A DNA stretch of 64,000 nt from Streptomyces sp. NBC_00536 (GTDB taxonomy: Bacteria > Actinomycetota > Actinomycetes > Streptomycetales > Streptomycetaceae), in contig NZ_CP107821.1 in NCBI RefSeq assembly GCF_036346295.1, positions 1 through 64,000 on the forward strand, written 5' to 3'. A program made the position numbers and the translations under genes. Of this stretch, positions 1 to 64,000 are shown piece by piece. The notes beneath the pieces were generated by a model. That model did not search any database. It was not told the origin of the DNA and saw nothing but the letters and a program-made list of their open reading frames with translations. Within the stretch, counting starts at the first letter, position 1. Every line of letters starts with the position of its first letter.

Positions 1-372
1 ACCCACAGCAGCCGCTTCCCGGTTCGCGCGTCCGGTAACGCCGCCCTCCAGGCCCGCCCGGTCGCGCGGAGCGTCCTCAAGCTCATCCTCGGCGCCAGTG
101 ACAACGCCGAGCGCACCACCCGTCGCGTGGAGACCTGCCTCGCCGAGCTCGTCGCCGCCGCCTACACACGCACCAGCAGCGATTACCTGATCTGCGAGAT
201 CGGTGTGGACAGCGATCACGTCTTCGTCACCGTCGAACACGAGGAAGCTCTACCGACCAGCCCCGACGAGACCACCATCGGGCTGCACCTCGTCAAGACC
301 ATTGCTCACGACTACGGAACCCACATCGTCGGAGACGCGTTCCACACCTGGGCCGCGGTTCGCCGACTCTGA
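1..372 (+). CDS. ATP-binding protein, RsbW/SpoIIAB anti-sigma type (5' end outside window)
   Basis: The frame is open to the left edge, so the start is missing; 123 codons remain. The visible part resembles the small histidine-kinase-fold ATPases (anti-sigma kinase type) that are abundant in Streptomyces. A helix ending LAELVAAAY sits where the N-box (usually LVTNA) lies, and TTIGLHLVKTIAHDYGT fits the glycine-box region (GLRIV-type). The N-box asparagine is not visible, so nucleotide binding may be lost. The gene ends 147 bases before a convergent gene. The role is inferred from fold alone; a host-type regulatory ATPase or an anti-sigma factor are equally possible. Confidence 0.55.
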   Translation, partial: THSSRFPVRASGNAALQARPVARSVLKLILGASDNAERTTRRVETCLAELVAAAYTRTSSDYLICEIGVDSDHVFVTVEHEEALPTSPDETTIGLHLVKTIAHDYGTHIVGDAFHTWAAVRRL

Positions 373-519
373 CTTACTCGTCGCTCCACCGGGAGCACCT
401 GCGTCTGACGCGGTCCCTGCTGCCCACACGGGCAGCGGAATCAGCCTGACCGGGCGCCGAGACGTCCCATCCTGCCCAGGTCGAATCAGCGAGCGCGCCG
501 CGTCACTCCTGGCGTACGG

Positions 520-1065
520 TCACGTGGGCTTCCTGCGGTTCGCGAACGCCTCCGAGGCCATGGCCGCCTGGTAATCGCACAGATCCCGGTCGGGGTGGTA
601 CGCGATCGGGATGTCCTCGTGCGTATCCCAAAGAGCCCAATGCAGTGGCTCGTTGTGAAAGCGGTGTCCGTCCTCAGGCCGAAACCGGGTCTGATACCGA
701 GGCCCGACAGGCAGAGTGTCCACGAGAGTGCCGGCCGCCTGGAACAGGTCCGTGATGCGTTGCTCCGTAGCAGGCGACGCCGGACGAGGCTCGGCGACTG
801 CGGGCCGATGAGGCGGGGCTGGCCAGCCGTTGGTGTCAATGCCCGCTTCGAGTAGCTCGGGTACGGGCGTGCTGGTGCTGCGCGCCATGAGGTAGGTGTT
901 CTGCTCCTCGCGGGTGCCGACGAGCCGCTGGCCGAGCGCGACGTGGACCGAGACCAACTCGTCCAGGATCCGCTGCTCCGCTTCCGTGGAGCCCTCGCCG
1001 CGGGCGAGGCGCAGCTGGCAGAGCGTACTTGAGCGCCACGCCGCAATGGGCTCCCGCTCGGTCAT
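520..1065 (-). CDS. Hypothetical protein, 181 aa
   Basis: I do not recognise this protein. It starts at an ATG preceded by a purine-rich GGGGGAAGG site. The first 60 residues are helical and charged (ILDELVSVHVALGQRLV). A Pro-rich linker follows around residues 75-100. The C-terminal half holds a Trp/His/Tyr-rich stretch (FHNEPLHWALWDTHEDI, then AYHPDRDLCDYQAAMA). It lies downstream of a small HTH gene on the same strand and may be co-transcribed with it. No signal peptide or membrane segment is seen. Nothing in the sequence points to a function. Confidence 0.6.
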   Translation of the reverse strand: MTEREPIAAWRSSTLCQLRLARGEGSTEAEQRILDELVSVHVALGQRLVGTREEQNTYLMARSTSTPVPELLEAGIDTNGWPAPPHRPAVAEPRPASPATEQRITDLFQAAGTLVDTLPVGPRYQTRFRPEDGHRFHNEPLHWALWDTHEDIPIAYHPDRDLCDYQAAMASEAFANRRKPT

Positions 1066-1161
1066 CCCTTCCCCCTGGCTCGAATCGACGGGCAGCTGCT
1101 CGGCAACCCCTGAACGTGGCCCGGCTCAAGATGTCCGAGCCCCGGTTGGCGGCACCTTGGA

Positions 1162-1242
1162 TCAGGAACCATCTGGTAGCTCAGCGTAATAGATGGCCGT
1201 GAGGTCCCCATTGGCCATGGGGGCGCTCGGACGGTCCGTCAT
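1162..1242 (-). CDS. Possible 26-residue peptide coupled to the upstream HTH gene
   Basis: A short frame, MTDRPSAPMANGDLTAIYYA and six more residues, starts inside the stop of the upstream gene through a 4-base ATGA overlap. That arrangement usually means translational coupling. It is too short to assign. The overlap and the absence of any other frame in this gap are the only support; it could be chance. Confidence 0.3.
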   Translation of the reverse strand: MTDRPSAPMANGDLTAIYYAELPDGS

Positions 1243-1472
1243 GAGCGTTTCGTGGACCGGCGAGATGTCGGGGCCGGGTGCCTCCGCACGCGCATGAACT
1301 CGACGGCGCCGTTCTCGCGGCGCACCGTCAACATGCCGCGGCGGCGGCCGGCGCGGAGGACGGTTTCGGCCTCGGTCGGCGTCAGGCCGATCTGCTGGGC
1401 ACTCATCTCGACGCAGAACCACGTCTCGAACGGCAGCCGGTTGATCCGCTCTGCCAGGCGGACATGCTGCAT
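1239..1472 (-). CDS. Small helix-turn-helix-like protein, 77 aa
   Basis: The start is the ATG at 1472, preceded by a strong site (GAGAGGGGAGG). The longer frame reaching 1583 would run through the leader and has no ribosome site. The product MQHVRLAERINRLPFETWF... carries AQQIGLTPTEAETVLRAGRRRGMLTVRR, which reads as a winged-helix/HTH recognition helix and wing. The gene diverges from the sigma-factor cassette, and its leader shares a 21-base element with the leader of the plus-strand gene at 7948. A small regulator is likely, but the target is unknown. Confidence 0.5.
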   Translation of the reverse strand: MQHVRLAERINRLPFETWFCVEMSAQQIGLTPTEAETVLRAGRRRGMLTVRRENGAVEFMRVRRHPAPTSRRSTKRS

Positions 1473-1868
1473 GCCGCCTCCCCTCTCCTCTGGTTTGCCG
1501 GTTGCTCGTCCCGGCTGTAAGTGGCCTGGCCACCATAGTGCACACCACGTCCTGATGCCCACAGGTTGGTAGTCGAGGGGCATGACGAGCTGATTTCGGG
1601 TGAGTGGACGTCAGATGACGACGAGTTCGATGTAACCGTTCAGTAACGGATGGGTGACTCCTGTTGGGGGTGGCGCCTGGTCCGAGGTGAAGATCGTCCG
1701 GTTTTACCCCTGTCTAAACCATGAACAACCATCTCGTCCTGGCCGAAAGTTCCCCTTTGCCTCACTCGAATAGTTTTCGAGCTGTCGTGCGAATTCGTTG
1801 TGGCGGAGTTGTGCGCGACTGTCGGAAGATGGCGTTCCAGAGCCCGATCAAGACCGGAGCGAGGCGGA
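1473..1868. promoter_or_regulatory. Divergent control region between the HTH gene and the sigma cassette
   Basis: This 396-base gap holds the leader of the minus-strand HTH gene on the left. Its minus strand around 1534-1553 contains GGACGTGGTGTGCACTAT, close to GGACGTGGTGTACAGTTT at 7777-7794 ahead of the plus-strand early genes. The right half (about 1680-1800) is clearly richer in A/T than its surroundings, as expected for the promoter region of the sigma gene at 1869. A short inverted repeat CTCGAA-TAGTT-TTCGAG lies near 1764-1781. I could not define -10/-35 boxes with confidence. Confidence 0.4.
1488..1508 (-). promoter_or_regulatory. Shared early-leader element, copy 1
   Basis: On the minus strand this reads CGAGCAACCGGCAAACCAGA plus G. 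It matches positions 7914-7934 at 20 of 21 bases, and both copies end 13-18 bases before a start codon. It probably is a 5'-UTR or operator element co-regulating the genes at 1472 and 7948. Confidence 0.5.
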
Positions 1869-2585
1869 ATGCCCCAGACGCCCAGCGCGAGCGAGACCAC
1901 GTCGTGCAACGGCGAGTTCGGGCATCCCCTTGAGATAGCCGCCGCGCTGGCCGCGCAGGATCCGACCAACAAGGTCGCTCTCGCCGAGCTGTTCGCCGGG
2001 ATGTACGAGCCGGTCGTTCGCTTCATGCAGGCCCGCATCCAGGACCCCGCCACCGCCGAAGACTTGGCCCAGGAGGTCTTCGTGAAGGTCGTCCAGAAGA
2101 TCGACGGTTACACCGGAGGCGGGATCCACGCCTGGATCTGGACCATCTCGCGGAACGTCTACAACGACTACTTCCGCCCCATGAAGAACCGCGGATTCGA
2201 ACAACCCACGGGTGACTTCTGGCACCTCGAAGGACCGAGCGCTGAGATGGGGCCGGCCGAGCTGGCCGAATGGAACGACCTCAGCCGGGCCATCAAGGGC
2301 AAGCTGGACAAACTCCCTCACGACCAGCGCATGGTCCTCGCGCTCCGCATTACCGCTGGGTACTCAACTTCTGAGACTGCGGAGATCATGGGCAAACCAG
2401 TGGGTACCATTCGGGTATTGCAGTGCCGAGCGCTGGCCAAGCTGCGGAAGCTGATGCCGGAGAGTGACAGCAACCTGGCAACGTACTTGCTGTCCGCTTC
2501 CGATGCGCAGCGGCAAGAGGATCTAATGAGCGCAGCGCCGGTCATGCTGAGGGAGAGACACGATGCTGGGTCGATGGGTGGATAG
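1869..2585 (+). CDS. RNA polymerase sigma factor, sigma-70 family (ECF-like)
   Basis: The 238-residue product directs RNA polymerase to specific promoters. Region 2 is visible as PATAEDLAQEVFVKVVQKI followed by IHAWIWTISRNVYNDYFR, the -10 recognition helix. Region 4 is LPHDQRMVLALRITAGYSTS then ETAEIMGKPVGTIRVLQCRA, the -35 HTH. I chose the ATG at 1869 because GGAGCGAGGCGG precedes it and the upstream extension to 1800 looks non-coding. A tail of about 45 residues follows region 4. The next gene overlaps its 3' end by 23 bases. It could be the factor that reads the late promoters described below; that is inference only. Confidence 0.9.
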   Translation: MPQTPSASETTSCNGEFGHPLEIAAALAAQDPTNKVALAELFAGMYEPVVRFMQARIQDPATAEDLAQEVFVKVVQKIDGYTGGGIHAWIWTISRNVYNDYFRPMKNRGFEQPTGDFWHLEGPSAEMGPAELAEWNDLSRAIKGKLDKLPHDQRMVLALRITAGYSTSETAEIMGKPVGTIRVLQCRALAKLRKLMPESDSNLATYLLSASDAQRQEDLMSAAPVMLRERHDAGSMGG

Positions 2586-2946
2586 CGCCGTCGCAGAGCA
2601 GCTGGACCGCTGCTTGACAGGCGACGCTGCACCGGAGGACCCGGAGATAGTCGGCATGGTGATGGCAGCCTCAGCCCTGCGCCCTCGCCGCCCGATCAGC
2701 GAGACCGGCCGGCGCCGAGCCCTTGACGCGATGCTGCGCGAGGCCGATCGCCGCGCGAATCCGCTGCACGCCGAGCACGTCGAAGACCTCGCCGAACCTG
2801 GTGTCCACGCCCGGGTCGCGCAGGCGGGCCAGGGCCTGACCATCCGAGTCGCCGACATCGAAGAGATCGGCGAAGACCGACTCGAAGACATCGCCGCGAG
2901 GCTCGCCGCCCGATTCCGCCAGAACGCGCCGGACCGCAACCAGTAG
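2563..2946 (+). CDS. Hypothetical protein overlapping the sigma gene; anti-sigma candidate
   Basis: A 127-residue acidic, helical protein starts inside the sigma gene after a GGGAGAG site, so the two are translationally coupled. It reads [20 protein letters not shown], then a basic segment ([16 protein letters not shown]), then an acidic helical C-terminus ([19 protein letters not shown]). No zinc-binding anti-sigma motif (HxxxCxxC) and no membrane segment are visible. Genes directly after ECF sigma genes often encode their anti-sigma factors, so this role is suggested by position only. Confidence 0.6.
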
Positions 2947-3008
2947 CGTGCCGCCCCGGCACCCCCCGCTCCGCAGGCTCCTCTCCGCAACGACTGCACA
3001 GGCACATA

Positions 3009-4613
3009 GTGACCAGAACCAATGAGCTGCGCATCCTCGAAGAGGACATGGGCGCTGACGCCATCACGTTCGTCAACAACAATGAGGGCGTCACGTACCT
3101 GTTCGTGCGCCCTGGCCAGTCCTTCGAGTCCGCGGTGAAGGGGATCCTCAGGGTCTGCCCCGAGCTCACCCTGCCGCGCGTCCAGGACCTCGTGCGCATG
3201 CACTGCCCGAACATCGTCGAGATGAACGAGCGGCTCGGGACTGACCAACAGGTTCCACGCTTCGAGGCTGCCCCTGCTGCCGGCGTTGTTCCGCCTGCCC
3301 AGGTCAAAACAGAGGGCGGACACCGGCGGCCGCGGCCGCCGCGCTGGGCCCGCATCGCAGCAGTCGCCGCGCCCGCACTTGCTGGCGGGGTGCTCCTCGC
3401 CCAGATGATCCAGCCCTCCTCACCCAGGCAGACAGTCAGTGCGCCGTCCTCCCCCTCCATCAGCCACGAGGACAAGGCCGCAGCCGGGACCTACAAGGAT
3501 CCCGAGTTCCAGAAGATTGCCGAAGGCGGTCGGTTGACCTGTGACCCCATGGGCCCCTACGAGGCCAAGTGCGTGGACTCGGACGGTCAGGTCATGGCGA
3601 GCGAGGCCAGCGTCGGCACGAGCACCGCCTTCACCTTCTCCTACGGCTTCGAGAAGGTCGGGTTCCGAATATTCCCCGACGAGGACGCAGCGCGCGCGTG
3701 GACCGCCGAGGACGGCAACCGCCACCTGTACCAGAACGTCACGCGTCACGGCCGCGTGGTCCTCTGGGGAACCGACGTCAAGCGGTTGCGGGAGTGGGAG
3801 GCATCCCTCGCGGAAACCGCAGCGGAGACGAGCCGGGCACACCACACAGCGATGCTGAACAGGGGACCTCTGGTCTCGACCCCACCCCTGCCCAACCGGC
3901 TCGCCTTTCTCGCCTTCGGGACGCTGCACGTCACCGAGGAAAGGATTCAGCACGCGGTCGCCGCTGAGGACATGGGGTCAGCCCAACTGCTTCGCGCCGT
4001 AGAACTTGTCCTCGGGAACGCCGCCGCGAGCAAGCTCGGCTTGGTCCCCACAGGACCGGACGACGCGGTTGCCGCGGTCGTGGATGCGACGACTGCCGGC
4101 ACCGGGGTAGCCCCGGCGGACCAGGCGAAGGTCGAGCCCCCTCCGCCCACGCCACCGAGTCCCAAGCCCAAGGGCGAGGAGACGCCTCCGCCGCCGGCAC
4201 CGGAACCGCCGCTGCAACCGGCGCCTAGGACGTCCGAGCCCGTGACGACGCTTCCCAGCCCGGATCCTGTGATCGTGCCGACGCCGACGCCGACGCCCGA
4301 GCCCACGCCGACGCCCACGCCGACGCCCACGCCGACGCCCACGCCGACGCCCACGCCGGACCCGACGCCGATGCCCGAGCCCACGCCGACGCCCGAGCCC
4401 ACGCCGGACCCGACGCCGACGCCCGAGCCCACGCCGACGCCGACGCCCGAGCCCACGCCGGACCCGACGCCGGACCCGACGCCGACGCCGGACCCGACGC
4501 CGACGCCGACGCCGACGCCCGAGCCCGAAACGCCTCCGGCTCCCCCCGAATTGGAGGAGCCGGAGGGCGAAGGCATGTCTCTGCAAGCGCTGCCTGCCGC
4601 GTGGGTGTCTTAG
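3009..4613 (+). CDS. Single-pass membrane protein with Pro/Thr-repeat tail
   Basis: The 534-residue product has four parts. Residues 1-100 form a compact domain ([20 protein letters not shown]). A single membrane segment lies at about 112-130 ([19 protein letters not shown]) after an Arg/Pro-rich stretch. Residues 150-370 form an extracytoplasmic domain with [11 protein letters not shown], two cysteines that could pair. The tail is a long Pro-Thr/Pro-Glu/Pro-Asp repeat, typical of segments that span or contact the cell wall. It follows the sigma gene and its overlapping partner, so a signal-sensing cassette is plausible. The GTG at 3009 lacks a good ribosome site; ATG 3048 is an alternative. 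It ends 4 bases past the stop of the convergent ssb gene. Confidence 0.7.
4279..4530 (+). repeat. Tandem ACGCC(G/C)-type codon repeat encoding (PT/PE/PD)n
   Basis: About 250 bases of degenerate 6-base units (CCGACG/CCCACG/CCCGAG/CCGGAC) encode the Pro-Thr, Pro-Glu and Pro-Asp tail of the membrane protein. The units are near identical and prone to slippage, so length variation between isolates is expected. Confidence 0.9.
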
Positions 4614-5050
4614 AACGGCGGCTGAGGCTGACCGCCTGCGGCCCACGAGTCGGCTTCGGCCGTCGGCGGTGAAGCCGGCCGCGCGGCGGAGGTCTTAGTC
4701 ACCTTCGCCGTAGCGCGCGAGAGGGCAGGGCCGACCTCGTCCACGTCGAGTTCAAATACCGTGCGTTTCACCCCCTCGCGGTCGTCGTAGACACGTTGCT
4801 TCAGGCGTCCCTGTGCGATCACGCGCATGCCCCGCTGGAGGGACTCGGCGACGTTCTCCGCAGCCTGCCGCCACACCTGGCAGGACAGGAACAGGCTCTC
4901 GCCGTCCTTCCACTCGTTGGTCTGGCGGTCGAAAGTGCGCGGGGTGGATGCGATGCGGAACTTCGTGACGGCCGCGCCCGACGGAGTGAAGCGGAGTTCA
5001 GGGTCATCGACCAGGTTGCCGACGACGGTGATGACGGTCTCGCCTGCCAT
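4610..5050 (-). CDS. ssb: Single-stranded DNA-binding protein
   Basis: A 146-residue OB-fold SSB. It starts [15 protein letters not shown] ([20 protein letters not shown]), continues with [14 protein letters not shown] and [19 protein letters not shown], then [20 protein letters not shown], all classical SSB core elements. A Pro/Ala linker and the acidic/aromatic tip ending PPF follow; SSB tips of this kind recruit replication partners. It lies downstream of the amidase on the same strand, 54 bases away, and overlaps the 3' end of the convergent membrane-protein gene by 4 bases. It probably coats phage or plasmid DNA during replication and works with the ERF annealing protein at 13 kb. Confidence 0.95.
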
Positions 5051-5104
5051 GGACAGGGCCTTTCAGGGTCGGGGCCGGCCCGCGGATGTGGGCCGAGAGG
5101 GAGG

Positions 5105-6154
5105 TCAGGAGAACAGGCGGGTCCAGGTCTCCGGGCCCGGCAGCCCGTCCGCACCGGAGCCGGTCCAGCCCTGCGCGCGCTGGAAGGCAGCGACGTTCTT
5201 GCGGTCTGCTTCGGACCACTGCGGGCCCGGACCACTGGTGTAGAAGCCGCCGTACCCCTTCCGTACGAGCTGCTGGCCGAGCAGGGTGATACTCCCGTTG
5301 TTCTTGCCGGGGCCGAACTTGTCGCGGCCCGGGAACGGAGGCGTCGGCTTCGGGGAGACCCGGCCCGGGAGGGTGCCGAGCAGCTCCTTGAGGGAACTCT
5401 CGCCGGGGACGCCGTCCGCAGCGTTGCCGGTGAAGCCCAGGGACTTCTGGTAGTCGGCGTAGTTCGCGGTGTCGGCATCCGTCCACACGGGGCCCGGACC
5501 CGAGGAGTAGTGCTTGCCGAACCCCTTGTTCACGAGGGCCTGGCCCACCTGGGTGACGTGATCGCCCTGGGCGCCGTAGCCGTAGCTCAGCCCGTTGATG
5601 ACGACCTGGTAGCGCTCGAAGTTCTCGTCCGCACCACCACCGTTCCAGCCGCCCGGGTCCGGGGCGGGCTCGTAGTCCCCCGCCGGCATGCCGGCCTGCA
5701 CCCAGGCGTAGAGCTTCGAGCCGGGGCAGAGGGTGGCGAATCCGTCCTTGTGGCCGCGCTTGGCGAGGGTACGGCCGGTCCTGCTGCACGCTTCCTCGTA
5801 CAGGGCGCGGCATGTGGCCAGCGCGGCGGCGCTGGGCTCCTGGTCGCCGCCGATGGCGATCTGCACACCGATGCCAGTCGTGTTGTGGTCGGGGCAGTGA
5901 GCGCCTTGGAGGTTCCAGCCCCGGCCCTCGTACGCGGTCCCAGCCTGGTCAACGACGAAGTTGTAGCCGACCCCGGCCCACCCCTGGGCCAGGTGACCGG
6001 CTTCGATCGCGCGCATGATCGCGTAGCCGGTGCGGGTGACGGGGTCACCGCCGTCGTAGTGAACGAAGAATTCGGTGCGTCGGCCGAGAGGAACGGTGTT
6101 GGGGGTGCCGTTCCAGGGCGTGGCGCCCCACTGGCTGCGCGGGATGATCTGCAT
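5105..6154 (-). CDS. Endolysin: N-acetylmuramoyl-L-alanine amidase with two C-terminal binding domains
   Basis: A 349-residue lysis enzyme. Residues 1-160 form a PGRP/amidase_2 domain that cuts the amide bond between muramic acid and the peptide. Likely zinc ligands are H32 (FFVHYDGG), H135 (RGHKDGF) and C143 (LCPGSKL); YEGRGW lies at 75-80. After a Pro/Gly linker come two related modules at about 180-258 and 280-349, each with SSGPGPVW/TSGPGPQW, then QKSLGFTG/QRAQGWTG and a GxPGxxSL/TW ending, the actinophage peptidoglycan-binding type. There is no signal peptide, so a holin is needed; the best candidate is at 16 kb. A ribosome site (GGAGGG) precedes the start, and a late-type promoter lies 32 bases further up. 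Confidence 0.93.
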   Translation of the reverse strand: MQIIPRSQWGATPWNGTPNTVPLGRRTEFFVHYDGGDPVTRTGYAIMRAIEAGHLAQGWAGVGYNFVVDQAGTAYEGRGWNLQGAHCPDHNTTGIGVQIAIGGDQEPSAAALATCRALYEEACSRTGRTLAKRGHKDGFATLCPGSKLYAWVQAGMPAGDYEPAPDPGGWNGGGADENFERYQVVINGLSYGYGAQGDHVTQVGQALVNKGFGKHYSSGPGPVWTDADTANYADYQKSLGFTGNAADGVPGESSLKELLGTLPGRVSPKPTPPFPGRDKFGPGKNNGSITLLGQQLVRKGYGGFYTSGPGPQWSEADRKNVAAFQRAQGWTGSGADGLPGPETWTRLFS

Positions 6155-6193
6155 GGGTGGTGTGCCCTCCGGTTCCGGGGATCAGGAGGGGGC

Positions 6194-6227
6194 ACTGTCC
6201 GGCTTCGAAGGGGCTAGCGTCTCGGCC
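6194..6227 (-). promoter_or_regulatory. Late-type promoter for the endolysin
   Basis: Minus strand: -35 box GGCCGAGACGCTAGC and -10 box GACAGT at the common spacing. The predicted start is near 6186, giving a 32-base leader with a ribosome site. The -35 box overlaps the terS stop codon. Confidence 0.6.
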
Positions 6228-6830
6228 TCATTCGAGGTCGGGCACCTGGTCGTCTTCGTCGGGGTACTGGAGGGCGTGCAGGGTCTCAGCAAGGCGGGTG
6301 GCAAGGTCAGCGGCCGGGCCGGTGTGCTCGACGGCCACGGGACCGCCTGCTGCGCCGGTCAGCTCGACCTCCAGGTGATCCTCCTTGCCGTACTGCTTGC
6401 GGTGTTGACGCTCCAGGTACCAGGCCGCCGCGCGCCAGTCCGGAGGCGTGGTGATGGTCTCCTCCAACACCTTTCCGGAGTGCGGATCGAACGTACGGTG
6501 CGTGGTGACGATGCCCCCGCGGCTGGCCCTGCGAATGTCGAGGGCGGCAGAGAGCGCAGCGGCCGCGCGGGCGCGTTCGACCTTCTCGAAGAACTCCACG
6601 AAGACATCAAGCTCCGGGTCCGGGTCCTTGCCTGCCGACCGGTCCACAGCCTCGGTGCGGCCGTACGCCATCCACCGGAGGAATGTGGCCCGGCTGACGC
6701 CCGCGTTGACCGCCGCCAGGTCCACGGCCAGCCCCGCGCGGCTGGCATCGATCAGGCGCGCCTCGACGTCCGGCGTAAGCAGCCGGGCGCGCGGCGGGGC
6801 GTCTGTGCGGCGGACTTTGCGGCGGGGCAT
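6228..6830 (-). CDS. Terminase small subunit candidate
   Basis: A 200-residue DNA-packaging recognition protein by pattern. An N-terminal HTH (VDLAAVNAGVSRATFLRWMA) is followed by a dimerising helix (FFEKVERARAAAALSAALDI) and the WRAAAWYLERQHRKQYGK motif commonly seen in phage small terminases. A variable acidic tail follows. It would bind pac/cos DNA and hand it to the large subunit, which is not in the window and is expected beyond the right edge, upstream of the portal. Its start codon coincides with the predicted start of a late-type promoter and has no ribosome site, so a leaderless mRNA is likely. A general HTH protein is the alternative. Confidence 0.7.
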   Translation of the reverse strand: MPRRKVRRTDAPPRARLLTPDVEARLIDASRAGLAVDLAAVNAGVSRATFLRWMAYGRTEAVDRSAGKDPDPELDVFVEFFEKVERARAAAALSAALDIRRASRGGIVTTHRTFDPHSGKVLEETITTPPDWRAAAWYLERQHRKQYGKEDHLEVELTGAAGGPVAVEHTGPAADLATRLAETLHALQYPDEDDQVPDLE

Positions 6831-6837
6831 GGCGGGG

Positions 6838-6871
6838 ACCGTAGATCGTCTGGGGGACTAGCGTCCCGGGC
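6838..6871 (-). promoter_or_regulatory. Late-type promoter for terS, predicted leaderless
   Basis: Minus strand: -35 box GCCCGGGACGCTAGT, -10 box TACGGT. The predicted +1 is 6830, the A of the terS ATG. The -35 box overlaps the stop codon of the upstream ParB-like gene. Confidence 0.6.
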
Positions 6872-7490
6872 TGAACAGGTGTCCGCAGGCCGGACAGGAC
6901 ACGGAACCGGCCCGCTCGTTGTCGCCGCTGTCGCCGTATCCCTCCTCAAAGCCGTTTTCAACCAGGTCGCCCTTCGTCGGCGACTCGGAGCCATCGGGGC
7001 CCTGAGGGAGACCCTCGGGGTCCACCTGGCGCAGCAGTTCCTCCATCTCGTCGTCGGCGATACCGAGGGAGTCGAACAGCGCGGTGTCGGAGGTGACGAG
7101 GTCTTCAAGGATCTCGGCGAGGGGACCGGCCTCCCACCCGCCAGCCGATGCCAGGCGGTTCAGGAGGATGAGGACGGCGCGGGCCTGGCGGTCGCTCGTT
7201 GAGGACCACCCACGGGTGACGGGTACGAGCCACCCCCCGTCGTCATCCACGAGCAGGCCGCGGGGCACCGGTTCGCCGCGGGCCTGCATCTCGATCAGGG
7301 CCTTCCGGCGCCCGTGGCCAGCGATCGGGAGCCCGGTCCGCTCGTCCACCACCGGCGTCTCTATGAAGCCGTGGTCCTGGATCGAGGCGATGATGCGCTC
7401 GACCTCGTGCTTCTTGGGGTTGACGGGGTCGGGCGGCAGGTCGGTGAGCGGTATGTAGGTGATGAACCGAGGGGCTTGAAGGCCAGTCAC
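6858..7490 (-). CDS. ParB/sulfiredoxin-fold nuclease-like protein with C-terminal zinc-ribbon motif
   Basis: A 210-residue protein. Residues 10-65 match the ParB N-terminal/ParB-like nuclease domain: a start strand (YIPLTDLPPDPVNPKKH), SIQDHGFIETPVV, then GLPIAGHGRRKALIEM, the GHGRR motif that binds nucleotide in this fold. No ParB HTH follows. The C-terminus has CPACGHLF, half of a zinc-ribbon. I chose the GTG at 7490 because AGGAG lies 4-5 bases upstream. Phage proteins of this kind often sit next to terminase genes, as here (27 bases from terS), sometimes as DNA-modification or packaging accessories. It is distinct from the partition ParB at 29.7 kb. Confidence 0.8.
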   Translation of the reverse strand: MTGLQAPRFITYIPLTDLPPDPVNPKKHEVERIIASIQDHGFIETPVVDERTGLPIAGHGRRKALIEMQARGEPVPRGLLVDDDGGWLVPVTRGWSSTSDRQARAVLILLNRLASAGGWEAGPLAEILEDLVTSDTALFDSLGIADDEMEELLRQVDPEGLPQGPDGSESPTKGDLVENGFEEGYGDSGDNERAGSVSCPACGHLFSPGR

Positions 7491-7947
7491 GATGCTCCTG
7501 CTGCGCAACTGGGCGGAGGTCGGGAGCGGCCGGCGGGTCAGCGAGCCCGCGGACTCTAACCGCGGCGCCCCGGCTCGCTACCGGGACATGCCGTCATGGC
7601 CGGACCTTCCGGCCGCTCCTCGGCCGGCGCCACCCCACGTGTCCGGACGGGGCGATGCCGGGGCCTGGCAGGTGAGTTCGTCGGGTGCGCGTTCCGCCGC
7701 CTACCTATCCGGGCCGCGCCCAGGAAGCCCTCGGCGTACGGGTTACGTCCTGGGCGTGGCTCTCCCCCACGGCATGGACGTGGTGTACAGTTTCGGAGTG
7801 TGGCTGTACGAGCAATCAGTCACACCCGGTCTGGTGTAACGAATTCGGACCTCACTCCGTCCATAGGGGCGAAGGTCCACCGGCAGCAGACCCTCAACGC
7901 TCCGAAGCCGGTTCGAGCACCCGGCAAACCAGAGAGGCACGAACGCG
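7491..7947. promoter_or_regulatory. Divergent control region upstream of the early plus-strand genes
   Basis: A 457-base gap between the minus-strand ParB-like gene and the plus-strand early operon. The right third holds GGACGTGGTGTACAGTTT (7777-7794), which resembles an element ahead of the HTH gene at 1.5 kb, then ACGAGCAA (7808-7815), repeated in the leaders at 11086-11093 and 13003-13010. The shared leader element at 7914-7934 follows. A weak frame spanning 7492-7839 lacks the strong third-position G/C pattern of real genes here. The left part shows nothing I can name. Confidence 0.45.
7914..7934 (+). promoter_or_regulatory. Shared early-leader element, copy 2
   Basis: Reads CGAGCACCCGGCAAACCAGA plus G and differs from the 1488-1508 copy at one base. 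It ends 13 bases before the ATG at 7948. Confidence 0.5.
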
Positions 7948-8517
7948 ATGTCCGACCAGAACGGCACCCCTGCCGTCGACTACAGCGACCAGGCGCTGAG
8001 GGCTGCTGTGGCCTACCGCGTGAAGGCGCGGGTTGCCGCCATCTGCGACCCGCTGATCAAGGCGAACGCCGACTACATCAAGGGCACCAAGGGGCTGCGC
8101 AGCACCACGGCGGAGATGCCCGCGGGCGGCACCGAGGACAGGTCCGTCCCGATCGGCACGTTCACGCGCAGCGTGTCGAAGCCGAGCTTCTTCGTCGCCG
8201 ACGACCAGGCCGTCTTCGACTACGCCGACGAGCTGGGCGAGACAGACTTCGTCGTCCGGCCCAGTTTCGTCACCGCCCTGCTGGGTCGAGTTCAGTACGA
8301 CGCCAGGACCAACACGGTCATCGACCGCATCACCGGTGAGGTGGTCTCCGGCATCGGATACGACCCGGGCGGGGTCACCCTCAAGGTCAGCCCCTCCTGG
8401 GACACGGCGGGTGTCGAGGCCCTGGACTCCTACCTGGGCTTTATCGAGGAGATGCTCTCGAACCTGCCCGAGCTGACGGCCAGCGACTTCCACCGCAGCC
8501 TGGAGGCCGGACAGTGA
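7948..8517 (+). CDS. Hypothetical protein, 189 aa, first gene of the early operon
   Basis: I do not recognise the family. The product starts MSDQNGTPAVDYSDQALRAA. It has an N-terminal helix rich in Ala/Arg (VAYRVKARVAAICDPLIKAN), a central beta-rich part (SVSKPSFFVADDQAVFDYAD) and an acidic C-terminal helix (LDSYLGFIEEMLSNL). No membrane segment or catalytic motif is evident. The gene opens a tightly packed plus-strand operon and overlaps whiB by 4 bases (GTGA), so it is co-translated with a regulator and precedes replication genes. A DNA-metabolism or host-takeover role is plausible but unproven. Confidence 0.75.
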   Translation: MSDQNGTPAVDYSDQALRAAVAYRVKARVAAICDPLIKANADYIKGTKGLRSTTAEMPAGGTEDRSVPIGTFTRSVSKPSFFVADDQAVFDYADELGETDFVVRPSFVTALLGRVQYDARTNTVIDRITGEVVSGIGYDPGGVTLKVSPSWDTAGVEALDSYLGFIEEMLSNLPELTASDFHRSLEAGQ

Positions 8518-8819
8518 GCGTCCCCGTCTTCATGCGCGAAGCCCCCTGCTCGCGGATCGACCCCGAGCTGATGTTCCCGGCTCCGTCGGACCTCGCCAAG
8601 ATCGAAGAGGCCAAGAGCACCTGCGCCGAGTGCCCCTTCCAGATCGAGTGCCTGGAGTGGGCACTCGACCCGGCCAGCCGCTGCGACTTCGGCGTCTTCG
8701 GCGGCACCACCGAGGCCCAGCGCAAGGCACTGGTCAAGAAGCGGAAGCTCGGAAAGCCCCAGCGCCCGAACTACGGCCCCCGCCCGGCCGCCGACCGGCG
8801 CATACCCGCCTCCGTCTGA
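8514..8819 (+). CDS. WhiB-family iron-sulfur regulator
   Basis: A 101-residue Wbl protein, a 4Fe-4S transcription factor family found in actinobacteria and their phages. The four cluster cysteines are visible: C12 (APCSRIDPELMF), then CAECPFQIEC giving C37, C40 and C46 in the CxxCxxxxxC spacing. The turn GVFGGTTEAQRKAL corresponds to the conserved G(V/I)WGG with Trp replaced by Phe. A basic tail (KKRKLGKPQRPNYGPRP) follows for DNA binding. It starts at a GTG overlapping the upstream stop. Phage Wbl proteins can bind the host sigma factor and redirect transcription, so this is one candidate regulator of the phage programme. Confidence 0.93.
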   Translation: MSVPVFMREAPCSRIDPELMFPAPSDLAKIEEAKSTCAECPFQIECLEWALDPASRCDFGVFGGTTEAQRKALVKKRKLGKPQRPNYGPRPAADRRIPASV

Positions 8820-8889
8820 ACTTCCGCACGCCACGCCCCACCCCGCCCCCGTGGCGGGGCCCAGGGCGCACCTCATGCAAGGACCCCTC

Positions 8890-9201
8890 GTGATCCCCAG
8901 CGACACCCGTCTGGCGCTGATCGACCAGGCCACCGACCTCGTCGGCGACGCGATCAGCCCGACGACGTATCTCCTGTGCGTCAGGCACCTGCGCCGTCGG
9001 GACATAGACGTACGTGAGTGGCACCGCTGCGCCGACCTCGCCGCGACCGGACACCTCACGCACCACCAGGCCCGCAAGGCGGCCGGCCAGCTCGTCGCGG
9101 CCGGGCTGCTTGAACGCCGCGTGCACTACCGCCGGCGACGCGGCGACAAGCAGTACGTCGAGTACCGGCTGCACCTGCCCACCGAAGGGGTCGTCCAGTG
9201 A
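8890..9201 (+). CDS. Winged-helix protein, 103 aa
   Basis: The GTG at 8890 is chosen because AAGGA lies 6 bases upstream; the frame extends to 8851 without a site. The product contains a winged-helix pattern: YLLCVRHLRRRDIDVREWHR, CADLAATGHLTHHQARKAAG and QLVAAGLLERRVHYRRRRGD, where the last is the wing with a basic hairpin. This is MarR/replication-type wHTH architecture. It overlaps the next gene by 4 bases (GTGA). Position between whiB and the replication initiator suggests a role in replication control or initiation. Confidence 0.75.
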   Translation: MIPSDTRLALIDQATDLVGDAISPTTYLLCVRHLRRRDIDVREWHRCADLAATGHLTHHQARKAAGQLVAAGLLERRVHYRRRRGDKQYVEYRLHLPTEGVVQ

Positions 9202-10157
9202 CCAAGCACGACCCCGCCGACCTGGACGAGCAGTACGAACTCGTCGCAGGCCGTAAGGCGCCCTTCACCATGGTCCCGGACTGGATCACCCTCCACGAAG
9301 ACCTGGACCCGCAGGCCAAGGCGGTCTACGGCGTGCTGGCGATGCACGTCAACGTCTCGAAGGGCGACAACATCAGCTGGCCCACCCGTCTGACCATCGC
9401 CGGGATGCTGAACTGGAGCCGGGAGCAGTCGCCGGACAAGTACATTCAGCAGCTCGAAGCTGCTGGAGCCATCGACACCGAGCCCATGACCCGGCCCAAC
9501 GGGGCGAAGGGTAAGCGGTACATCGTGCACCAGACGCCGCCGCCCGGCTTCGCGGGGCCGACGACGGTCAAAGAGTGGTACGCCCGGAAGCGCGATGAGC
9601 TGGCCAAGGCTGGCCCTGCCCCCCGTCCCGGCCGGCCGCGGAAGCCGGTTGCGCCCGCGCCCGCGCCCGAGAAGCCCGGAGCGAAGAAGTCGGTGGCCGC
9701 GAAGAAGACGACTCCCGCGAAGGCGGCGAAGGAGAAGTCGCCGGCGGAGCTGGAGCTGGATCAGCGGGCGCACAAGGGCGCGCAACTCTGGTGGGACGAG
9801 CATGCCCCCGCCCTGGTTGAAGCCAAGCAGATGACCAGGCTCACTGGGACGCCCCGCCAGCGCAGCAGCAAGTTTCTCGCCCTGCGCGGCATGATCCGGG
9901 GAGCGCTGGCGGCTGAGTACGACCCGCGCCAGATCCTCGCCGCTCTGAAGGAGCTCAAGCTCTGGCTGCCCTCGGCGCAGCAGTTCGATGCCGCGCTCGG
10001 CCGCCAGGACGGCGTCCAGGGCAAGGCGGGCGGACGTCGCGGAGTGCAGCCGATCTTCAAGAACGACCAGTGGCAGCCGGACGAGCCGGAAAAGGGCGCC
10101 GCCCCGACCGCGCCCGACCTCGATGTGTTCGGCGTCCAGACCGATGACGTCACCTGA
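9198..10157 (+). CDS. Replication-initiator-like HTH protein
   Basis: A 319-residue protein. Residues 20-105 form a winged-helix domain of the type seen in phage/plasmid replication proteins: DLDPQAKAVYGVLAMHVN, WPTRLTIAGMLNWSREQSPD, KYIQQLEAAGAIDTEPM and a wing. A Lys/Ala/Pro-rich linker (about 135-180) follows, then a C-terminal helical domain (AQLWWDEHAPALVEAKQM, FLALRGMIRGALAAEYDP) like the DnaD-type parts of helicase loaders. A DnaC-like ATPase gene follows after 28 bases. The pair matches the initiator plus helicase-loader arrangement of many actinophages, so it probably recognises the origin and recruits the loader. Confidence 0.75.
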   Translation: MTKHDPADLDEQYELVAGRKAPFTMVPDWITLHEDLDPQAKAVYGVLAMHVNVSKGDNISWPTRLTIAGMLNWSREQSPDKYIQQLEAAGAIDTEPMTRPNGAKGKRYIVHQTPPPGFAGPTTVKEWYARKRDELAKAGPAPRPGRPRKPVAPAPAPEKPGAKKSVAAKKTTPAKAAKEKSPAELELDQRAHKGAQLWWDEHAPALVEAKQMTRLTGTPRQRSSKFLALRGMIRGALAAEYDPRQILAALKELKLWLPSAQQFDAALGRQDGVQGKAGGRRGVQPIFKNDQWQPDEPEKGAAPTAPDLDVFGVQTDDVT

Positions 10158-10185
10158 TCAGCCGTCCGAGAGGAGGACCGACGAT

Positions 10186-11001
10186 ATGTCTCTCGCCCTA
10201 CCCGCAGCACCCGCACTACCGAGCCAGAGCCGCGAACCGATGCTCGCGGCCGGCGCGGTCGGCAAGGTCGCGGCCATCCTTCGGCAGCGAGGGGTGGACC
10301 CGGCCAAGGCGTCCATGACGCACGACCGCCCGGACGACACCGAGGCGTACCAGCAGCAGGTCTACCGGGACGCGTGGGTGAACTCGCTGCGGCTGTCCGG
10401 CCACGCGGACTATGCCCGGTACACCCTCAGCTCCCTGGATGACCCCGGCCAGTTCCCTAAGCACATGAAGAAGTACGTCGAGCAGCTCGCCGCCGCCCGA
10501 CGCCACAACCGTGACCAGCTCAAGCTGCCCGTGGACGACCGCCGCGAGCTTCGGCCGAACATCCTCCACCTCGTCGCGGCTGGTGGTGTTGGCGCGGGGA
10601 AGACCGTGGCGGCCGCGGCCGCGGGCGCCTTCGCCGTCGAATGCGGGCTGATGGCCCGTTTCGTCTCGCACTCGATGTACCTCGCCTGGCTCCGGCCCGA
10701 GGGGGCGCCCGCCGGCCTCACCCCCACACAGGTGCGGGAGCGGTACGAACGGTGCGACCTGCTCGTCCTGGACGACCTGTGCAACGAGATGGACGAGTAC
10801 GCGACCAACCACGTACGCACACACACCTCCAACCTGATCACGGCTCGCATCAACTCCGGCCGGGCCACGCTGTTCACGACGAACCTGAACTTCGACCAGA
10901 TCGAGGCTGTCTTGGGTGAACGGCTCGCGTCGCGAGTCGGGAACCGTGCGACCGTCCTGCGCATGGTCGGCGCCGACCGCAGAAAGCCGCAAAGGTGGTA
11001 A
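10186..11001 (+). CDS. DnaC/IstB-like AAA+ ATPase, helicase loader
   Basis: The ATG at 10186 has a strong site (GAGAGGAGGA) 8 bases upstream, giving 271 residues. Walker A is AAGGVGAGKTVAAAAAGA at about 130-147. Walker B is LLVLDDLCNEM. A later TLFTTNLNFDQIEAVLGERL plus ASRVGNRATVLRMVG matches sensor 1 and the arginine-finger region of DnaC-type loaders. It would load the host replicative helicase at the phage or plasmid origin, after recruitment by the preceding initiator-like protein. It is followed by a 128-base gap that carries the ACGAGCAA leader element and a GGAGGA site for the next gene. Confidence 0.88.
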   Translation: MSLALPAAPALPSQSREPMLAAGAVGKVAAILRQRGVDPAKASMTHDRPDDTEAYQQQVYRDAWVNSLRLSGHADYARYTLSSLDDPGQFPKHMKKYVEQLAAARRHNRDQLKLPVDDRRELRPNILHLVAAGGVGAGKTVAAAAAGAFAVECGLMARFVSHSMYLAWLRPEGAPAGLTPTQVRERYERCDLLVLDDLCNEMDEYATNHVRTHTSNLITARINSGRATLFTTNLNFDQIEAVLGERLASRVGNRATVLRMVGADRRKPQRW

Positions 11002-11129
11002 ATCCTCACGCCTGGGCGGACTAGCGGAGAACGGACATCGGCCAGGGGCCACGCGTGATCTAGGCTGTCCGGCAACCGGGCGTCCACGAGCAAGGGCGCA
11101 CCAGGTCAACGCTCCTGGAGGACATCACC

Positions 11130-12401
11130 GTGGCCCCATCCATCTCGTCGCGCGCTGCCGCCATGACCGAAGCCGAGATCCGCGCGGCCGAACGCATCCT
11201 CATGGCGGGTACCTGGGCGATCACCGCAGGCGCACTGCTGTTCAGCGTCCTGACGGTCACCCCACTGGTCCGATCGGTCAGCCCGACCGGCTGGGAGTGG
11301 ACGGCCCCCATCCTCCCCGTCGTCGTGGACGCCGCGGTGGTCATCGTCGTCCGCCTGGACTCCGTCATCTCGCGACTCGGCGGGTCTGGTGGAGCTTGGC
11401 CGGGGATCCTGCGCTGGATGACCGGCGTCATGACGCTCGCTCTCAACGTGGGCAACTCTGCCCTGCACCGGGACTGGGTGGGTATGGCCGTCCACTCCGT
11501 GGCGCCCCTCCTCCTCATTGTCACCGCCGAGGCCGGCCTCGCCTACCGCCGGGCCATCAACACCGCTTTGGTCCGGATCGCGCGGGAGCAGGCCGAGGTT
11601 GAAGAGCAGGTCCGCCTTGAGCGGCAGGCGGAGGCCGAACGCCAGCGCGAGGAACGGCAGAGGGAACAGGCCGCCCGCGAGAAGGCCGCGCAGGACGCCC
11701 GGGACCACGCCCTCCGCCTGGAGCAGGAGCAGGCGGACCGAGAGCAAGCGCGGCTCCTCGCCGAGCGTGAACACGAGCTTGTCCTGGAGCAGGAGCGGAC
11801 GAAGCGCGAGGAGCAAAAGGAGCGGTTGCGCCTGGAGCAGGAGCAGGCCGCCCGCGACCACGAGCTTGTTGTCGAGCGTGACCGCGCGGCGCGGGAAGAC
11901 GCCGAGCGCCGTCGGCGCGAAGACCGCGAAGAGCGTGAGCGCCGGGAGAAGGCCGCCCGGGAGGAGAAGGCGGCACGCGAAGCGCGGGAGAGGGCCGAAC
12001 AGGAGCGCAAGGACCGGGAGCCGCAGTTCGCTGGCGTGTCCCCTGCGCGGACCGTCGGCAAGCTGGGGGTGACGGCCACGCTGGCGAAGCCGGCGGCGAC
12101 CAAGTCGGTGGAGGCTGTGGTGATGAAGAACGAGTTCGCCGGGATGACCCAGTCGGACGCCGAGGAGGCCCTGTTCGAGCTGTACCGGGAGGCGCGGGAC
12201 GCGAACGCCTACGAGGACTGGAAGCGGGACAACCCCCTGTTCCAGCCGCGGGGGCCGTTCTGCGGAAGCAACCTGGGGCGCCGGCTCGGCCGCTCGGACG
12301 CTGCGGGCCGCACCAACGTCATGCCGAAGTTCGAGGAGTGGTACGACGAGTACCTGGCGAAGAAGCGCGAGGAGTCGCGTGAGCTGGTCGGCGTGGGCTG
12401 A
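11130..12401 (+). CDS. DUF2637-type membrane protein with long coiled coil (plasmid-transfer-like)
   Basis: A 423-residue protein. Residues 20-150 hold about four membrane segments (GTWAITAGALLFSVLTVTPL; APILPVVVDAAVVIVVRL; LRWMTGVMTLALNVGNSAL; HSVAPLLLIVTAEAGLAYR), the DUF2637 pattern found in Streptomyces conjugative plasmids and their Spd-type spread proteins. Residues 155-300 are an almost uninterrupted Glu/Arg/Gln coiled coil. The C-terminus (about 330-423) is a separate domain (GMTQSDAEEALFELYREARD). A GTG start follows CTCCTGGAGGA. It is a single gene of plasmid character inside the replication operon. A membrane anchor for replication or mycelial spread are both possible. Confidence 0.75.
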   Translation: MAPSISSRAAAMTEAEIRAAERILMAGTWAITAGALLFSVLTVTPLVRSVSPTGWEWTAPILPVVVDAAVVIVVRLDSVISRLGGSGGAWPGILRWMTGVMTLALNVGNSALHRDWVGMAVHSVAPLLLIVTAEAGLAYRRAINTALVRIAREQAEVEEQVRLERQAEAERQREERQREQAAREKAAQDARDHALRLEQEQADREQARLLAEREHELVLEQERTKREEQKERLRLEQEQAARDHELVVERDRAAREDAERRRREDREERERREKAAREEKAAREARERAEQERKDREPQFAGVSPARTVGKLGVTATLAKPAATKSVEAVVMKNEFAGMTQSDAEEALFELYREARDANAYEDWKRDNPLFQPRGPFCGSNLGRRLGRSDAAGRTNVMPKFEEWYDEYLAKKREESRELVGVG

Positions 12402-12420
12402 CCTCCTTTCCCTCACCGCC

Positions 12421-12454
12421 CGGCGGGCGCCTCGTATTCTCGGGGCGCCCGCCG
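12421..12454 (+). terminator. Intrinsic terminator after the DUF2637 gene
   Basis: A perfect 11-bp stem, CGGCGGGCGCC paired with GGCGCCCGCCG, is closed by a 12-base loop and followed by CCGTCTTTCC. It separates the replication operon from the following gene and argues against starting that gene upstream at 12379. Confidence 0.8.
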
Positions 12455-12477
12455 CCGTCTTTCCGGCCCCGATTCGA

Positions 12478-12930
12478 ATGGACCGTACGCCCATGGACCG
12501 CTCTCAGCGGGCTGCCGAGGCCCGACTCATTGCCGCCAGCCACGCGCGGGAGGTCTCCGACTTCGCCCGTGGCGTCGTGGGCGGGACGTCCAGTGCAGCC
12601 ACCGCAGCGGACCGCATCGGCGAGGCTCGGAGGCTGCGGCTGCTCGCCCTTCAGGTGCTCAATTGGAGCGTGCGCGCCGCAGTGCTGGAAGGCACGCCGT
12701 GGGTCGAGATCGCGACGGCGCTGGGCCGGGATGCAGAGGCGGTCCGTGCCGAGTTCGAGGCCGGCACCTCACAGTGGGCGGATCTCGCGTCGCGAGACCC
12801 AGAGCGGGCGGAACGCAGCGCCGCGGAGGCCGAGGCCCTGGACACCTGGTACAGAACGCACGCAGTGGACTTTCTGGATCCCGCCGAAGATGCGCCGGTT
12901 TCGGGGCTTTTCGCTCCCCCGAAAGAGTAG
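12478..12930 (+). CDS. Hypothetical HTH-like protein, 150 aa
   Basis: A start at ATG 12478 (or ATG 12493) is preferred, because a longer frame from 12379 would cross the terminator at 12421-12454. Neither ATG has a strong ribosome site. The central part reads GTPWVEIATALGRDAEAVRAEF, an HTH-like segment like those in Streptomyces 'sigma-like' or DNA-binding accessory proteins. It is surrounded by charged helices (RIGEARRLRLLALQVLNWSV; ERAERSAAEAEALDTWYRTH). The acidic/Pro tail ends GLFAPPKE. The function is not recognised; it sits between replication and recombination genes. Confidence 0.6.
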   Translation: MDRTPMDRSQRAAEARLIAASHAREVSDFARGVVGGTSSAATAADRIGEARRLRLLALQVLNWSVRAAVLEGTPWVEIATALGRDAEAVRAEFEAGTSQWADLASRDPERAERSAAEAEALDTWYRTHAVDFLDPAEDAPVSGLFAPPKE

Positions 12931-13060
12931 CCAAGCTGATAAAGTGTGAACCACGCCCGAAGGGGGTCGCAAGACCATCCGACGGCGCAACATGCCCCCG
13001 GTACGAGCAAGCCGCGGGGCGGGCAACGCTCCACACCCCCAGCCAGGAGGACGGTCACCC

Positions 13061-14476
13061 ATGACCGAGACGACCACCCCAGAGCCGCCTCTGACCGTTG
13101 ATGAGGCCTTCATCGCGGTCATGCGGGAGATCGGCCCGGTCGGCAAGAACGGCCGAAACAAGGACCAGAACTACCACTTCCGCGCACAGGAAGACATCGT
13201 CGCCGCCGCCCGGAAGCCGATGGCGCACTACGGCCTGCGCATGCTTCCCAAGGTCATCAGTCACGAGCACTTCACCCGCGGCAAGGTCAACGTCGCCATC
13301 ATCGAGGTGGAGTTCACCTTCCGTGGCCCCACCGGCGACACCATGCCGCCCATCCTGGTGATCGGCGAGGGCGCTGACGTCTCCGACAAGGCCAGCAACA
13401 AGGCCATGACCGCCGCGAAGAAGTACGCCTTCATCCAGGCGTTCGAGATCGCCGACGGGGCGGACGACGGCGACAACGACCACCCGGCAGCCGTTCGGGG
13501 GCCCCTGGACTGGTACCTCGACCAGATCCGGCAGCCCAACATCTGGCAGAACGCCGAAGCGCTGCGGAAGCTCCGGGACCGGGCCGTCGCCGAGAAGGTC
13601 GCCGACCTTGAGGTGCCGGACGCTCCCGGGCAGACCTTCCGCCGACTGATCGAGGGGCAGGGGGCGAAGCTGATTCGCGAGCAGCAGGAGCGAGACCAGC
13701 GGAAGGCCGAAGAGCGTGAGGCCGTTGCCGCGCAGATGAGCGCCGAGTACCCGACGCCGGACGAACTGAACGACGACCCGTGGCTCCAGCCTGCTCCGCC
13801 GCGCGAAGAGCAGCACACGAGCCCGGGGCCCGCCCCGACCCGCCGTGAGACACCCGCTGTCACACGCGAGCACCAGACCCCGCCCGCCTCGCCGGTGCCG
13901 GATGCGGCCGAAATCGAAGCACAGCTGGTTCAGGCCGCAGCGGACCCCGCGGACTGCGAGCGACGGCTGAACGACCTTCGTGCGCGGTACGGAGCGGGCG
14001 CCCTCGCTCAGACCGTGGTGCGGACGGAGTGGGGGACGGTCGACGCCAACAGCGCGATCACCATGGCGTTGCTGAGCCGCCCGAGCACCCACGCGCCCGA
14101 TGAGGCACCGGCCGGCCCCAGCACACCCGCCGCCCCGCAGGCGGCGGACAACCCGCGGGCCCGGAGCAAGATGACCGCCAAGGACCGGGCGCAGGAGGAC
14201 ATGGTCGCCGAGCTGGAGTTCCAGGCCCAGATGCTCGGCTTGGGATCCCTGGAGTTCGCCGCCGATCTGCTGCCGCCGGGCGCGACGAGCCTGGAACAGA
14301 TCCAGAAGGTTCGAGCGATGCAGGACCACATCAAGGGCCACCGGCCGGAGGTGCTCGCAGCGATGATCCAGAACGGGTTGACGAACGCGGCGGCGGAGTA
14401 CGCCAAGTTCGGAGACCGCGTTCCGGCGAGGAACATCGCCGCGTTCATTCGCGGAGTGCTCGCACCACAGAAGTGA
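13061..14476 (+). CDS. erf: ERF-family single-strand annealing recombinase
   Basis: The ATG at 13061 follows AGGAGGA, giving 471 residues; the frame upstream to 12992 is leader. Residues 12-140 match the ERF superfamily: AFIAVMREIGPVGKNG, NYHFRAQEDIVAAARKPM, then GEGADVSDKASNKAMTAAKK and YAFIQAFEIADGADDGD. ERF proteins anneal complementary single strands during phage recombination and circularisation. A long C-terminal extension (about 150-471) with Pro-rich linkers and two further helical domains is unusual, since classical Erf is near 200 residues. With SSB at 4.6 kb it forms a recombination pair. The origin-like array starts about 100 bases after its stop. Confidence 0.88.
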   Translation: MTETTTPEPPLTVDEAFIAVMREIGPVGKNGRNKDQNYHFRAQEDIVAAARKPMAHYGLRMLPKVISHEHFTRGKVNVAIIEVEFTFRGPTGDTMPPILVIGEGADVSDKASNKAMTAAKKYAFIQAFEIADGADDGDNDHPAAVRGPLDWYLDQIRQPNIWQNAEALRKLRDRAVAEKVADLEVPDAPGQTFRRLIEGQGAKLIREQQERDQRKAEEREAVAAQMSAEYPTPDELNDDPWLQPAPPREEQHTSPGPAPTRRETPAVTREHQTPPASPVPDAAEIEAQLVQAAADPADCERRLNDLRARYGAGALAQTVVRTEWGTVDANSAITMALLSRPSTHAPDEAPAGPSTPAAPQAADNPRARSKMTAKDRAQEDMVAELEFQAQMLGLGSLEFAADLLPPGATSLEQIQKVRAMQDHIKGHRPEVLAAMIQNGLTNAAAEYAKFGDRVPARNIAAFIRGVLAPQK

Positions 14477-14553
14477 CGTGACGTGCCGACCCCCTTGCCA
14501 TCCCACACTCTGGGCTCAGCCGTCTGCCACCTACTCGGCAGTCGTCACGTCAC
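14473..14553. repeat. Inverted GTGACGTGACG / CGTCACGTCAC arms at the 3' end of erf
   Basis: GTGACGTGACG (14473-14483, containing the erf stop codon) and CGTCACGTCAC (14543-14553) are perfect inverted 11-mers 59 bases apart; each contains TGACG repeated. They could form a long-loop terminator or be part of the adjacent repeat array. Confidence 0.5.
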
Positions 14554-14576
14554 GTCACGTAGCCCCCGACCGAGAT

Positions 14577-15062
14577 CAGGGTTCGCCTCCCGGGTTCGGG
14601 TTCGGGGTTCGGGTTCGGGGGTTCGCCTCCCGCGTTCGGGGTTCGGGTTCGGGTCCCTGGGTTCGGGTTCGGGGTTCGGGTTCGGGTTCGGGGTTCGGGT
14701 CCCTGGGTTCGGGTTCGGGTCCCTGGGTTCGGGTTTGGGCCCGAACAGCGCGTACAGGAGAGGGTTCGCGTACCCAGCCGAGGATCCGGGAACGGGGTGT
14801 TCCCAATGGGAACACCCCCCACGGGGCCGCAACTCTCTTCGGTCTCAGCACCGCCTACGGTCCGGTTGGGCAGCGGGTTCGCGCGCTTGACCTGCGGAAA
14901 CAGGGGCGAACCCTCAAAGCGAGCGCGAACCCGAACCCTGAGCGGAAGGCGAACCCGAACCCGAACCCTGAGCGGAAGGCGAACCCGAACCCGAACCTTC
15001 GAGTGCGGGGGCGAACCCGAACCCCGACTCCCGAAGGCGAACCCGAACCCGGGTCCACCGGA
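14577..15062. repeat. Paired inverted GGGTTCG arrays: candidate replication origin
   Basis: The left array (14577-14736) has 18 copies of GTTCG in runs of GGGTTCGGGTTCGGG, some broken by GTCCCTG. The right array (14906-15058) has 13 copies of CGAAC in the opposite orientation, including a 30-base unit repeated twice (period seen at 14936/14966). The spacer of about 170 bases holds a 25-bp palindrome at 14794-14818. No gene frame with normal composition crosses it. Replication genes lie on the left and a small unknown gene on the right. Iteron-type origins look like this; a centromere or a packaging site are alternatives. Confidence 0.7.
14794..14818. repeat. Palindrome GTTCCCANTGGGAAC, site 1 (in origin array)
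   Basis: Core GTTCCCAATGGGAAC at 14799-14813, with five further paired bases on each side (GGGGT/ACCCC), so 25 bp in all. It is centred between the two inverted arrays. It is one of six copies in the window and a candidate ParB-binding site. Confidence 0.7.
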
Positions 15063-15105
15063 AGGAGAACCGGTACGAGGAAAACCCGCAGGCGCGAATG
15101 CAGAA

Positions 15106-15131
15106 GGCGCACCCCCGGCTGGGAGTGCGCC
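15106..15131 (-). terminator. Terminator after the small unknown gene
   Basis: Stem GGCGCACCCCC / GGGAGTGCGCC (one mismatch) with loop GGCT lies 24 bases past the stop of the minus-strand gene at 15155. On the minus strand it is followed by TTCTGCATTC. Confidence 0.7.
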
Positions 15132-15154
15132 CTTCGTCGGTCACTGGGGCAGAG

Positions 15155-15703
15155 CTATGCGCCAGCCGCCCTTGCTGCTGCTCGTTGCCGCTTCTGTTCC
15201 GCTGCCCGGTCCACATCGTTCTGCTGCTCTTCGCGCACCAGCTCAAGGAAGCGTTCCGGGAACTCGTCAGCCAGGCGGCGACGCGCCCGCCCCCGCGGGT
15301 TCGACTCCGGGGGCAGGAACCCACGACGGGCGATGATCCCCGCAAGGACGTTGTGGAGCAGCTCGGCCTCGTGCTCGGCATCCAGGCGGAAGCGGCGGAG
15401 TCGTTCCCGGCGCCCGTTATTGCTCTCCTCGGCCGGGGACTCCAGGTACTTCTCGGGATCTTGGAGTAGATCGGTGATGGCGCGGCGGGCTTTGCGGGCC
15501 AGCTCCGCCGAGCGCACGGCGTACGCGGTGACTCGGTCCTCGTCCGAGGACGAGATGAAGTCCCTCACTGCCATGGTGAACTGCCTGTTGGAAAGGGCCT
15601 TGAGGGCCTCGATCCTGTTCGCGACCTCGCTCGGGTCGGGCTCCGTCCAGCGGCTTTGACGCGAGTTCGGTTCGTCTGGCCCGTTCTGCTGCGTTGCCGC
15701 CAT
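15155..15703 (-). CDS. Hypothetical charged helical protein next to the origin array
   Basis: The ATG at 15703 follows AGGAGGG; 182 residues. The product is very rich in Arg, Glu and Ala and is predicted mostly helical: EVANRIEALKALSNRQFTMA, VRSAELARKARRAITDLLQD, RRERLRRFRLDAEHEAELLH, and a basic C-terminus (QKRQRAAARAAGA). No membrane segment or enzyme motif is seen. It is the only gene transcribed away from the repeat array on this side and has its own terminator. A DNA-binding or replication-control protein is possible by position, but no family is recognised. Confidence 0.65.
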   Translation of the reverse strand: MAATQQNGPDEPNSRQSRWTEPDPSEVANRIEALKALSNRQFTMAVRDFISSSDEDRVTAYAVRSAELARKARRAITDLLQDPEKYLESPAEESNNGRRERLRRFRLDAEHEAELLHNVLAGIIARRGFLPPESNPRGRARRRLADEFPERFLELVREEQQNDVDRAAEQKRQRAAARAAGA

Positions 15704-15762
15704 GACGGCTGGCCCTCCTGGAGTCGCTCGTGGCCGGCTGCCGCCGACAGGGGGTGCAGGGA

Positions 15763-15944
15763 GAGGTGGCCGCCCTGCTACCGATCTCACCGTGGGCCGG
15801 ATCGTCCCGGATAGCGGCCAGTACCCGGCCAGTCTTGGCGGCGTACCCCGCGGTCAACGCTCCGGGCCCCAACCAGAGGGAAAGACCCAGAAACCCGCGA
15901 GGGGCCACCTGCGACGGTGAGATCGGCGGCACGGCGGCCACCTC
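15763..15944. repeat. 30-bp imperfect inverted repeat with 122-base spacer
   Basis: The left arm 15763-15792 and right arm 15915-15944 are inverted copies matching at 27 of 30 bases; outer parts are GAGGTGGCCG and CGGCCACCTC, inner parts CCGATCTCACCG and CGGTGAGATCGG. The region has no gene. The transcript could fold into one long hairpin, or the arms could be binding sites. Confidence 0.7.
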
Positions 15945-15958
15945 ATTGCGGATGATAC

Positions 15959-15987
15959 CTGCGCAGCGCTGCTCAGCCGCTACGCAG
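15959..15987 (-). terminator. Terminator at the end of the late module
   Basis: Stem CTGCGCAGCG / CGCTACGCAG (one mismatch) with a 9-base loop lies 9 bases past the stop of the holin candidate, the last minus-strand gene of the late module. Confidence 0.55.
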
Positions 15988-15995
15988 CGGTGCTA

Positions 15996-16313
15996 TCAGG
16001 CCGTTGGAGCCTCCTTCGGGCTGGTGGCGGACTCGATCACCGGCGCGATGGAGGTCGGCTTCCACACGAGGTCGTAGGCGCTCTGCGAGGCGGCCAGGAC
16101 CGCGGCGAGCGTGGCGAGAGTGGGCAGGCCGTGCTGGAACTGCTCTGGACCGTCTACGTAGGCGACGGTCACGACACCGGCGATCAACGCCGTGACGACC
16201 GCGACGATCTTCTTTGCGCGCACCGACCACTGCGGGCGCTGCACGACGGCGGTGAGCAGCGGCAGCATGGAGCCGACGGCCGAGCCGGCGGCGATGGAGT
16301 CGAGTGTGGACAT
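15996..16313 (-). CDS. Holin candidate, small membrane protein
   Basis: A 105-residue protein from the ATG at 16313. Membrane segments are visible at about 33-52 (KKIVAVVTALIAGVVTVAYV) and 62-80 (LPTLATLAAVLAASQSAYDL), with a weaker hydrophobic N-terminus (SIAAGSAVGSMLPLLTAVV). The charged loop QRPQWSVRAKK and a polar C-terminal tail are typical of actinophage holins placed at the end of the tail module. It would form membrane lesions that release the endolysin encoded at 5-6 kb. A late-type promoter precedes it with a 29-base leader; the ribosome site is weak. It could be another small membrane protein. Confidence 0.65.
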   Translation of the reverse strand: MSTLDSIAAGSAVGSMLPLLTAVVQRPQWSVRAKKIVAVVTALIAGVVTVAYVDGPEQFQHGLPTLATLAAVLAASQSAYDLVWKPTSIAPVIESATSPKEAPTA

Positions 16314-16349
16314 GTTGGCGATCCCGTCTGTCGGTGGTAGGACGGCGGG

Positions 16350-16383
16350 ACTGTGCACCCGGCGGACCGCTTGCGTCCCGGGG
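16350..16383 (-). promoter_or_regulatory. Late-type promoter for the holin candidate
   Basis: Minus strand: -35 box CCCCGGGACGCAAGC, -10 box CACAGT; predicted start near 16342, leader 29 bases. Confidence 0.6.
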
Positions 16384-16390
16384 AGGCCAG

Positions 16391-16894
16391 CTACCGGTCG
16401 ACGTTCGCGACGTCCGCCGCGATCTCCTCCGGAGGCTCCGGGGCGGGACGGCCGAGGGCCTTCGCGACGAGGCCTCTCAGATCGCGGATGTAGTCGAGGG
16501 CAGCGGCCTTCCAGCGTCGGTCCTTGCGCTGCTCTTCCTGGAGCTGGCGGACCTCGCGCGTCAGCTCCAGCTGGCCAGCCTCCAGCATCGCAACCCGCTC
16601 GACGGTCTGTCCGTGCATGGTGCGCTCCTGGTCCAGGAGCACCTTCTGCTGGTCGAGCATCCCGCGCTGCTGATCGAGAAGGCTGGCGAACCCGTCGGTG
16701 ACGGTTCTCATGGCGGCCACGTAGGTCTGGCCCTCGGTGGCCTCAGCGGTGGCCTTGGCCTGGACGGCGGCGACGCGCTCGTCGGTGCTCGCCTTTCGGG
16801 TTACCTGGCGGTAGCTGAACCAGGCGCCGACGACGACGCCAGACATGGCGCAGAGCGGGGCGAGCGCGGGCGCCAGGGAAGCGAGCCAGTCCAC
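16391..16894 (-). CDS. Membrane-anchored coiled-coil protein in the lysis cluster
   Basis: A 167-residue protein from a GTG preceded by AGGAGGG. An N-terminal membrane segment (LAPALAPLCAMSGVVVGAWF) anchors a long coiled coil (about 60-135: LDQQRGMLDQQKVLLDQERT, LEAGQLELTREVRQLQEEQR). A Pro/Glu-rich tail follows. Proteins with one N-terminal membrane helix and a coiled coil are common beside holins in actinophages, where they may act as a second holin, pinholin partner or spanin-like factor. No lipobox is visible. Its upstream gap holds a late-type promoter copy 104 bases away. Confidence 0.65.
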   Translation of the reverse strand: MDWLASLAPALAPLCAMSGVVVGAWFSYRQVTRKASTDERVAAVQAKATAEATEGQTYVAAMRTVTDGFASLLDQQRGMLDQQKVLLDQERTMHGQTVERVAMLEAGQLELTREVRQLQEEQRKDRRWKAAALDYIRDLRGLVAKALGRPAPEPPEEIAADVANVDR

Positions 16895-16973
16895 GGCGCC
16901 CTCCTAGTGTCGATCGGATACGGGTGCGCGGGAGCCGGGCTTGTAGGCCTCGGCCTCGGCTCCCCGCAGTGCG

Positions 16974-17007
16974 CATGGTGAAGAAGGCACAGGCTTGCGT
17001 CGCGGCC
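16974..17007 (-). promoter_or_regulatory. Late-type promoter, weaker copy, upstream of the coiled-coil gene
   Basis: Minus strand: -35 box GGCCGCGACGCAAGC is an excellent match; the -10 region (ACCATG) is shifted by one base. The leader would be about 72 bases. Confidence 0.45.
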
Positions 17008-17017
17008 TATCGGGTTG

Positions 17018-17383
17018 CTAAGGACTCGGGAGGGCTTGCAGGGCGGCGGGAACGCCCGCGGTGACGTTCCAGGCCCGCCGTACAGCGTCGAGGATCTGGG
17101 CGTCGGTGACGGCGCTCTGGGCGGCCTCGGGGGCGCCTGTGGCTGCGGCGGCCGCAGCGGAGACTTGCGGATCGGTGGCGATGACCGGAGCGAGGCCGGG
17201 TGTGTCCCAGCCGCCCGGGTTGAGTACCTGCCGGGCCAGGGAGACGCGGAGGGGGTTGCCTGGCGTCGAGGCGTCCTCGGCCAGGACGTCACGGGCAAGG
17301 CGGCAGAACGCGGCGCGGACGCGGGCGCCGAAGATCGGATCGCGCATCAGCTCGTGCTCGGCGAGCAGCGTGGATGTAGACAT
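17018..17383 (-). CDS. Small protein following the tail fibre gene, 121 aa
   Basis: MSTSTLLAEHELMRDPIFGA opens the product, which starts 15 bases after the fibre stop, with CCCAGGAGGCC as ribosome site. The body has RVRAAFCRLARDVLAED, a poly-Ala linker and DAQILDAVRRAWNVTAGV. Small proteins of this pattern (DPxFxxRV at the start, WNxxAGV at the end) are commonly found after minor tail genes of actinophages. The function is not established. It is surely co-transcribed with the fibre gene. Confidence 0.75.
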   Translation of the reverse strand: MSTSTLLAEHELMRDPIFGARVRAAFCRLARDVLAEDASTPGNPLRVSLARQVLNPGGWDTPGLAPVIATDPQVSAAAAAATGAPEAAQSAVTDAQILDAVRRAWNVTAGVPAALQALPSP

Positions 17384-17397
17384 CGTGGCCTCCTGGG

Positions 17398-20300
17398 CTA
17401 CTTGGTGTAGGTGACGCGGAGCTGGGGCGGGTAGGCCTCGCCGACACCGTGGGCGGATCCGTAGTACGTCGAACTGGTTGAGTTGGGGTCCAGGGCGATG
17501 CCGCGCCATGACGTGCTGTCGAAGATGGCGGTGATGTCGACCCACTTCCCCTGGTTGCGGGCCCAGCTGACGGACTGGGAGTCGCTGTCGCACGAGAAGG
17601 AGCCGGGCCGGGATCCGTGGCCGTGGGCCTTGATGACCGCGGTCCCGCCGGCGTTGGAGTACCAGTGATCGAAGTACAGGTAGACCTCGGCCCGTTCGAT
17701 GACCGCACCTGCAAGGTCGGCGCCGAGCTGGCCCGAGAAACCCACGAGCGAGGACTGGACGCCGTTGTTCGAGCTGTAGTAGCCGCACATCATCTGGTTG
17801 CCGTAGTACGAGTTGTAGCCGCTGCGGTTGGCGTAGGAGCCGGACCAGGCGGCGTCGTAGACCTTGGTGTAGCGCTGGACGGGGGGTGCGGTGGTGCCGC
17901 CACCGGTGTTGTACTGGCCGGTGCTCCGGACGTACGGGCCGACGTCCTCGACATAGAAGACGCCGGGATAGTCCGTACCGCCGAAGAGCGCGACGTTCTG
18001 CCCGCTGGGGCCCCACTGGCAGAAGAAGGTCGTCAGCAGGCGGTGTAGGCCGGCACCGAAGCCTCCACTCGTCATCTCCAGCCGCACGCGCTGCCAGCCG
18101 GACGTGGTCAGGGGATAGATCGCCGACTGGATCATCGGCGAGTTGATGCTGGGCGCGTTGGCCCCTCCGTCGCGCAGGAGCAGGGCCAGCTCGCCGCCAG
18201 CGACGCTGGCTTCGACGTAGCAGTCCAGAACGACGCGATACATACGGGTCGGGTCAGCGGTGAAGGCAAGCTCGACGAATCCGAAGTCGGTTGATCCGGC
18301 GGTGACCTTGGTCATCATGTAGGCGACGGCGACCATGCCACGGGCGGAGCGGGACATGAGCGCGTCGATGGGGTCGCCGCCGACGGTCAGCTTTCCGGCG
18401 ACAGAGAGATTCCCGAAGCCCGCATTGCCGTGCTGGTCGATGGTGGCGACGGACTGACCTGAGGCGGTGAAGGTCAAGTAGTTGGGGCGGCCGGTGACGA
18501 GGGCAACGGACTCCTCCCCGTCGCCGTCGTAGAGGGTCAGGCCGAGCGGGGAGAGCTCGGCGCGCCCGCCGGCGTGATCGGCTCCGATGACGTGGCGGGC
18601 CACGGCGTTGTCGTAGGAGACGGTGCCGGCCGTGGAGCTGACCGTGGAGATCGTGACACGGCCGCGAACAGTGTTGGGCGGGGCCGCGGTGTCCGCTACG
18701 CCCTGGAGGCGCTGCCACGAGCCCTTCACGGCGGCGCCGCTTCCGGTGGAGACGACGCTGTTGCCGAGGGAGGCTCCGGTGTTGTCCTCCCAGCGGACGT
18801 AGATGCTGATCCGATCGCCGACCCAGTCGGCGGAGGCCAGGTAGTCGACGGCCAGGTACATCCGCTGTCCGGGGACGGCGGGGGCGAGCGCCAGGGTGTG
18901 CGTGCGGGTCGTGGCGGTGGCGGCCGCGGCGGACACCTGGATCGCGCGGGGCGAGCCGTTGCCGGGGGTGACGGCCGTCCAGGAGGTTTGCCCGGTCAGC
19001 CGCTGATCGGTGACGGGGCCCTCGAATCCGGGGTCGGCGACCATGTTTCCGTCAGTGCCGAGGGACAGCTTGTCCGCGGTGATGGATCCCGCCTTGATGT
19101 GCCCCGCGTCGATCGCCCCGGCCTCGATCTTGGAGGCCGTGACCGAGTTGACCGCCAGCTTGTCGGCGGTGACCGAGAGGGCGCTCAGCTTGTCTGTGGT
19201 GATGGCCAGCGACGAGATCTTCTCGGCGGTCACGGCCAGGGCGACCAGCTTGTCGGTGGTGATGGCGCCCGCGAGGATCTTGGGCGCGGTGACGGCGCCG
19301 TCGGCTATCTGCACGCCGGCCAGCACGGGACGGCATACGGCGTTGTCCCACCACACGGCCCCGGCTGTTCCGTTCGCCTCGACCCGGACCCGGGCCCGCC
19401 ACGCGCCAGCGGGCGCGGTGACGGTCGCCGACAGGCGGGTCCAGGCGTCACGAACCGGGGTGGTGGCCGCGGCTTTGCCGAAGCCGAGGACGGTGGAGTC
19501 GGCGGCCTCCCAGCGCACGTGCATGTTGATCTCGGTGCCCGTCCACGTGGCCGGGACGAAGGAGTCCACGGCGATGTAGAGCTGGTCGCCCGGGGAGATC
19601 GGGAGCAGGCTCAGCTCCACGGACCGCCATGCGGCGACGGCGGACGTCGAGTCGATCTTCAGGCTCGACGGGGAACCGTTCCCGAACGCCTTGTCCTGGC
19701 TGGCGTACGAGGCGAACCGCTCGGCGACGACCGCGGTGTAGGCCCCCTCGAAGGAGGGGTCGGAGAGGATGTTGGCGCCGCCGCTGATCGTCAGCTTGTC
19801 CGCGGTGATGGACCCGGCTGCGAGCTCGATCGCGGTGACGGCCGCGGCCTGGATCTCACGGGCGCCGATCGCGTCAGCGGCGATCTTGCCCGCGGTGACG
19901 GCGTCCGTGGCCAGGGCCCCGGTAGTCACGGAGCCGACGACGAGATTGGTGCTGTCGACCAGCCCGGTCTTCAGGGCTTCGAGGGTGAAGGCGTCGACCT
20001 GCATCACGGTGGCCGCGTTCGCGGTACCCGACGAGGTGTAGTTCAGCCACAGGTACGGCGAGATGAAGCGGACGTTGTCGTGCACGGCGCCCGCGGCTCG
20101 CGGGTCGGTGTTGGGGCCGGCCGATCCGCTCCCCCCGGGCGCTGCGCGCCCCTTGAGGTAGCCGACGACCGTCACCCAGCCGTCCGACGGCGTGATGGGC
20201 TGATTCGACGCCGCCGCGTAGTAGTGGCTGCTCCCCGAGGCGTCCCCGGCTCGGTTGACGAAGGTGGTCTTGTCGGCGGCCAGGCCGAGTACGCCGACGT

Positions 20301-21294
20301 AGATGGAATCCGCGGCGGCCGGCGGCCCGGTCAGGCGGACGCGGGCGCTGACCCGGTACAGGGTGCCGGGCTCGTACGGAATCGCGGTGGTGCCGCGCGC
20401 CCGGACGAAGCCCGTGGCCTGGCCGACCGTCCGTCCGGTGGGGGCGTCGGCGATGTTGGAGAGGTGCGTCCACGCGGCGCCGTCGCCTTGCGCCAGAACC
20501 TGCCAGGCGGCCGGGTCGCCCATGGCGTCGACATACCGCTGGGAGGCGCTGTCGGAGAGCGCGCCGCCGAGCGCGTTCGTACGAACCGCACCGTTGGCGA
20601 TCTTTTCCAGGGTGACTGCGGCCTTGCCGAGCTTGTCCTCCAGGACCGCGCCGGCGGCGAGCGCGGTGGATCCGACCGCACCGAGCGCGATCTTCGCTCC
20701 CGTCACCGCGTCCTGGGCGATCTTGGTCTCGGTGACGATCCCGTCGACCAGGTCTTGCGACACAGCCTGACGGGGCGTGCCCTGCACGCCCTTGGAGACG
20801 GGGCCGGTGACCGCCGCGGTGTTGGCCGCGACCAGCCGCACCCAGACGGGGGCGTAGCCCGCGACCGCGATGGTGAGGGCGCCACCCAGGGGATCGGTGA
20901 TCGTTGCCGTGAGGGTCGCCGCGCTCGGGGTGAAGTCGGCGGCTGGCCCAACGTGGATCTGGACGAGGGAGAAGTCCGACGGGGTGGTGTAGGAGTCCTC
21001 CCAAAGGCCGTCCCATCCGACGAGTAGGCCACCGAGGACCGGGGTGACGGCGGGCTGGGTCGGAGTGGGCGGCGGCGGCGAGTTCTTCGGGACGATCGCG
21101 ACGGCACCATCCGGCTGGACCCCCACAGACCCGCGGTGCTGGCCCTCCTTGTCGTAGATCTCGATCGCACCCCCCTCGATTGAGGAGTTCGAGGCCTGCG
21201 TGGTGCGCTCCAGCGCCTGGAGACGGCGGTCGTAGTCGGCGAGCACCGCGGCCATGCGCCGTGCATCCGTCTGCGTGTCCAGGAAATTGACCAT
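17398..21294 (-). CDS. Tail fibre / minor tail protein with carbohydrate-binding-like modules
   Basis: A 1298-residue host-contact protein. The N-terminus (FLDTQTDARRMAAVLADYDR) anchors it to the tail tip. Many pseudo-repeats of the type AVTAEKISSLAITTDKLSAL occur at about 190-260, 455-500 and 655-720; these form the beta-helical stalk of actinophage fibres. Modules beginning NILSDPSFEG (about 510) and NMVADPGFEG (about 755), each about 150 residues, resemble carbohydrate-binding jelly rolls. The C-terminal 250 residues are Tyr/Gly/Asn-rich (SGYNSYYGNQMMCGYYSSNN) and end in a beta domain (GEAYPPQLRVTYTK), the likely receptor-binding part. The ATG coincides with the predicted start of a late promoter and lacks a ribosome site. 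Confidence 0.9.
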   Translation of the reverse strand: MVNFLDTQTDARRMAAVLADYDRRLQALERTTQASNSSIEGGAIEIYDKEGQHRGSVGVQPDGAVAIVPKNSPPPPTPTQPAVTPVLGGLLVGWDGLWEDSYTTPSDFSLVQIHVGPAADFTPSAATLTATITDPLGGALTIAVAGYAPVWVRLVAANTAAVTGPVSKGVQGTPRQAVSQDLVDGIVTETKIAQDAVTGAKIALGAVGSTALAAGAVLEDKLGKAAVTLEKIANGAVRTNALGGALSDSASQRYVDAMGDPAAWQVLAQGDGAAWTHLSNIADAPTGRTVGQATGFVRARGTTAIPYEPGTLYRVSARVRLTGPPAAADSIYVGVLGLAADKTTFVNRAGDASGSSHYYAAASNQPITPSDGWVTVVGYLKGRAAPGGSGSAGPNTDPRAAGAVHDNVRFISPYLWLNYTSSGTANAATVMQVDAFTLEALKTGLVDSTNLVVGSVTTGALATDAVTAGKIAADAIGAREIQAAAVTAIELAAGSITADKLTISGGANILSDPSFEGAYTAVVAERFASYASQDKAFGNGSPSSLKIDSTSAVAAWRSVELSLLPISPGDQLYIAVDSFVPATWTGTEINMHVRWEAADSTVLGFGKAAATTPVRDAWTRLSATVTAPAGAWRARVRVEANGTAGAVWWDNAVCRPVLAGVQIADGAVTAPKILAGAITTDKLVALAVTAEKISSLAITTDKLSALSVTADKLAVNSVTASKIEAGAIDAGHIKAGSITADKLSLGTDGNMVADPGFEGPVTDQRLTGQTSWTAVTPGNGSPRAIQVSAAAATATTRTHTLALAPAVPGQRMYLAVDYLASADWVGDRISIYVRWEDNTGASLGNSVVSTGSGAAVKGSWQRLQGVADTAAPPNTVRGRVTISTVSSTAGTVSYDNAVARHVIGADHAGGRAELSPLGLTLYDGDGEESVALVTGRPNYLTFTASGQSVATIDQHGNAGFGNLSVAGKLTVGGDPIDALMSRSARGMVAVAYMMTKVTAGSTDFGFVELAFTADPTRMYRVVLDCYVEASVAGGELALLLRDGGANAPSINSPMIQSAIYPLTTSGWQRVRLEMTSGGFGAGLHRLLTTFFCQWGPSGQNVALFGGTDYPGVFYVEDVGPYVRSTGQYNTGGGTTAPPVQRYTKVYDAAWSGSYANRSGYNSYYGNQMMCGYYSSNNGVQSSLVGFSGQLGADLAGAVIERAEVYLYFDHWYSNAGGTAVIKAHGHGSRPGSFSCDSDSQSVSWARNQGKWVDITAIFDSTSWRGIALDPNSTSSTYYGSAHGVGEAYPPQLRVTYTK

Positions 21295-21301
21295 GGCGCG
21301 G

Positions 21302-21335
21302 AGGATCGGCCGGCCCGGCGGCTTGCGTCCCGGCC
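21302..21335 (-). promoter_or_regulatory. Late-type promoter for the tail fibre, predicted leaderless
   Basis: Minus strand: -35 box GGCCGGGACGCAAGC, -10 box GATCCT; predicted +1 at 21294, the A of the ATG. Confidence 0.6.
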
Positions 21336-21350
21336 TGGCTGCGGGCGCGG

Positions 21351-22553
21351 TCAGTAGTGGAAGCTGTCGGATCTCTTCAGGGTGAGGACGCAGGTCCCGT
21401 CAGCGGAGACTTCGTCGCCGATGATCCGGTGCCACATGTCGATGTCCCCGACCCACGGAACGTGGACCTGCACGCGGATGTCGTCGCCAAGCGACCACGA
21501 GCCGTACCTCGCGTTGGGGTGGTCCACGATCTGGATCGCCGGGATCTGGAGAGCCTGGCTGCGGCCGGTCAGCTCCTGCTGGCCACGGACGCGGAGGGCA
21601 TCCGCGGAGGAGAGAGTCTTGTCGGTGACGGTCGAGACCCGCCGCAGCCGGCGGCCGTCGAAGTTGGCCAGCTGGGCGCGAGCCATCGCGCGGCCCTCAC
21701 CCTTCCCGAGGACGACGATCTCGTTGGCGTACTCGTCTCCGAGCCCCTCGGGCTTGGCGATAGCCGAGATGTTCTCGCCGTCCGCGAAGCGCAGATCGGT
21801 GCGCTTACGTCCGAGCCTGGGGGTGCCCAGGCGAAGCCGGTGCTCAACCGTGCGGTGATCCTCGCCCCATGCGTGCGTTTCCACCCAGTCGAAGGGCAAG
21901 TCGCGGGTGAGGCTGTCGAGCGCCTGACCGCAGTCGGGGTTGTTCCACCAGGCCAGTTCCCACGGGGAGGTGCCGTCTGCCGCCCCCAGCAGCTTTCCCA
22001 GGTTGTGAGAGTCGACGCGTATCCCGATGTCGCCGTACGGGCGGGTCAGGACGTGCTCCCAGATCTTTCGGAAGGCGACGAAGGCATCGATGCGGGGGCC
22101 GGTGTACGGCTTCGGCGGATCCGGGACCCGCCGCTTCGGGTTGGAGAAGTCGATGTACCCGTCGTGATTCTTGTCCTTGCCTTCGTACGGGTCGGGCGGG
22201 GTGATGAGCTCACCCGAGACCAGGTAATCCTCATACGGGATGCCGTGGGGGTAGCTCGTCAGACCCTCGCACTCCACCGACATCTTCGCGCCGTCGTACG
22301 AGGCCTTGGTGAGGATGCCGCCCCACCTGATGGCCCCGTCGACCTCCAGGTACAGCTTGGTGCCCCACTCCTGGAGAATCGGGGACTTGTCCGGCCCGAT
22401 CAGCCGCGCGTACTCGGGCTCGATCGTCGCGCTGAGCTGTCCCGGGCCCGACAGCGAACGCTTCGGGTTCGAGCTGAGCGCCAGCGGGACGTCCCAGTCG
22501 AGGAACTCCGCGGTCAGGGCACGCTGAGCGATGAACCGCCATCCGTTCGCCAC
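21351..22553 (-). CDS. Minor tail protein, Gp37-like baseplate hub family
   Basis: A 400-residue protein of the kind following Dit in actinophages. The N-terminal part has FLDWDVPLALSSNPKRSLSG and LSATIEPEYARLI, then KLYLEVDGAIRWGGILTKAS, a beta-rich hub domain. The middle has a KDKNHDGYIDFS stretch (an Asp-rich, calcium-binding-like loop), and the C-terminal half has ANEIVVLGKGEGRAMARAQL and DDIRVQVHVPWVGDIDMWHR, the pattern of siphovirus ReqiPepy6 Gp37-like proteins. It starts at a GTG two bases after the upstream stop, so it is translationally coupled to the preceding minor tail gene. Confidence 0.8.
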   Translation of the reverse strand: MANGWRFIAQRALTAEFLDWDVPLALSSNPKRSLSGPGQLSATIEPEYARLIGPDKSPILQEWGTKLYLEVDGAIRWGGILTKASYDGAKMSVECEGLTSYPHGIPYEDYLVSGELITPPDPYEGKDKNHDGYIDFSNPKRRVPDPPKPYTGPRIDAFVAFRKIWEHVLTRPYGDIGIRVDSHNLGKLLGAADGTSPWELAWWNNPDCGQALDSLTRDLPFDWVETHAWGEDHRTVEHRLRLGTPRLGRKRTDLRFADGENISAIAKPEGLGDEYANEIVVLGKGEGRAMARAQLANFDGRRLRRVSTVTDKTLSSADALRVRGQQELTGRSQALQIPAIQIVDHPNARYGSWSLGDDIRVQVHVPWVGDIDMWHRIIGDEVSADGTCVLTLKRSDSFHY

Positions 22554-22555
22554 GG

Positions 22556-23563
22556 TCAGGGCCCCGCGTGCACTGCGTCGCCGTTCCCGTCGAACGGCAA
22601 GTCCGGGGCCGTGAAGAACTCGATGTCGTGGTTGATGGAGCTGCGGTCATCGATGCCCAGGTCGCCGGTGTGGACGTTCGACATGTACGTCATGAGGTAG
22701 AGGGGCTGGACGGTACCCCGCATCGACGCCGGCAGGGTCATCGTGGCGGAGACGACCGCCGTGGTACGCCGCGTACCGGTGCCCTGGTCGTCGTCGATAT
22801 ACGTCTCGGTTCCCCCCCACCGGTCCCCGAAGCGGTGCTGCATCGAGCAGTAGACATAGGCGTTGAACAGCTTGAGCCCGCCGATGGTCGTCACGACATG
22901 GCAGCGGGTGGCCCACCGCGGGATCGGCACGTCGACGCGCGCCGCGTTCGGCCACACGTACCACGAGTTGTTCTCGGCCATGGCGAACTCGGCTCCCATG
23001 GGGAGCAGCGGGTACAGGCGGCGTTCCCGGCGGGTCTGCACCATGTCCCGGAGGTCAGTGATCATCGAGGAGGTGACCGTGCTGGTGTTGGGCGGGAGGT
23101 CGATGCGCGCCAGCGTGATAGCGGAGTCGCCGGGCCGGACCTGGGAGATGTCCGTGGTGGTCTTCGGGACGCCGGAGATGATCCGGGTGAAGACGTACGG
23201 CCCGACCTTGGGGTTCGAGGGCAGGGCCCAGTTCTCGCCCTGGGAGTACGGGTTCTCGATCCGCGCCACGACGAGGTCAGAGCGGGCGGCAACACCGGTT
23301 GCAGCGACGGCCACGGTGTCGGCGGTCGGGAGCCGGGCGACGTACGACTGGTAGGTGGCACCCGCGGCACGGTTGGTGATCGCGCAGGCTCCCGTGCTCA
23401 CCTGCACAGAGGCCCTTGGCGCGAGGAAGCCCCGAACCTTGAGGTCGCCGGCACCGATGATCCCCTCGGAGCCCCCGAAGGCCGCGTAGGCAAGCACACG
23501 GGTGATCTCCGAGGAGTGCTCGGCGCCACCTTCTACGAACCACGGGACGGAATCCCAAGACAT
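22556..23563 (-). CDS. Minor tail protein
   Basis: The ATG at 23563 (MSWDSVPWFVEGGAEHSSEI) has AGGGAGA 8 bases upstream; an ATG two codons earlier is too close to the site. Of 335 residues, the first half (VRGFLAPRASVQVSTGACAI, SYVARLPTADTVAVAATGVA, ARIENPYSQGENW) matches a widespread actinophage minor tail family placed between Dit and the fibre. The C-terminal half is beta-rich with several Trp and Tyr residues and may bind the host surface. It follows a late-type promoter with a 24-base leader and heads a unit with the Gp37-like gene. Confidence 0.8.
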   Translation of the reverse strand: MSWDSVPWFVEGGAEHSSEITRVLAYAAFGGSEGIIGAGDLKVRGFLAPRASVQVSTGACAITNRAAGATYQSYVARLPTADTVAVAATGVAARSDLVVARIENPYSQGENWALPSNPKVGPYVFTRIISGVPKTTTDISQVRPGDSAITLARIDLPPNTSTVTSSMITDLRDMVQTRRERRLYPLLPMGAEFAMAENNSWYVWPNAARVDVPIPRWATRCHVVTTIGGLKLFNAYVYCSMQHRFGDRWGGTETYIDDDQGTGTRRTTAVVSATMTLPASMRGTVQPLYLMTYMSNVHTGDLGIDDRSSINHDIEFFTAPDLPFDGNGDAVHAGP

Positions 23564-23594
23564 GATCATTCTCCCTACGTTGCTGAGGGAGGGC

Positions 23595-23628
23595 ACTGTC
23601 ACGCATGACTCATGCTTCTGTCGCGGCC
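23595..23628 (-). promoter_or_regulatory. Late-type promoter for the minor tail genes
   Basis: Minus strand: -35 box GGCCGCGACAGAAGC, -10 box GACAGT, then GCCC as at the endolysin promoter; predicted start near 23587. Confidence 0.6.
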
Positions 23629-23651
23629 TCGCGCCAGGGGTCCTGCGGGGC

Positions 23652-24629
23652 CTAGGCGTAGGCGTCGCGCCAGGCCACCACCATGCGAGCAGCGCCGGTC
23701 GAGTCCACTCCCCGCAGGGTCATGTCCTGCCGGCCGACCGGCAGCCTCATGTCCTCCATCCGCGGCGACCCCCACGAGAGGTAGCCGGCGACAGATGCCT
23801 CACCGTTGCGCAGGACGGTGCGCGCCCACGGCCGGGTGTCGATGGTGATGGTCTCGTTCTCGCCGATCCCCATGTCGAAGCCGATCGTCCAGCCGGGCAG
23901 AGAGCCCCGGGAGGGGTCACGCTCATCGATGGCACGGTCGACCAGTACGACCTGGGGCTGGCTGATCGGCCCGTAGATGGTGATGACGGGCCACGTGGGC
24001 CTGGTTCCACCCACCGTCAGGCCGCCGGGCAGGACGCTGGCACTCTCCCCGGTCATCGTGATGGGGTCCTTCAGCGGGCCCGCCAGGCCGCGGTGCTCAG
24101 GCGGCTGGAGTCGCACGATCTTGCTCTGCTCAACATCGTCGTACGCGAGCGCGTCCACGCACGCGAAGCTGGCAACGACGGACGTGTGCCCCAGGCGCGT
24201 CAGCCTGGACGCAGCCGGAGCCCACTTGCGGGGCCGGCCGTAGAACCGCCGCGCACGGCCCCCCTGAACGGTGCGCAGCACCGCGGGGACACCGAACCGG
24301 CGCCGCAACGCCTCCGCGTCCCACGCCTGCGCGGCCACCGACACGGCGTCGAGGTTGGCTCCGTACCGGCCCAACTGCGTCTTGGCCGCGGTGACGGTGT
24401 CCACGCCGATCTCGAAGGTGATCGTCGCAGCCCCCTTGAAGTCCTGCCCCAGCCGGACCGTATCCGTTCGGGGCATCGGGGTGTCACCGACATCGGCATC
24501 CGCGAACGTGATCTCGTACGGCTCCAGCAGGTCGTAGCCGGACCGGCGCGTGCCGAAGGTGAAGTCGGCGCCAGGCAGGATCCCGTACGGCTTGTAGGTG
24601 AGGTTCCATTCGCCCTCAGCCACCGGCAT
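23652..24629 (-). CDS. Distal tail protein (Dit)-type tail protein
   Basis: The ATG at 24629 follows GAGGAGG. The 325-residue product opens with WNLTYKPYGILPGADFTFGT and DLLEPYEITFADADVGDTPM, the N-terminal ring domain of phage tail family proteins encoded directly after the tape measure. KGAATITFEIGVDTVTAAKT and RARRFYGRPRKWAP are typical of this family, and the C-terminal half (TWPVITIYGPISQPQVVLVD; TITIDTRPWARTVL) is the galectin-like part. It overlaps the tape measure stop by 14 bases. Dit joins the tail tube to the tip complex. Confidence 0.85.
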   Translation of the reverse strand: MPVAEGEWNLTYKPYGILPGADFTFGTRRSGYDLLEPYEITFADADVGDTPMPRTDTVRLGQDFKGAATITFEIGVDTVTAAKTQLGRYGANLDAVSVAAQAWDAEALRRRFGVPAVLRTVQGGRARRFYGRPRKWAPAASRLTRLGHTSVVASFACVDALAYDDVEQSKIVRLQPPEHRGLAGPLKDPITMTGESASVLPGGLTVGGTRPTWPVITIYGPISQPQVVLVDRAIDERDPSRGSLPGWTIGFDMGIGENETITIDTRPWARTVLRNGEASVAGYLSWGSPRMEDMRLPVGRQDMTLRGVDSTGAARMVVAWRDAYA

Positions 24630-27600
24630 GTGCGCCTCCTCGGCGTATACGGCGCAGCTCGAACAGAGCATCGTTGAGCGCTTCACCCGGAGACATGGGG
24701 GCGCCGGTCATGGTCAGGTTGAGGTCTCCGCCCACGAGCGCGCTGTTCCCAGTGGGAACAGCGCCTCGGGATGCGGTGGACGTGATGCGGCTGGACTGGT
24801 GCAGCGAGACGGCACCGTTGGCGAACTGGGACATGGCAGCTCCGCCCGCCATCTGGCCGGGGTAGACCACCATGCCGCCGAAGAACCGGGCGACGGTGTC
24901 GAGGATGGCAGCGGACCGCTTCCGCTTCTTCGGAGCGAGCGGGATGTAGGCCTCACCCGGGGCGGTCTCCGGCTCGGCCCACAGGCGCATCTCCCCGGCC
25001 CGCGCGATCTGCGCGACGTGCCTCTCCGTGCCATTGGCGAAGGCCTTGATACGGCGGGACGCGTTGTGGAAGCCGCCCTCGGCGAACTTGAGGATGCCGC
25101 CATTCGCCCATCGGCCCATGCCCGCGATGTGTGGCGAGCCGTCCGAGTTCACGCCGTCGTACGACACGGTGATCGTGATGGTCTTCCCGTGGAGGTTGTC
25201 CACGTGGTTCTGGAGATTGTTCAGGGCGCCGATGGCGTTGCCGGTGGGCGCGCTCACGGTGACGTCCTTGCTGCCAGGGACGTCCCTGATCTTGTAGCCC
25301 AGGTCCTCCAGCGCCTTGCGGGCCTCGGCGGTCAAGGCGTTGAGCGTCGTGTCCTTGTCTATGGGGACGGACGCGATCTTGGTCTTGGCCGTTTCCAGCT
25401 CGGTGGCGAACTCGGCGATCAACGCGTTGATCGTGACGTTCTTGTTGGCCGGCGCCGCGGCGAGCTTGTCGATGAAGAACTGGAGTTGCCCGCGGGCCGC
25501 CTCCGTGGGAGCGCTGATCGACACCATCTTGCCGCCAGGCAGCATCGTGACCTCGTAGCCGATCCCGCGTAGCGCCGTGATCGCGTCCTCGCCTGGCGCG
25601 GTGACCTGGATGGTCTTGCCCGGGGGAAGGGTGGCGAGCTGCGTCTGGAGTTGGAGGATCTGGGCGTTGGCCTCCGGGATGCCCTTGGCGTTCAGGAGGA
25701 TCGACACGGTGGACGGCATGAGGCCGATCGAGTTGGCGAGGCCTTCGGCCTGTTCCTTGGTCAGTCCGAGGTCCATGCCATAGGCGACGGCCGCCTCGCG
25801 GGCCTTCGTCATCTCGCCCTGGCCCTTAGCCAGGGCCTCGGACAGGGGTGTGCCGTTCGTCTTCGCCAGGTCGTATGCGGCTACGGCTGCGGAGGCGGCT
25901 GAGTCCCGCAACTCCTTGAGGTGCGAGTTGAAAGACTGGCCGCTCTTGGTAGCAGTGTTCACCGAGCCGTCGTAGTTCACCAGCTCGCCGGCGGCGTCCT
26001 TGAGCTTCTCGGTGTTCTCCTCCATGGCGTCCTTCACGGAGAGAATCGCCGAGTTCACGCGGGTCTGTGCGTCGTGGAACGACTCGGTTCCGCCGGTCAG
26101 CGCGTCGAGTGCTCGCTTGAGGGAGTTGACCCGCTCGTCCGCGCTCGCGGTCGAGTTCGACATGCCATCCACGGCGGTCTTGAGGCGCGTGTAGGCGTCC
26201 GTGCCCTGCTTACCGGCATCGTTCATCGCGTCGGCGCCTTCCTTGGCGTCGCGCATGCTCTTCGTCAGTTCACCGTTCAGGGACTTCAAGGCATCGGCTG
26301 CCTCTCGGTACCGCTTTGACTCCTCCCCGTCGCCCTTCACCCACGTGTCTTTGCCCTTGTTGATGTACTCCTGCTTGGCGTCGGCGAGTTTGCGGAGCTT
26401 GGTCTCCAGGTCGGATAGGCCCTTGCCCTGGTCGAGGTAGACGTTGGTCAGCTCGGTCAGGCCGACGCCGACGTTGCGGAGCTTGTCTACGAGCTTGCCC
26501 TTGCCATCACCGAGCTTGGCGTCCTGCAAGAGCTGTACGGCCTGCGCGCGCACGTTGGCGTCGATCGCGCCATTGGAGTCGCGCAGGGCCTGCGCGAGGG
26601 AGCTGATGCGCTGTTGTTGCGCAGCCGCCGCGCGGGATGCCTTCTCGTGGGAGCTTGCGAGGAGCCCGAGACCGATCGTCACGGCGGCGATGGCGACACC
26701 CCAAGGACCGCCCAGGGCGGAGAGCAGCCCGCCCATGCCCAGGCCCACGGAGCTGATGCCGGAGCGGACGGCTGACATGGCGCCGCTCATCCGGCCGGCT
26801 CCGGCCGCAGCGGTGGTGTAAGCACCGTTCATCCGTTGCCACACGCTGATGTGCGGGCCCATGGCGCCTGTCGAGACGCTGGCCGCGGTGCCGAGACCAC
26901 GCACCGCGGTGGCCATCCCGGTCATCGCGGTGGCGACACCGCTGACGACCTTGAACAGCAGCAAGGCACCCAAGAGGTAACCGAGGGCGACCCCCAGGCC
27001 CGGGACCACGTTCATCAGGCCGTTGAAGAGAACCAGCAGACCGTTGAGGGTGGCGAGGAGAACTCCGAGCCCGGAGCCGGCCGCCGACAGGCTGGCTAGG
27101 GCTGACGCGATGTTGGAGATGATCCCGATGACCGCCGGACCGACCGTTCGGCCAAGGGAATCCAGGAAGCGGCCGATGCCCGGCATCAGTTCCGTGCGGA
27201 TCTGGCGGACCAGGTCGGCAATGCCGTTGTCCTTGGCCATCTTCACCAGGCCACGGCCCAGGTCCCCCACCAGCATGTTCAGCTCGTGGAAGGTCGGAGC
27301 TGCGTCGGAGAAGAAGTTCTCCATCGCCTTCTTGCCCACGTCTGAGTTCGCCCAGCGGGAGAAGCGCAGCATCGTTCCCTCAAGGCCATTGAGGAGCTGA
27401 TTACCCGCGTCCATCCCGGCCCGGCCCACGCCGGCCAAGCCCTTACTGAGGTAGAGCGTCGTGCGTCCGAGCTGGTCCGCTTTGTCCGCAGCGTGATCGA
27501 GGAACTTGGCCAGCGAGCCAGTCTCGCGTCCAGCCTGAGCGGAGGCCCGAATCCAGCGGGTGAAGCGTTCACCAGCCTCACCGACCCGTTCCACGAACGG

Positions 27601-28674
27601 GCCGGACGCGACGAGGAAGTGCCCGGTGGCGGCCGCCAGGTTTCCAACGCCATCGGTGATGTTGCCGATGACTTTGCTGTTCGTCTTGGCGACAGTCTTG
27701 AAGTCCTTGGCGAATGGCCCGGACTGCATGGCCTTCGCGCCTCGCTGAGCGAGCTCGCCCATCTGCCCGGCGGCGTCTCCGAGGGAGTCCCTCAGCAGCG
27801 GAAGGACCGCGTTGGACAGCGGCTTGATCTCGTCCGAGACCTTGGAGAAGAAGCGTTCCTGCACCGACTGGCGCATCTTCCGCCACTCGCCGCTCAGGCT
27901 CGCGACAGTGGTAACGGACTTCCGGGCCGACTCGGAGAGGCCCTTCAAGGACTCGTCCAGCGCCTGCTGCTGCGCCTTGGTCAGCTTTGAGCCCTCGGCG
28001 AGCTGCGCCTGCGCCTTGAGTGTTCCCTTCAGGGCCTCGCCGAAGCCGCCGAACGCCACCTTGGTGGCGATGGCGGCCGTACCGCCCGCGGCGATCAAGC
28101 CGGGCAGCGCACCAAGGACGCCGACAGCCGGAGCCGCCGCAGACACCAGCGCCGTCAGCGCGCCGCCGTACAGGGTCAGCGCACCAACGGCCGGCTGGAT
28201 GAGCGTGACGAGCGCGCCCAGCCCGAGCATGCGGAGCATCCCGCGGCGCCGCGGCGCACGCATCTGCACCGGGACCTGCACCGGGTTCTGGTCGGCCTCG
28301 CCCTGCGCGCCGCGCAGCAGCCCACGGATCCGGTCGAGGAGGCCGCCCCTGCCGCCTCCTGCTCCGCCCTCGTCGTCAGCGCGGACGGGGACCCGGACTT
28401 CGCTGCCTGCGGCCTCGCGGGCCACACCCTCCAGCTCCGCCCGGATCCCGGACCGGTCAACGCGTACGTTGACCTTCGCGGTGAGCCCCTCCGAGGCTTC
28501 CTTGACGGCAGTCTTGAGCCGCTTGCGCAGGCCCTTGCTGTCGACCTCGACCTTGACCTTGACGGCCAGGCCCTCAGCGGCCTCCTCGACCTTCGTGCGG
28601 AGCTTCGCAGCGAAGCCGTCGAGGGCCGCGACGACCGTGACTTCGAGGCGGCCGGCCTGGATTCCCTCAGGCAC
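24616..28674 (-). CDS. Tape measure protein
   Basis: A 1352-residue protein that sets tail length, with the gene directly after the tail chaperone. Residues 1-110 have repeated KVEVDSKGLRKRLKTAVKEA-type segments. Hydrophobic regions lie at about 155-215 (ALVTLIQPAVGALTLYGGAL) and 520-600 (LGVLLATLNGLLVLFNGLMN, GYLLGALLLFKVVSGVATAM), which are expected to insert in the host membrane. Residues about 980-1180 contain five tandem units ending LPPGKTIQVTAPGE / LPGGKMVSISAPTE / APANKNVTINALIA. The C-terminal part (GGILKFAEGGF, GEAYIPLAP) is typical of actinophage tape measures. A GTTCCCANTGGGAAC palindrome is embedded near its 3' end. Its start overlaps the chaperone stop by 8 bases. Confidence 0.95.
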   Translation of the reverse strand: MPEGIQAGRLEVTVVAALDGFAAKLRTKVEEAAEGLAVKVKVEVDSKGLRKRLKTAVKEASEGLTAKVNVRVDRSGIRAELEGVAREAAGSEVRVPVRADDEGGAGGGRGGLLDRIRGLLRGAQGEADQNPVQVPVQMRAPRRRGMLRMLGLGALVTLIQPAVGALTLYGGALTALVSAAAPAVGVLGALPGLIAAGGTAAIATKVAFGGFGEALKGTLKAQAQLAEGSKLTKAQQQALDESLKGLSESARKSVTTVASLSGEWRKMRQSVQERFFSKVSDEIKPLSNAVLPLLRDSLGDAAGQMGELAQRGAKAMQSGPFAKDFKTVAKTNSKVIGNITDGVGNLAAATGHFLVASGPFVERVGEAGERFTRWIRASAQAGRETGSLAKFLDHAADKADQLGRTTLYLSKGLAGVGRAGMDAGNQLLNGLEGTMLRFSRWANSDVGKKAMENFFSDAAPTFHELNMLVGDLGRGLVKMAKDNGIADLVRQIRTELMPGIGRFLDSLGRTVGPAVIGIISNIASALASLSAAGSGLGVLLATLNGLLVLFNGLMNVVPGLGVALGYLLGALLLFKVVSGVATAMTGMATAVRGLGTAASVSTGAMGPHISVWQRMNGAYTTAAAGAGRMSGAMSAVRSGISSVGLGMGGLLSALGGPWGVAIAAVTIGLGLLASSHEKASRAAAAQQQRISSLAQALRDSNGAIDANVRAQAVQLLQDAKLGDGKGKLVDKLRNVGVGLTELTNVYLDQGKGLSDLETKLRKLADAKQEYINKGKDTWVKGDGEESKRYREAADALKSLNGELTKSMRDAKEGADAMNDAGKQGTDAYTRLKTAVDGMSNSTASADERVNSLKRALDALTGGTESFHDAQTRVNSAILSVKDAMEENTEKLKDAAGELVNYDGSVNTATKSGQSFNSHLKELRDSAASAAVAAYDLAKTNGTPLSEALAKGQGEMTKAREAAVAYGMDLGLTKEQAEGLANSIGLMPSTVSILLNAKGIPEANAQILQLQTQLATLPPGKTIQVTAPGEDAITALRGIGYEVTMLPGGKMVSISAPTEAARGQLQFFIDKLAAAPANKNVTINALIAEFATELETAKTKIASVPIDKDTTLNALTAEARKALEDLGYKIRDVPGSKDVTVSAPTGNAIGALNNLQNHVDNLHGKTITITVSYDGVNSDGSPHIAGMGRWANGGILKFAEGGFHNASRRIKAFANGTERHVAQIARAGEMRLWAEPETAPGEAYIPLAPKKRKRSAAILDTVARFFGGMVVYPGQMAGGAAMSQFANGAVSLHQSSRITSTASRGAVPTGNSALVGGDLNLTMTGAPMSPGEALNDALFELRRIRRGGAHAGG
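24740..24764. repeat. Palindrome GTTCCCANTGGGAAC, site 2 (in tape measure gene)
   Basis: Core 24745-24759 with central G, extended by GCGCT/AGCGC to a 25-bp palindrome. It lies inside coding sequence, where it encodes VPTGN. Confidence 0.7.
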
Positions 28675-29475
28675 CGGGGTGCACCATTCCTCTCCGGGCG
28701 GCCGCCGCGAGCATCTTGCGGTGGCCGGTCATCTGCGGGGCGGGGTGCTCCGCCGGGCTGTTCCCAGTGGGAACAGCGGCCGCCGTGGCGTACGGACGGG
28801 CGATCGTCCGCGGGCTCTCACGGCGCCGGTCAGCGGCGAGCACAGAGACCTCCTCGATGAGCTGCGCCAGGAGTTCGGTGTGCGGGGTCCAGCCGCCGAT
28901 GGGCGACGACGCGACGCGGGACTCCTGGGGAAGACCGTCGAGGAGCACGGTCAGGCGGCGGACGCCGAGGAATCCGGGCTGTCCTGGCCGGAGCCAGATG
29001 CTCCGGGCGTCGAGTCGGTGGAACCTGCTGAGGTCGGACTCGACGTCTCCCCATCGCTCTCGGAGGAGTCGCCCGACCCGAAGAGATTTCCCAGGTCCAC
29101 CCCGTAGACGGTGATGAGAGCCTTGGTCAGCCGGACATAGTCGCCGATCGACGGACGCACTACCACGAAGTCGGCGAAGCCCTCGTCGCCGAGCAGGATC
29201 CGGTAGATGTCCTTCACCGCGGTCAGGAACTGGCGAGGCAGCTTCGGCCGCTTGAAGAGCAGCTCGATGACCTCGCCCGACACGGTGGCCCCCTTGGTGC
29301 CCACGATGTCGCTCAGGAGCCCCACGAGGTCCAGCTCGTCGGAGAGCAGCGGGTCGAGGGCATCCGCCGGCACCTCGGCGGGGAAGAGGAACTGCTGGCC
29401 CTTCAGCAGGACGGTGATTCCGTGGGGGTGCTGCACCTCGCGGCGCTCGGCGTCCAGGTCGATGACGAAGCTCAT
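28667..29475 (-). CDS. Tail assembly chaperone, -1 frameshift fusion (G-GT type)
   Basis: The long product reads the short chaperone for 130 codons, slips back one base at the GGGAAAT heptamer (29086-29092), and continues for 139 codons to the stop at 28667, about 269 residues. The second frame is clearly coding: SLRVGRLLRERWGDVESDLS, ARSIWLRPGQPGFLGVRRLT and TELLAQLIEEVSVLAADRRR, the usual C-terminal pattern of actinophage chaperones. Siphoviruses need both forms in a fixed ratio to load the tape measure. The fusion end overlaps the tape measure start. A GTTCCCANTGGGAAC palindrome lies in the second frame at 28760. Confidence 0.88.
28757..28777. repeat. Palindrome GTTCCCANTGGGAAC, site 3 (in chaperone C-terminal frame)
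   Basis: Core 28760-28774 with central G, extended by GCT/AGC to 21 bp. It again encodes VPTGN. Confidence 0.7.
28951..29475 (-). CDS. Tail assembly chaperone, short form
   Basis: The 174-residue unshifted product starts MSFVIDLDAERREVQHPHGI after GGGAGGAA. It is a helical protein (LLSDELDLVGLLSDIVGTKG, RQFLTAVKDIYRILLGDEGF, FVVVRPSIGDYVRLTKALIT) of the classic actinophage chaperone type encoded just before the tape measure. Beyond the slip site the frame becomes Ser/Asp/Gly-rich (SGDSSESDGETSSPTSAGST) and looks like a disordered tail. A late-type promoter with a 29-base leader precedes it and probably drives the chaperone, tape measure and Dit genes. Confidence 0.9.
   Translation of the reverse strand: MSFVIDLDAERREVQHPHGITVLLKGQQFLFPAEVPADALDPLLSDELDLVGLLSDIVGTKGATVSGEVIELLFKRPKLPRQFLTAVKDIYRILLGDEGFADFVVVRPSIGDYVRLTKALITVYGVDLGNLFGSGDSSESDGETSSPTSAGSTDSTPGASGSGQDSPDSSASAA
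29086..29092 (-). other. -1 ribosomal frameshift site GGGAAAT
   Basis: In the zero frame the heptamer is read G GGA AAT; after slipping it is read GGG AAA. Both tRNAs can re-pair at two positions, the standard geometry. The third-position G/C pattern supports the -1 frame downstream. Confidence 0.85.
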
Positions 29476-29511
29476 GGGGGTGTTCCTCCCGGTGGGTGAC
29501 GAAGCCCCGGG

Positions 29512-29545
29512 AACGTAGAGAGCTCAGCGTGCTTGCGTCTCGGGC
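29512..29545 (-). promoter_or_regulatory. Late-type promoter for chaperone, tape measure and Dit
   Basis: Minus strand: -35 box TGCCCGAGACGCAAGC, -10 box TACGTT; predicted start near 29504, leader 29 bases. Confidence 0.6.
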
Positions 29546-29574
29546 AAGCAGGCGCCGCACGAGAAGCCGGCCCG

Positions 29575-29592
29575 TCTATCAACCTTGATAGA
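29575..29592. promoter_or_regulatory. Palindromic operator candidate TCTATCAA-CC-TTGATAGA
   Basis: Perfect 8-bp arms with a 2-base centre in the gap between the divergent chaperone and parB genes, 30 bases beyond the late promoter. It is the only copy I saw. It may be an operator for parBA autoregulation or for the late promoter. Confidence 0.5.
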
Positions 29593-29610
29593 TGAGAAGC
29601 GGCGAAGGAG

Positions 29611-29627
29611 TGTTCCCACTGGGAACA
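29611..29627. promoter_or_regulatory. Palindrome GTTCCCANTGGGAAC, site 4 (upstream of parB)
   Basis: Core 29612-29626 with central C, extended one base each side. It lies 98 bases before the parB start, the usual place for a partition site or autoregulatory operator. Confidence 0.7.
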
Positions 29628-29724
29628 CCGGCAGCGCGAAATACCCCCATGTGTCACCAGCACCCCGGGACCTGACCGCTAACCTCTATCCCGAACCTAT
29701 CGTCCGAGCATCGGAGACCCATCT

Positions 29725-31164
29725 ATGAAGAGTCTGGGCGGAGCAGCAAGGAACAAGAGGGGAGCGGGAGTCGGCGGCCAAGGAACGGCCTCAGCAGCCC
29801 CCAAGCAGCCTCAGAACTTCTACAGCAGGGCGGAGGGGGACGGGGACGCGCTCGACATCGCACTGGATGACGTCTCGCCGAACCCCTTCAACGACCTCCG
29901 CTCCATGGGCGACTTGGACGGCCTTGCCCGATCCATCAAGGAGGACGGGCTCCTTCAGGACATCGTGGTCATGCACACCACGGAGTTCGCGAAGGTCTGG
30001 CCGCAGCAGGCCGAGGGCATCGTCACCAAGTACGTCATCGCCTTCGGCGAGCGGCGGTGGCGGGCGGCGGGCAAAGCCGAGCTCCCCGAGATCCGCGCCG
30101 TCCTCAACAACGCGGTGGCACCGAAGATCCGCCGGGTCCTCCTGATCGAGAACCTCCAGCGCGTCGGCTACACCCCCATGGAAGAGGCACGGAACTTCCA
30201 CCGGCTCAAGGTTGAGGAGGGACTCTCCTACCGGCAGATCGCCGACGAGCTGAAGATCGGCTCGACCCAGGTACATCGCCGGCTCGCACTCCTGAACCTT
30301 CCCGTCGAGCTCCAGGAGCAGGTGGACCAGGGGCTCCTGGCGACGTCCAATGCTGTGAAGCTGACGGAGAAACTGGAGACCGCCGATGAGCGGTCCGCCG
30401 CTTGGGCTCTCATGAGTCACTCCGACCCCGAGCAGCGCCTGAAGACGGACGCCGCCATCCAGGCAGTCCTGTCCGGAGAGGTCTCCACGGCCGCCGAGCC
30501 GGAAGTTCAGAACGTGCCGGTTCAGCGGGCCCCCGAACCCGCCCAGAGTCAGGGCGAGGAGGAGCACACAGCAGAGCCCTCCGACGAGGCCCAGCCGTCT
30601 GCCCCTCAGGTTGCTGCTGGGGACAAGAACACGTCCGAACCGCGCGGCGAGACCAAAACGGTCACGAAGCCGGCGTCACCCCTTCCCGCCACCGACCGCT
30701 CGGCACGCGAACGCAACAACGCAGCGGCCGACCGAACCGAGGCGTGCCTCCACCTCATCCGGAACGGATTCGTGCCGGACAAGAAGCAGCTAGGAGCGCT
30801 CTTCGCGCGGACCATGCTCTCCCCGATCCAGCAGGGCCCCGCCAAGACCCGCGCACATGTGTGGCTCCGTGCAGCGTCCCGCGAAGTTCTCGGCGTAAGC
30901 GATAGCGACAGCTACTTCCAGGCCGTACTCTCATCCGGCAACGACGAGCTGATCCAGCTCGCGACCTTCGTCACCGCTCTCGCAGCGAGCGAGATCCGGG
31001 CGAAGGACAACCGCCGGCAGTGGGACCGCACCGACGCCGCGCACGTCGAGTTCCTCATCCAGGCTGCGGCCTACCGGCCGCAGACCGAATGGGAACGCGA
31101 CCAGCTCAGCAAGTTCTCCGTGGCCTTCCCGACCGACGAAGCCGCCGACGCGGCCACGGTCTGA
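29725..31164 (+). CDS. parB: Plasmid-type partition protein ParB
   Basis: A 479-residue centromere-binding protein. Residues 45-150 form the ParB N-terminal CTPase domain: LDIALDDVSPNPFNDLRSMG, LARSIKEDGLLQDIVVM, then IAFGERRWRAAG (the GERRxRA motif) and LLIENLQRVGYTPMEEA (the ENxQR motif). The HTH is GLSYRQIADELKIGSTQVHR, followed by RLALLNLPVELQEQVDQGLL. After a long disordered linker (about 255-335) a C-terminal domain replaces the usual short dimerisation domain. The gene is on the plus strand inside the minus-strand tail module and precedes parA, the reverse of the usual order. It probably binds the GTTCCCANTGGGAAC palindromes. Confidence 0.93.
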   Translation: MKSLGGAARNKRGAGVGGQGTASAAPKQPQNFYSRAEGDGDALDIALDDVSPNPFNDLRSMGDLDGLARSIKEDGLLQDIVVMHTTEFAKVWPQQAEGIVTKYVIAFGERRWRAAGKAELPEIRAVLNNAVAPKIRRVLLIENLQRVGYTPMEEARNFHRLKVEEGLSYRQIADELKIGSTQVHRRLALLNLPVELQEQVDQGLLATSNAVKLTEKLETADERSAAWALMSHSDPEQRLKTDAAIQAVLSGEVSTAAEPEVQNVPVQRAPEPAQSQGEEEHTAEPSDEAQPSAPQVAAGDKNTSEPRGETKTVTKPASPLPATDRSARERNNAAADRTEACLHLIRNGFVPDKKQLGALFARTMLSPIQQGPAKTRAHVWLRAASREVLGVSDSDSYFQAVLSSGNDELIQLATFVTALAASEIRAKDNRRQWDRTDAAHVEFLIQAAAYRPQTEWERDQLSKFSVAFPTDEAADAATV

Positions 31165-31181
31165 CCCCTTCTGGAGCCCCT

Positions 31182-32093
31182 GTGTCCACCAAAACTCTGC
31201 CCCGGCGCAACCTGCGCCCCAACGGTCGCACCTGGCCCCTCATCATCGCCGCGCTCATCATCTCGGGCGGCAGCGCGAAGACCACCACCATCAGCATCCT
31301 GGCCACGATCCTGGCCCTCCGCGGATACAAGGTCCGGGTCTTCGACTTCGACCAGCAGCGCAACCTGAGCCACATCTTCTGCGGCAAGCACCTGGACGAC
31401 GCGGAGTTCCCCACGATCTGGGACCTCATGCTGGACACGGCCACCCTCGAAGAGGTCAGCGTCCCGGCACGCTTCCGTGTAGGCGACGGCTGGGACGACG
31501 ACGCCTTCAGCGAGATCCCGAACCTCACGCTGGTGCGCGGGTCCCGGCACGTGAAGAACTTCGACACCGTGGCGGCCGCCGAACCCGAGCGCATGCTCAT
31601 GGCCTGGTTCGAGCGGGTCTGCAACACCTACAAGGGTGACGACGACCTGTGGCTCCTTGACCTGCCGGCCAGCCTCAGCAAGCTCTCGGTTTCCACCCTG
31701 CTGCCGATGACCGAAGACGACGAGGTCTTGCCTCCGGTTCTGGTCACGAACAAGGAGGAGGAGGATCTCGGCTACACCTTCGAGGAGCTGGCCGAGATGG
31801 TGGAGCACATGACCACCCGCAGCCGTCGGCCGGCACCCACGATCAAGAACATCGTCATGTGCTCGACGCCCACCTCGCAGCGCAAGGGCGTTGAGTACCA
31901 CGAGACCGTGGAGGCCATCGAGCGTCAGTACGGCGACCACTTCACGCTCCACAAGATCCGCTACACGGACGTGATCCCGCGTCAGCACCGCTTGCAGGCG
32001 ACCGTGCCGGCCTTCGCGTCGTCCTCGGCGCCGATGGAGGACTACAGCAAGCTGGCCACTGCTCTGGGCTTCAACGACCTGGAACCGGCGTAG
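31182..32093 (+). CDS. parA: Partition ATPase ParA with an unusual Walker A
   Basis: The GTG at 31182 follows CTGGAG and lies 17 bases after the parB stop; 303 residues. The P-loop reads IISGGSAKTTTISILATILA at about 26-45. ParA proteins normally have KGGxGKTT; here the signature lysine is Ser and the glycine before the catalytic Lys is Ala. Walker A' is VRVFDFDQQRNLSHIF and Walker B is LWLLDLPASLSKL. Later parts (VLVTNKEEEDLGYTFEELAE, TDVIPRQHRLQATVPAFASS) fit ParA-like folds. It would move phage-plasmid copies apart with ParB. The changed P-loop may alter dimerisation, or it may belong to a divergent MinD/ParA subfamily. Confidence 0.87.
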   Translation: MSTKTLPRRNLRPNGRTWPLIIAALIISGGSAKTTTISILATILALRGYKVRVFDFDQQRNLSHIFCGKHLDDAEFPTIWDLMLDTATLEEVSVPARFRVGDGWDDDAFSEIPNLTLVRGSRHVKNFDTVAAAEPERMLMAWFERVCNTYKGDDDLWLLDLPASLSKLSVSTLLPMTEDDEVLPPVLVTNKEEEDLGYTFEELAEMVEHMTTRSRRPAPTIKNIVMCSTPTSQRKGVEYHETVEAIERQYGDHFTLHKIRYTDVIPRQHRLQATVPAFASSSAPMEDYSKLATALGFNDLEPA

Positions 32094-32118
32094 CGCAAGT
32101 AGCCGGTTCGACATGGCG

Positions 32119-32171
32119 AAGGCCCGTACCGTTCGTGGAAGTCCGCAGCTCCCGCGCCCGGTCCGGGCCTT
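32119..32171. terminator. Terminator between convergent parA and the major tail gene
   Basis: Outer arms AAGGCCCG (32119-32126) and CGGGCCTT (32164-32171) enclose an inner hairpin GCCCGG-T-CCGGGC (32156-32168), followed by CTTCT. The structure can work in both directions, as expected between converging genes. Confidence 0.6.
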
Positions 32172-32189
32172 CTGTCGTACCTCCCCAGA

Positions 32190-32783
32190 CTACGCCGCGT
32201 TGGCGAAAGCGGGGTCGTTGGTGATCAAGTACCAGGCGTCCGCGTCGTCACCACCCTGGACGGCCAGGCGCAAGGGCAGAACGGCTTCCTTGGCCTTTCC
32301 GAGGTCGGTCTGCACGCCTTCCATCTGCATGGCGCGCGGGATGATGTACCGGTAGGTCTTGCCGCCGTCGATGACTTCGATGCAGGCTGCGATCTCCGAT
32401 CGACCGCCGATCCGCGGCGGGGCGAACTTGTAGTGCTTCGCCCCCGGCTGCCCGCCGGCGGGCGTGATCTCGGTGATCGTTCCGCCACCGAAGACCGCCT
32501 TGAAGTTCTTCGAATTCCACTGCTGGAGGTCGACCTCGACAGTCGCCGAGTCACTGGTCTGGAACGTTCGGGACGGGAAGTCGGTCTGGGCGCTCTTGAC
32601 CTGCTCGAACTGCGGCTCCTCGTTGAACTTCAGGGAGTCCTCGGTGGTGAGGCCGACCGAGAACCAGCCCGTCGGCATCGCGACGGTGGCGTCGGCCGGG
32701 GCCGTCGTGCCGACGGTGGCGAGCCAGACTCGGGTTCGAGCGGGGACGACGATTTCTGTGGCGTTGGTGATCTCGCCAGCCAT
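32190..32783 (-). CDS. Major tail (tube) protein
   Basis: A 197-residue protein from the ATG at 32783, after GAGGAG. MAGEITNATEIVVPARTRVW opens it, followed by PTGWFSVGLTTEDSLKFNEE, DSATVEVDLQQWNSKNFKAV, and KTYRYIIPRAMQMEG, the beta-rich pattern of actinophage tail tube proteins. The size fits the family (about 190-260 residues), and it lies between the tail terminator genes and the tail chaperone. In most relatives the chaperone follows directly; here parBA is inserted in between. A late-type promoter with a 32-base leader suits high expression. Confidence 0.88.
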   Translation of the reverse strand: MAGEITNATEIVVPARTRVWLATVGTTAPADATVAMPTGWFSVGLTTEDSLKFNEEPQFEQVKSAQTDFPSRTFQTSDSATVEVDLQQWNSKNFKAVFGGGTITEITPAGGQPGAKHYKFAPPRIGGRSEIAACIEVIDGGKTYRYIIPRAMQMEGVQTDLGKAKEAVLPLRLAVQGGDDADAWYLITNDPAFANAA

Positions 32784-32822
32784 GGCGGTGTACTCCTCGT
32801 GGCCAGGTGATAGGGCCGGGCC

Positions 32823-32856
32823 ACGATGGGGAGGGCGCCTACTTAGCGTCCCGGGC
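32823..32856 (-). promoter_or_regulatory. Late-type promoter for the major tail protein
   Basis: Minus strand: -35 box GCGCCCGGGACGCTAAG, -10 box CATCGT; predicted start near 32815, leader 32 bases. It overlaps the 3' end of the upstream gene. Confidence 0.6.
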
Positions 32857-33189
32857 GCCGAACGGCAGCGGGCAGGGATGGGCGGCGGGCTCACGACGGG
32901 CCTTCGCGAGCATCCGCAAGATCCGGACGAGCTGGGCTCGTTCCTCGATCGCCCTGCGGGTGCGGAGGCACTCGACGGGCGCGAAGGTCTCGGCTGGCAC
33001 GTAGTGGATGAGGGCCTTGACCGTGAGGTTCGTTTCGATCGTTGCCGGGCCCGCGAGCGTGTCGTCCGAGGCGCCGCCGTCGTCGAGCTGGAAGTCGGTG
33101 ACGGTTCCGATGGTCGTCCAGGCGCCGCTGTCGGTGGTGGGGGTGCCGACGGGAGCGAGGGACACGGTGGCGCGGCCGGTGAAGTTCAT
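32839..33189 (-). CDS. Hypothetical neck/tail protein, 116 aa
   Basis: MNFTGRATVSLAPVGTPTTD opens a product that starts at an ATG overlapping the previous stop by 4 bases (ATGA). The first 80 residues look like a small beta-sandwich (WTTIGTVTDFQLDDGGASDD, IETNLTVKALIHYVPAETFA), a fold typical of neck or tail-tube-associated proteins. The C-terminus is Arg-rich (RTRRAIEERAQLVRILRMLA). It lies between the tail terminator candidate and the major tail protein. I do not recognise a named family. Confidence 0.7.
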   Translation of the reverse strand: MNFTGRATVSLAPVGTPTTDSGAWTTIGTVTDFQLDDGGASDDTLAGPATIETNLTVKALIHYVPAETFAPVECLRTRRAIEERAQLVRILRMLAKARREPAAHPCPLPFGARDAK

Positions 33190-33629
33190 GAGGTCTCCGG
33201 GTTGGGGTGGAGAGTAACGAGCAGGCCCATGACCCATCGGGGCTGGCCCGTTTCCAGGGGGGATTCGAGGAGGACTCCGGACGGGCGGACACTGCTGACG
33301 ACGGGGCGTCCGGCGATCGGCGCGGTGGTGGCGAGCTCGCTGGCGGCCACGGCGCAGACCTTGAGGATGCGGTGGAGGGCTGCGGGCCCTGGCCAGCCGC
33401 CAGGGTCGCCGTACAGCTCCAGAGACACTTCGGGCTCGGTTAGCCACGTGAGGTCGCGCAGGTTGCCGCCGGGCCCGAGGGCGACGCGCAGATGAGGCCA
33501 AGGTGCTTCCCGTGCACCGGAGACACGGCCAGGGCCGCCGAGCACCTCAGTGACTTTGGGGTGCTCGGCGAGCCAGGCGAGGACCACAGCCACCGGGTCT
33601 GCGTCCGCGATGGCGTAGGCGTCGCTCAT
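33186..33629 (-). CDS. Tail terminator / neck protein candidate
   Basis: A 147-residue protein from the ATG at 33629, one base after the upstream stop. MSDAYAIADADPVAVVLAWL, LAEHPKVTEVLGGPGRVSG and WPHLRVALGPGGNLRDLTWL, then VSLELYGDPGGWPGPAALHR and GLLVTLHPN, match the pattern of tail terminator (DUF3168-like/minor tail U-like) proteins: an N-terminal helix over a mixed sheet. It would cap the tail tube and join it to the head. The position before the major tail protein supports this. Confidence 0.72.
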   Translation of the reverse strand: MSDAYAIADADPVAVVLAWLAEHPKVTEVLGGPGRVSGAREAPWPHLRVALGPGGNLRDLTWLTEPEVSLELYGDPGGWPGPAALHRILKVCAVAASELATTAPIAGRPVVSSVRPSGVLLESPLETGQPRWVMGLLVTLHPNPETS

Positions 33630-33630
33630 C

Positions 33631-33876
33631 TCAGCCGCGCTCGCGGGCGATGTAGCCGTTGCCGCGCAGCTGGCGCGCGTAGTCCGGCGAGATGAGCGCC
33701 GTCTCGCCAGGCAGGTAGTCGCGGCCGGCGATCCAGAGGTGGTGGGCGAACCGCACCTTCTCCGGGGCCTGGCCCTCACGGAGGGGCGGGCCGATGACCG
33801 TCGCCGGCTCGGGGGTGGCGGTGAGCTCGTTGTCCGGCTCGGAGGTCGGGGTGGTGGTCTTCCTGGTCGTTGTCAT
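33631..33876 (-). CDS. Small head-tail joining region protein, 81 aa
   Basis: MTTTRKTTTPTSEPDNELTA opens with a disordered Thr/Pro-rich segment. The C-terminal half, KVRFAHHLWIAGRDYLPGET then ALISPDYARQLRGNGYIA, resembles a small beta-barrel head-tail connector domain found in several actinophages. The ATG coincides with the predicted start of a late-type promoter and has no ribosome site, so a leaderless transcript is expected that continues into the tail terminator gene. The function is assigned by position only. Confidence 0.65.
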   Translation of the reverse strand: MTTTRKTTTPTSEPDNELTATPEPATVIGPPLREGQAPEKVRFAHHLWIAGRDYLPGETALISPDYARQLRGNGYIARERG

Positions 33877-33883
33877 GGGGCGG

Positions 33884-33917
33884 AACAGTGCAGTACCAAG
33901 CGGCTTGTGTCGCGTGC
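33884..33917 (-). promoter_or_regulatory. Late-type promoter for the neck genes, predicted leaderless
   Basis: Minus strand: -35 box AGCACGCGACACAAGC; the -10 box CACTGT is one base off the common register. Predicted +1 at or next to 33876. Confidence 0.5.
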
Positions 33918-33928
33918 TGGCTCTGGGG

Positions 33929-33949
33929 CCTGTTCCCAATGGGAACAGG
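33929..33949. repeat. Palindrome GTTCCCANTGGGAAC, site 5 (intergenic)
   Basis: Core 33932-33946 with central A, extended by CCT/AGG to 21 bp. It lies between the head-tail gene at 33950 and a late promoter, just past the upstream stop. Confidence 0.7.
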
Positions 33950-34480
33950 TCAGTGCCGTGCCGCTACGGCGGCCGCTGCTCGTGCCATGTAGTAGGCCCC
34001 CTTCGCCTCCAGACCCCCGGGGTAGACGGTGCCGATCTCGGCGGGGACGACCCACTCGCCGGTGGCGACGACCTTGACCGTGACGGTGCTGCCCGCGATC
34101 ACGGGCGGCCGGGTGCTGATGTTCCGCGAGATGCCGTCGGGGATGGTGCGGGCGTAGCACCGGCAGTTCTTGAGGTTGGCCACCGCCCTGGAGGACTCGT
34201 CGCGGGGCGCCTTCATGTAGGTGATCGGTCCGACACCGCGGTGGTCGCGGTCCCACCGCATCGAGTTGATCTTGAATCGGAGGTTCCCTGGCACCTCCTG
34301 GTCGTGTGCCGCCACGTGTGTGGGGCGCACCTTGTCATCCGCCAACGTGATCCACTTCTTCGTGGGCGGGGCGAAAACCTTGGCCTGCCGCTCTACCTCG
34401 CGCGCGATCTCGTGGACCTTCGGAGCGATGAGGTGGGCGAGCTTCTCCTCCAGGCCGGGCTCAGGGTGGAACTTCGCCAT
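33950..34480 (-). CDS. Head-tail connector / minor capsid protein, 176 aa
   Basis: From the ATG at 34480, MAKFHPEPGLEEKLAHLIAP then KVHEIAREVERQAKVFAPP and KKWITLADDKVRPTHVAAHD form a helical, then beta-rich protein resembling the HK97 gp10-like neck/tail-completion family of actinophages. Downstream segments include LKNCRCYARTIPDGISRNIS, with two cysteines. The start overlaps the upstream stop (TGATG), and the unit continues from the promoter at 38.0 kb. The assignment depends mainly on order: connector genes, then tail terminator, then tube. Confidence 0.7.
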   Translation of the reverse strand: MAKFHPEPGLEEKLAHLIAPKVHEIAREVERQAKVFAPPTKKWITLADDKVRPTHVAAHDQEVPGNLRFKINSMRWDRDHRGVGPITYMKAPRDESSRAVANLKNCRCYARTIPDGISRNISTRPPVIAGSTVTVKVVATGEWVVPAEIGTVYPGGLEAKGAYYMARAAAAVAARH

Positions 34481-34809
34481 CAGGGCACCTCGGGTGGGTT
34501 GAGGGTGGCGACCACGGCGATGTAGTCGGCCGCGCCGTAGCCAGGGACCTTCTTGAGCAGCGCGCTGACGATCGTCCACGTTCGGGTTCCGTCCCCGAGG
34601 AGATCGCCGGGCTGGAGCGGCCAGGCAGCCGGGGAAACCCGCAGCGTCCATGAGCCGTCAGCCTGTTCCGTCGCGGCGCCCGGCCACGTTCCGCGCGGCG
34701 TCGGCCGGGCGTCCGGCGGGGGAGGCACGGGCACGCCGTGGGCGTCCCGGCCCCAGGGGTGGGCAAGGACGTATGCCGTCAGCGTCCGGTCGGGCAGCAG
34801 CACAGCCAT
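34480..34809 (-). CDS. Head closure protein candidate, 109 aa
   Basis: From the ATG at 34809, MAVLLPDRTLTAYVLAHPWG begins a small protein with a Pro-rich linker, then SWTLRVSPAAWPLQPGDLLG and RTWTIVSALLKKVPGYGAAD, beta strands typical of head closure (stopper) proteins. It is separated by 7 bases from the upstream connector gene and overlaps the next by one base. Size and position fit a stopper; the sequence alone does not prove it. Confidence 0.68.
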   Translation of the reverse strand: MAVLLPDRTLTAYVLAHPWGRDAHGVPVPPPPDARPTPRGTWPGAATEQADGSWTLRVSPAAWPLQPGDLLGDGTRTWTIVSALLKKVPGYGAADYIAVVATLNPPEVP

Positions 34810-34816
34810 GGTCAGC

Positions 34817-35683
34817 TCACCACCGGCTGTACCGGCGGCCGCGGCCGTACGGCCAGGCCACGGCCGGGGCCCCGACAATCGGCCGGTAGAGCAGCTTTCG
34901 GTACCCCGAGAGGGAGTCGAGGGCGGGCAGCGCGCCGGCCTGCCCCGTGACGGGCGCCGAGTCGTAGCTGACCGACTGGCCCTCGGCGGAGACCGAGGTG
35001 ACTCGCCGCTCTCCGTCGCCGGAACCGGGCTTGTTGCGGATCATCTCGGTGGCATGGGCCACGACGTACCGCACGATCGGCTCTTCCTCGGCGGCGTGGA
35101 GGCCGACGAGGAGCCGCACGTCGTAGTGCCCGTCTGCTGTTGGGGTGTAGCTGAGGACGGTAGTGATGTCGTCGTAGGACGGGGCCGGCCAGGCGCGGGC
35201 GTCGGAGAGGTCGTACCCGTAGAGCGGCGATACTCCCCGCAGGGCGTGTGGGCGGGGGATGAGCGGGCGGCCGAGGTAGCTGGACACGTCGGCCTGGGCC
35301 TTGCCGATATCGACGCGGAGCGCCTCGCGCTGCGCCGCCGTCAGCGGCAGGGGTATGCCCACCTCCTCCGCGATCTGCTCGGGGGAGACGAGGAGGGCCC
35401 CGCCCACGGGGAGGTCCAGCCGGACGGTTCGGTCGGTGACGGCCGGTACCCCCTGAGCGGGGATGAACGAGGCCGCGCCCCAGTACCGGCCGTCTGCGAG
35501 CCCGTCCGGCAAGGTGAAGGCGTAGCGGCCGTCCGCGAGGCGGCTCACCCCGGTCGACGCGGCGGCAGGCACGCCGTCCCGCTCGGGCCCGGTGTACAGC
35601 ACGAGGCTGACGACCTGGCCTCCTTCGGATTCCGGGTCGCACACGAGCCCTGCGTGAACGGGCTGGTAGGTGTAGGTGCCCAT
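34817..35683 (-). CDS. Head-tail connector protein, 288 aa
   Basis: MGTYTYQPVHAGLVCDPESE begins a beta-rich N-terminal half (VVSLVLYTGPERDGVPAAAS; GRYAFTLPDGLADGRYWGAA). The second half is the helical connector domain: SPEQIAEEVGIPLPLTAAQR, ALRVDIGKAQADVSSYLGRP, and later EEEPIVRYVVAHATEMIRNK. The latter resembles gp6/gp15-like adaptor proteins. The extra N-terminal beta domain is uncommon for an adaptor and may face outward. It follows the SGNH-fibre gene by 16 bases. Confidence 0.75.
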   Translation of the reverse strand: MGTYTYQPVHAGLVCDPESEGGQVVSLVLYTGPERDGVPAAASTGVSRLADGRYAFTLPDGLADGRYWGAASFIPAQGVPAVTDRTVRLDLPVGGALLVSPEQIAEEVGIPLPLTAAQREALRVDIGKAQADVSSYLGRPLIPRPHALRGVSPLYGYDLSDARAWPAPSYDDITTVLSYTPTADGHYDVRLLVGLHAAEEEPIVRYVVAHATEMIRNKPGSGDGERRVTSVSAEGQSVSYDSAPVTGQAGALPALDSLSGYRKLLYRPIVGAPAVAWPYGRGRRYSRW

Positions 35684-35699
35684 GGGGCCCCCTTTCGGG

Positions 35700-37430
35700 T
35701 CAGGCGGGCGTGACGGTGCGCAGGAACGCCATGATTCGTCTGGCGATGTAGACGTGGCCGGCGTCGGTGGCGTGGACGCCGTCGGATCCGACGTACAGGT
35801 CCGCGTTGCCGTCCGCCTTGAGCGAGCCGGCGTTCCCGGAGCCCGTGATCCATGGTCCGTGGGTGGCTACGAGCGTCCCGTTGGCGTCGTACACCTGGCC
35901 GGTCTGCGGGGAGATGAACGGGAACCGGGCGTTGGCCGCCGCGGTGCGCAGCGTCGCGGTCGTGTTGACGTGGGAGGCGGCCGCAGTCCCCGTGGGCGAC
36001 CAGCAGCCGATGACGTAGACCTGGCAGCGGGGCAGGGCGGTCCTGATCCGGTCGAAGAGGGTGGCGGCCGCCGCAGCGATCTGGCTCTGGTTGGAGGAGG
36101 CATCGTTGTAGCCGCCCCAGATGATGAGCCGGTCGGGTTCCCAGGGGATGACGTCGACCTCGGCGCGCGTGCCGAACGCGGCGAACGTTCCGGTGGCGAC
36201 GTACCCGGTGGATCCGCGCGCTTCGCGCCACACGTCCGTGCAGCCGAGCATCCGGCCGACGCGGTCGACCCAGGTCCCGCAGCCGGCGCCCGTGTTGAAG
36301 GCCGAGCCGTCGGAGAGGGAGTCTCCCAGAACCATGAATCGGCCCCCTTGGAGGGGGACCTGCCACATGTTCGCGGTGGGCGGCAGGTAGATCCCGCCGA
36401 AGGGCATGGCGGTGAAGTCGAACCGCAGCCGCCGGGGGATGGCGCTGCCGAAGTCGATGGTCAGCAGGTGCGTCAGCCCGATGCCGGCGACTACGCCCCC
36501 GGAAGGCTGCATCAGGTCGGTCAGCTTCCTGCCGTCGATGGACAACCGGAAGGTCGTGGCGGCGGAGATGTGCTTGAAGCGGAGCTGGATGACCTGGGCA
36601 TCGGTTCCGAACTCGACGGACCAGTTGGCTTGACCGGAGGCATAGGTGTTGGGGTAGCGGCTCAGTGGCAGAACGTACGTGTTGTCGGGGGTGCCGACGC
36701 CGATCGCGAAGTTCCCAGCGCCTGCCCAGGTGAAGGTGCCGCGTCGGTCCGTGCCCGACAAGGCGACGGGGTCCGGCGCGTACTTGATGTTCCCGGCGGC
36801 TGGGGTGGAGGTCTGGGCGGTGGTGATGGTGGGCGCCGGTCCGGCGTAGACGGCATCGGCGACGGCCGGGTCGGGCAGGTCCCGAACACGCCAGGTGGTC
36901 ACGGGGCCGAGGGGCAGACTCGCCTGCGGCCAACCATCGGCGGTCTTGGGCCCGTAGAGGAGCCAGGCGTCAGTCTTGGTGCTGTCGATCCAGAAGTCGC
37001 CGACGGTTCCGTTCGCAGCGGTCGGCCGCGCCGCACCCGACAGGATGGAGGCCCCGCGCTCGCCCTTCACGGGCACGTAGTTGAGCTGCGCCGGGTCGGC
37101 GGGCATCAGCTTCGTGATGTCGATCTCGGTGACCGTGGAGGACAGCGTGACGGAGCCCGTCCGCGTGGTGCCGTCATCCAGGACCACGGTGACGGTGTAC
37201 ACCCAGCCCGTCGGGTCCATGCCCGGGTTGTCCGTCGCAACCAGCAGGAGGGAAAACTCGCCCTGCTCGTCCAGGTCGACCGTGGCGCGGCCGGAGATGA
37301 TCGTGAGGGCCTGCTCCAGCTCGATCATCACCGGTGCCTGGAAGACGACGGAGCCCTTGTACGGGGTGCCGTCCGGGCGCCGGAACCGTCCGGTGACTCG
37401 TACCGCCTTGATGCCTGCGGGGATCGTCAT
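35700..37430 (-). CDS. Virion fibre/decoration protein with SGNH/GDSL hydrolase domain
   Basis: A 576-residue protein. The first 200 residues look like a fibre or attachment domain (GIKAVRVTGRFRRPDGTPYK, GERGASILSGAARPTAANGT, FWIDSTKTDAWLLYGPKTAD). A beta-rich linker follows. From about 365 the SGNH esterase blocks are clear: FMVLGDSLSDG (nucleophile Ser in GDS), then DRLIIWGGYNDASSN (Gly and Asn blocks) and DGVHATDAGH near 550-559 (catalytic Asp and His). Such domains deacylate cell-wall or surface polysaccharides. Here the gene lies among head-neck genes rather than with the tail fibres, which is unusual. It starts at an ATG in a unit led by the promoter at 38.0 kb. Confidence 0.87.
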   Translation of the reverse strand: MTIPAGIKAVRVTGRFRRPDGTPYKGSVVFQAPVMIELEQALTIISGRATVDLDEQGEFSLLLVATDNPGMDPTGWVYTVTVVLDDGTTRTGSVTLSSTVTEIDITKLMPADPAQLNYVPVKGERGASILSGAARPTAANGTVGDFWIDSTKTDAWLLYGPKTADGWPQASLPLGPVTTWRVRDLPDPAVADAVYAGPAPTITTAQTSTPAAGNIKYAPDPVALSGTDRRGTFTWAGAGNFAIGVGTPDNTYVLPLSRYPNTYASGQANWSVEFGTDAQVIQLRFKHISAATTFRLSIDGRKLTDLMQPSGGVVAGIGLTHLLTIDFGSAIPRRLRFDFTAMPFGGIYLPPTANMWQVPLQGGRFMVLGDSLSDGSAFNTGAGCGTWVDRVGRMLGCTDVWREARGSTGYVATGTFAAFGTRAEVDVIPWEPDRLIIWGGYNDASSNQSQIAAAAATLFDRIRTALPRCQVYVIGCWSPTGTAAASHVNTTATLRTAAANARFPFISPQTGQVYDANGTLVATHGPWITGSGNAGSLKADGNADLYVGSDGVHATDAGHVYIARRIMAFLRTVTPA

Positions 37431-37499
37431 ATGGCCACCCCCTTGGGGAGGCCGCCCGGACGGGCGATCGTGTGGGTGTTCACCGCCACCAGAGGCTCC

Positions 37500-37985
37500 T
37501 TACTCCGCGGCCGAAGGCGGGTTGAGCTGCTCGTGGAGCCGGGCAACCACGCGGGCGACCTGGCCGCGCTTCAGCTCGGCGCCGATCGGTACGAGCAGCC
37601 GCGTGGTGGGGGTGCGGTAGGTTCCCAGCCCGACGTGCTCGACCAGGCGGACGGTGCAGCGCAGCGTGCTGCCGTGCGGCATCACGGGCACGAACACACT
37701 GTCGGGGTCCGCAGGCGGCAGGCCGGTGGCATCGTCCACGATCCGGTCGCCGAGCTCGGCGGGGAGCAGCTGCTGCGCCGTGGTCAGCGGATCCCGCTCA
37801 GGCACGGGCTCCGGCTCCGCGGGCGGTTCGAGCGGCGCAACGATCGGCGTCTTCGTCTCGACCTCGACGGATACGGCCTTGTTCTCAGGCGCCTCGGGCG
37901 CCTCGACCGTGGGCTCGGTCGTGGGGGCGGCCTCGGGCGTCTCCTCGACGTCCTCCGAGGTGGTCTTGCGAGTACGGGGCGGCAC
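37500..37985 (-). CDS. Hypothetical structural-module protein, 161 aa
   Basis: It starts at a GTG after AGGAGG. The first 80 residues are disordered and acidic (Thr/Glu/Pro-rich, e.g. EAPEAPENKAVSVEVETKTP). The second half is a small domain: VFVPVMPHGSTLRCTVRLVE, TRLLVPIGAELKRGQVARVV, ARLHEQLNPPSAAE. Similar two-part proteins in actinophage head modules are capsid-associated, but I do not recognise the family. It is the first gene of a transcription unit with a late-type promoter and 25-base leader. Confidence 0.65.
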   Translation of the reverse strand: MPPRTRKTTSEDVEETPEAAPTTEPTVEAPEAPENKAVSVEVETKTPIVAPLEPPAEPEPVPERDPLTTAQQLLPAELGDRIVDDATGLPPADPDSVFVPVMPHGSTLRCTVRLVEHVGLGTYRTPTTRLLVPIGAELKRGQVARVVARLHEQLNPPSAAE

Positions 37986-38017
37986 AGTTCCTCCTGCCGT
38001 TCGGGGCGTGGGCGGTG

Positions 38018-38051
38018 ACTGTGGCGCGCCCAGGAGGCTTGCGTCGCGCCG
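38018..38051 (-). promoter_or_regulatory. Late-type promoter for the connector unit
   Basis: Minus strand: -35 box CGGCGCGACGCAAGC, -10 box CACAGT; predicted start near 38010, leader 25 bases. Confidence 0.6.
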
Positions 38052-38097
38052 TTGCCGCCCACTCGGGCAGCAACGGCGCGCGGTGCCGCAGCAGGGA

Positions 38098-38580
38098 TCA
38101 GGCGTAGGTGAATCCGGCGGTCTTTGTGACGGCTCCGGCTTCGTCGCCGACGACGACGTTCACGGCTCCCGTCGTCCCGGCCGGGGTGGTGACCTGGAGG
38201 CGGCCGGAGGACAACACCTTCAGGGCCGTGCCGGGTGTGGCTCCGAACTTGACGTCGGCGACCCCGTCGAGATTCGAGCCGGTGATGGTGACGACGGTGC
38301 CGCCGGCGGCGGGTCCGGTGGCCGGGCTGATGGTGCCGATCGTCGCCGGGGGGAACAGCGCGTCGACCTGGGACTGCCGCAGGACGGCCCCGGTCTTGTA
38401 CTTGAGGGTCTTGATGGAACCCTCGGGGACGGCGTCGCGGCTGTCGCTGGGGCGGCTGCCCTCGTCGTGGGTTCGGGTCGCGTACACGTCCGCGGTGACC
38501 TTCAGGTACGGGTCGCTGACGGGTGTGGCGGGGAAGGCGGCCTTGGTGATGCGGCTGCCGGCGGCGTTGTACAGGCCCAT
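38098..38580 (-). CDS. Capsid decoration protein candidate with IPT/TIG Ig-like domain
   Basis: A 160-residue protein from an ATG after AAGGAG. The first 75 residues (YNAAGSRITKAAFPATPVSD, LKVTADVYATRTHDEGS) look like the part that binds the particle. Residues 80-160 are a standard IPT/TIG immunoglobulin-like domain: IGTISPATGPAAGGTVVTIT, then GSNLDGVADVKFGATPGTAL and VNVVVGDEAGAVTKTAGFTY. Ig-like domains on phage capsids often bind surfaces weakly. The gene has its own late-type promoter with a 24-base leader, in keeping with high copy number. Confidence 0.82.
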   Translation of the reverse strand: MGLYNAAGSRITKAAFPATPVSDPYLKVTADVYATRTHDEGSRPSDSRDAVPEGSIKTLKYKTGAVLRQSQVDALFPPATIGTISPATGPAAGGTVVTITGSNLDGVADVKFGATPGTALKVLSSGRLQVTTPAGTTGAVNVVVGDEAGAVTKTAGFTYA

Positions 38581-38611
38581 GGGGACTCTCCTTCTCGATG
38601 TCGGGGTGCGC

Positions 38612-38645
38612 AGGGTGCAGGACGTGGCGGGCTTGGGTCGCGGTC
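38612..38645 (-). promoter_or_regulatory. Late-type promoter for the decoration protein
   Basis: Minus strand: -35 box TGACCGCGACCCAAGC, -10 box CACCCT; predicted start near 38604. Confidence 0.5.
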
Positions 38646-39891
38646 AGAGGATGCGGAGGTCGTCCCACCCGTCCGCGGTGACGGAGAAGACGAGCAGGCC
38701 CGGCTGGGAGACCTCGCCGGACCGCATGGCGTACCAGTCGGATCCGTTGTCGAGGGTGGGTGCCTGAACCCAGAGGCGGCCGGCGCCGAGCTGCTGCGCG
38801 CGGAAGTGGTGGAAATGGCCGGAGACCAGGATCTTGGCGTCGGCGATGGGCTGGCGCCCGAAGCTCTGGCCCTTCCACCAGTCCGCGGCCTTCTCCGGCC
38901 GGGCGTACTGGTGCCCGTGATTCAGGCCGACGATGGTCCCGGCCATGTCGAGCGAGACGGAGTCCCGCCACGGCTCTGGAGTGACGAAGCTGACGTGTCC
39001 GTACGCGTCGGTGTTGCGGGCGTAGGCGTCGGCGATCTGGGACATGACCTCGATGCCCCAGTCGTCTTCCGGCGGCCCTACCGCGTCCTTGCCCCTTCTG
39101 ACGCGGGCATGATTGCTGCCGCAGGTGGCGGCGACGACGCGGGGGAAGGCGGTGGCGAGGCGGTCCAGGCCCTCGAAGGTGAGCCGCCGATGGACCCTGA
39201 TCTGCTGGGTGAGGGTCAGGTCGTTGGTGAAGGCCTGCGCAGCCACGTTCTCGAATCCCTCGACGCAGTCGCCGGCGTCGAGCCAATACGCCGAGTCCGG
39301 GGCACGCCCGATCTTGCCGAGGTCGCGCAGGTGGTCTTCGAGCCGGTCGAATCGCTCGGCGACCCGCCCGACGAGTTCCTTGGTGCCGCCGTCCCGCCCG
39401 ACCTTGCCGGCCTGCGGGTCGGCGTACACGACGGCGAGCGCGCGTGCGGCCCGCTCGGGAGCTGTGCGCGGCCGACGGCGGCGCCGCATCACGTCACGGA
39501 TCAAGGTGTTGAGGTCTTCGGCGGAGGCCCAGCCGGGCTTCGTGGGCTCGATGAGGTAGCGGCAACGCCACACGGGGCGGGTGACGGCGTCCTCGCCCTG
39601 GGCGTCGCGGTGCCAGGCCGCGGGGTCGTGGCGGGCCTCCACGAGACGGACGCGGTAGCCGTCCGGTACGGCCAGGCCCAGCTCTTCGACGCGGGCGCGC
39701 CAGCCGCCTTCGTCCTGCGGTGGGGTGTCGGCGGCGGGGGCAGTGACGAGCATGCTGCCGCCGGGCTCGTACCGGACACCGGGCTCCCAGCCCTTGGGAG
39801 CCGTGGCGGCGGGGCGGGTTGTTTCCGGCGGCACGGTCTGTGCGGGGGACGCGGGGGCGAGCAGTGCGTCGAGGTGGTCGGCGAGGCTCAT
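38644..39891 (-). CDS. Calcineurin-like metallophosphoesterase
   Basis: A 415-residue enzyme-like protein; the ATG at 39891 overlaps the upstream stop (ATGA). Metal-site motifs appear in order: VVYADPQAGKVG (DxQ variant of block I), YWLDAGDCVEGF at about 200-211 (GDxxE type), ATCGSNHARVRRGK at about 258-270 (GNH variant), LNHGHQYARP and LVSGHFHHFRA (GHxH) near 357. It is therefore a likely phosphodiesterase or phosphatase acting on nucleic acid or nucleotides. It is paired with a small HTH gene between the capsid and decoration genes, a pairing also seen in other actinophages. The substrate is unknown; DNA repair, tail-end processing or defence evasion are possible. Confidence 0.85.
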   Translation of the reverse strand: MSLADHLDALLAPASPAQTVPPETTRPAATAPKGWEPGVRYEPGGSMLVTAPAADTPPQDEGGWRARVEELGLAVPDGYRVRLVEARHDPAAWHRDAQGEDAVTRPVWRCRYLIEPTKPGWASAEDLNTLIRDVMRRRRRPRTAPERAARALAVVYADPQAGKVGRDGGTKELVGRVAERFDRLEDHLRDLGKIGRAPDSAYWLDAGDCVEGFENVAAQAFTNDLTLTQQIRVHRRLTFEGLDRLATAFPRVVAATCGSNHARVRRGKDAVGPPEDDWGIEVMSQIADAYARNTDAYGHVSFVTPEPWRDSVSLDMAGTIVGLNHGHQYARPEKAADWWKGQSFGRQPIADAKILVSGHFHHFRAQQLGAGRLWVQAPTLDNGSDWYAMRSGEVSQPGLLVFSVTADGWDDLRIL

Positions 39892-40157
39892 CGCGGGCAC
39901 CGGCATCCGTTGGAGCCGCCGCGGCGCCGGTGCCGGGCTACGGCAGGGGACTGGACGGGATGGCCGCTTCCCGTGAGGGCGTCGGCGATCTGCGTTGAGG
40001 AGACGGAGGGGCTGTCGAGTACGTCCCGGACCTTGAGCGCCGTGTCCGTGTCGAGGGTGTCGAGAATCGTGCCGACCGTGCACCGGGGGCCGCGTGGGGC
40101 CGGAGGGGCATCGGCGAGTTGGGAGAGGGCCGCGAGCAGCCCGCTGGTGTCTGCCAC
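39888..40157 (-). CDS. Small HTH protein, 89 aa
   Basis: MADTSGLLAALSQLADAPPA opens a protein with GTILDTLDTDTALKVRDVLD and then VSSTQIADALTGSGHPVQSP, an HTH followed by a basic Arg/Gly/Cys tail (ARHRRRGGSNGCRCPR). It overlaps the metallophosphoesterase start by 4 bases, so the two are co-translated. It probably binds DNA or guides the phosphoesterase. Confidence 0.7.
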   Translation of the reverse strand: MADTSGLLAALSQLADAPPAPRGPRCTVGTILDTLDTDTALKVRDVLDSPSVSSTQIADALTGSGHPVQSPAVARHRRRGGSNGCRCPR

Positions 40158-40258
40158 GGCAGTCCTCGCTTCCAGATGGGCCGGGGCCAGTCGGCCTCTC
40201 CGCCAGATGGAGGAAGAGGCCGACTGGCCAGGTTGGGCGTGAGCCGAGGGAGGCAGGA

Positions 40259-41557
40259 TCAGCTGTGCGGGGTCCAGTTCCCAATTACGAACGATTCAGG
40301 TCGACTTACCTCCAGGGCGAGACGTTCGTCCGCCCGGAACGTCAGGACGCCGCGCTCGAAGTTGTCCGAGTTCTCACTCGAAACGGTGACGGAGACGTTC
40401 TCGCGGTCGTAGAGCTGGGCACCCATCCCGAAGGCGCCGAGCAGGTACTGGCCGTCCGGCATTGCGGTGGTTTCGACCACATTGATGCGCCAGACCTTCT
40501 TCTGGGCGCCCACGGCGACCTGGAGAGCGACCCGGAACGCGCCGGTGTCGTCGGTCTCCACCTCGACCTCCTCCCACATGGTGGGGGAGAGGACGACGCC
40601 GGTCGGCTCGTACTCGGCGAGCAGGGCCTTGGTCATGGCCCGGCGCATCTGGATGCTGTACTTGTCGCTGGACCGGCCCGTGTACTGCTGGACTCCCGGG
40701 GTGTTGAACAGGCCCGTGATCGAGGTGCCGTCGCCGCCGGCGCTGTGGAGCAGGTCGTAGTCCTCGGCGAACTTGATGCCTTCGATCAGGCGCGAGTTGA
40801 TGAACTGCTTCAGCCTCGGCTCGTCGGCCAGGATGTTCTTGTGCCCGTCGAGCATGTGGGCGATCTCGGCGATCGGGAACGAGACCGGCTCCAGCTTCAG
40901 CTTCGAGCGGGGGGCCCGGCCGAAGACGTCGCTGTCGAGGCCGGTCGGCGAGGAGATGCCGTCGGCCGCCCGTCGCTCGGCGACCTGCGCGGCGTTGTTG
41001 ACCCACCCGGTCTCGCGGATACCCACGAGGACCGCAGACTTGGTCTTGGCGGACGGGAAAAGATCCCGAATGTGCCACTTCCGGCGCTGGGCCTCGGTGA
41101 TGCCGAGATCCTGAACACCGCCGAGCGCCTGCGTGGTGTGGGTGCCGGCGGAGAGGGAGAAGATGCTTTTGCCCTCCATCTCCGCGCGGATGAACGGGCG
41201 GTCCTTGAAGTCGGCGCGCGCCGCGGCCTTGTAGGCCTCGGACTCCACGAACATGTCGCCCAGGCTCTTGTACTCGGGGCCGCCCGGGTTGCCGTAGAAC
41301 TGGCCGGCTGCGGACGTGCCCTGGGGAGCGTCGAGGTAGCCGTTCAGCGACTCGGCGCCGTTGGCCGCGTCGAGCAGGCCCTTGATCTCCTGGGCGTCCT
41401 TGACGGCCTTGACGTACGCGTTGCGCTGCTCCGTGCTGACCACGAAGGCGCCGCTCTCCTCCTTGAAGGTGCCAGCGATGCGCTCGGCCTCCGCCGACTT
41501 CTCGGCGAGCTGCGACTTCAGGGACCGGATGAGGCTCTTGTCGGTGGCGGTAGCCAT
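40259..41557 (-). CDS. Major capsid protein, HK97 fold
   Basis: A 432-residue protein from the ATG at 41557. The N-terminal 95 residues are a coiled coil (LIRSLKSQLAEKSAEAERIA, AYVKAVKDAQEIKGLLDAAN), the delta/scaffold domain removed by the protease. The HK97 core follows: RDLFPSAKTKSAVLVGIRET, SKLKLEPVSFPIAEIAHMLD, EDYDLLHSAGGDGTSITGLF and VVLSPTMWEEVEVETDDTGA, ending FERGVLTFRADERLALEVSR. The size and order after the protease are typical. AGGAGAG precedes the start, and two late-type -35 boxes lie upstream. Confidence 0.95.
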   Translation of the reverse strand: MATATDKSLIRSLKSQLAEKSAEAERIAGTFKEESGAFVVSTEQRNAYVKAVKDAQEIKGLLDAANGAESLNGYLDAPQGTSAAGQFYGNPGGPEYKSLGDMFVESEAYKAAARADFKDRPFIRAEMEGKSIFSLSAGTHTTQALGGVQDLGITEAQRRKWHIRDLFPSAKTKSAVLVGIRETGWVNNAAQVAERRAADGISSPTGLDSDVFGRAPRSKLKLEPVSFPIAEIAHMLDGHKNILADEPRLKQFINSRLIEGIKFAEDYDLLHSAGGDGTSITGLFNTPGVQQYTGRSSDKYSIQMRRAMTKALLAEYEPTGVVLSPTMWEEVEVETDDTGAFRVALQVAVGAQKKVWRINVVETTAMPDGQYLLGAFGMGAQLYDRENVSVTVSSENSDNFERGVLTFRADERLALEVSRPESFVIGNWTPHS

Positions 41558-41574
41558 GGTGGGAATGCACTCTC

Positions 41575-41608
41575 CTGTGCTGGATGGGCGATGGCGTGCG
41601 TCGCTCGC
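41575..41608 (-). promoter_or_regulatory. Late-type motif upstream of the capsid gene, weak copy
   Basis: Minus strand GGCGAGCGACGCACG resembles the -35 box, but its predicted start would fall inside or past the ribosome site. It may be a relic or a second binding site. Confidence 0.3.
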
Positions 41609-41642
41609 CCGGCCAGCACCGGGACGCCTCAACGCGAGGCGT

Positions 41643-41676
41643 ATGCAATGGGAGTCGAGGGTCTAACGTCTCGGGC
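41643..41676 (-). promoter_or_regulatory. Late-type promoter for the capsid unit
   Basis: Minus strand: -35 box GAGCCCGAGACGTTAGA is an excellent match; the -10 region (TTGCAT) is poorer. The predicted leader is about 78 bases. Confidence 0.45.
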
Positions 41677-41724
41677 TCCCGGGCACGAAAGGATCTGCGC
41701 CCGGGAGTGCGATGTTTATGCAGG

Positions 41725-43758
41725 TCAGAGGGTTAGGGCGGCCAGCATTGCCTTCACCTCGTCTGCGTCGAGACGGACCTTGTCGGCTTCCGGGTCGTCC
41801 TCCCGGTCCTCGTCGTCGGGTACGGCGCGACGGTCCGGCACCGCTTCCTCGGCGCCCGCGTTCCCACTGGGAACACCCGCGGCGGCTGGTGCCTCGGCCC
41901 CCTCTGCGGGCTGCTCTTCGTCATCGTCATCCCAGCCGTCCGTGATCTCGTACTCGCTGTCCCACAGGTTCAGAGACGAGCCCTTCGGTACGTCTTCTTC
42001 GTGCTCGGTCATGGGGAGGCCCTTCTTCGCAAGAGAGGTGAGCAGGTTGCTGATCGTGGGCTTGAGGTGCTGAAGGTGCTGCGACCGCGCGCCCGAGACT
42101 TCGATGAGCGCGGTGGCGTCCTGGAGGGCGGCGGCGGTCGGCTGAATGAACCGGGCGTCGATCACCTCGTCGCCCTCGACGGCGTGGGAGTCGCCGGTGA
42201 TGGGCAGCGCCACTGTGGTGAGCTCGACCGGGGTGGGGGTGCCGAGGTCGATGTCGCGGCCGGTGACGGTGTAGGGGATGGCGTAGGTCGTGGTCTGGTC
42301 CCGGGCGTTGAGGGAGACGATCACACGGTCGGGGTATGTCGCCTCGATGGCCACGAAGAGCTCGTCGTCGTCGGGCGCGAGGAGGGCGCGGGCTGCTTCC
42401 CCGAGCCGGGATCGCAGCTGTTCGTAGGAGACGGGCAGCGGTGCGTGCATGGGCTTCTCCGGAAGCGGGTGGGCGGACTTGGCTTCGAGGACGATCTGAG
42501 CCGCCGACTTGTACGCCGTCGTGTGGCCTACGGAGGAGGCGGGAAGGCGGGCCGACTTCGCCTCGATCACGATCTGCGCGGCGGACTTCGCTTCGACGGG
42601 TGCGGGCGGCGCCGGCGGCATCTGCTGCGGGACGGCCGGGGTGGCGCCCGTGGCCGTAGGCAGAGGGGCCGCGGCCGGTGCCACGCCCAGGGGGACCAGC
42701 ACGGTGTCCGGGCCGCGGACGATGGCGACCTGATCGAACGCCACGGGGGTGGCTGCCACCGGCGGGACATCGGGGAGGTCGTAGCCGAGCGTGATGTGCG
42801 GTGTGAACCCGTGCTCGGTACGCACCTTGTCCGCGTACACGGAGGTGCCGAGCGCCTCCACGATCCGCTGCCGCAGCTCGGCCAATCCCGGGACGTCCAC
42901 CGGCACCCACGTGGGCTCACCGTCTCCGGTGTCGGGGAACCGGCCGATACCGCCGACCGTGCCGTTGAGCGGGCCACGCCCGGACACGGCGGAGGCCACG
43001 GTGTCACGGAGGTCTTCCGGGCCGCCGCCAAGGGCCGCCGCGTCTCCGAGGTAGGCGAGGGTGATGTGCAGGTGCTCGGCCGGAGTTCCGTCCGGCTGCG
43101 CGAGCTGCGCCGCGACGTCCGCAGGCAGGCGCAGCGCGACCATGGCGCCGCGTCCGGTCGCCGTCTCGGCCGCCTTGAGCTCGACCGCCGACCAGGTGGC
43201 TTTGCGCTCCAGACCCTCCCCGGCCAGGCCCGTGGCCTTGACCTCCAGGGAGCGCGTCATGGGGTGGGCGCCGTGCAGAACCGGGCTGATCTCGTAGAGG
43301 TCCAGGTCGTGGATGATGCGGACCCCGTCATGGCGCTTCGACGCCCCGCCAGTGACGACCTTGTAGCCGATGGAGAACTGGGCTTCTCCATTCTCGTGCC
43401 ACTGCTTGACCTGCTCGTACGTGTCCCGGCCGCGGGTGGTGCGCAGGTTGTACTGGACCGTGGCCACCAGGGCTCCGGCTTCGCGCGGCCAGACCAGACC
43501 ACCGGGTATCGAGGCGAAGCGGGGATCGCCCGGCAGCCACTCCTCGACGTCCAAGACGGTACCGACGGGGTCCTTCCACTCGTGATGCCAGGCGGCCTTG
43601 ACCCTGCGCGTGGCGAGCGTCCGGGAGAACGCACCGGGAACGATGAGGTCTTGCACCTCGTCCACGACCCCGGTGACGGCGTAGATGGCGCGGACGACGC
43701 CCTTGTTCACTGACAGGCGGCGGGTTGGGGTGTTGGGCGACGGCGGGGTGCGGGGCAC
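41725..43758 (-). CDS. Prohead protease fused to a 2H phosphoesterase and an acidic scaffold-like tail
   Basis: A 677-residue fusion from a GTG after AGGAGG. Residues 20-175 are an HK97-type prohead protease: VVDEVQDLIVPGAFSRTL, AWHHEWKDPVG (H58/H59), EAQFSIGYKV (S129) and LDLYEISPVLHGAHP (E156). Residues about 195-345 are a 2H (LigT/2'-5' RNA ligase) domain with HLHITLAYLG near 229 and HITLGYDLP near 320, the paired HxT motifs. An EAKSAAQIVIEAKS linker and a beta domain (SYEQLRSRLGEAARALLAPD) follow; the last 100 residues are very acidic, like a scaffold. The protease cuts capsid delta domains. The 2H domain may hydrolyse cyclic oligonucleotides or RNA. Confidence 0.9.
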   Translation of the reverse strand: MPRTPPSPNTPTRRLSVNKGVVRAIYAVTGVVDEVQDLIVPGAFSRTLATRRVKAAWHHEWKDPVGTVLDVEEWLPGDPRFASIPGGLVWPREAGALVATVQYNLRTTRGRDTYEQVKQWHENGEAQFSIGYKVVTGGASKRHDGVRIIHDLDLYEISPVLHGAHPMTRSLEVKATGLAGEGLERKATWSAVELKAAETATGRGAMVALRLPADVAAQLAQPDGTPAEHLHITLAYLGDAAALGGGPEDLRDTVASAVSGRGPLNGTVGGIGRFPDTGDGEPTWVPVDVPGLAELRQRIVEALGTSVYADKVRTEHGFTPHITLGYDLPDVPPVAATPVAFDQVAIVRGPDTVLVPLGVAPAAAPLPTATGATPAVPQQMPPAPPAPVEAKSAAQIVIEAKSARLPASSVGHTTAYKSAAQIVLEAKSAHPLPEKPMHAPLPVSYEQLRSRLGEAARALLAPDDDELFVAIEATYPDRVIVSLNARDQTTTYAIPYTVTGRDIDLGTPTPVELTTVALPITGDSHAVEGDEVIDARFIQPTAAALQDATALIEVSGARSQHLQHLKPTISNLLTSLAKKGLPMTEHEEDVPKGSSLNLWDSEYEITDGWDDDDEEQPAEGAEAPAAAGVPSGNAGAEEAVPDRRAVPDDEDREDDPEADKVRLDADEVKAMLAALTL
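41860..41874. repeat. Palindrome GTTCCCANTGGGAAC, site 6 (in protease fusion gene)
   Basis: Core with central C, inside coding sequence (encoding VPSGN). Outer bases do not pair, unlike the other five copies. Confidence 0.65.
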
Positions 43759-43794
43759 GGTGGGTTCCTCCTGGCGGACGTCTCGGCGGTCCGC

Positions 43795-43828
43795 ACCGTG
43801 CCCCCACGGACCGGCTAGTGTCCTGTGC
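43795..43828 (-). promoter_or_regulatory. Late-type promoter for the protease fusion
   Basis: Minus strand: GACACTAGC is a diverged -35 box, but the -10 box CACGGT sits at exactly the common spacing. Predicted start near 43787, leader 29 bases with AGGAGG. Confidence 0.5.
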
Positions 43829-43864
43829 TCCCCACGCCGTGGGCTTCCCCGAGCCCGAGCCCGA

Positions 43865-44491
43865 TCACGGCTTCGCCTTCTTCTTGCCCTTGCCGAACGG
43901 GTTCTCGTCCTCGGCCTCCTCGTCCTCCTCCGGCTCTTCCTCGTCGGTCTCCGCCGCGAGCTCGTCCTCCGCCGCCGGGTCGGCCGGCCCCTCCGGTGCG
44001 GCGGCGGGGTCCCCCGCAACCGGTACGACCTCGTCAGCGGTCCCGAAGTCCAGCGGTGAGGCGTCTTCGGGCGCCGGAATCGTGCCTGCGCCGGGCACCG
44101 CAGCCTGCTCTCCTTCTGCCGGGTCCGCGCCGGGCCCTCCGGCGGCCGCGCCGGTCCCGCCGGTCTGCGCCATGCCCGAGTCGTCCACGTCGATCGCCCA
44201 GGCGTCCGGGTCCGAGTACCGCCATACCTGGCCGGTCTCGTCGCGGACCCATCCGGTGAGGGTCCCGTCCTCGGCCTTGTCCAGCCATGCCTGCTCGCCG
44301 GCCTGCCCGGAGAACGCGGCGAAGGCCTGCGCAGGGTCTGTCTCGTCACCCTCGTCGTACACGTCACCTGCCCAAGGGCGCGCGTCGTCCTGCTGCGGGG
44401 GCTGGGGTTCTGGCGGCGGAGGCGCGGCCGGGTCGGCTGCGGGATCGGCCTCGGGCTGGGGAAGCGTCTTCACGGCGTATGCGTAGTCCAC
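43865..44491 (-). CDS. Acidic Pro/Ala-rich head-module protein, 208 aa
   Basis: A low-complexity acidic protein with one small folded segment in the middle (AWLDKAEDGTLTGWVRDETG, QVWRYSDPDAWAIDVDD). It ends in a Glu-rich stretch and a basic tip (NPFGKGKKKAKP). The composition recalls scaffolding or internal capsid proteins. The GTG start coincides within one base with the predicted start of a late promoter and has no ribosome site. It sits just before the protease. The function is not recognised. Confidence 0.65.
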   Translation of the reverse strand: MDYAYAVKTLPQPEADPAADPAAPPPPEPQPPQQDDARPWAGDVYDEGDETDPAQAFAAFSGQAGEQAWLDKAEDGTLTGWVRDETGQVWRYSDPDAWAIDVDDSGMAQTGGTGAAAGGPGADPAEGEQAAVPGAGTIPAPEDASPLDFGTADEVVPVAGDPAAAPEGPADPAAEDELAAETDEEEPEEDEEAEDENPFGKGKKKAKP

Positions 44492-44497
44492 GGGCGG

Positions 44498-44531
44498 AAG
44501 ATCCGGGCCAGAGACGCCTAACGTCTCGGGC
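44498..44531 (-). promoter_or_regulatory. Late-type promoter for the acidic protein, predicted leaderless
   Basis: Minus strand: -35 box AGCCCGAGACGTTAGG, -10 box GATCTT; predicted +1 at 44490/44491, the first base of the GTG. The -35 box also forms GAGACG-CCTAA-CGTCTC, which may be an operator. Confidence 0.6.
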
Positions 44532-44574
44532 TGATCCCCTGCCGCGGCTGCGGCTCGCTCGCTACTCTCGACGC

Positions 44575-44817
44575 ATGACTACGTTGACCCTGTCCATGGA
44601 CGACGCCCTGGCGGCCGAGGTCGAAGCGGAGGCCGACCGCTGCGGCCTTCCGGTCGACGAGTACGTTGCCGCGGTGCTGCGCGCGGCCCAGACACCTGGA
44701 GGCGGCGGCCGGGAGGCCCGTGCCCAGGAGCTCGCTCGCGGGGCGTTCGCGCACTGGAACGCTGCGGGGCGGACCGAGGACGGGGCGATGAGCATGGCGG
44801 AGGTCTTCGGCCGGTGA
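44575..44817 (+). CDS. Antitoxin, ribbon-helix-helix type
   Basis: An 80-residue protein on the plus strand in the middle of the late module. MTTLTLSMDDALAAEVEAEA and DRCGLPVDEYVAAVLRAAQT match the RHH DNA-binding fold of antitoxins, and the C-terminal half (REARAQELARGAFAHWNAAG) would wrap the toxin. It overlaps the toxin start by 4 bases (GTGA). No ribosome site is visible before the ATG. It likely represses its own promoter; the inverted repeat at 44511-44527 is a possible operator. Confidence 0.78.
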   Translation: MTTLTLSMDDALAAEVEAEADRCGLPVDEYVAAVLRAAQTPGGGGREARAQELARGAFAHWNAAGRTEDGAMSMAEVFGR

Positions 44818-45062
44818 CCGCCGTCCCCGCACGGTTCGCGGCCAACGTCGGCCGGACGATCCGCGAGCTTCCCGTGCCCGAGCGCGAAGAACTGCACGAG
44901 GCTGTACTGCGCGCATGCGCCGACCCGTGGTCCTGGCCGCAGGCCGACAAGTACGAGATGGACGACTCGGTGCGCGTCATCACGACGCGCACCACCATCG
45001 TCCACTACGTGATCCTGCCGGGCCCTGACGCACACCTGTGGGTGTTCGCCATCATGGTGTGA
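44814..45062 (+). CDS. RelE/ParE-type toxin
   Basis: An 82-residue product: ARFAANVGRTIRELPVPERE, HEAVLRACADPWSWPQADKY, then VRVITTRTTIVHYVILPGPD and LWVFAIMV. The order helix-helix-sheet with central Arg-rich strands matches the RelE/ParE superfamily. Together with the overlapping antitoxin it forms a type II addiction module that would kill cells losing the element, a plasmid-type function. Whether it cuts ribosome-bound mRNA or inhibits gyrase cannot be told from sequence. Confidence 0.75.
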   Translation: MTAVPARFAANVGRTIRELPVPEREELHEAVLRACADPWSWPQADKYEMDDSVRVITTRTTIVHYVILPGPDAHLWVFAIMV

Positions 45063-45066
45063 GGCG

Positions 45067-45258
45067 CTATCGCCGTGTGCGCTGGGCCTGCTGGACGAGG
45101 ACGTGCAGCCCAACGGACGTGAGCAGGTAGGCGGCGGCCCCCGCCGCAAAGCGCGGTCCACTGAGGCCGTCTCCGGGCAACACCACGGCGGCGAAGACGA
45201 GTAGCGCGACAGTGGCCGGCACAACTGACTCGCGCACAATGTGCCGTGTTCTAGCCAC
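45067..45258 (-). CDS. Small membrane protein, 63 aa
   Basis: It starts at a GTG after GGAGGAG. Two membrane segments are visible (VVPATVALLVFAAVVLPGDG and RFAAGAAAYLLTSVGLHVLV), with basic ends (ARTRHIVRES; QQAQRTRR). It lies at the end of the unit that begins with the giant gene and converges on the toxin gene with a 4-base gap. It could be a holin-like or superinfection-exclusion protein; no family is recognised. Confidence 0.6.
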   Translation of the reverse strand: MARTRHIVRESVVPATVALLVFAAVVLPGDGLSGPRFAAGAAAYLLTSVGLHVLVQQAQRTRR

Positions 45259-45340
45259 TGATGCTCCTCCGCGTCGCCGGATCCGTCGGGAGCAGCCTAG
45301 GACACCTCCACAACCTATGTGTGCGCCCGAAGCGCCGTGA

Positions 45341-45574
45341 TCACGGTCTGACCTCGACCACTGCGGTGTTCTGCCGCAGCAGCGCAAGCACCGCGGACGT
45401 ATCCGAGGCCGACAGCATGCGCCGGGGCCCGAGCGGGCCGAGCAGCACAGGCCGACCCGTGTGCTGCTCGACCAGCGCCCGCACGCGGCGGGATCCGATC
45501 ACCGGCCGGTCCTCGCGGCCGGTGATCTGGACTTCGTACGCGGCGCCGTCCTCCAGCGTCCCTGTCACCATCAT
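45341..45574 (-). CDS. Hypothetical small protein, 77 aa
   Basis: The ATG at 45574 is preceded by AAGGAGAA and lies 12 bases after the giant gene's stop. The product has a beta-rich N-terminus (MMVTGTLEDGAAYEVQITGR) and an alpha/beta remainder (SRRVRALVEQHTGRPVLLGP, ALLRQNTAVVEVRP). It is not recognised. Its placement suggests co-expression with the giant polyvalent protein. Confidence 0.6.
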   Translation of the reverse strand: MMVTGTLEDGAAYEVQITGREDRPVIGSRRVRALVEQHTGRPVLLGPLGPRRMLSASDTSAVLALLRQNTAVVEVRP

Positions 45575-45586
45575 GGCGTTCTCCTT

Positions 45587-48500
45587 CTACCGGGTGGCGA
45601 GCAGTCCGAGGAGGAAAGCTCGCAGGTCGTCGTCCTCGTACCAGCTGCCGGAGAACAGCGTCCCCAGCCCCAGCGCCACCAGGTCGCCGGTTCCACCCTG
45701 CTCCGTGCGCCCGCGGAATAGCCGGGCCAGAAGCGCGTCCAGGCTGGTTCGGCGCCGCGCTCCGGTCCGGCCGCTGTGGGTCCGGGTGAAGTGGAAGGCC
45801 TCCTGGGCCGCCAGCAGGTCGGGGTAGTGCTGCTGAAGGTGGGCGAGCAGTGCGTGGGCTGCCGCCCGTCGGCCGCCGTCTCCGAGGTCAGCGACGGTCG
45901 CGATCCGGCTGTCCGGGTCGTAGCCGCCTGCATCTCCGCTGCGGGCTCCGATGAACCGGGCCTCTGTCGGCGACAGCCAGTCCCGGGGGATGAACTGGGA
46001 GACGTCCGTGAGCGCGCGGACGGCACCCGGGTCGCTGTCGGGGGTGGTGACCAGCGATGCAGTGGTACCCGGTCCTACCTCGCGGACCTCGGCGATGCTG
46101 TCGCGGACGGCGCCGGGGAGCGCGGCCGCGTAGGACTGCTGGAGGCGGGCCGCTTCCTGCCGAGCAGACTGCGCCTCAACGCGGGTGGCGGCGATCTCCA
46201 GGTCCGCATCCGGGGCCCCGCCGGCTGCCGCCGCTTCGAGATCACGAAGGCGGCGTTCTGCCGACTCGGCGTAGTCCGTGGCGTGCCGGACGGTGCCGTG
46301 CGGGTCATCCCCGAGCTCGGGCGCGGCGGCCGCGAGCCGGGCCACCACGTCCTGGTCCACGTCCTGACCAGCAGCCCTCAGAGCGGCCAGGTGACGCAGG
46401 GTCTGCGGGCCGGGGCCGCCGTCGACCGCGCGTTCCGCGGTCCACCGCACACCGTCCTGCACCGGCGGAAGCTGTCCGGCCGCCAGCGACGAACGCGTGG
46501 TCGGGCGGTACCAGCGGGCCCGGCGGGACACCTGACCGAAGCGGCCCGGCGCCGGAAGGAGCCGTGCCCAGTGAGCCACCCGGTCACCGAGCGGCAGCCC
46601 GTCAGCGTGCTCGGGAAGGTCGGCGGCCGCGGCCAGGCGGCGCAGACGGCGCGTCTCGGGCCACGAGCGGACCCGCTGCATCAGGCCGCGACGGAAGCGG
46701 GAGATCCGCTCACGGACACGGCGCAGACCGGCCCTGCCGCTCCGCCACAGCTTGGCCAGAGCCTTCAGGAAGGCGGCGATCAGCGCGATGAGCTTCTGCG
46801 CGAGCAGGACGAGCCCCGCCACGATGCGCGCCAGGACCCCAGGGCGGCGGCCGGCAGGCACGTTCGCCGCGATCCGCTCTGCCGTGGCGGCTCGGGTCGC
46901 GGCCATGCGCTCGGCGAGCTGCGCCACGATGGCCGCCCTGCGCTCGTCGGTGAGCGGGCCGCCGCTCGCCGCCGCCTGAAGCGCTTCGCCCACGGCCTCG
47001 TCGGCGTGCTGAGTCACGGCTTCGTCCACGGGGCTCTGCCCGTCGTCCGGAGCGCTGTCCGGCCGGCTGCGCAGCGCCTCGGGAATCAGGCGGAGCAGGT
47101 CCGCCGCGCGCCGGGCGGTGTCCTCCTCCGATTCCCCGTCGAGCGGTTCGAGGTCGTCCACCGTACGGAGTGCCGCACGGATCGCGTCGGTACGGGCGCG
47201 GGATGCCTCAGGGCGCAGTGAGCGCACCAGTTCGTCGTGCTGGTCTCCTTCGACACCGGTGTTGGTGATCGCGGCGAGTGCACCGTTGCGAGCCTGGCGC
47301 ATGGACGCGCGCAGGCTCTCGGGGGTGAGCTGCTGGGCGATCTGTTCACGGAGCTGGTGGATGCTTCCCGGGGTGTTGGTGCCCTCGATCGCGTTGTCGA
47401 TGACGGCGCGCACCACGGCGTCCGCGTAGTCGGCACGCAGCTGGTCGGTGTCCGGACCCGGGTTGGGGTCGCGCGGTTCCGCATCCGGGTCGTCCGTCGG
47501 GGCCTCCGGCTCGGGGAGCTGGTAGAGCGGATCGCTGGCAGTCAAGGACCGCTTGAAGCGCATACCGTCCTCGTCCTCGATCGTGAGGACCCGTACGCCG
47601 CCGGGGACGTCCTGGATCTGCACGACGCGGTACGCGGCCATGGTGTCGCGGTCGAACTCGCCCGGCAGGGCGATGGTGTCGCCGACACCGACGGTGCCCA
47701 CGGTGCCCGGCTCGGGTGTCCCGGCCTCCTCCACGTCGTTGCCGGCCGCAGCGTCAAGGTGGTCCGCCGCGCGCTGTGCTGCCCGTCCTTCCGGGGTTGC
47801 GGTGTCGGCGCCGTCTCGCAGCTCCTCGGCCAAGGCGCTGGCCTGCTCCGCAGTGACCGGCAGGTCGTTGGCGATGCGGGCTGCCGCCTGCTGGGCATCG
47901 GGGGAGTCGGTGGGGGCCTCACCGCGGTCCGCGATGGCGTTGCGCTCTTCGGGGGAGAGCTGGGGCTCCACCGTCGGCCCGTCGACAGGGTCCACGGCCG
48001 GGGCCAGCTCGCGGCTCGTGATCTCGCCCTGGCTGTCGGGAGCGTCCTCGGGACCGAGGCGAACCGGGCGACCCTCGGCGTCCAGAGCCCGCATGTAGGT
48101 GGCATCCGCGCCGCCGTCGAGGCTGTGCAGTTCGCCGCTGGTGGTGTCCACCGCGGTGATCCGGGTGTGGGTGGGGGAGACCTCCTCCTTGCCGGTCACC
48201 TCGACCGTGGTCATGCCGTCGGGGCCGTCCACGATGATCGAGTCGCCCTTGTTGATGTCGGTGACCGGAACCCTCTCCAGCCGCCCGACCTTGGCGGGCT
48301 GGCCGCTGTCGACGTCCTTGAGGCCGCCGAGGACACGGAGGTCGGTGGCGGGCCGGTCCTCCATCCCCTGCGGGGTGGCAACGGTCGCGGTGTCCCCGTC
48401 CACGTCTTCGACGGTGCCGAGCATGTTGCCGTTGCGGTCTCCCACGACGTTGCCGGGGCGTACGAGGTGCCCGTCGGCGGTCCAGCCGCTGGGCCGGGCG

Positions 48501-51500
48501 GCGCCTCCGTCGGTGACGTTCAGGGACGTGGGGGAATGGGTGTCGTCACTGCGGTCGTCGCCGAACTGGACCCGGGCGCTGTTGGCGTTGGCGCCGGTAA
48601 CGACACCTTCGCGGCCGTCGGCGTCGGTGACGACCGAGCCCGGGAACAGGCCCTGACCGCTGCGGTCGGTGGGCACGCGTTCGGAGATCCGGCCGGCACG
48701 GATATCGGCTTCAGCACCGGTTTCCGGCGCGCCCTGGACGCGATCGTTGTCGTCGCGGGTGGCGCGGGCTGCGGTCGCGTCGGGCATCACCCACACCGAC
48801 TCCCGCTTGCCGCGGCCGTCGGGAGTTTCGGCGATCAACACCCGATACATGCCCTGCACTCGGCGGGCCTGGACGGTCGTTATCTCCTTGGGCCCGTCCA
48901 CCACGTACCCGGCGAGGGTGCGCGGTGTGCCTGTCTTCGTGATGCCCTCGATGCGCACCAGGTCGCTGATGCCGAGCTCGCTGACCTTCACCCACTCCGC
49001 AGGCCGGCCGTCGACCGGTTCGGGCTCGGCGTCCGGCTCCGGAGCAGCGTCGTCACCAGCAGGTCCCTCCTCGGCCTCAGGGCGGCCAGCCGACGGGGAC
49101 GTGTCAGCGGGGCGCGCGGGCCGTTCGACGGCCGGTTCCGCGGTGTCGCTGGAGGTACGCCCTTCGCCGGACGCCGCAGCCGGTTCCGGCACGTCAGGCG
49201 CGTCCGGGGTCTCATCACCAGCGTCAGGCAAGGCAGCAGCCTCACCGGTGTTGCTGGTCTCGACAACGCTTTCGGCCTGCTGCGCCTGGGTGCGGGCCCG
49301 GCCCTCGTAGTCGATGCCGTCCGTATCCGGGTCGTACCGGTGCTCGGGAGCCCGCTCACCCACGGCCACGCCGTACCGCAGCTGCTCCTCGCGGATCTCG
49401 ACGTCGCTCAGGTTCGCGCGGCGGAACACCATCGCGTCCACCGGGACGGTGATGGTTTCCTCGCGGCCCCCGTCCTCCCAAGGGGTCTGACCGACCCGGA
49501 CACGGTAGGCCCGGGTCTTCACTCCTCCACGCTTCAGCGTGACTTTCCGAGGCATCCCGCGCAGGTAGCCCGTGCTGGTGACCATGGAGCCGGTGGAGGC
49601 GCGTACGCCCGAAAGGCGCACCACTACGTCGCCGTCCAGCAGCTCGCCGACCGGAACCTCCTCGGACTGGTCGAGGACGTCGTCCGTGATCAGATCGGCC
49701 AGAGCCTGCATCGCGGCCCTGTACTGGTTCTCCCGGTGATGGGCTGCCCGCGGGTCTTCAGGCCGAAGGTGGTCCAGCGTCTTGGCGAGGCTGCGCTCAA
49801 GAGCCCTCGGGGAGATGTGGACGTTCTCGTCCTGCGGCTTGTTGTACCGGTCTTCCAGCCACCGGAGTTCGTCGATGGCGGTGGCGACGTCGTCCGCAAC
49901 ATCTCCGCTCACCGTCCGGCCGGCGCCCAGAGCGCGCAGGAGTCCGTCCAGGGCCTCGTACCGCTCGACCTCCTCGTCCGTGAAGTCTCCTGCCGGCAGG
50001 CTCTTCGGGAAGAACATGTCGTGCCACCGGTCGAAGTCGCTCGCCATCTCCTTCGTCACCCGGCTCGTGTCCGGGGGACCGTCCTTCAGTCCTCGGAGCA
50101 CCATCTCCGCGATGGCGGCCTCACGACTGCGGTAGATCGGTTCCTGGAACGTCGGGAAGAACTGGGGTACGACCTGCCACTTGGGCTCGTAGCTCTCGGG
50201 GTAGAGGGTCCGGTTGTAGATGTCCAGGTCATTGATGGAGCCGAGGAGGCGGCCGTCCAGCCACACCTCGTGCCCGTGGTCGGTGGGAAGCGCCGGGCCC
50301 GGCAGTGTCGCCCGTGCAGTCAGCTCCTGCATCCGTTCGAGGCTGCCGAAGCGGCGGATTGCGCCCTCATTGGAGACCACGTTGCCGTAGCCGCCCTCGT
50401 TGGGCCCCCAGAACGGACGAAGGTCCAGCTCCGGGTCGCCAGACGGAGCACCATCGTTGGTCTCCCTCTTCTGCTCCGGCGCAGGGCTCTGTCCCCCGTC
50501 GCCTTCGGGCCGTGCCGTAGCCGCAGGCGAGTCACCTCCGACCCCGCCGCTCTCGGCGCTACGTTCCTGGCTCGTGTCAACGTCGTTGCCCAGGCCTTCG
50601 TTCTCCGCGGCTGCGGCCTCCCCAGCCGCCGAGCCCACGGTCGGAACCGCTGAGGCGTCGGAGTCCGTACCGGCGGCTGCGCCGGGGGAGTCCGGGCTCT
50701 CGGCGGACTCCTCGATCCCGCTCCCGGTGTGGTCCGGCCCGTCCTGCTGCGTCCGCGCGCGGATGAAGGAATCCCGCACGAAGTCGATGGCGTCGGTGAG
50801 AGGCTCCCCGCGGGAGTCACGCCACTGGCGGAGAGCCTCCGCGTCGAGCTGCGGCTGCGCCCAGTTGATGCCGTCTCCGTTCTCGTCGCGCAGCCGCTCG
50901 TACTCGCCGGCCAGCAGCCGGGCACCTTCACGCCCGCCGATCTGGTCGCCCGGCGCCTCCCAGCCCTCCAGGTGCAGGCCGTTGGCCGCGACCCCGAAGC
51001 GCCAGGTCGCTCCGGTGTTGGTCCAGGTGATCAGGTTGCCGTCAGGGGACAGGTTGAGGCTGTCGTTGCTGGCGAGCTGGCGAAGGTACTCGGCGTGCCG
51101 CTCGGGGTCCGCGCCTTGGGGCGCGGGGACGTCACCGGAGCGGTATCGGGCCAAGAGGGTCTTCAGCCGGCCCGGTCCGTCCAGGTCCCCAGACGAGCTG
51201 CTTTCCCCGTGGTTGTTCCGGTCACGGTCGCGGTCATCCTTCGGGAGGCGTGGAGCGGGCGGCTGGCCACCGCCCGGATCGCCACCGGCGGCGTCCGGCT
51301 TCCTGCGGTCGCGGTCACGGCGGCGCCGCTGCTGCTCTCGACGGCGATCCTGCGGCTGGTTCTCGCCGGAACCCTGGCCGTCGCGGCGGTCATCGCCAGC
51401 GTTCTCGCCCGGCGGATGGGCATCAGGCGTGTTCGGCGGTCCCTCACCACCGTCGCCACCGTCGCCACCGTTCTGGCGGCGGCGAGGGGCCTGCCCATCG

Positions 51501-54500
51501 CGGTCTTCCTCCTGGTTCTCGGCCTCGGCCTGGGGTTCCTGCTGTCCGACTTCCTGGTCCCTGCTAACCGAGTCGTCCGCTGTGTCGCTGTTGTGTCGTT
51601 CGGCATCGCGTTCATCGTGGTTGGAGACGAGGAAGGCAATCGCCTGATCCCTGTCGTAAAAGTCAGACTGACGACGGTTGCTGGCGTACGCCTGCCAGAA
51701 GCCGCCAAAGCGATGGATCCCGCCGACGTCCTCTCCATCGGCCCTGACCCGGAACTCTTCGCTGTCGGCGTTGGGTTGCGACCGGTCGGTCTCGTGCAGC
51801 TCGGCACGCGCCACCAGGGCGTTGATCCGCTCTTCGCCACCCAGCGACTCCCTGTCGCGGGCGTGGGCATCCGCGCGCTGCTCTCGGTGCTTCTTGAGGG
51901 CCTCCAGATTCTTGCGCACCCAGTGAGGTGTGTGCGCGGTGTCGGGGAGATCCGGAGCATCTTCGGCCAGCCACCGCTCCGATTCCTCGATCCAGCGGTT
52001 GAGCCGGTCTTCGGAAACCTCCCGCGGGTGCGCCGGGAAGTGGAAAGACGGGCCGCGAGCAATATTGAGCAGCGGCGAGTCCTTCGCGAGTGCCTGAGCA
52101 GCCGCGTCCTTGGTGGGATACACGGTGCCGCTCGGCTTGCCGTCCTCTCCTACGACCTGCCACTGGTCGCGCTTGCCCTTGATGTCTCCCGCCCAGTTGT
52201 CGTCCACGTAGACGCGGGCTCGACCCCGCTCCGTGTCGGAAACATCCCAACGAGGCCGCAGGCGCGGATCAAGGTGAGACGCCATGAGCCGCTCAGCCTC
52301 GGCCTGAGGGATCTGGTCGGCGCTGTGCAGGAACCGGATCTTGGGGCGCGCTCCGCTCTCGTGCGCGGTCGCGATAGCCACGGCCGCATCTCGGGTGGGG
52401 TCCGGCTGCACGTACCGCCCGTGGTCCCACTGGCCCCCAGAGCCGGAGAAGAAGCGGTCGGCAACGGATCCGCCCTCCTGGTCGTACGCTCGCCAAGAGC
52501 CGTTGGCATCGTTCAGCCTGCCGATGGGCTTGCCGTCGAGGTAGACGACGCGCTCGACCTGGTTGCCGCGCATATGGAGCTCGCCAACTTCGAGAGGCTT
52601 GCCGTTGTGCTCGCCAACCCTCTCGCGCTCGTCTTCCGCACCCTTCCATCCGAGGGTGTTCGTGTGCTGCTCGCCTTCGTCTTCGCCGCCCGAAAGCAGG
52701 GCCGGGGCGGGTGCGGGCATCCGCTCCACTTTCCCGTCCAGCAGGATCGTTACGGCGTTGCGCGGGGACGGGCTCTCGCCTTCCGCACCGATGTAGAGGC
52801 GCCACGCCTTGATGCGCTTGCGGTCTCTAGAGGCCGTGACCTGCTTGGGTTCGGCAAGGAGGAAGCCGCTGCGGACGACCGGGTTGCCTGCTGTGTTTTG
52901 CGTCTGTACGCGGACGTAGTCGCCGGCCGACACCTGCTCGGGATCAAGGAGTTCGACGTCCTCGCCGTCCGCCTTGCTGTCCGTTGCGAGGGCATCGTTC
53001 AGTGCGCCGCGGTCCGATTCGGAAGGGCTGGAAGGCTGGTCAGTCGATTCCCCTTCGGCGTCGGGCTCGGGGGTCGGAGTAGGCGTTTCCTCGGGCTGCG
53101 CTGCGTCGGCCGGGGCATCGCCCGCGTCCGCCGGCTGCTCAGCGGCATCGTCGGCCTGACCGGTTGAGGAAGACTCCTCCGTACCGTCAGCGGCCGGGAC
53201 GCCGTCGGGCTCGGACTGGGCCGGCTCGCTGGTCTTGCCGTTGTCCGGGGCCGTTTCCCTGGTGAGCCCGTCGAGATCGGCCCGTACCTGCTCGGGGTCG
53301 AGCGTGACCTCGCTCTCGGAATCTTTGCCGTCTGTCGCATCGGAGGCCGGGGCCGGCAGGCTGTCCCGCTTGTCCCGGTGCTTGGGCAGGTAGGCGTCGA
53401 TCGCGTCCGCGAGTTCGCGCAGGGGCGCCTCCACCGCCTGCTCGTCGTCATCGAAACTGTCCCGCAGCAGTTCAATGCTTTCACGGGCGTCCAGGAGGCG
53501 GCGCTCCGTGGTGTCGTACTCGCCGTCGTTCATGGCGGCTACGGCGTCCAAGACGGCGCGGCGAATGAGCTTGATGCCGTCGGGGACGCGGTCCCCGGTA
53601 CCCCAGGTCTCGATCCCCGTCTTGTGCAGGCGGGTTTCTGCCGCGTCCACGGTGTGCAGCTCGGCGTGCAGGTCGACCAAGGCGTTCGAACCGGCCTGCG
53701 GCTCCTCCTCGGCCGTCTGCCCGGCGTCCTGGTCGGGCTGGTCGACAGCCGACACGGACGGCTCCCCGGCGTCCTGCTCGGGCTGCCCGGCGTCCGGCGC
53801 GGACGGTTCTTCCTCCCGCAGGGCAGCAAGCTCACTGCTCACCTGCTCGGGGTCCAGTACGGTCTCGCCGCGCTCCTCGCGGGCACGCTGTACCTTCTCG
53901 CGCTTCTCGCGCTCCTTGGCGGCCTTCTTCGCTTCGGCGTCCGGCCACAGGATGCGGGGGCGGCCCTTCTCGTCCGTGCTGATGGACGGCGGGGCCGGCG
54001 TGCGGGGCAGGAGGTCGGTGTCCTGCGCGGCCGCGGGGTCGTCAATGTCGCCGGAGTCCTCGCCCGCGGCAATGCGGGCCTCACGGAGCTGGTGCTCCAG
54101 CTGCTCCAGGCGGGCGGCCTTCTCCTTCCCGGCTTCCGGGCTGCTGACCTGGCGGCTCTGCTCGCGGATGATGGCGCTGACGAGCTTGGAGCGGCGCTCG
54201 GCGGCCTCCAGCTCGGCTGCCTGCTCGAAGGGCCTCTTCACGCGCTCGCGAGCGGTGGCTGCGGCGCGCTCTTCCTGGCGGAGGTGGCTCTGCGCGCGGA
54301 CGATCTTCTTCTCGACATCGGCAAGGGAGTCTTCGAGGCGCGTGATGCGCAGGTTCGACTCCGTTCGGAGGTCTTCCTCCGTGTAGGTGTGGCGGCTCTG
54401 GGGGACGTCCGGGATGCTGATGTCCACCTGGTGCACACGGCCGTGGTTGTCCCAGGACATGCGGTACTTGGCGGTGACCTCGATGCCGCCGACCCGGCCG

Positions 54501-57500
54501 ATGACGGTCGGTGGCCGGCTGTCGCGCGGGTCGTTCTGTCCCTGACGAAGTACGGCGAGGGCGGCGGTGGCCAGGGCCTTGGAGGCCTCGTCGCGCTTGG
54601 TGAAGTCGGTGTTCCCGATCGTGGCGTTGAAGTCGTCGCCACGGGTGTTCTTCTTCCGCTTCACGACGTCCTGGAGCTGGGCGACGAGCTGGTCGGTCGC
54701 CTTGCTCAGCCGCTCGGTGGCCTGGATCGTGGACTTGTAGCCCTCAATCGTCCGCTCGTGGCCCTTGAGCTTGCGCTTGAGGATCGCGAGGGAGGCCTTG
54801 ACGTTCGCCTGCTCCAGCAGGTGCGGGTTGCCGGTGGAGATTGCGGTGACCTGCTCGGCGTTGAACACGCCGTCGGGGATGTCCTCGACGGTGCGGTCGG
54901 TGAGGTTGCCCTTCATGAGCTGGCGGATGAACTTCGCCTTGCGGGCGACGGTCTGCCAGGAGAAGCCGTCGAAGGACTGCTCGGTGACGTACTGGAAGAT
55001 CGCCACCTCGGGGTTCATGTTGCCCTGGCGGATGATGCGGCCATTGCGCTGTTCGAGGTCGGCGGGCCGCCACGGGCAGTCGAGGTGGTGCAGTGCCGTC
55101 GCGCGGAGCTGGACGTTGGTTCCCGTGCCCATCTTCGCGGTGCTGCCGACGAGCACGGCGATCTTGCCGGTCCGGGCGTCATGGAACAGGCGCGCCTTCT
55201 CCGCGTCGTTCTTGGCCTCGTGGATGAAGCGGACCTTGTCGGCCGGAACGCCCCGCTCGACCAGCAGCTCCTTCAGTTCCTGGTAGGCGGGGAACGGGGA
55301 CTCGGCCAGCTCGTCCATGCTGGCCGGGCTGTCGCCCTTCTTCCCCTTCTTCTTGGCCTTGCCCGGGTCCTTGGGCGTGCCCATGTCCAGGAAGACGATC
55401 TGAAGGCCGCCGGGCGTACCGTGCGGGGTCGGGTTGTTCTTCGAGGTCGGGTAGACCGCGTCCTTCGTGTCCTCGTAGATCCGCCGGATGTTATCGGCGG
55501 CCGTGGAGAGCTTGAGGCCCTTCTCGTCCAGGCCGACCATCCGCGGGTCGAGAGAAACCTTTCTGCCGTCCGAGCTGATCTTGAGCATGTTGTCGACGCG
55601 CGGGTCGATGTCGCCGCCCTTGACGGCGCGGGCCCGCGCGGCGAGCTGGTCCTGGTAGGCGAGCATCTGCTCCGTCGGCTCGACGGAGATCGTGATGGCC
55701 TTGCCGCTGGCGACGTCGGGGGTGTCGAGGTACTCGGCGAGGTCGTCGCTGTTCTTGACGTCCGCGACCGTCTTCCAGATCCGCAGCAGCTCGGGCATGT
55801 TGCGGAAGGCCGCGAACCGGGAGACCTCCTTGAATCCGGAGCCGTCCGCGGCAAGCTCGACGCCCGAGACGATCTTTCCGTAGGTGGAGGCGAACTCGTC
55901 GAAGTCGCGGACCCTGGCGGCTTCCAGGAGGTCGGGCCGCAGGTAGCGCAGCATGGTGTGCGCCTCGGTCACGCTGTTGGAGATCGGCGTGGCGGTGGCG
56001 AAGGTGACGACGCGGCCCGACTTGGTGTTCCTGCGCAGGTACTCCAGCTTCATGTCGAGGTCGGAGGCCCTGTTGGAGCCCTCGATCCCGGCGCCGGGGA
56101 TCCCGGAGTTCGTGGAGAGGTTCTTGTAGTGGTGGGCCTCGTCCACGACCACGTAGTCGATGCCGGTGTCCTCGAAGTACAGGCCGGCGGTGTCCTTCGA
56201 GGCCTCGATCTTCGCGGTGATCTTCGCTTCGAGCTTGCGGAGCCGGTTCTGGATCTCCTTGACCATCCGGGAGTCCGTACGGACACCCGGCTTGTCGGCC
56301 TGGTCCTGCTCCTTCTGCCGCTCCAGCGCCCGCTTGAGGGCCTTGGCCTCGCGCTTGATGTATTCGAGCTGGACCTCGGGTCGCATCGGGATGGACTCGA
56401 AGGCGTTCTGGGTGAGGATCACCGCGTCGTAGTCGCCGGTGGCGACCCGGGCGATGAACTCGCGGCGCTTGCGGCCCTGGAGGTCTTCGCTGGACGCGGA
56501 CAGGATGCGGCCGTTGGCCGCGGACTCCGGGTACAGCTCCGCGAACTCGTCGGTGAACTGCTGAAGCATGTGGTTCGGGACGACCATGGCGGCCTTGTTG
56601 ATCAGGCCCAGGCGCCGGAGCTCCATCACGCCCATGGTCATCTCGGCCGTCTTGCCTGCGCCGACCTCGTGGGCCAGCAGGACGGCCGGTTCGTTGACCA
56701 TCCGCGCTACGGCGGCGTGCTGATGGGGGTGCGGCTTGAACCACTCGGCCAGGCCCGGCATCGTCCGGCGCTGCCCGTCGTACGAGCGGAGAGCCAGGTT
56801 GTTGTGCGTGTAGTTGTAGGCCCGCTTGATGGCGTCGGAGCGCTCAGGGGTAGCCCACAGCCAGTCCTGGAACTCCTCCCGCATCTCGTCGGCTTTGGTC
56901 TGCGCGGCGGCGGTGGCTTCCTCGTCCAGGTAGGTCTTGCCGCTCTCGTCCTGGTAGGTGACGCGGATGCGGCCGTTGGTCAGGATGGTCTCGGCGAGCT
57001 TGACCGCATTGAAGCCGGGCACGCCCCAGACCTGCTGCGCGACCCTGCCCTTCTTGATGCTGTCGGGGGCGTCCACCTTCCACAGCGAGCCGCCCTGGTA
57101 GCTGACGGTGACCAGGTTGGTGTTGAGTCGCTCGCGGAGGAACTGCTGCACGGGGCCGGCGCCGAGCCAGGACGCGCCCAGGGGCGCGTCGATCTCGCCG
57201 GGGGAGATGTCCGGCGGCAGGACGGCTTCGAGCTGCTTTACGTTGATCTCGAAGCGGGCGTCCTCGCCGGCGAGGGCCTGGGCCTCCTCCAGCCGCTTGC
57301 GGACGTTGCCCGACAGGTAGTCGGCGGCCGGGATGAGGTCGCCGCCATTGTGGGGCTCGAAGACGAGCGGGTACTCCTGGCCGGTGTCCGGGTCGACGGA
57401 GCGCGCGGCCAGGAGCTTCTCCCGGGCCGCTTCCGGACTGAGGCCCATGACCTTGCCCAGGGCCTCGCCGTTGAGGGTGGGGTGCTGCTCCATGACGATC

Positions 57501-60500
57501 GCCATGGCGTCTTCGGGCGAGCTGGCCCGCTCCGCGATGGAGCGGTGCTTGGCCTGCCGCTTGGTGAAGATCGCTGCGGGGGTGCTCGTGCCGGTGTTCG
57601 CGTCGAAGGAGTCCAGCGACAGCAGGATCGCCATCGTCGGGTCCTTGGTGAGCAGGCCGCCCATCGGAGGGCGCTTGCGGTACGCCTTCTCCACGGCCGC
57701 GCCGGTCTCCGGGTCCGTGGACTTCCGCTTGGCCCACTCGAACCGGTTCAGCGACCCGAACTTGGCGTGGTACTTGTCGTAGCGGGCCTTCAGGTCCCCG
57801 CGGAGCGTCTCGATGAGCTGCTCGTCGGCGTCCGCCCGGCCTTCCTCGGCGACCAGGGCCTTGAACGAGTCGCGCAGGCCCAGGAGCTGGCGCGCCTCCT
57901 CCGCCTGGGTGCTCGGCACGTCGTAGGGGCGGATCATGCCGTCGCGAACCTGCGTGAACGTGCCGTCGGGGGCGACCTCTACGTGCCCGTCGATGCGGTT
58001 GGACCCCTCGGGCAGCAGCTCGACCTTGCGGCGCTCACCGGTCTCCGGGGTGTACGACAGCCCGGAAGCCTTTGCCCGGCTGACTGCCTTCTTGAGGGCC
58101 TTGTCGAGGGAGGCGTCCAGGTCACCATCGCCGACGACGCGCAGCTCGCCCGGCCCGTACATGCCGTGGCCGACTTCCATCTCGCCGAGCACGTTCTGCG
58201 GGTTGTCCAGGAAGTACGGGTTGACGTGGACGTCCGGCGCGAGGAGCTTCTCGGCCTCATCGTCCGGCTGGCCGGGGAGGTCTTCGACCTTCACCGAGTG
58301 GACCCAGACCGGCGGGTCGTCCTTCTTGCGCTGCTCGGGCGGCTTCACCTCGCCGTTCCGCAGGCGGCCCGACGTGTACTCCTTGTCCTTCTCCCGGCGC
58401 CGGAAGATGAGCAGGTCGGTGACCACGTCGGTGCCGGCCGTGCGACGGTGCGCGCCGGTAGGCAGGCGGATCGCGCCGACCAGGTCGGCCTTACGGGCCA
58501 TCTCCATGCGGGCGTCTTCGGCACGGGGCGTCGAGCCGTCCATGGTGTAGCGGGAGGTGACGACGGCGACCAGGCCGCCGGGGCGGGTCAAATCCAGGGA
58601 CTTCAGGATGAAGTGGTTGTGGATGTTGTGGCCGCCCTTGTTGTGGCGGAGGTCCACGACCTGGTAGTCGCCGAAGGGGACATTTCCGATGGTGAGGTCG
58701 AACGTGCCGTCGGCGGCCCGGGTCTTCTCGAAGCCCTCATTGCGGACGTCCGCCTGCGGGTAGAGCGCCTTCGCGATGCCCGCGGTGATCGGGTCCAGCT
58801 CGATGCCGGTCATGTGCGCGCCCTCAGGCGCGTGACCGATGAAGTTGCCGGAACCGCTGCCCGGCTCCAGCACGTTGCCGCCGTCAAAGCCGAGCTCGCG
58901 CACGGCCTTCCACACGGCCTGCACCATGGACGGGTCGGTGTAGTGGGCGTTGAGGGTGTTGCCCTCGGCGGCTTCCCACTCGTCGTCGGTGAGAAGGGCG
59001 CGGAGCTTCTTCTGGAGCGGCTCGAACTCCGGCTTCGGGTTCGGGACGAAGACCTGCGGGGTCGCGCCCCAGCCCGACCAACGGGCCAGGGTCTCCTGCT
59101 CGGCGGCGGTCGCGGGCCGGTTCTCGGTCTCCAGTCGGCGCAGGACTTCGATGGCGGCGATGTTCGCCTTGACGCGAGCGGCCACGCCGGAGGGGACGAG
59201 ACTGCGCCCGTCCTCCGGCGGCTGGAACTGCGGGGCGGTCTGTTCCTGCTCGCGGGAGCCGAAACCTACACGGCTGCGATCCTCGGCAGGCTCACCCTCG
59301 GCATCTCCAGATCCTCGGTCCCCGGCTCCTTCTCCAGGCTGTACACCATCTCGTGCAGCGCCTTCTCCCGCGCCCGCATCGTCGCCATGTTCACGCTGCC
59401 CATCGCCTCCCGGAAGTCCATCCCCGGAGCCGTCTCCTCCCGGAAGCCGTCCCGGTACTCCGCGATCAGCTCCTCGATCTCCGCGCTGATCTGCGCGAAG
59501 AACGTCTCCGGCGGCGTCGTCTCCGCCAGCTCGGCCAGCGCCTCCGGCCGGTACGTCGTCCAGAACGCCTTCACCAGCGCCTTGTACCCGCTCACCCTGC
59601 TCCTCCTGGTTGTCGCGCGGCTGGCCGGCGGCCTGCTGCGGGGTCACATCATCACTCGGCGCGGGGGCGCCCGCACTGTCCCGGGTGCCTTCGCGCTCTT
59701 CCGTACCGGCGGCAGGCGCGGGCCTGCCGAACCGTGCGGCCTGGCTGTCGTTCATGCCGCGCTCGCGGTCGAACTGGCCGGCGAGCAGCCAGATCGCAAC
59801 GTTGGAGGGCTGCCCGTCCTTGTCACGGAAGGCGGCCAGCTCCTTCGCCACGTCCGGGCTGCCCCAGTCCAGGGTCCGGCCGTCTCCATCGCGAAGGTTG
59901 CTGCCCAGGTAGAGGGCGAAGCGGTCCGCGGTCTCCTGGTCGGGGAAGTTGCCGTAGCGGCCGAGGCGGTGGGGACCCAGCCCGGACATGCGGCGCCCAG
60001 AACCGGCCGTCATCACGGTGAAGCGCCAGTCGTCGCTGCGGCTGGTGTCCTCCACGATGGCGAAGCCGTGGTGACTGGCCAGGTGAATCCGCAGTTTCGG
60101 ATCGTTCGCCATGCGGCGCAGTGCCTCGGCCTGCGCCTTCTCGGTGTCCTCCCCAGCGGGGTTCTGGTCGCCGCCGCGCTTCCAGAACTCGCGGAGCTCC
60201 TCGGAGTTGCGGGGGCGGCCGCGCTCGTCGCCGGCCGCCTGCTTCGGGCCGACGTGGCCTACGGCGACGTTCCCGGCCGGGGCGCCGGTGCGCTCGGTGA
60301 CCTGCCGTGCGGCCTGTGCCTCCGGGGACGGCGAAGTTGCGGGCTTCGTCCTGGCGGTGGCCCCCTCGCGCTTCTTGGCGGCCCGCTCGGCGAACGCCTG
60401 CGAAGACTCCTTGGCCAGGCGCCCGGCCATGGCCCGGCCTTCGGGGGTGGCGAGGCGCTTGAAGGAGTCGGGGTTGTTCCAGTCGATCGGTTCGCCGTCG

Positions 60501-61330
60501 AGCTGGGCGTCCTCGATCCGGTTGGCGAAGTCCGCGGCCTCTGCCTTGCGTGCCGTCAGGGTCAGGCGGATGCCGGTGTCCGTGTGTATGACGCCCCAGC
60601 CGGACTGCTCGCGGCCGTTCTTCCGGATCGTCATGCGGCCGACGACAAAGTGGCCATTGCGGCTGAGCTGCGGCTTTTCGAGCTCGTCAATCAGCCCGGC
60701 CATGCGCTGGTTGTGCGAGGCCTGAGCCTTCTCGTCATCGGTGGACGGACGGAGCTTGCCGCTGGCCCAGTGCGCGCGGACGTCCTCCAGCGTCTTGAAG
60801 CGGCGCTTCGGGTCGCGGCGGGCCCGCTTGGGCGCGGGCTGCTGCTCGTCAGGCTCGTCGTCGTCCGGCTCGGGCCCGGCACCGTGGTCCTCGCCGTCGG
60901 CGTCGTCCCCGATGCCGTTGCCCTCGTCGTCCTGGGCGTGGGGGTCGTCGGGGGTGTCGCCCTGGTCACCGGCGTCCTCGGCGTCCTGGCCGGTGCCGCG
61001 CCGGCCGTCCGCCTGGCGGCGCTCGTCCTCGTCGCGGACCTTCTTCTTGCTCCGAGTCGGGGCGGTGCCGTCGGGGCGGGCAACCATCGTCAGCCGGGAT
61101 GCGTGGATATTCGACCGCTCGTGGGTGCTCAGGTTCTCCACGAGTACCTGGCGGCCGCCCAGGGAGCGCAGCACGCGCGCCATGCCGCCACCCCAGAGAC
61201 GGGCGATGCCGCCCGTCTCGATGAAGCGCCCCTTGCTGTCGCGGGGATGCAGATCCGCGTTCCAGGGACGACGGGCCCGCTTGGCTTCGAGGCGGGCGGC
61301 GATACGGTCAGCGGCGTTCGTGATCTGCAT
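45587..61330 (-). CDS. Giant polyvalent protein: DNA methylase plus SF2 helicase, virion-associated type
   Basis: About 5247 residues in one open frame. The start RDSKGRFIETGG, common in phage internal proteins, is followed by two Trp-rich modules. A DNA adenine methylase domain has VLEPGSGSGNFIGH (about 825) and LTIGNVPFGDYQVV (about 885, the NPPF motif as NVPF). An SF2 helicase has LLAHEVGAGKTAEMTMG (about 1557), VVVDEAHHYKNL (about 1732), FATATPISNS and QRNGRIIRQGN (about 2100). A third Trp-rich module, several SH3-like barrels (PGSVVTDADGREGVVTGANA), a membrane-active segment near 4840 (ARIVAGLVLLAQKLIALIAA) and a degenerate protease-like end follow. This resembles P1 DarB-type injected antirestriction proteins. 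ATG 61330 is chosen because a late promoter predicts +1 there; GTG 61348 and ATG 61342 are alternatives. Confidence 0.9.
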   Translation of the reverse strand: MQITNAADRIAARLEAKRARRPWNADLHPRDSKGRFIETGGIARLWGGGMARVLRSLGGRQVLVENLSTHERSNIHASRLTMVARPDGTAPTRSKKKVRDEDERRQADGRRGTGQDAEDAGDQGDTPDDPHAQDDEGNGIGDDADGEDHGAGPEPDDDEPDEQQPAPKRARRDPKRRFKTLEDVRAHWASGKLRPSTDDEKAQASHNQRMAGLIDELEKPQLSRNGHFVVGRMTIRKNGREQSGWGVIHTDTGIRLTLTARKAEAADFANRIEDAQLDGEPIDWNNPDSFKRLATPEGRAMAGRLAKESSQAFAERAAKKREGATARTKPATSPSPEAQAARQVTERTGAPAGNVAVGHVGPKQAAGDERGRPRNSEELREFWKRGGDQNPAGEDTEKAQAEALRRMANDPKLRIHLASHHGFAIVEDTSRSDDWRFTVMTAGSGRRMSGLGPHRLGRYGNFPDQETADRFALYLGSNLRDGDGRTLDWGSPDVAKELAAFRDKDGQPSNVAIWLLAGQFDRERGMNDSQAARFGRPAPAAGTEEREGTRDSAGAPAPSDDVTPQQAAGQPRDNQEEQGERVQGAGEGVLDDVPAGGAGRAGGDDAAGDVLRADQRGDRGADRGVPGRLPGGDGSGDGLPGGDGQREHGDDAGAGEGAARDGVQPGEGAGDRGSGDAEGEPAEDRSRVGFGSREQEQTAPQFQPPEDGRSLVPSGVAARVKANIAAIEVLRRLETENRPATAAEQETLARWSGWGATPQVFVPNPKPEFEPLQKKLRALLTDDEWEAAEGNTLNAHYTDPSMVQAVWKAVRELGFDGGNVLEPGSGSGNFIGHAPEGAHMTGIELDPITAGIAKALYPQADVRNEGFEKTRAADGTFDLTIGNVPFGDYQVVDLRHNKGGHNIHNHFILKSLDLTRPGGLVAVVTSRYTMDGSTPRAEDARMEMARKADLVGAIRLPTGAHRRTAGTDVVTDLLIFRRREKDKEYTSGRLRNGEVKPPEQRKKDDPPVWVHSVKVEDLPGQPDDEAEKLLAPDVHVNPYFLDNPQNVLGEMEVGHGMYGPGELRVVGDGDLDASLDKALKKAVSRAKASGLSYTPETGERRKVELLPEGSNRIDGHVEVAPDGTFTQVRDGMIRPYDVPSTQAEEARQLLGLRDSFKALVAEEGRADADEQLIETLRGDLKARYDKYHAKFGSLNRFEWAKRKSTDPETGAAVEKAYRKRPPMGGLLTKDPTMAILLSLDSFDANTGTSTPAAIFTKRQAKHRSIAERASSPEDAMAIVMEQHPTLNGEALGKVMGLSPEAAREKLLAARSVDPDTGQEYPLVFEPHNGGDLIPAADYLSGNVRKRLEEAQALAGEDARFEINVKQLEAVLPPDISPGEIDAPLGASWLGAGPVQQFLRERLNTNLVTVSYQGGSLWKVDAPDSIKKGRVAQQVWGVPGFNAVKLAETILTNGRIRVTYQDESGKTYLDEEATAAAQTKADEMREEFQDWLWATPERSDAIKRAYNYTHNNLALRSYDGQRRTMPGLAEWFKPHPHQHAAVARMVNEPAVLLAHEVGAGKTAEMTMGVMELRRLGLINKAAMVVPNHMLQQFTDEFAELYPESAANGRILSASSEDLQGRKRREFIARVATGDYDAVILTQNAFESIPMRPEVQLEYIKREAKALKRALERQKEQDQADKPGVRTDSRMVKEIQNRLRKLEAKITAKIEASKDTAGLYFEDTGIDYVVVDEAHHYKNLSTNSGIPGAGIEGSNRASDLDMKLEYLRRNTKSGRVVTFATATPISNSVTEAHTMLRYLRPDLLEAARVRDFDEFASTYGKIVSGVELAADGSGFKEVSRFAAFRNMPELLRIWKTVADVKNSDDLAEYLDTPDVASGKAITISVEPTEQMLAYQDQLAARARAVKGGDIDPRVDNMLKISSDGRKVSLDPRMVGLDEKGLKLSTAADNIRRIYEDTKDAVYPTSKNNPTPHGTPGGLQIVFLDMGTPKDPGKAKKKGKKGDSPASMDELAESPFPAYQELKELLVERGVPADKVRFIHEAKNDAEKARLFHDARTGKIAVLVGSTAKMGTGTNVQLRATALHHLDCPWRPADLEQRNGRIIRQGNMNPEVAIFQYVTEQSFDGFSWQTVARKAKFIRQLMKGNLTDRTVEDIPDGVFNAEQVTAISTGNPHLLEQANVKASLAILKRKLKGHERTIEGYKSTIQATERLSKATDQLVAQLQDVVKRKKNTRGDDFNATIGNTDFTKRDEASKALATAALAVLRQGQNDPRDSRPPTVIGRVGGIEVTAKYRMSWDNHGRVHQVDISIPDVPQSRHTYTEEDLRTESNLRITRLEDSLADVEKKIVRAQSHLRQEERAAATARERVKRPFEQAAELEAAERRSKLVSAIIREQSRQVSSPEAGKEKAARLEQLEHQLREARIAAGEDSGDIDDPAAAQDTDLLPRTPAPPSISTDEKGRPRILWPDAEAKKAAKEREKREKVQRAREERGETVLDPEQVSSELAALREEEPSAPDAGQPEQDAGEPSVSAVDQPDQDAGQTAEEEPQAGSNALVDLHAELHTVDAAETRLHKTGIETWGTGDRVPDGIKLIRRAVLDAVAAMNDGEYDTTERRLLDARESIELLRDSFDDDEQAVEAPLRELADAIDAYLPKHRDKRDSLPAPASDATDGKDSESEVTLDPEQVRADLDGLTRETAPDNGKTSEPAQSEPDGVPAADGTEESSSTGQADDAAEQPADAGDAPADAAQPEETPTPTPEPDAEGESTDQPSSPSESDRGALNDALATDSKADGEDVELLDPEQVSAGDYVRVQTQNTAGNPVVRSGFLLAEPKQVTASRDRKRIKAWRLYIGAEGESPSPRNAVTILLDGKVERMPAPAPALLSGGEDEGEQHTNTLGWKGAEDERERVGEHNGKPLEVGELHMRGNQVERVVYLDGKPIGRLNDANGSWRAYDQEGGSVADRFFSGSGGQWDHGRYVQPDPTRDAAVAIATAHESGARPKIRFLHSADQIPQAEAERLMASHLDPRLRPRWDVSDTERGRARVYVDDNWAGDIKGKRDQWQVVGEDGKPSGTVYPTKDAAAQALAKDSPLLNIARGPSFHFPAHPREVSEDRLNRWIEESERWLAEDAPDLPDTAHTPHWVRKNLEALKKHREQRADAHARDRESLGGEERINALVARAELHETDRSQPNADSEEFRVRADGEDVGGIHRFGGFWQAYASNRRQSDFYDRDQAIAFLVSNHDERDAERHNSDTADDSVSRDQEVGQQEPQAEAENQEEDRDGQAPRRRQNGGDGGDGGEGPPNTPDAHPPGENAGDDRRDGQGSGENQPQDRRREQQRRRRDRDRRKPDAAGGDPGGGQPPAPRLPKDDRDRDRNNHGESSSSGDLDGPGRLKTLLARYRSGDVPAPQGADPERHAEYLRQLASNDSLNLSPDGNLITWTNTGATWRFGVAANGLHLEGWEAPGDQIGGREGARLLAGEYERLRDENGDGINWAQPQLDAEALRQWRDSRGEPLTDAIDFVRDSFIRARTQQDGPDHTGSGIEESAESPDSPGAAAGTDSDASAVPTVGSAAGEAAAAENEGLGNDVDTSQERSAESGGVGGDSPAATARPEGDGGQSPAPEQKRETNDGAPSGDPELDLRPFWGPNEGGYGNVVSNEGAIRRFGSLERMQELTARATLPGPALPTDHGHEVWLDGRLLGSINDLDIYNRTLYPESYEPKWQVVPQFFPTFQEPIYRSREAAIAEMVLRGLKDGPPDTSRVTKEMASDFDRWHDMFFPKSLPAGDFTDEEVERYEALDGLLRALGAGRTVSGDVADDVATAIDELRWLEDRYNKPQDENVHISPRALERSLAKTLDHLRPEDPRAAHHRENQYRAAMQALADLITDDVLDQSEEVPVGELLDGDVVVRLSGVRASTGSMVTSTGYLRGMPRKVTLKRGGVKTRAYRVRVGQTPWEDGGREETITVPVDAMVFRRANLSDVEIREEQLRYGVAVGERAPEHRYDPDTDGIDYEGRARTQAQQAESVVETSNTGEAAALPDAGDETPDAPDVPEPAAASGEGRTSSDTAEPAVERPARPADTSPSAGRPEAEEGPAGDDAAPEPDAEPEPVDGRPAEWVKVSELGISDLVRIEGITKTGTPRTLAGYVVDGPKEITTVQARRVQGMYRVLIAETPDGRGKRESVWVMPDATAARATRDDNDRVQGAPETGAEADIRAGRISERVPTDRSGQGLFPGSVVTDADGREGVVTGANANSARVQFGDDRSDDTHSPTSLNVTDGGAARPSGWTADGHLVRPGNVVGDRNGNMLGTVEDVDGDTATVATPQGMEDRPATDLRVLGGLKDVDSGQPAKVGRLERVPVTDINKGDSIIVDGPDGMTTVEVTGKEEVSPTHTRITAVDTTSGELHSLDGGADATYMRALDAEGRPVRLGPEDAPDSQGEITSRELAPAVDPVDGPTVEPQLSPEERNAIADRGEAPTDSPDAQQAAARIANDLPVTAEQASALAEELRDGADTATPEGRAAQRAADHLDAAAGNDVEEAGTPEPGTVGTVGVGDTIALPGEFDRDTMAAYRVVQIQDVPGGVRVLTIEDEDGMRFKRSLTASDPLYQLPEPEAPTDDPDAEPRDPNPGPDTDQLRADYADAVVRAVIDNAIEGTNTPGSIHQLREQIAQQLTPESLRASMRQARNGALAAITNTGVEGDQHDELVRSLRPEASRARTDAIRAALRTVDDLEPLDGESEEDTARRAADLLRLIPEALRSRPDSAPDDGQSPVDEAVTQHADEAVGEALQAAASGGPLTDERRAAIVAQLAERMAATRAATAERIAANVPAGRRPGVLARIVAGLVLLAQKLIALIAAFLKALAKLWRSGRAGLRRVRERISRFRRGLMQRVRSWPETRRLRRLAAAADLPEHADGLPLGDRVAHWARLLPAPGRFGQVSRRARWYRPTTRSSLAAGQLPPVQDGVRWTAERAVDGGPGPQTLRHLAALRAAGQDVDQDVVARLAAAAPELGDDPHGTVRHATDYAESAERRLRDLEAAAAGGAPDADLEIAATRVEAQSARQEAARLQQSYAAALPGAVRDSIAEVREVGPGTTASLVTTPDSDPGAVRALTDVSQFIPRDWLSPTEARFIGARSGDAGGYDPDSRIATVADLGDGGRRAAAHALLAHLQQHYPDLLAAQEAFHFTRTHSGRTGARRRTSLDALLARLFRGRTEQGGTGDLVALGLGTLFSGSWYEDDDLRAFLLGLLATR
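59266..59595 (-). CDS. Nested gene in an alternative frame of the giant gene, 109 aa
   Basis: A GTG start lies 6 bases after AGGAGGAG. MSGYKALVKAFWTTYRPEAL, ETFFAQISAEIEELIAEYRD and NMATMRAREKALHEMVYSLE form a normal helical protein with Trp, Phe, Tyr, Met and Lys. G/C third positions follow this frame across all 330 bases. The giant frame over the same bases reads only a Gly/Asp/Arg/Ala linker. So this is probably a true small gene overprinted on a linker of the giant gene, or a separate gene between two genes that happen to share a frame. The function is not recognised. Confidence 0.65.
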   Translation of the reverse strand: MSGYKALVKAFWTTYRPEALAELAETTPPETFFAQISAEIEELIAEYRDGFREETAPGMDFREAMGSVNMATMRAREKALHEMVYSLEKEPGTEDLEMPRVSLPRIAAV

Positions 61331-61337
61331 GCGGCGG

Positions 61338-61371
61338 ACCATGCACACCGCAGGGGGTTAACGTCGCGGGC
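61338..61371 (-). promoter_or_regulatory. Late-type promoter for the giant gene, predicted leaderless
   Basis: Minus strand: -35 box GAGCCCGCGACGTTAAC, -10 box CATGGT; predicted +1 at 61330, the A of an in-frame ATG. Confidence 0.6.
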
Positions 61372-61395
61372 TCAAATTCACGGCCCGGAAACGGG

Positions 61396-61427
61396 CTCGG
61401 CCTGCCCCGCAGACGGGGCAGGCCGAG
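61396..61427 (-). terminator. Strong hairpin between the head genes and the giant gene
   Basis: A perfect 14-bp stem CTCGGCCTGCCCCG / CGGGGCAGGCCGAG with loop CAGA, about 20 bases after the stop of the small gene at 61447. No U-run follows, as often in Streptomyces. Confidence 0.7.
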
Positions 61428-61446
61428 ATCACGACCGAGGAGGTAG

Positions 61447-61584
61447 TCAGTCCGACGACTGACGATGTGGATCTACGCGGTTCCGTAGTGGTGCTGCGCC
61501 CGGGAGCGCAGAGATGGTGGTGCTCAGGTTGAACCGCCGTGCGGGCGTCATGTCCGCGGTGGTGCCTCGGTCGTACACCTTCAC
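61447..61584 (-). CDS. Possible 45-residue peptide between the membrane protein and the giant gene
   Basis: A GTG frame (MKVYDRGTTADMTPARRFNL, then STTISALPGAAPLRNRVDP and a short tail) keeps G/C at nearly every third position for its first 28 codons, then less so. It fills the gap after the small membrane gene and ends just before a strong terminator. The ribosome site is weak (GGCAGG). I do not recognise it; a longer frame up to 61767 overlaps the membrane gene and is not supported. Confidence 0.45.
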   Translation of the reverse strand: MKVYDRGTTADMTPARRFNLSTTISALPGAAPLRNRVDPHRQSSD

Positions 61585-61627
61585 CCTGCCACGGACCGCG
61601 GGGCGGAGCGCGACAACACGCCGACTC

Positions 61628-61873
61628 CTACATGGTCTCGGTGAGGATGTGGAGGAGGAACCACACGGAACCGCCCGCCAGCGCAATCGTGAAGATGGCC
61701 CTTCCGGCTTTCGAGGTGCGGATGCGGAACAGCCGGCGGGTGTTCTCGCTGAGGGTGTCGTCGTCACGCCGGTTGAGCAGGGTGATCGTCTCGTAGACGA
61801 CGAAGAACGCCGCCCACGCGGTCCAGAGAAGCGCGTTCATGTGGGAACGGAGGAAGCGGGCTACGCCTCTCAC
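61628..61873 (-). CDS. Small two-helix membrane protein, 81 aa
   Basis: It starts at a GTG after AAGGAG. Two membrane segments are visible: NALLWTAWAAFFVVYETITL and GRAIFTIALAGGSVWFLLHI, joined by a polar loop (NRRDDDTLSENTRRLFRIRT). It follows the portal gene by 43 bases. Small membrane proteins in this position occur in other actinophages, with unknown function. DNA entry, superinfection exclusion or lysis timing are all possible. Confidence 0.7.
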   Translation of the reverse strand: MRGVARFLRSHMNALLWTAWAAFFVVYETITLLNRRDDDTLSENTRRLFRIRTSKAGRAIFTIALAGGSVWFLLHILTETM

Positions 61874-61916
61874 GAGGGTCTCCTTGCTGGTCGTGGCGGC
61901 TGGCGCGGGCGGTGGA

Positions 61917-64000
61917 TCACGGGCGGGCGTCGAGGCGATAGCGAAGGCGGCATCGGCAGTTGATGGTCAGGTGGAGGGGGGCCAGCTGGTCGGCGGGGAA
62001 CCTCATGGGGTAGCCGTCCACCTGGAATGGGGTGCCGACGGGCAGGGTGGTGCCGTCTACGGCGGCGTGTGCGGCACGAACCCGGTCGTCGCGCCGTGTG
62101 ACCCAGGTGCGGACGATGTCCGGGCCGAGTGCCGCAGCGGTGGAGTCGGCTGCGCCATTGACGGTTGCGACGGCCGCGGTCTCGGCGATGGTGGCGGCGG
62201 CCCGCGGCCCCAGGTCGGTGAAGGTGGTCCGGACGAGCGCTACGAGATCGTCCACATCGTCTGCGGCAGTCTGCCCCTGCGCGAGCAGGGTGCTCAGGGC
62301 GTCGAGGAAGCTGCGGGCCGTCTGCTCTGCTGCTGCTACGGCGTCGAGCACCAGAGCAACGATGGCCCCGGACGCCGGTGTCGGCGGCTCGGTGGCGCCG
62401 AAGGCCGCAGCGGTGCGCTCGGCCGTCGTACGTGCGACTCCGGCCAGGGCCCTGGCCAGGGTGCTGTCGATCTCCTCCAGCCACCGATCCGTGCCGACGA
62501 TACGGTCGACGTCGAGCGCCGCCGTGCCACCGCGGGTGTCGCTGGGGCCGTCGTCCTTCCAGAAGGGCGTGCCCTTGCGGGCCTTGGGGGAGCGCAGGCG
62601 CGCGACGATGACGCCCTCCTGGCGGTCGAAGAGCGGTGCCAGTGCGGCGGCCACGGCCGCGTTCCCTCGGTCGAAGTCGGTATCGGTGACCTCGAAGGAC
62701 GGGGCTTCGGCGGCGGGCCCCGGCAGAGCCTTTGCCTGGATGCCGAGAGCCTGCGCGACGGCGGCCGCGGCTTCTCCCGGCGGTTGCACTTCGGCCTGGC
62801 GGGCAGCGGCGACAGCTGCGGTGGCCGCCGCAGGACCCTCGTTGACGGCGCTGCTGGCGCGAGCGGCATCCACAGCGGCGGCGGCGACGCCCGGTCCGGC
62901 CGTCTGGCCAGCGTCGGCGCGGGCCTGCGCGACGGCGGCCGCGGCATCACCGGAGGCGTCGGGCGCCGGCGGCAGCGCGGCGTTCGGGTCGGCGGGTGCC
63001 TGGCCGGGCGGCAACTGGCCGGGACCGCCCGGGGCGCCGGGGCCCGCGATGCCCAGGGCCGCAGCGTCCTCAGGCCGGGCGGGGACAGGCGCCTTCTGCG
63101 GGGAAATCCACAGCGCGCGGGTATGGGCGTTGTCGAAGACCGGGAGACCGGCTCGTCTGCGGTACTCGTCGACGGTGATCAGGCCGGCGTTCCACTCCTC
63201 GCGGGCCTCGGCGCGGCGCTTGCGGCGGGGCAGTTCCAGCGCCTCGACCGTGCTGGTGTCGAAGCGGATGGACAGGTCGAGGCCGCCGAGGTCGCTGGCG
63301 AACGCATCGGAGATCAGCTTGAGGTGGGGGAGCTCGGTGTGGATCCAGAACCCGTACTCCTCCTGCTCGGCGTTGTCGAAGGTCCGGCCGGACGCGTTGC
63401 CGGTGACGGACTCGGGGACGCCGAACGCGCCCAGGATCTCGATCTTGGCGTTCTGCGCGGCGGCTTCGTAGGCCATCTCGCGAGGGCGGGCGGCCAGGTC
63501 GACGTAGTTCATGCCGCCGGGCCCGGAGCCGACGACGGAGACGTGGCCGGCGAACTCGGACCCGGGCAGGAACCGGGCCTCCAGCCGGTCCATCTCCTTG
63601 TCGCTGAGGGAGGAGGTGTCGACGGCGACGATGCCGCCGGGGCGCGCGTCATTTTTGATGAACGCCACGTTGTAGAGGCGGGAGAGGTGATCCAGCTCGA
63701 TGCTGATGCCCGCGGCCTCCAGCGGGGTGGTGCCGGAGAACGGGTCGGTCGGGTGCGGGTCGCGGATCCAACGGACGCGTTCGGGGTCGAGCTCGCGGAC
63801 CTCCCCGTGGAGGGTGGTGAACTCGAAGTGGGCGATGTACTCACCGCGCGGGTCCGGCACGGGGATGACGCGGTCCGGGGGCAGCAGGTCCAGCCTGGTG
63901 ATGGTGCCTCGGTTGGAGCGGGTGACCTCCACGAAGGCGCCCCGCTTGGACAGCAGGATCTGCGCCGAGAGCCTCTTGCGGAACTGCGGGCCGGTCTCGA
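61917..64000 (-). CDS. Portal protein fused to MuF-like head morphogenesis domain (5' end outside window)
   Basis: The frame is open to the right edge (ETGPQFRKRLSAQILLSKRG upstream of the first visible GTG), so the start is missing. The portal part has SNRGTITRLDLLPPDRVIPV, WIRDPHPTDPFSGTTPLEAA, LYNVAFIKNDARPGGIVAVD and FGVPESVTGNASGRTFDNAE, typical of HK97-like portals. After residue 270 of the visible part comes a long Ala/Pro-rich insert. The C-terminus is MuF-like: TWVTRRDDRVRAAHAAVDG, GTPFQVDGYPMRFPADQ and LTINCRCRLRYRL with its CxC. The portal forms the DNA gate; MuF domains help head assembly and ejection of internal proteins. A terL gene is expected upstream, beyond the edge. Confidence 0.93.
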   Translation of the reverse strand, partial: ETGPQFRKRLSAQILLSKRGAFVEVTRSNRGTITRLDLLPPDRVIPVPDPRGEYIAHFEFTTLHGEVRELDPERVRWIRDPHPTDPFSGTTPLEAAGISIELDHLSRLYNVAFIKNDARPGGIVAVDTSSLSDKEMDRLEARFLPGSEFAGHVSVVGSGPGGMNYVDLAARPREMAYEAAAQNAKIEILGAFGVPESVTGNASGRTFDNAEQEEYGFWIHTELPHLKLISDAFASDLGGLDLSIRFDTSTVEALELPRRKRRAEAREEWNAGLITVDEYRRRAGLPVFDNAHTRALWISPQKAPVPARPEDAAALGIAGPGAPGGPGQLPPGQAPADPNAALPPAPDASGDAAAAVAQARADAGQTAGPGVAAAAVDAARASSAVNEGPAAATAAVAAARQAEVQPPGEAAAAVAQALGIQAKALPGPAAEAPSFEVTDTDFDRGNAAVAAALAPLFDRQEGVIVARLRSPKARKGTPFWKDDGPSDTRGGTAALDVDRIVGTDRWLEEIDSTLARALAGVARTTAERTAAAFGATEPPTPASGAIVALVLDAVAAAEQTARSFLDALSTLLAQGQTAADDVDDLVALVRTTFTDLGPRAAATIAETAAVATVNGAADSTAAALGPDIVRTWVTRRDDRVRAAHAAVDGTTLPVGTPFQVDGYPMRFPADQLAPLHLTINCRCRLRYRLDARP

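Follow-up and report, generated by a model that had tools for sequence, protein, structure and literature searches.

Phages T4 and SPO1 encode late sigma factors (gp55 in the former, gp28 and gp33-34 in the latter) that have late promoters of their own and are not known to be of the BldN-like ECF type. Promoters of the housekeeping HrdB enzyme consist of TTGACA and TANNNT hexamers about 18 bp apart. The BldN promoter is written as CGTAAC-N16-CGTTGA, and also as CGTAA-N18,19-GTT (PMC2375139). Closest to the DNA studied here is the Streptomyces phage Gilgamesh, a member of the same family, whose gene 92 is annotated as an RNA polymerase sigma factor and which carries 20 sites of the type described below; promoters are not listed in its deposited annotation for positions 1-100000 of 129,136. 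A search of open-licence PMC papers found no description of this late promoter, in agreement with the earlier note, which knew of none.

The stretch analysed, hereafter the window, is the first 64,000 nucleotides of contig C3 (132,597 bp) of Streptomyces sp. NBC_00536, whose genome totals 9.15 Mb with a chromosome of 8.66 Mb. Seven near relatives, of 125-132 kb, are Gilgamesh and plasmids carried by six Streptomyces strains; the eight elements share genes for head, tail, packaging and lysis and form one phage-plasmid family. The best explanation for the sites collected in Table 1 is that this family of Streptomyces phage-plasmids, of about 124-137 kb, is the one whose late promoters they are, and it is probable that these promoters are read by the ECF sigma factor that the element itself encodes (1869-2585). 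We infer both that the sites are transcription starts and that this sigma factor is their reader. It would bind the host core RNA polymerase, and the sigma-bound enzyme would read both boxes of the promoter, so that the genes for packaging, head, tail and lysis would be turned on at the same time; transcription would begin 7-8 nt past the last T of the -10 box, and about one third of the late genes would yield leaderless mRNAs. As in T4 and SPO1, a phage sigma factor is accompanied by one promoter class found ahead of many late genes, here as judged by sequence alone; unlike those systems, the present family has an ECF sigma factor, a GC-rich bipartite promoter and many apparently leaderless genes. 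Such a system would give this phage-plasmid family a well-defined late regulon, along with a sigma-promoter pair that can be put to the test, and the pair could serve as an orthogonal expression tool.

Table 1. Candidate sigma operon and putative late promoters of the window; ortholog counts are relatives with an upstream site at the 12-bit threshold
Feature	Positions	Strand	Remarks
ECF sigma factor, proposed late sigma	1869..2585	+	regions 2 and 4; in 7/7 relatives
Small protein, frame overlapping the sigma gene's end	2563..2946	+	possible anti-sigma by position only
Third gene of the sigma operon	3009..4613	+	
Putative promoter, lysin (5105-6154)	6192..6228	-	30.2 bits; 7/7 orthologs
Putative promoter, terminase small subunit (6228-6830), predicted leaderless	6836..6872	-	ATG 8 nt past -10 T; 2/7 orthologs
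Putative promoter, small hypothetical protein (15996-16313)	16348..16384	-	5/7 orthologs
Putative promoter, 16391-16894 (membrane protein by Gilgamesh annotation)	16972..17008	-	-10 one base nearer; 6/7 orthologs
Putative promoter, tail protein (17398-21294), predicted leaderless	21300..21336	-	6/7 orthologs
Putative promoter, 22556-23563	23593..23629	-	6/7 orthologs
Putative promoter, tail assembly chaperone (28951-29475; name from Gilgamesh ortholog)	29510..29546	-	7/7 orthologs
Putative promoter, major tail protein (32190-32783)	32821..32857	-	7/7 orthologs
Putative promoter, 33631-33876, predicted leaderless	33882..33918	-	-10 one base nearer; 5/7 orthologs
Putative promoter, 37500-37985	38016..38052	-	6/7 orthologs
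Putative promoter, 38098-38580	38610..38646	-	5/7 orthologs
Late-type -35 with atypical -10, major capsid gene (40259-41557)	41641..41677	-	7/7 orthologs, 13.7-22.1 bits
Putative promoter, 41725-43758	43793..43829	-	5/5 orthologs
Putative promoter, 43865-44491, predicted leaderless (GTG)	44496..44532	-	3/3 orthologs
Putative promoter, giant gene (45587-61330), predicted leaderless	61336..61372	-	ATG at 61330 taken as start

Motif, spacing and predicted start sites

The 15 GACG or GACA cores with -35 boxes that the earlier note had listed were all found on the minus strand. The motif does precede late genes, as that note had claimed; the genes concerned include those for capsid, major tail protein and tail chaperone, for lysin and the terminase subunits, and the giant gene. 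A weight matrix was built from the 15 aligned sites, using a -35 block (index 2-18) and a -10 block (index 31-37), and was scored out of sample. Information is high at GAC and at the A that lies four bases beyond it, as well as at the A and T of the -10 (index 32 and 36), both of which are exactly in register in 12 of the 15 sites. Sites 33908 and 16998 (CACCAT) fit once the -10 is moved one base nearer, the latter having been named as an exception previously; 41667, at the major capsid gene, has no -10 of this kind. The consensus reads AGSVCGCGACRYWARCC-N12-GCACnGTSC, with a conserved upstream block of about 15 bp. Leave-one-out scores, which are not expression levels, lie at 12-28 bits for 14 sites and at 3.9 for the capsid site 41667. 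There the -35 is kept and the -10 A is missing, likewise in the relatives with a listed capsid site (TCCAATGC in several of them), and this promoter may perhaps be a weaker or differently controlled start. Together with capsid, the lysin, tail chaperone and major tail genes have an upstream site in every one of the seven relatives.

With the window-trained matrix, the two boxes at fixed spacing are enriched over shuffles; the -35 consensus alone (at most three mismatches) is not enriched, with 81 matches vs 79.35 in shuffles. Application of the matrix to the whole element and its relatives, as proposed earlier, extended the class. In the remainder of C3 (64001-132597), seven new matches of at least 14 bits were obtained, as against an average of 0.25 and no more than 1 in 20 shuffles; one of the seven lies ahead of the gene for the large terminase (core 99295) and another on the plus strand (81829). 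The seven relatives contain 134 matches at this threshold, 15-21 each; 30 column-permuted matrices averaged 4.9 (maximum 17), and five shuffled sets 4.4. Among 281 matches to the -35 block only, in 12 relatives, the best -10 lies at the stated spacing in 149; it is one base closer in 28 cases, one base further away in 8 and elsewhere in 28, and 68 matches have none. A strict two-box pattern has eight matches in the whole 9.15-Mb genome, seven of them in C3. When 142 sites of at least 16 bits were collected from eight elements, the core was outside called genes in 122 and a start codon followed within 100 nt in 125. The two-box motif is, on the strength of its sequence and layout, a promoter class.

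The relation of the sites to start codons is consistent with this. A larger set, with a threshold of 15 bits, was drawn from 13 elements: C3 (training sites included), its seven relatives, four further elements whose sigma belongs to the same clade as the window's, and a distant cousin (G403), in which matching structural proteins are 26-59% identical, the sigma gene is present and 13 promoter sites occur. Of its 232 sites, 225 lie on the major strand of their element. An ATG or GTG stands exactly 7-8 nt past the -10 in 78 of them (index 43 in 22, index 44 in 56), in columns that the matrix does not score, while the other 18 offsets between index 37 and 56 have 0-3 start codons each; all 78 frames are open for at least 40 codons, and the proportion without C3 is 70 of 210. 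Since the start codon falls at exactly this distance in about one third of the sites, these genes appear to lack leaders and fix the position of the start: the transcription start could be inferred to within one base, and the predicted starts fall about 32 bases past the GACG core, where the earlier note had put them. Leaderless late genes in a GC-rich host would offer a handle on translation in such phages. Among the 142 sites above, the called start, which is approximate as genes were called with our own codon-usage script, lies at 7-9 nt in 23, at 31-56 nt, as would suit a leader that includes a ribosome site, in 64 and beyond 60 nt in 40. In 12 it lies before the end of the -10, mostly at the giant gene, where the start had been set 12 nt too far up.

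This giant gene, of about 5,250 codons and leaderless by the present analysis, is preceded by CATGGTCCGC..CATG in six of the seven relatives and by CATCGTCCGCGCATG in W06. Its start is deposited as the ATG 12 nt further up in Gilgamesh and as the ATG used here in NBC_01278. In two relatives, the corresponding gene bears the annotation 'DEAD/DEAH helicase family protein'.

The element's sigma factor as candidate reader

The earlier note had concluded that a dedicated factor is implied, and the protein encoded at 1869-2585 emerges as the best candidate. In its longer reading, Pfam recognises Sigma70_r2 at residues 69-126 and Sigma70_r4 at 169-217, region 3 not being listed, and the score against TIGR02937 is 81.1 bits for a cut-off of 42.9; with regions 2 and 4 and no region 3, it is an ECF (group 4) sigma factor. 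Besides all seven relatives, the gene is present in 43 of 59 further loci fetched from genome and viral collections via the neighbouring ParB-like gene, some of which are the same contig twice; the other 16 end 1.5-4.1 kb past the ParB-like gene, short of the place of the sigma gene. Its position is therefore constant in all family loci long enough to include it. Across 20 shared or neighbouring proteins, it is also the only conserved transcription factor that Pfam recognises.

Several comparisons connect this protein to BldN. The nearest solved structure is 6dxo, which we take to be BldN, and the protein ranks second only to BldN among the 39 TIGR02952 matches of its own genome, with a score of 103-104 bits that leaves it outside the BldN family proper (cut-off 206 bits). 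In a tree, one group (99/99) unites the phage sigmas with BldN and two further ECF sigmas of the host, and separates them from the remaining host sigmas included; within it, the three phage clades receive no support as a group of their own. The promoters show a parallel: the late motif, CRYWA-N19-GT, agrees in layout to within one base with CGTAA-N18,19-GTT, one of the forms given for BldN (PMC2375139). In contrast to the BldN promoter, that of the phage carries an additional conserved block upstream (AGnnCGCGA) and a -10 A, and lacks GTTGA; it is like CGTAAC-N16-CGTTGA in layout and not in sequence. The resemblance in layout is suggestive of a BldN-like phage sigma factor as reader, and it brings the motif nearer to the BldN type than to the TTGACA/TANNNT type with which it had earlier been compared.

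Several observations count against the sigma factor as reader. Its 49 distinct sequences group into three clusters (36, 10 and 3), and the proteins are only about 30-45% identical between clades, yet the promoter is nearly unchanged. The lack of a supported group of phage sigmas in the tree also counts against it, as do the phages with BldN-like sigmas that lack the motif and the plasmid leader element, both described below. Co-variation of promoter and recognition helix was considered as evidence and set aside, as the clade differences, at index 4, 5 and 8, are small and inconsistent: G395 has the C3-type recognition helix, yet mostly C at index 8.

Each of the 51 sigma genes examined is followed by an overlapping open reading frame of 124-142 codons, which in most elements covers the last 17-23 nt or so of the sigma gene. 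In the window this is 2563-2946, in which profile, Pfam, PDB and fold searches recognise no family or fold, absence from the fold lists excluding nothing, and whose alignment to one RsbN sequence with hhalign is not significant. Its predicted structure has three helices followed by a hairpin and one more helix (pLDDT 78, pTM 0.33). Relatives number 160 among 7,995 candidates scored; the 120 of them that were listed have no Pfam domain, and those with a name are nearly all called 'hypothetical protein'. The position of its gene allows the guess that it could be the anti-sigma factor of 1869-2585.

Other candidate readers

It is unlikely, but the first alternative to weigh, that the promoters are read by a sigma factor of the host, whether an ECF sigma of the BldN/ShbA clade or some other, and that the element's own sigma has a different task, for instance acting on other genes. 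Promoters of this type occur on plasmids and chromosome ends where the family sigma was not found, and the best host match on the phage sigma profile (129-132 bits), presumably BldN, exceeds the distant phage sigmas (100-115 bits). Against this, 400 kb sampled from the 8.66-Mb host chromosome contain no site of at least 14 bits and three of at least 12. Host BldN was rejected as reader: 12 of the host's 17 BldN-type candidate promoters were scored, and all gave negative values on the matrix (-4 to -36). At four RpoD-type sigma loci, presumably including hrdB, a reported ShbA target, the best score on either strand is 6.5.

The distribution of the promoter argues in the same direction. A strict pattern of the Gilgamesh type, which does not match the window's own element, gave 18 matches in 11 of 392 Streptomyces genomes and none in the other 381 (the reversed-pattern control had no match at all); 13 of the 18 are in the phage-plasmid family, one is beside family remnants and four are in the plasmid leader element described below. 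In 2.9 million viral contigs it matched 48 stretches, all with proteins of the family. For comparison, 9 of the 392 genomes, the window's own counted, contain the capsid gene (query 40259-41632) at an identity of at least 65%. Short loci around capsid genes 65-68% identical have the motif in 8 of 8 cases, and those around capsids about 30% identical in 0 of 21 at 16 bits (two at 13.1 bits). Separately, three phage contigs of about 53 kb (G399, G400 and G401; loci L238-L240) have BldN-like sigmas and are without this promoter; two of these sigmas are sister to host BldN in the tree (96/88). A de novo motif search in these contigs was dominated by the GC-rich background.

Somewhat less probable still is recognition of the -10 by the housekeeping HrdB enzyme, with an activator encoded by the element sitting over the -35 and making up for the contact that is missing there. 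A start at index 43 would put the -10 A and T where the housekeeping sigma needs them, the GAC of the motif coincides with that of TTGACA, and the upstream block of some 15 bp is long for contact by a single sigma factor. However, no TT precedes GAC, and the family-wide -10, CACnGTSC, has C as its first position in 63-87% of sites and T in 9-24%, depending on the clade, with its C, G and C conserved too. The late promoters are therefore not of the HrdB type; a plain housekeeping promoter was rejected on these grounds, and the earlier description of the -10 as a housekeeping box short of its first T becomes doubtful. Among the 20 shared or neighbouring proteins scanned, the sigma factor is the sole regulator recognised by Pfam. 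The ParB-like protein at 6858-7490, shown by PHROGs, is a possible activator, and a helix-turn-helix match below the Pfam cut-off lies at C3 99875-100945. WhiB, which had been suggested for this role, was discarded because the gene (PF02467) is in none of the seven relatives with the same promoters; C3 itself has a WhiB-family gene, placed at 8514-8819 or, in a shorter extent, at 8535-8732.

Finally, it is very improbable that the boxes are other binding sites (for packaging, partition or a repressor) that chance to precede late genes: the promoter reading is drawn from sequence, which leaves room for such sites, but the fixed two-box spacing and the start codons at 7-8 nt are what a transcription start demands, and the orientation follows the genes.

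The leader element on plasmids

A conserved element of about 350 bp was encountered on Streptomyces plasmids and chromosome ends, consisting of a promoter of the phage-late type, a leader frame and a gene for a small hypothetical protein. It is located at L323:4144, L322:1415 and 11150, L320/L321 (the G270 chromosome end), L324:12418 and L357-L363, and 23 plasmid records match it. The late-type promoter precedes the leader in 20 of 27 copies examined, three of these 20 having served as seeds, and no site is present in the other seven. Four loci with the leader gave no Rfam hit at the gathering score.

The family sigma was not found in seven leader-bearing plasmid records, where the best match has 49 bits and four records have none. 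In nine leader-bearing genomes, the best match to the phage sigma profile is the presumed BldN (129-132 bits) mentioned above, with one further sigma match of 116 bits in G087 and nothing at 190-272 bits, the range of the family's main sigmas. Either the leader promoters answer to the sigma factor of the phage, or both they and the phage promoters are read by something in the host. It is a speculative and rather unlikely possibility that the element is a phage alarm, in which a copied late promoter lets the sigma factor of an incoming phage switch on a plasmid gene for defence or for travelling with the phage; if the leader does answer to the phage sigma, plasmids would have a way of sensing phage development. 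The leader frame has 63-164 codons and begins MTSRQTPGAxPAPIAATLNTP, and its neighbours include Shedu, SIR2, relaxase and helicase genes.
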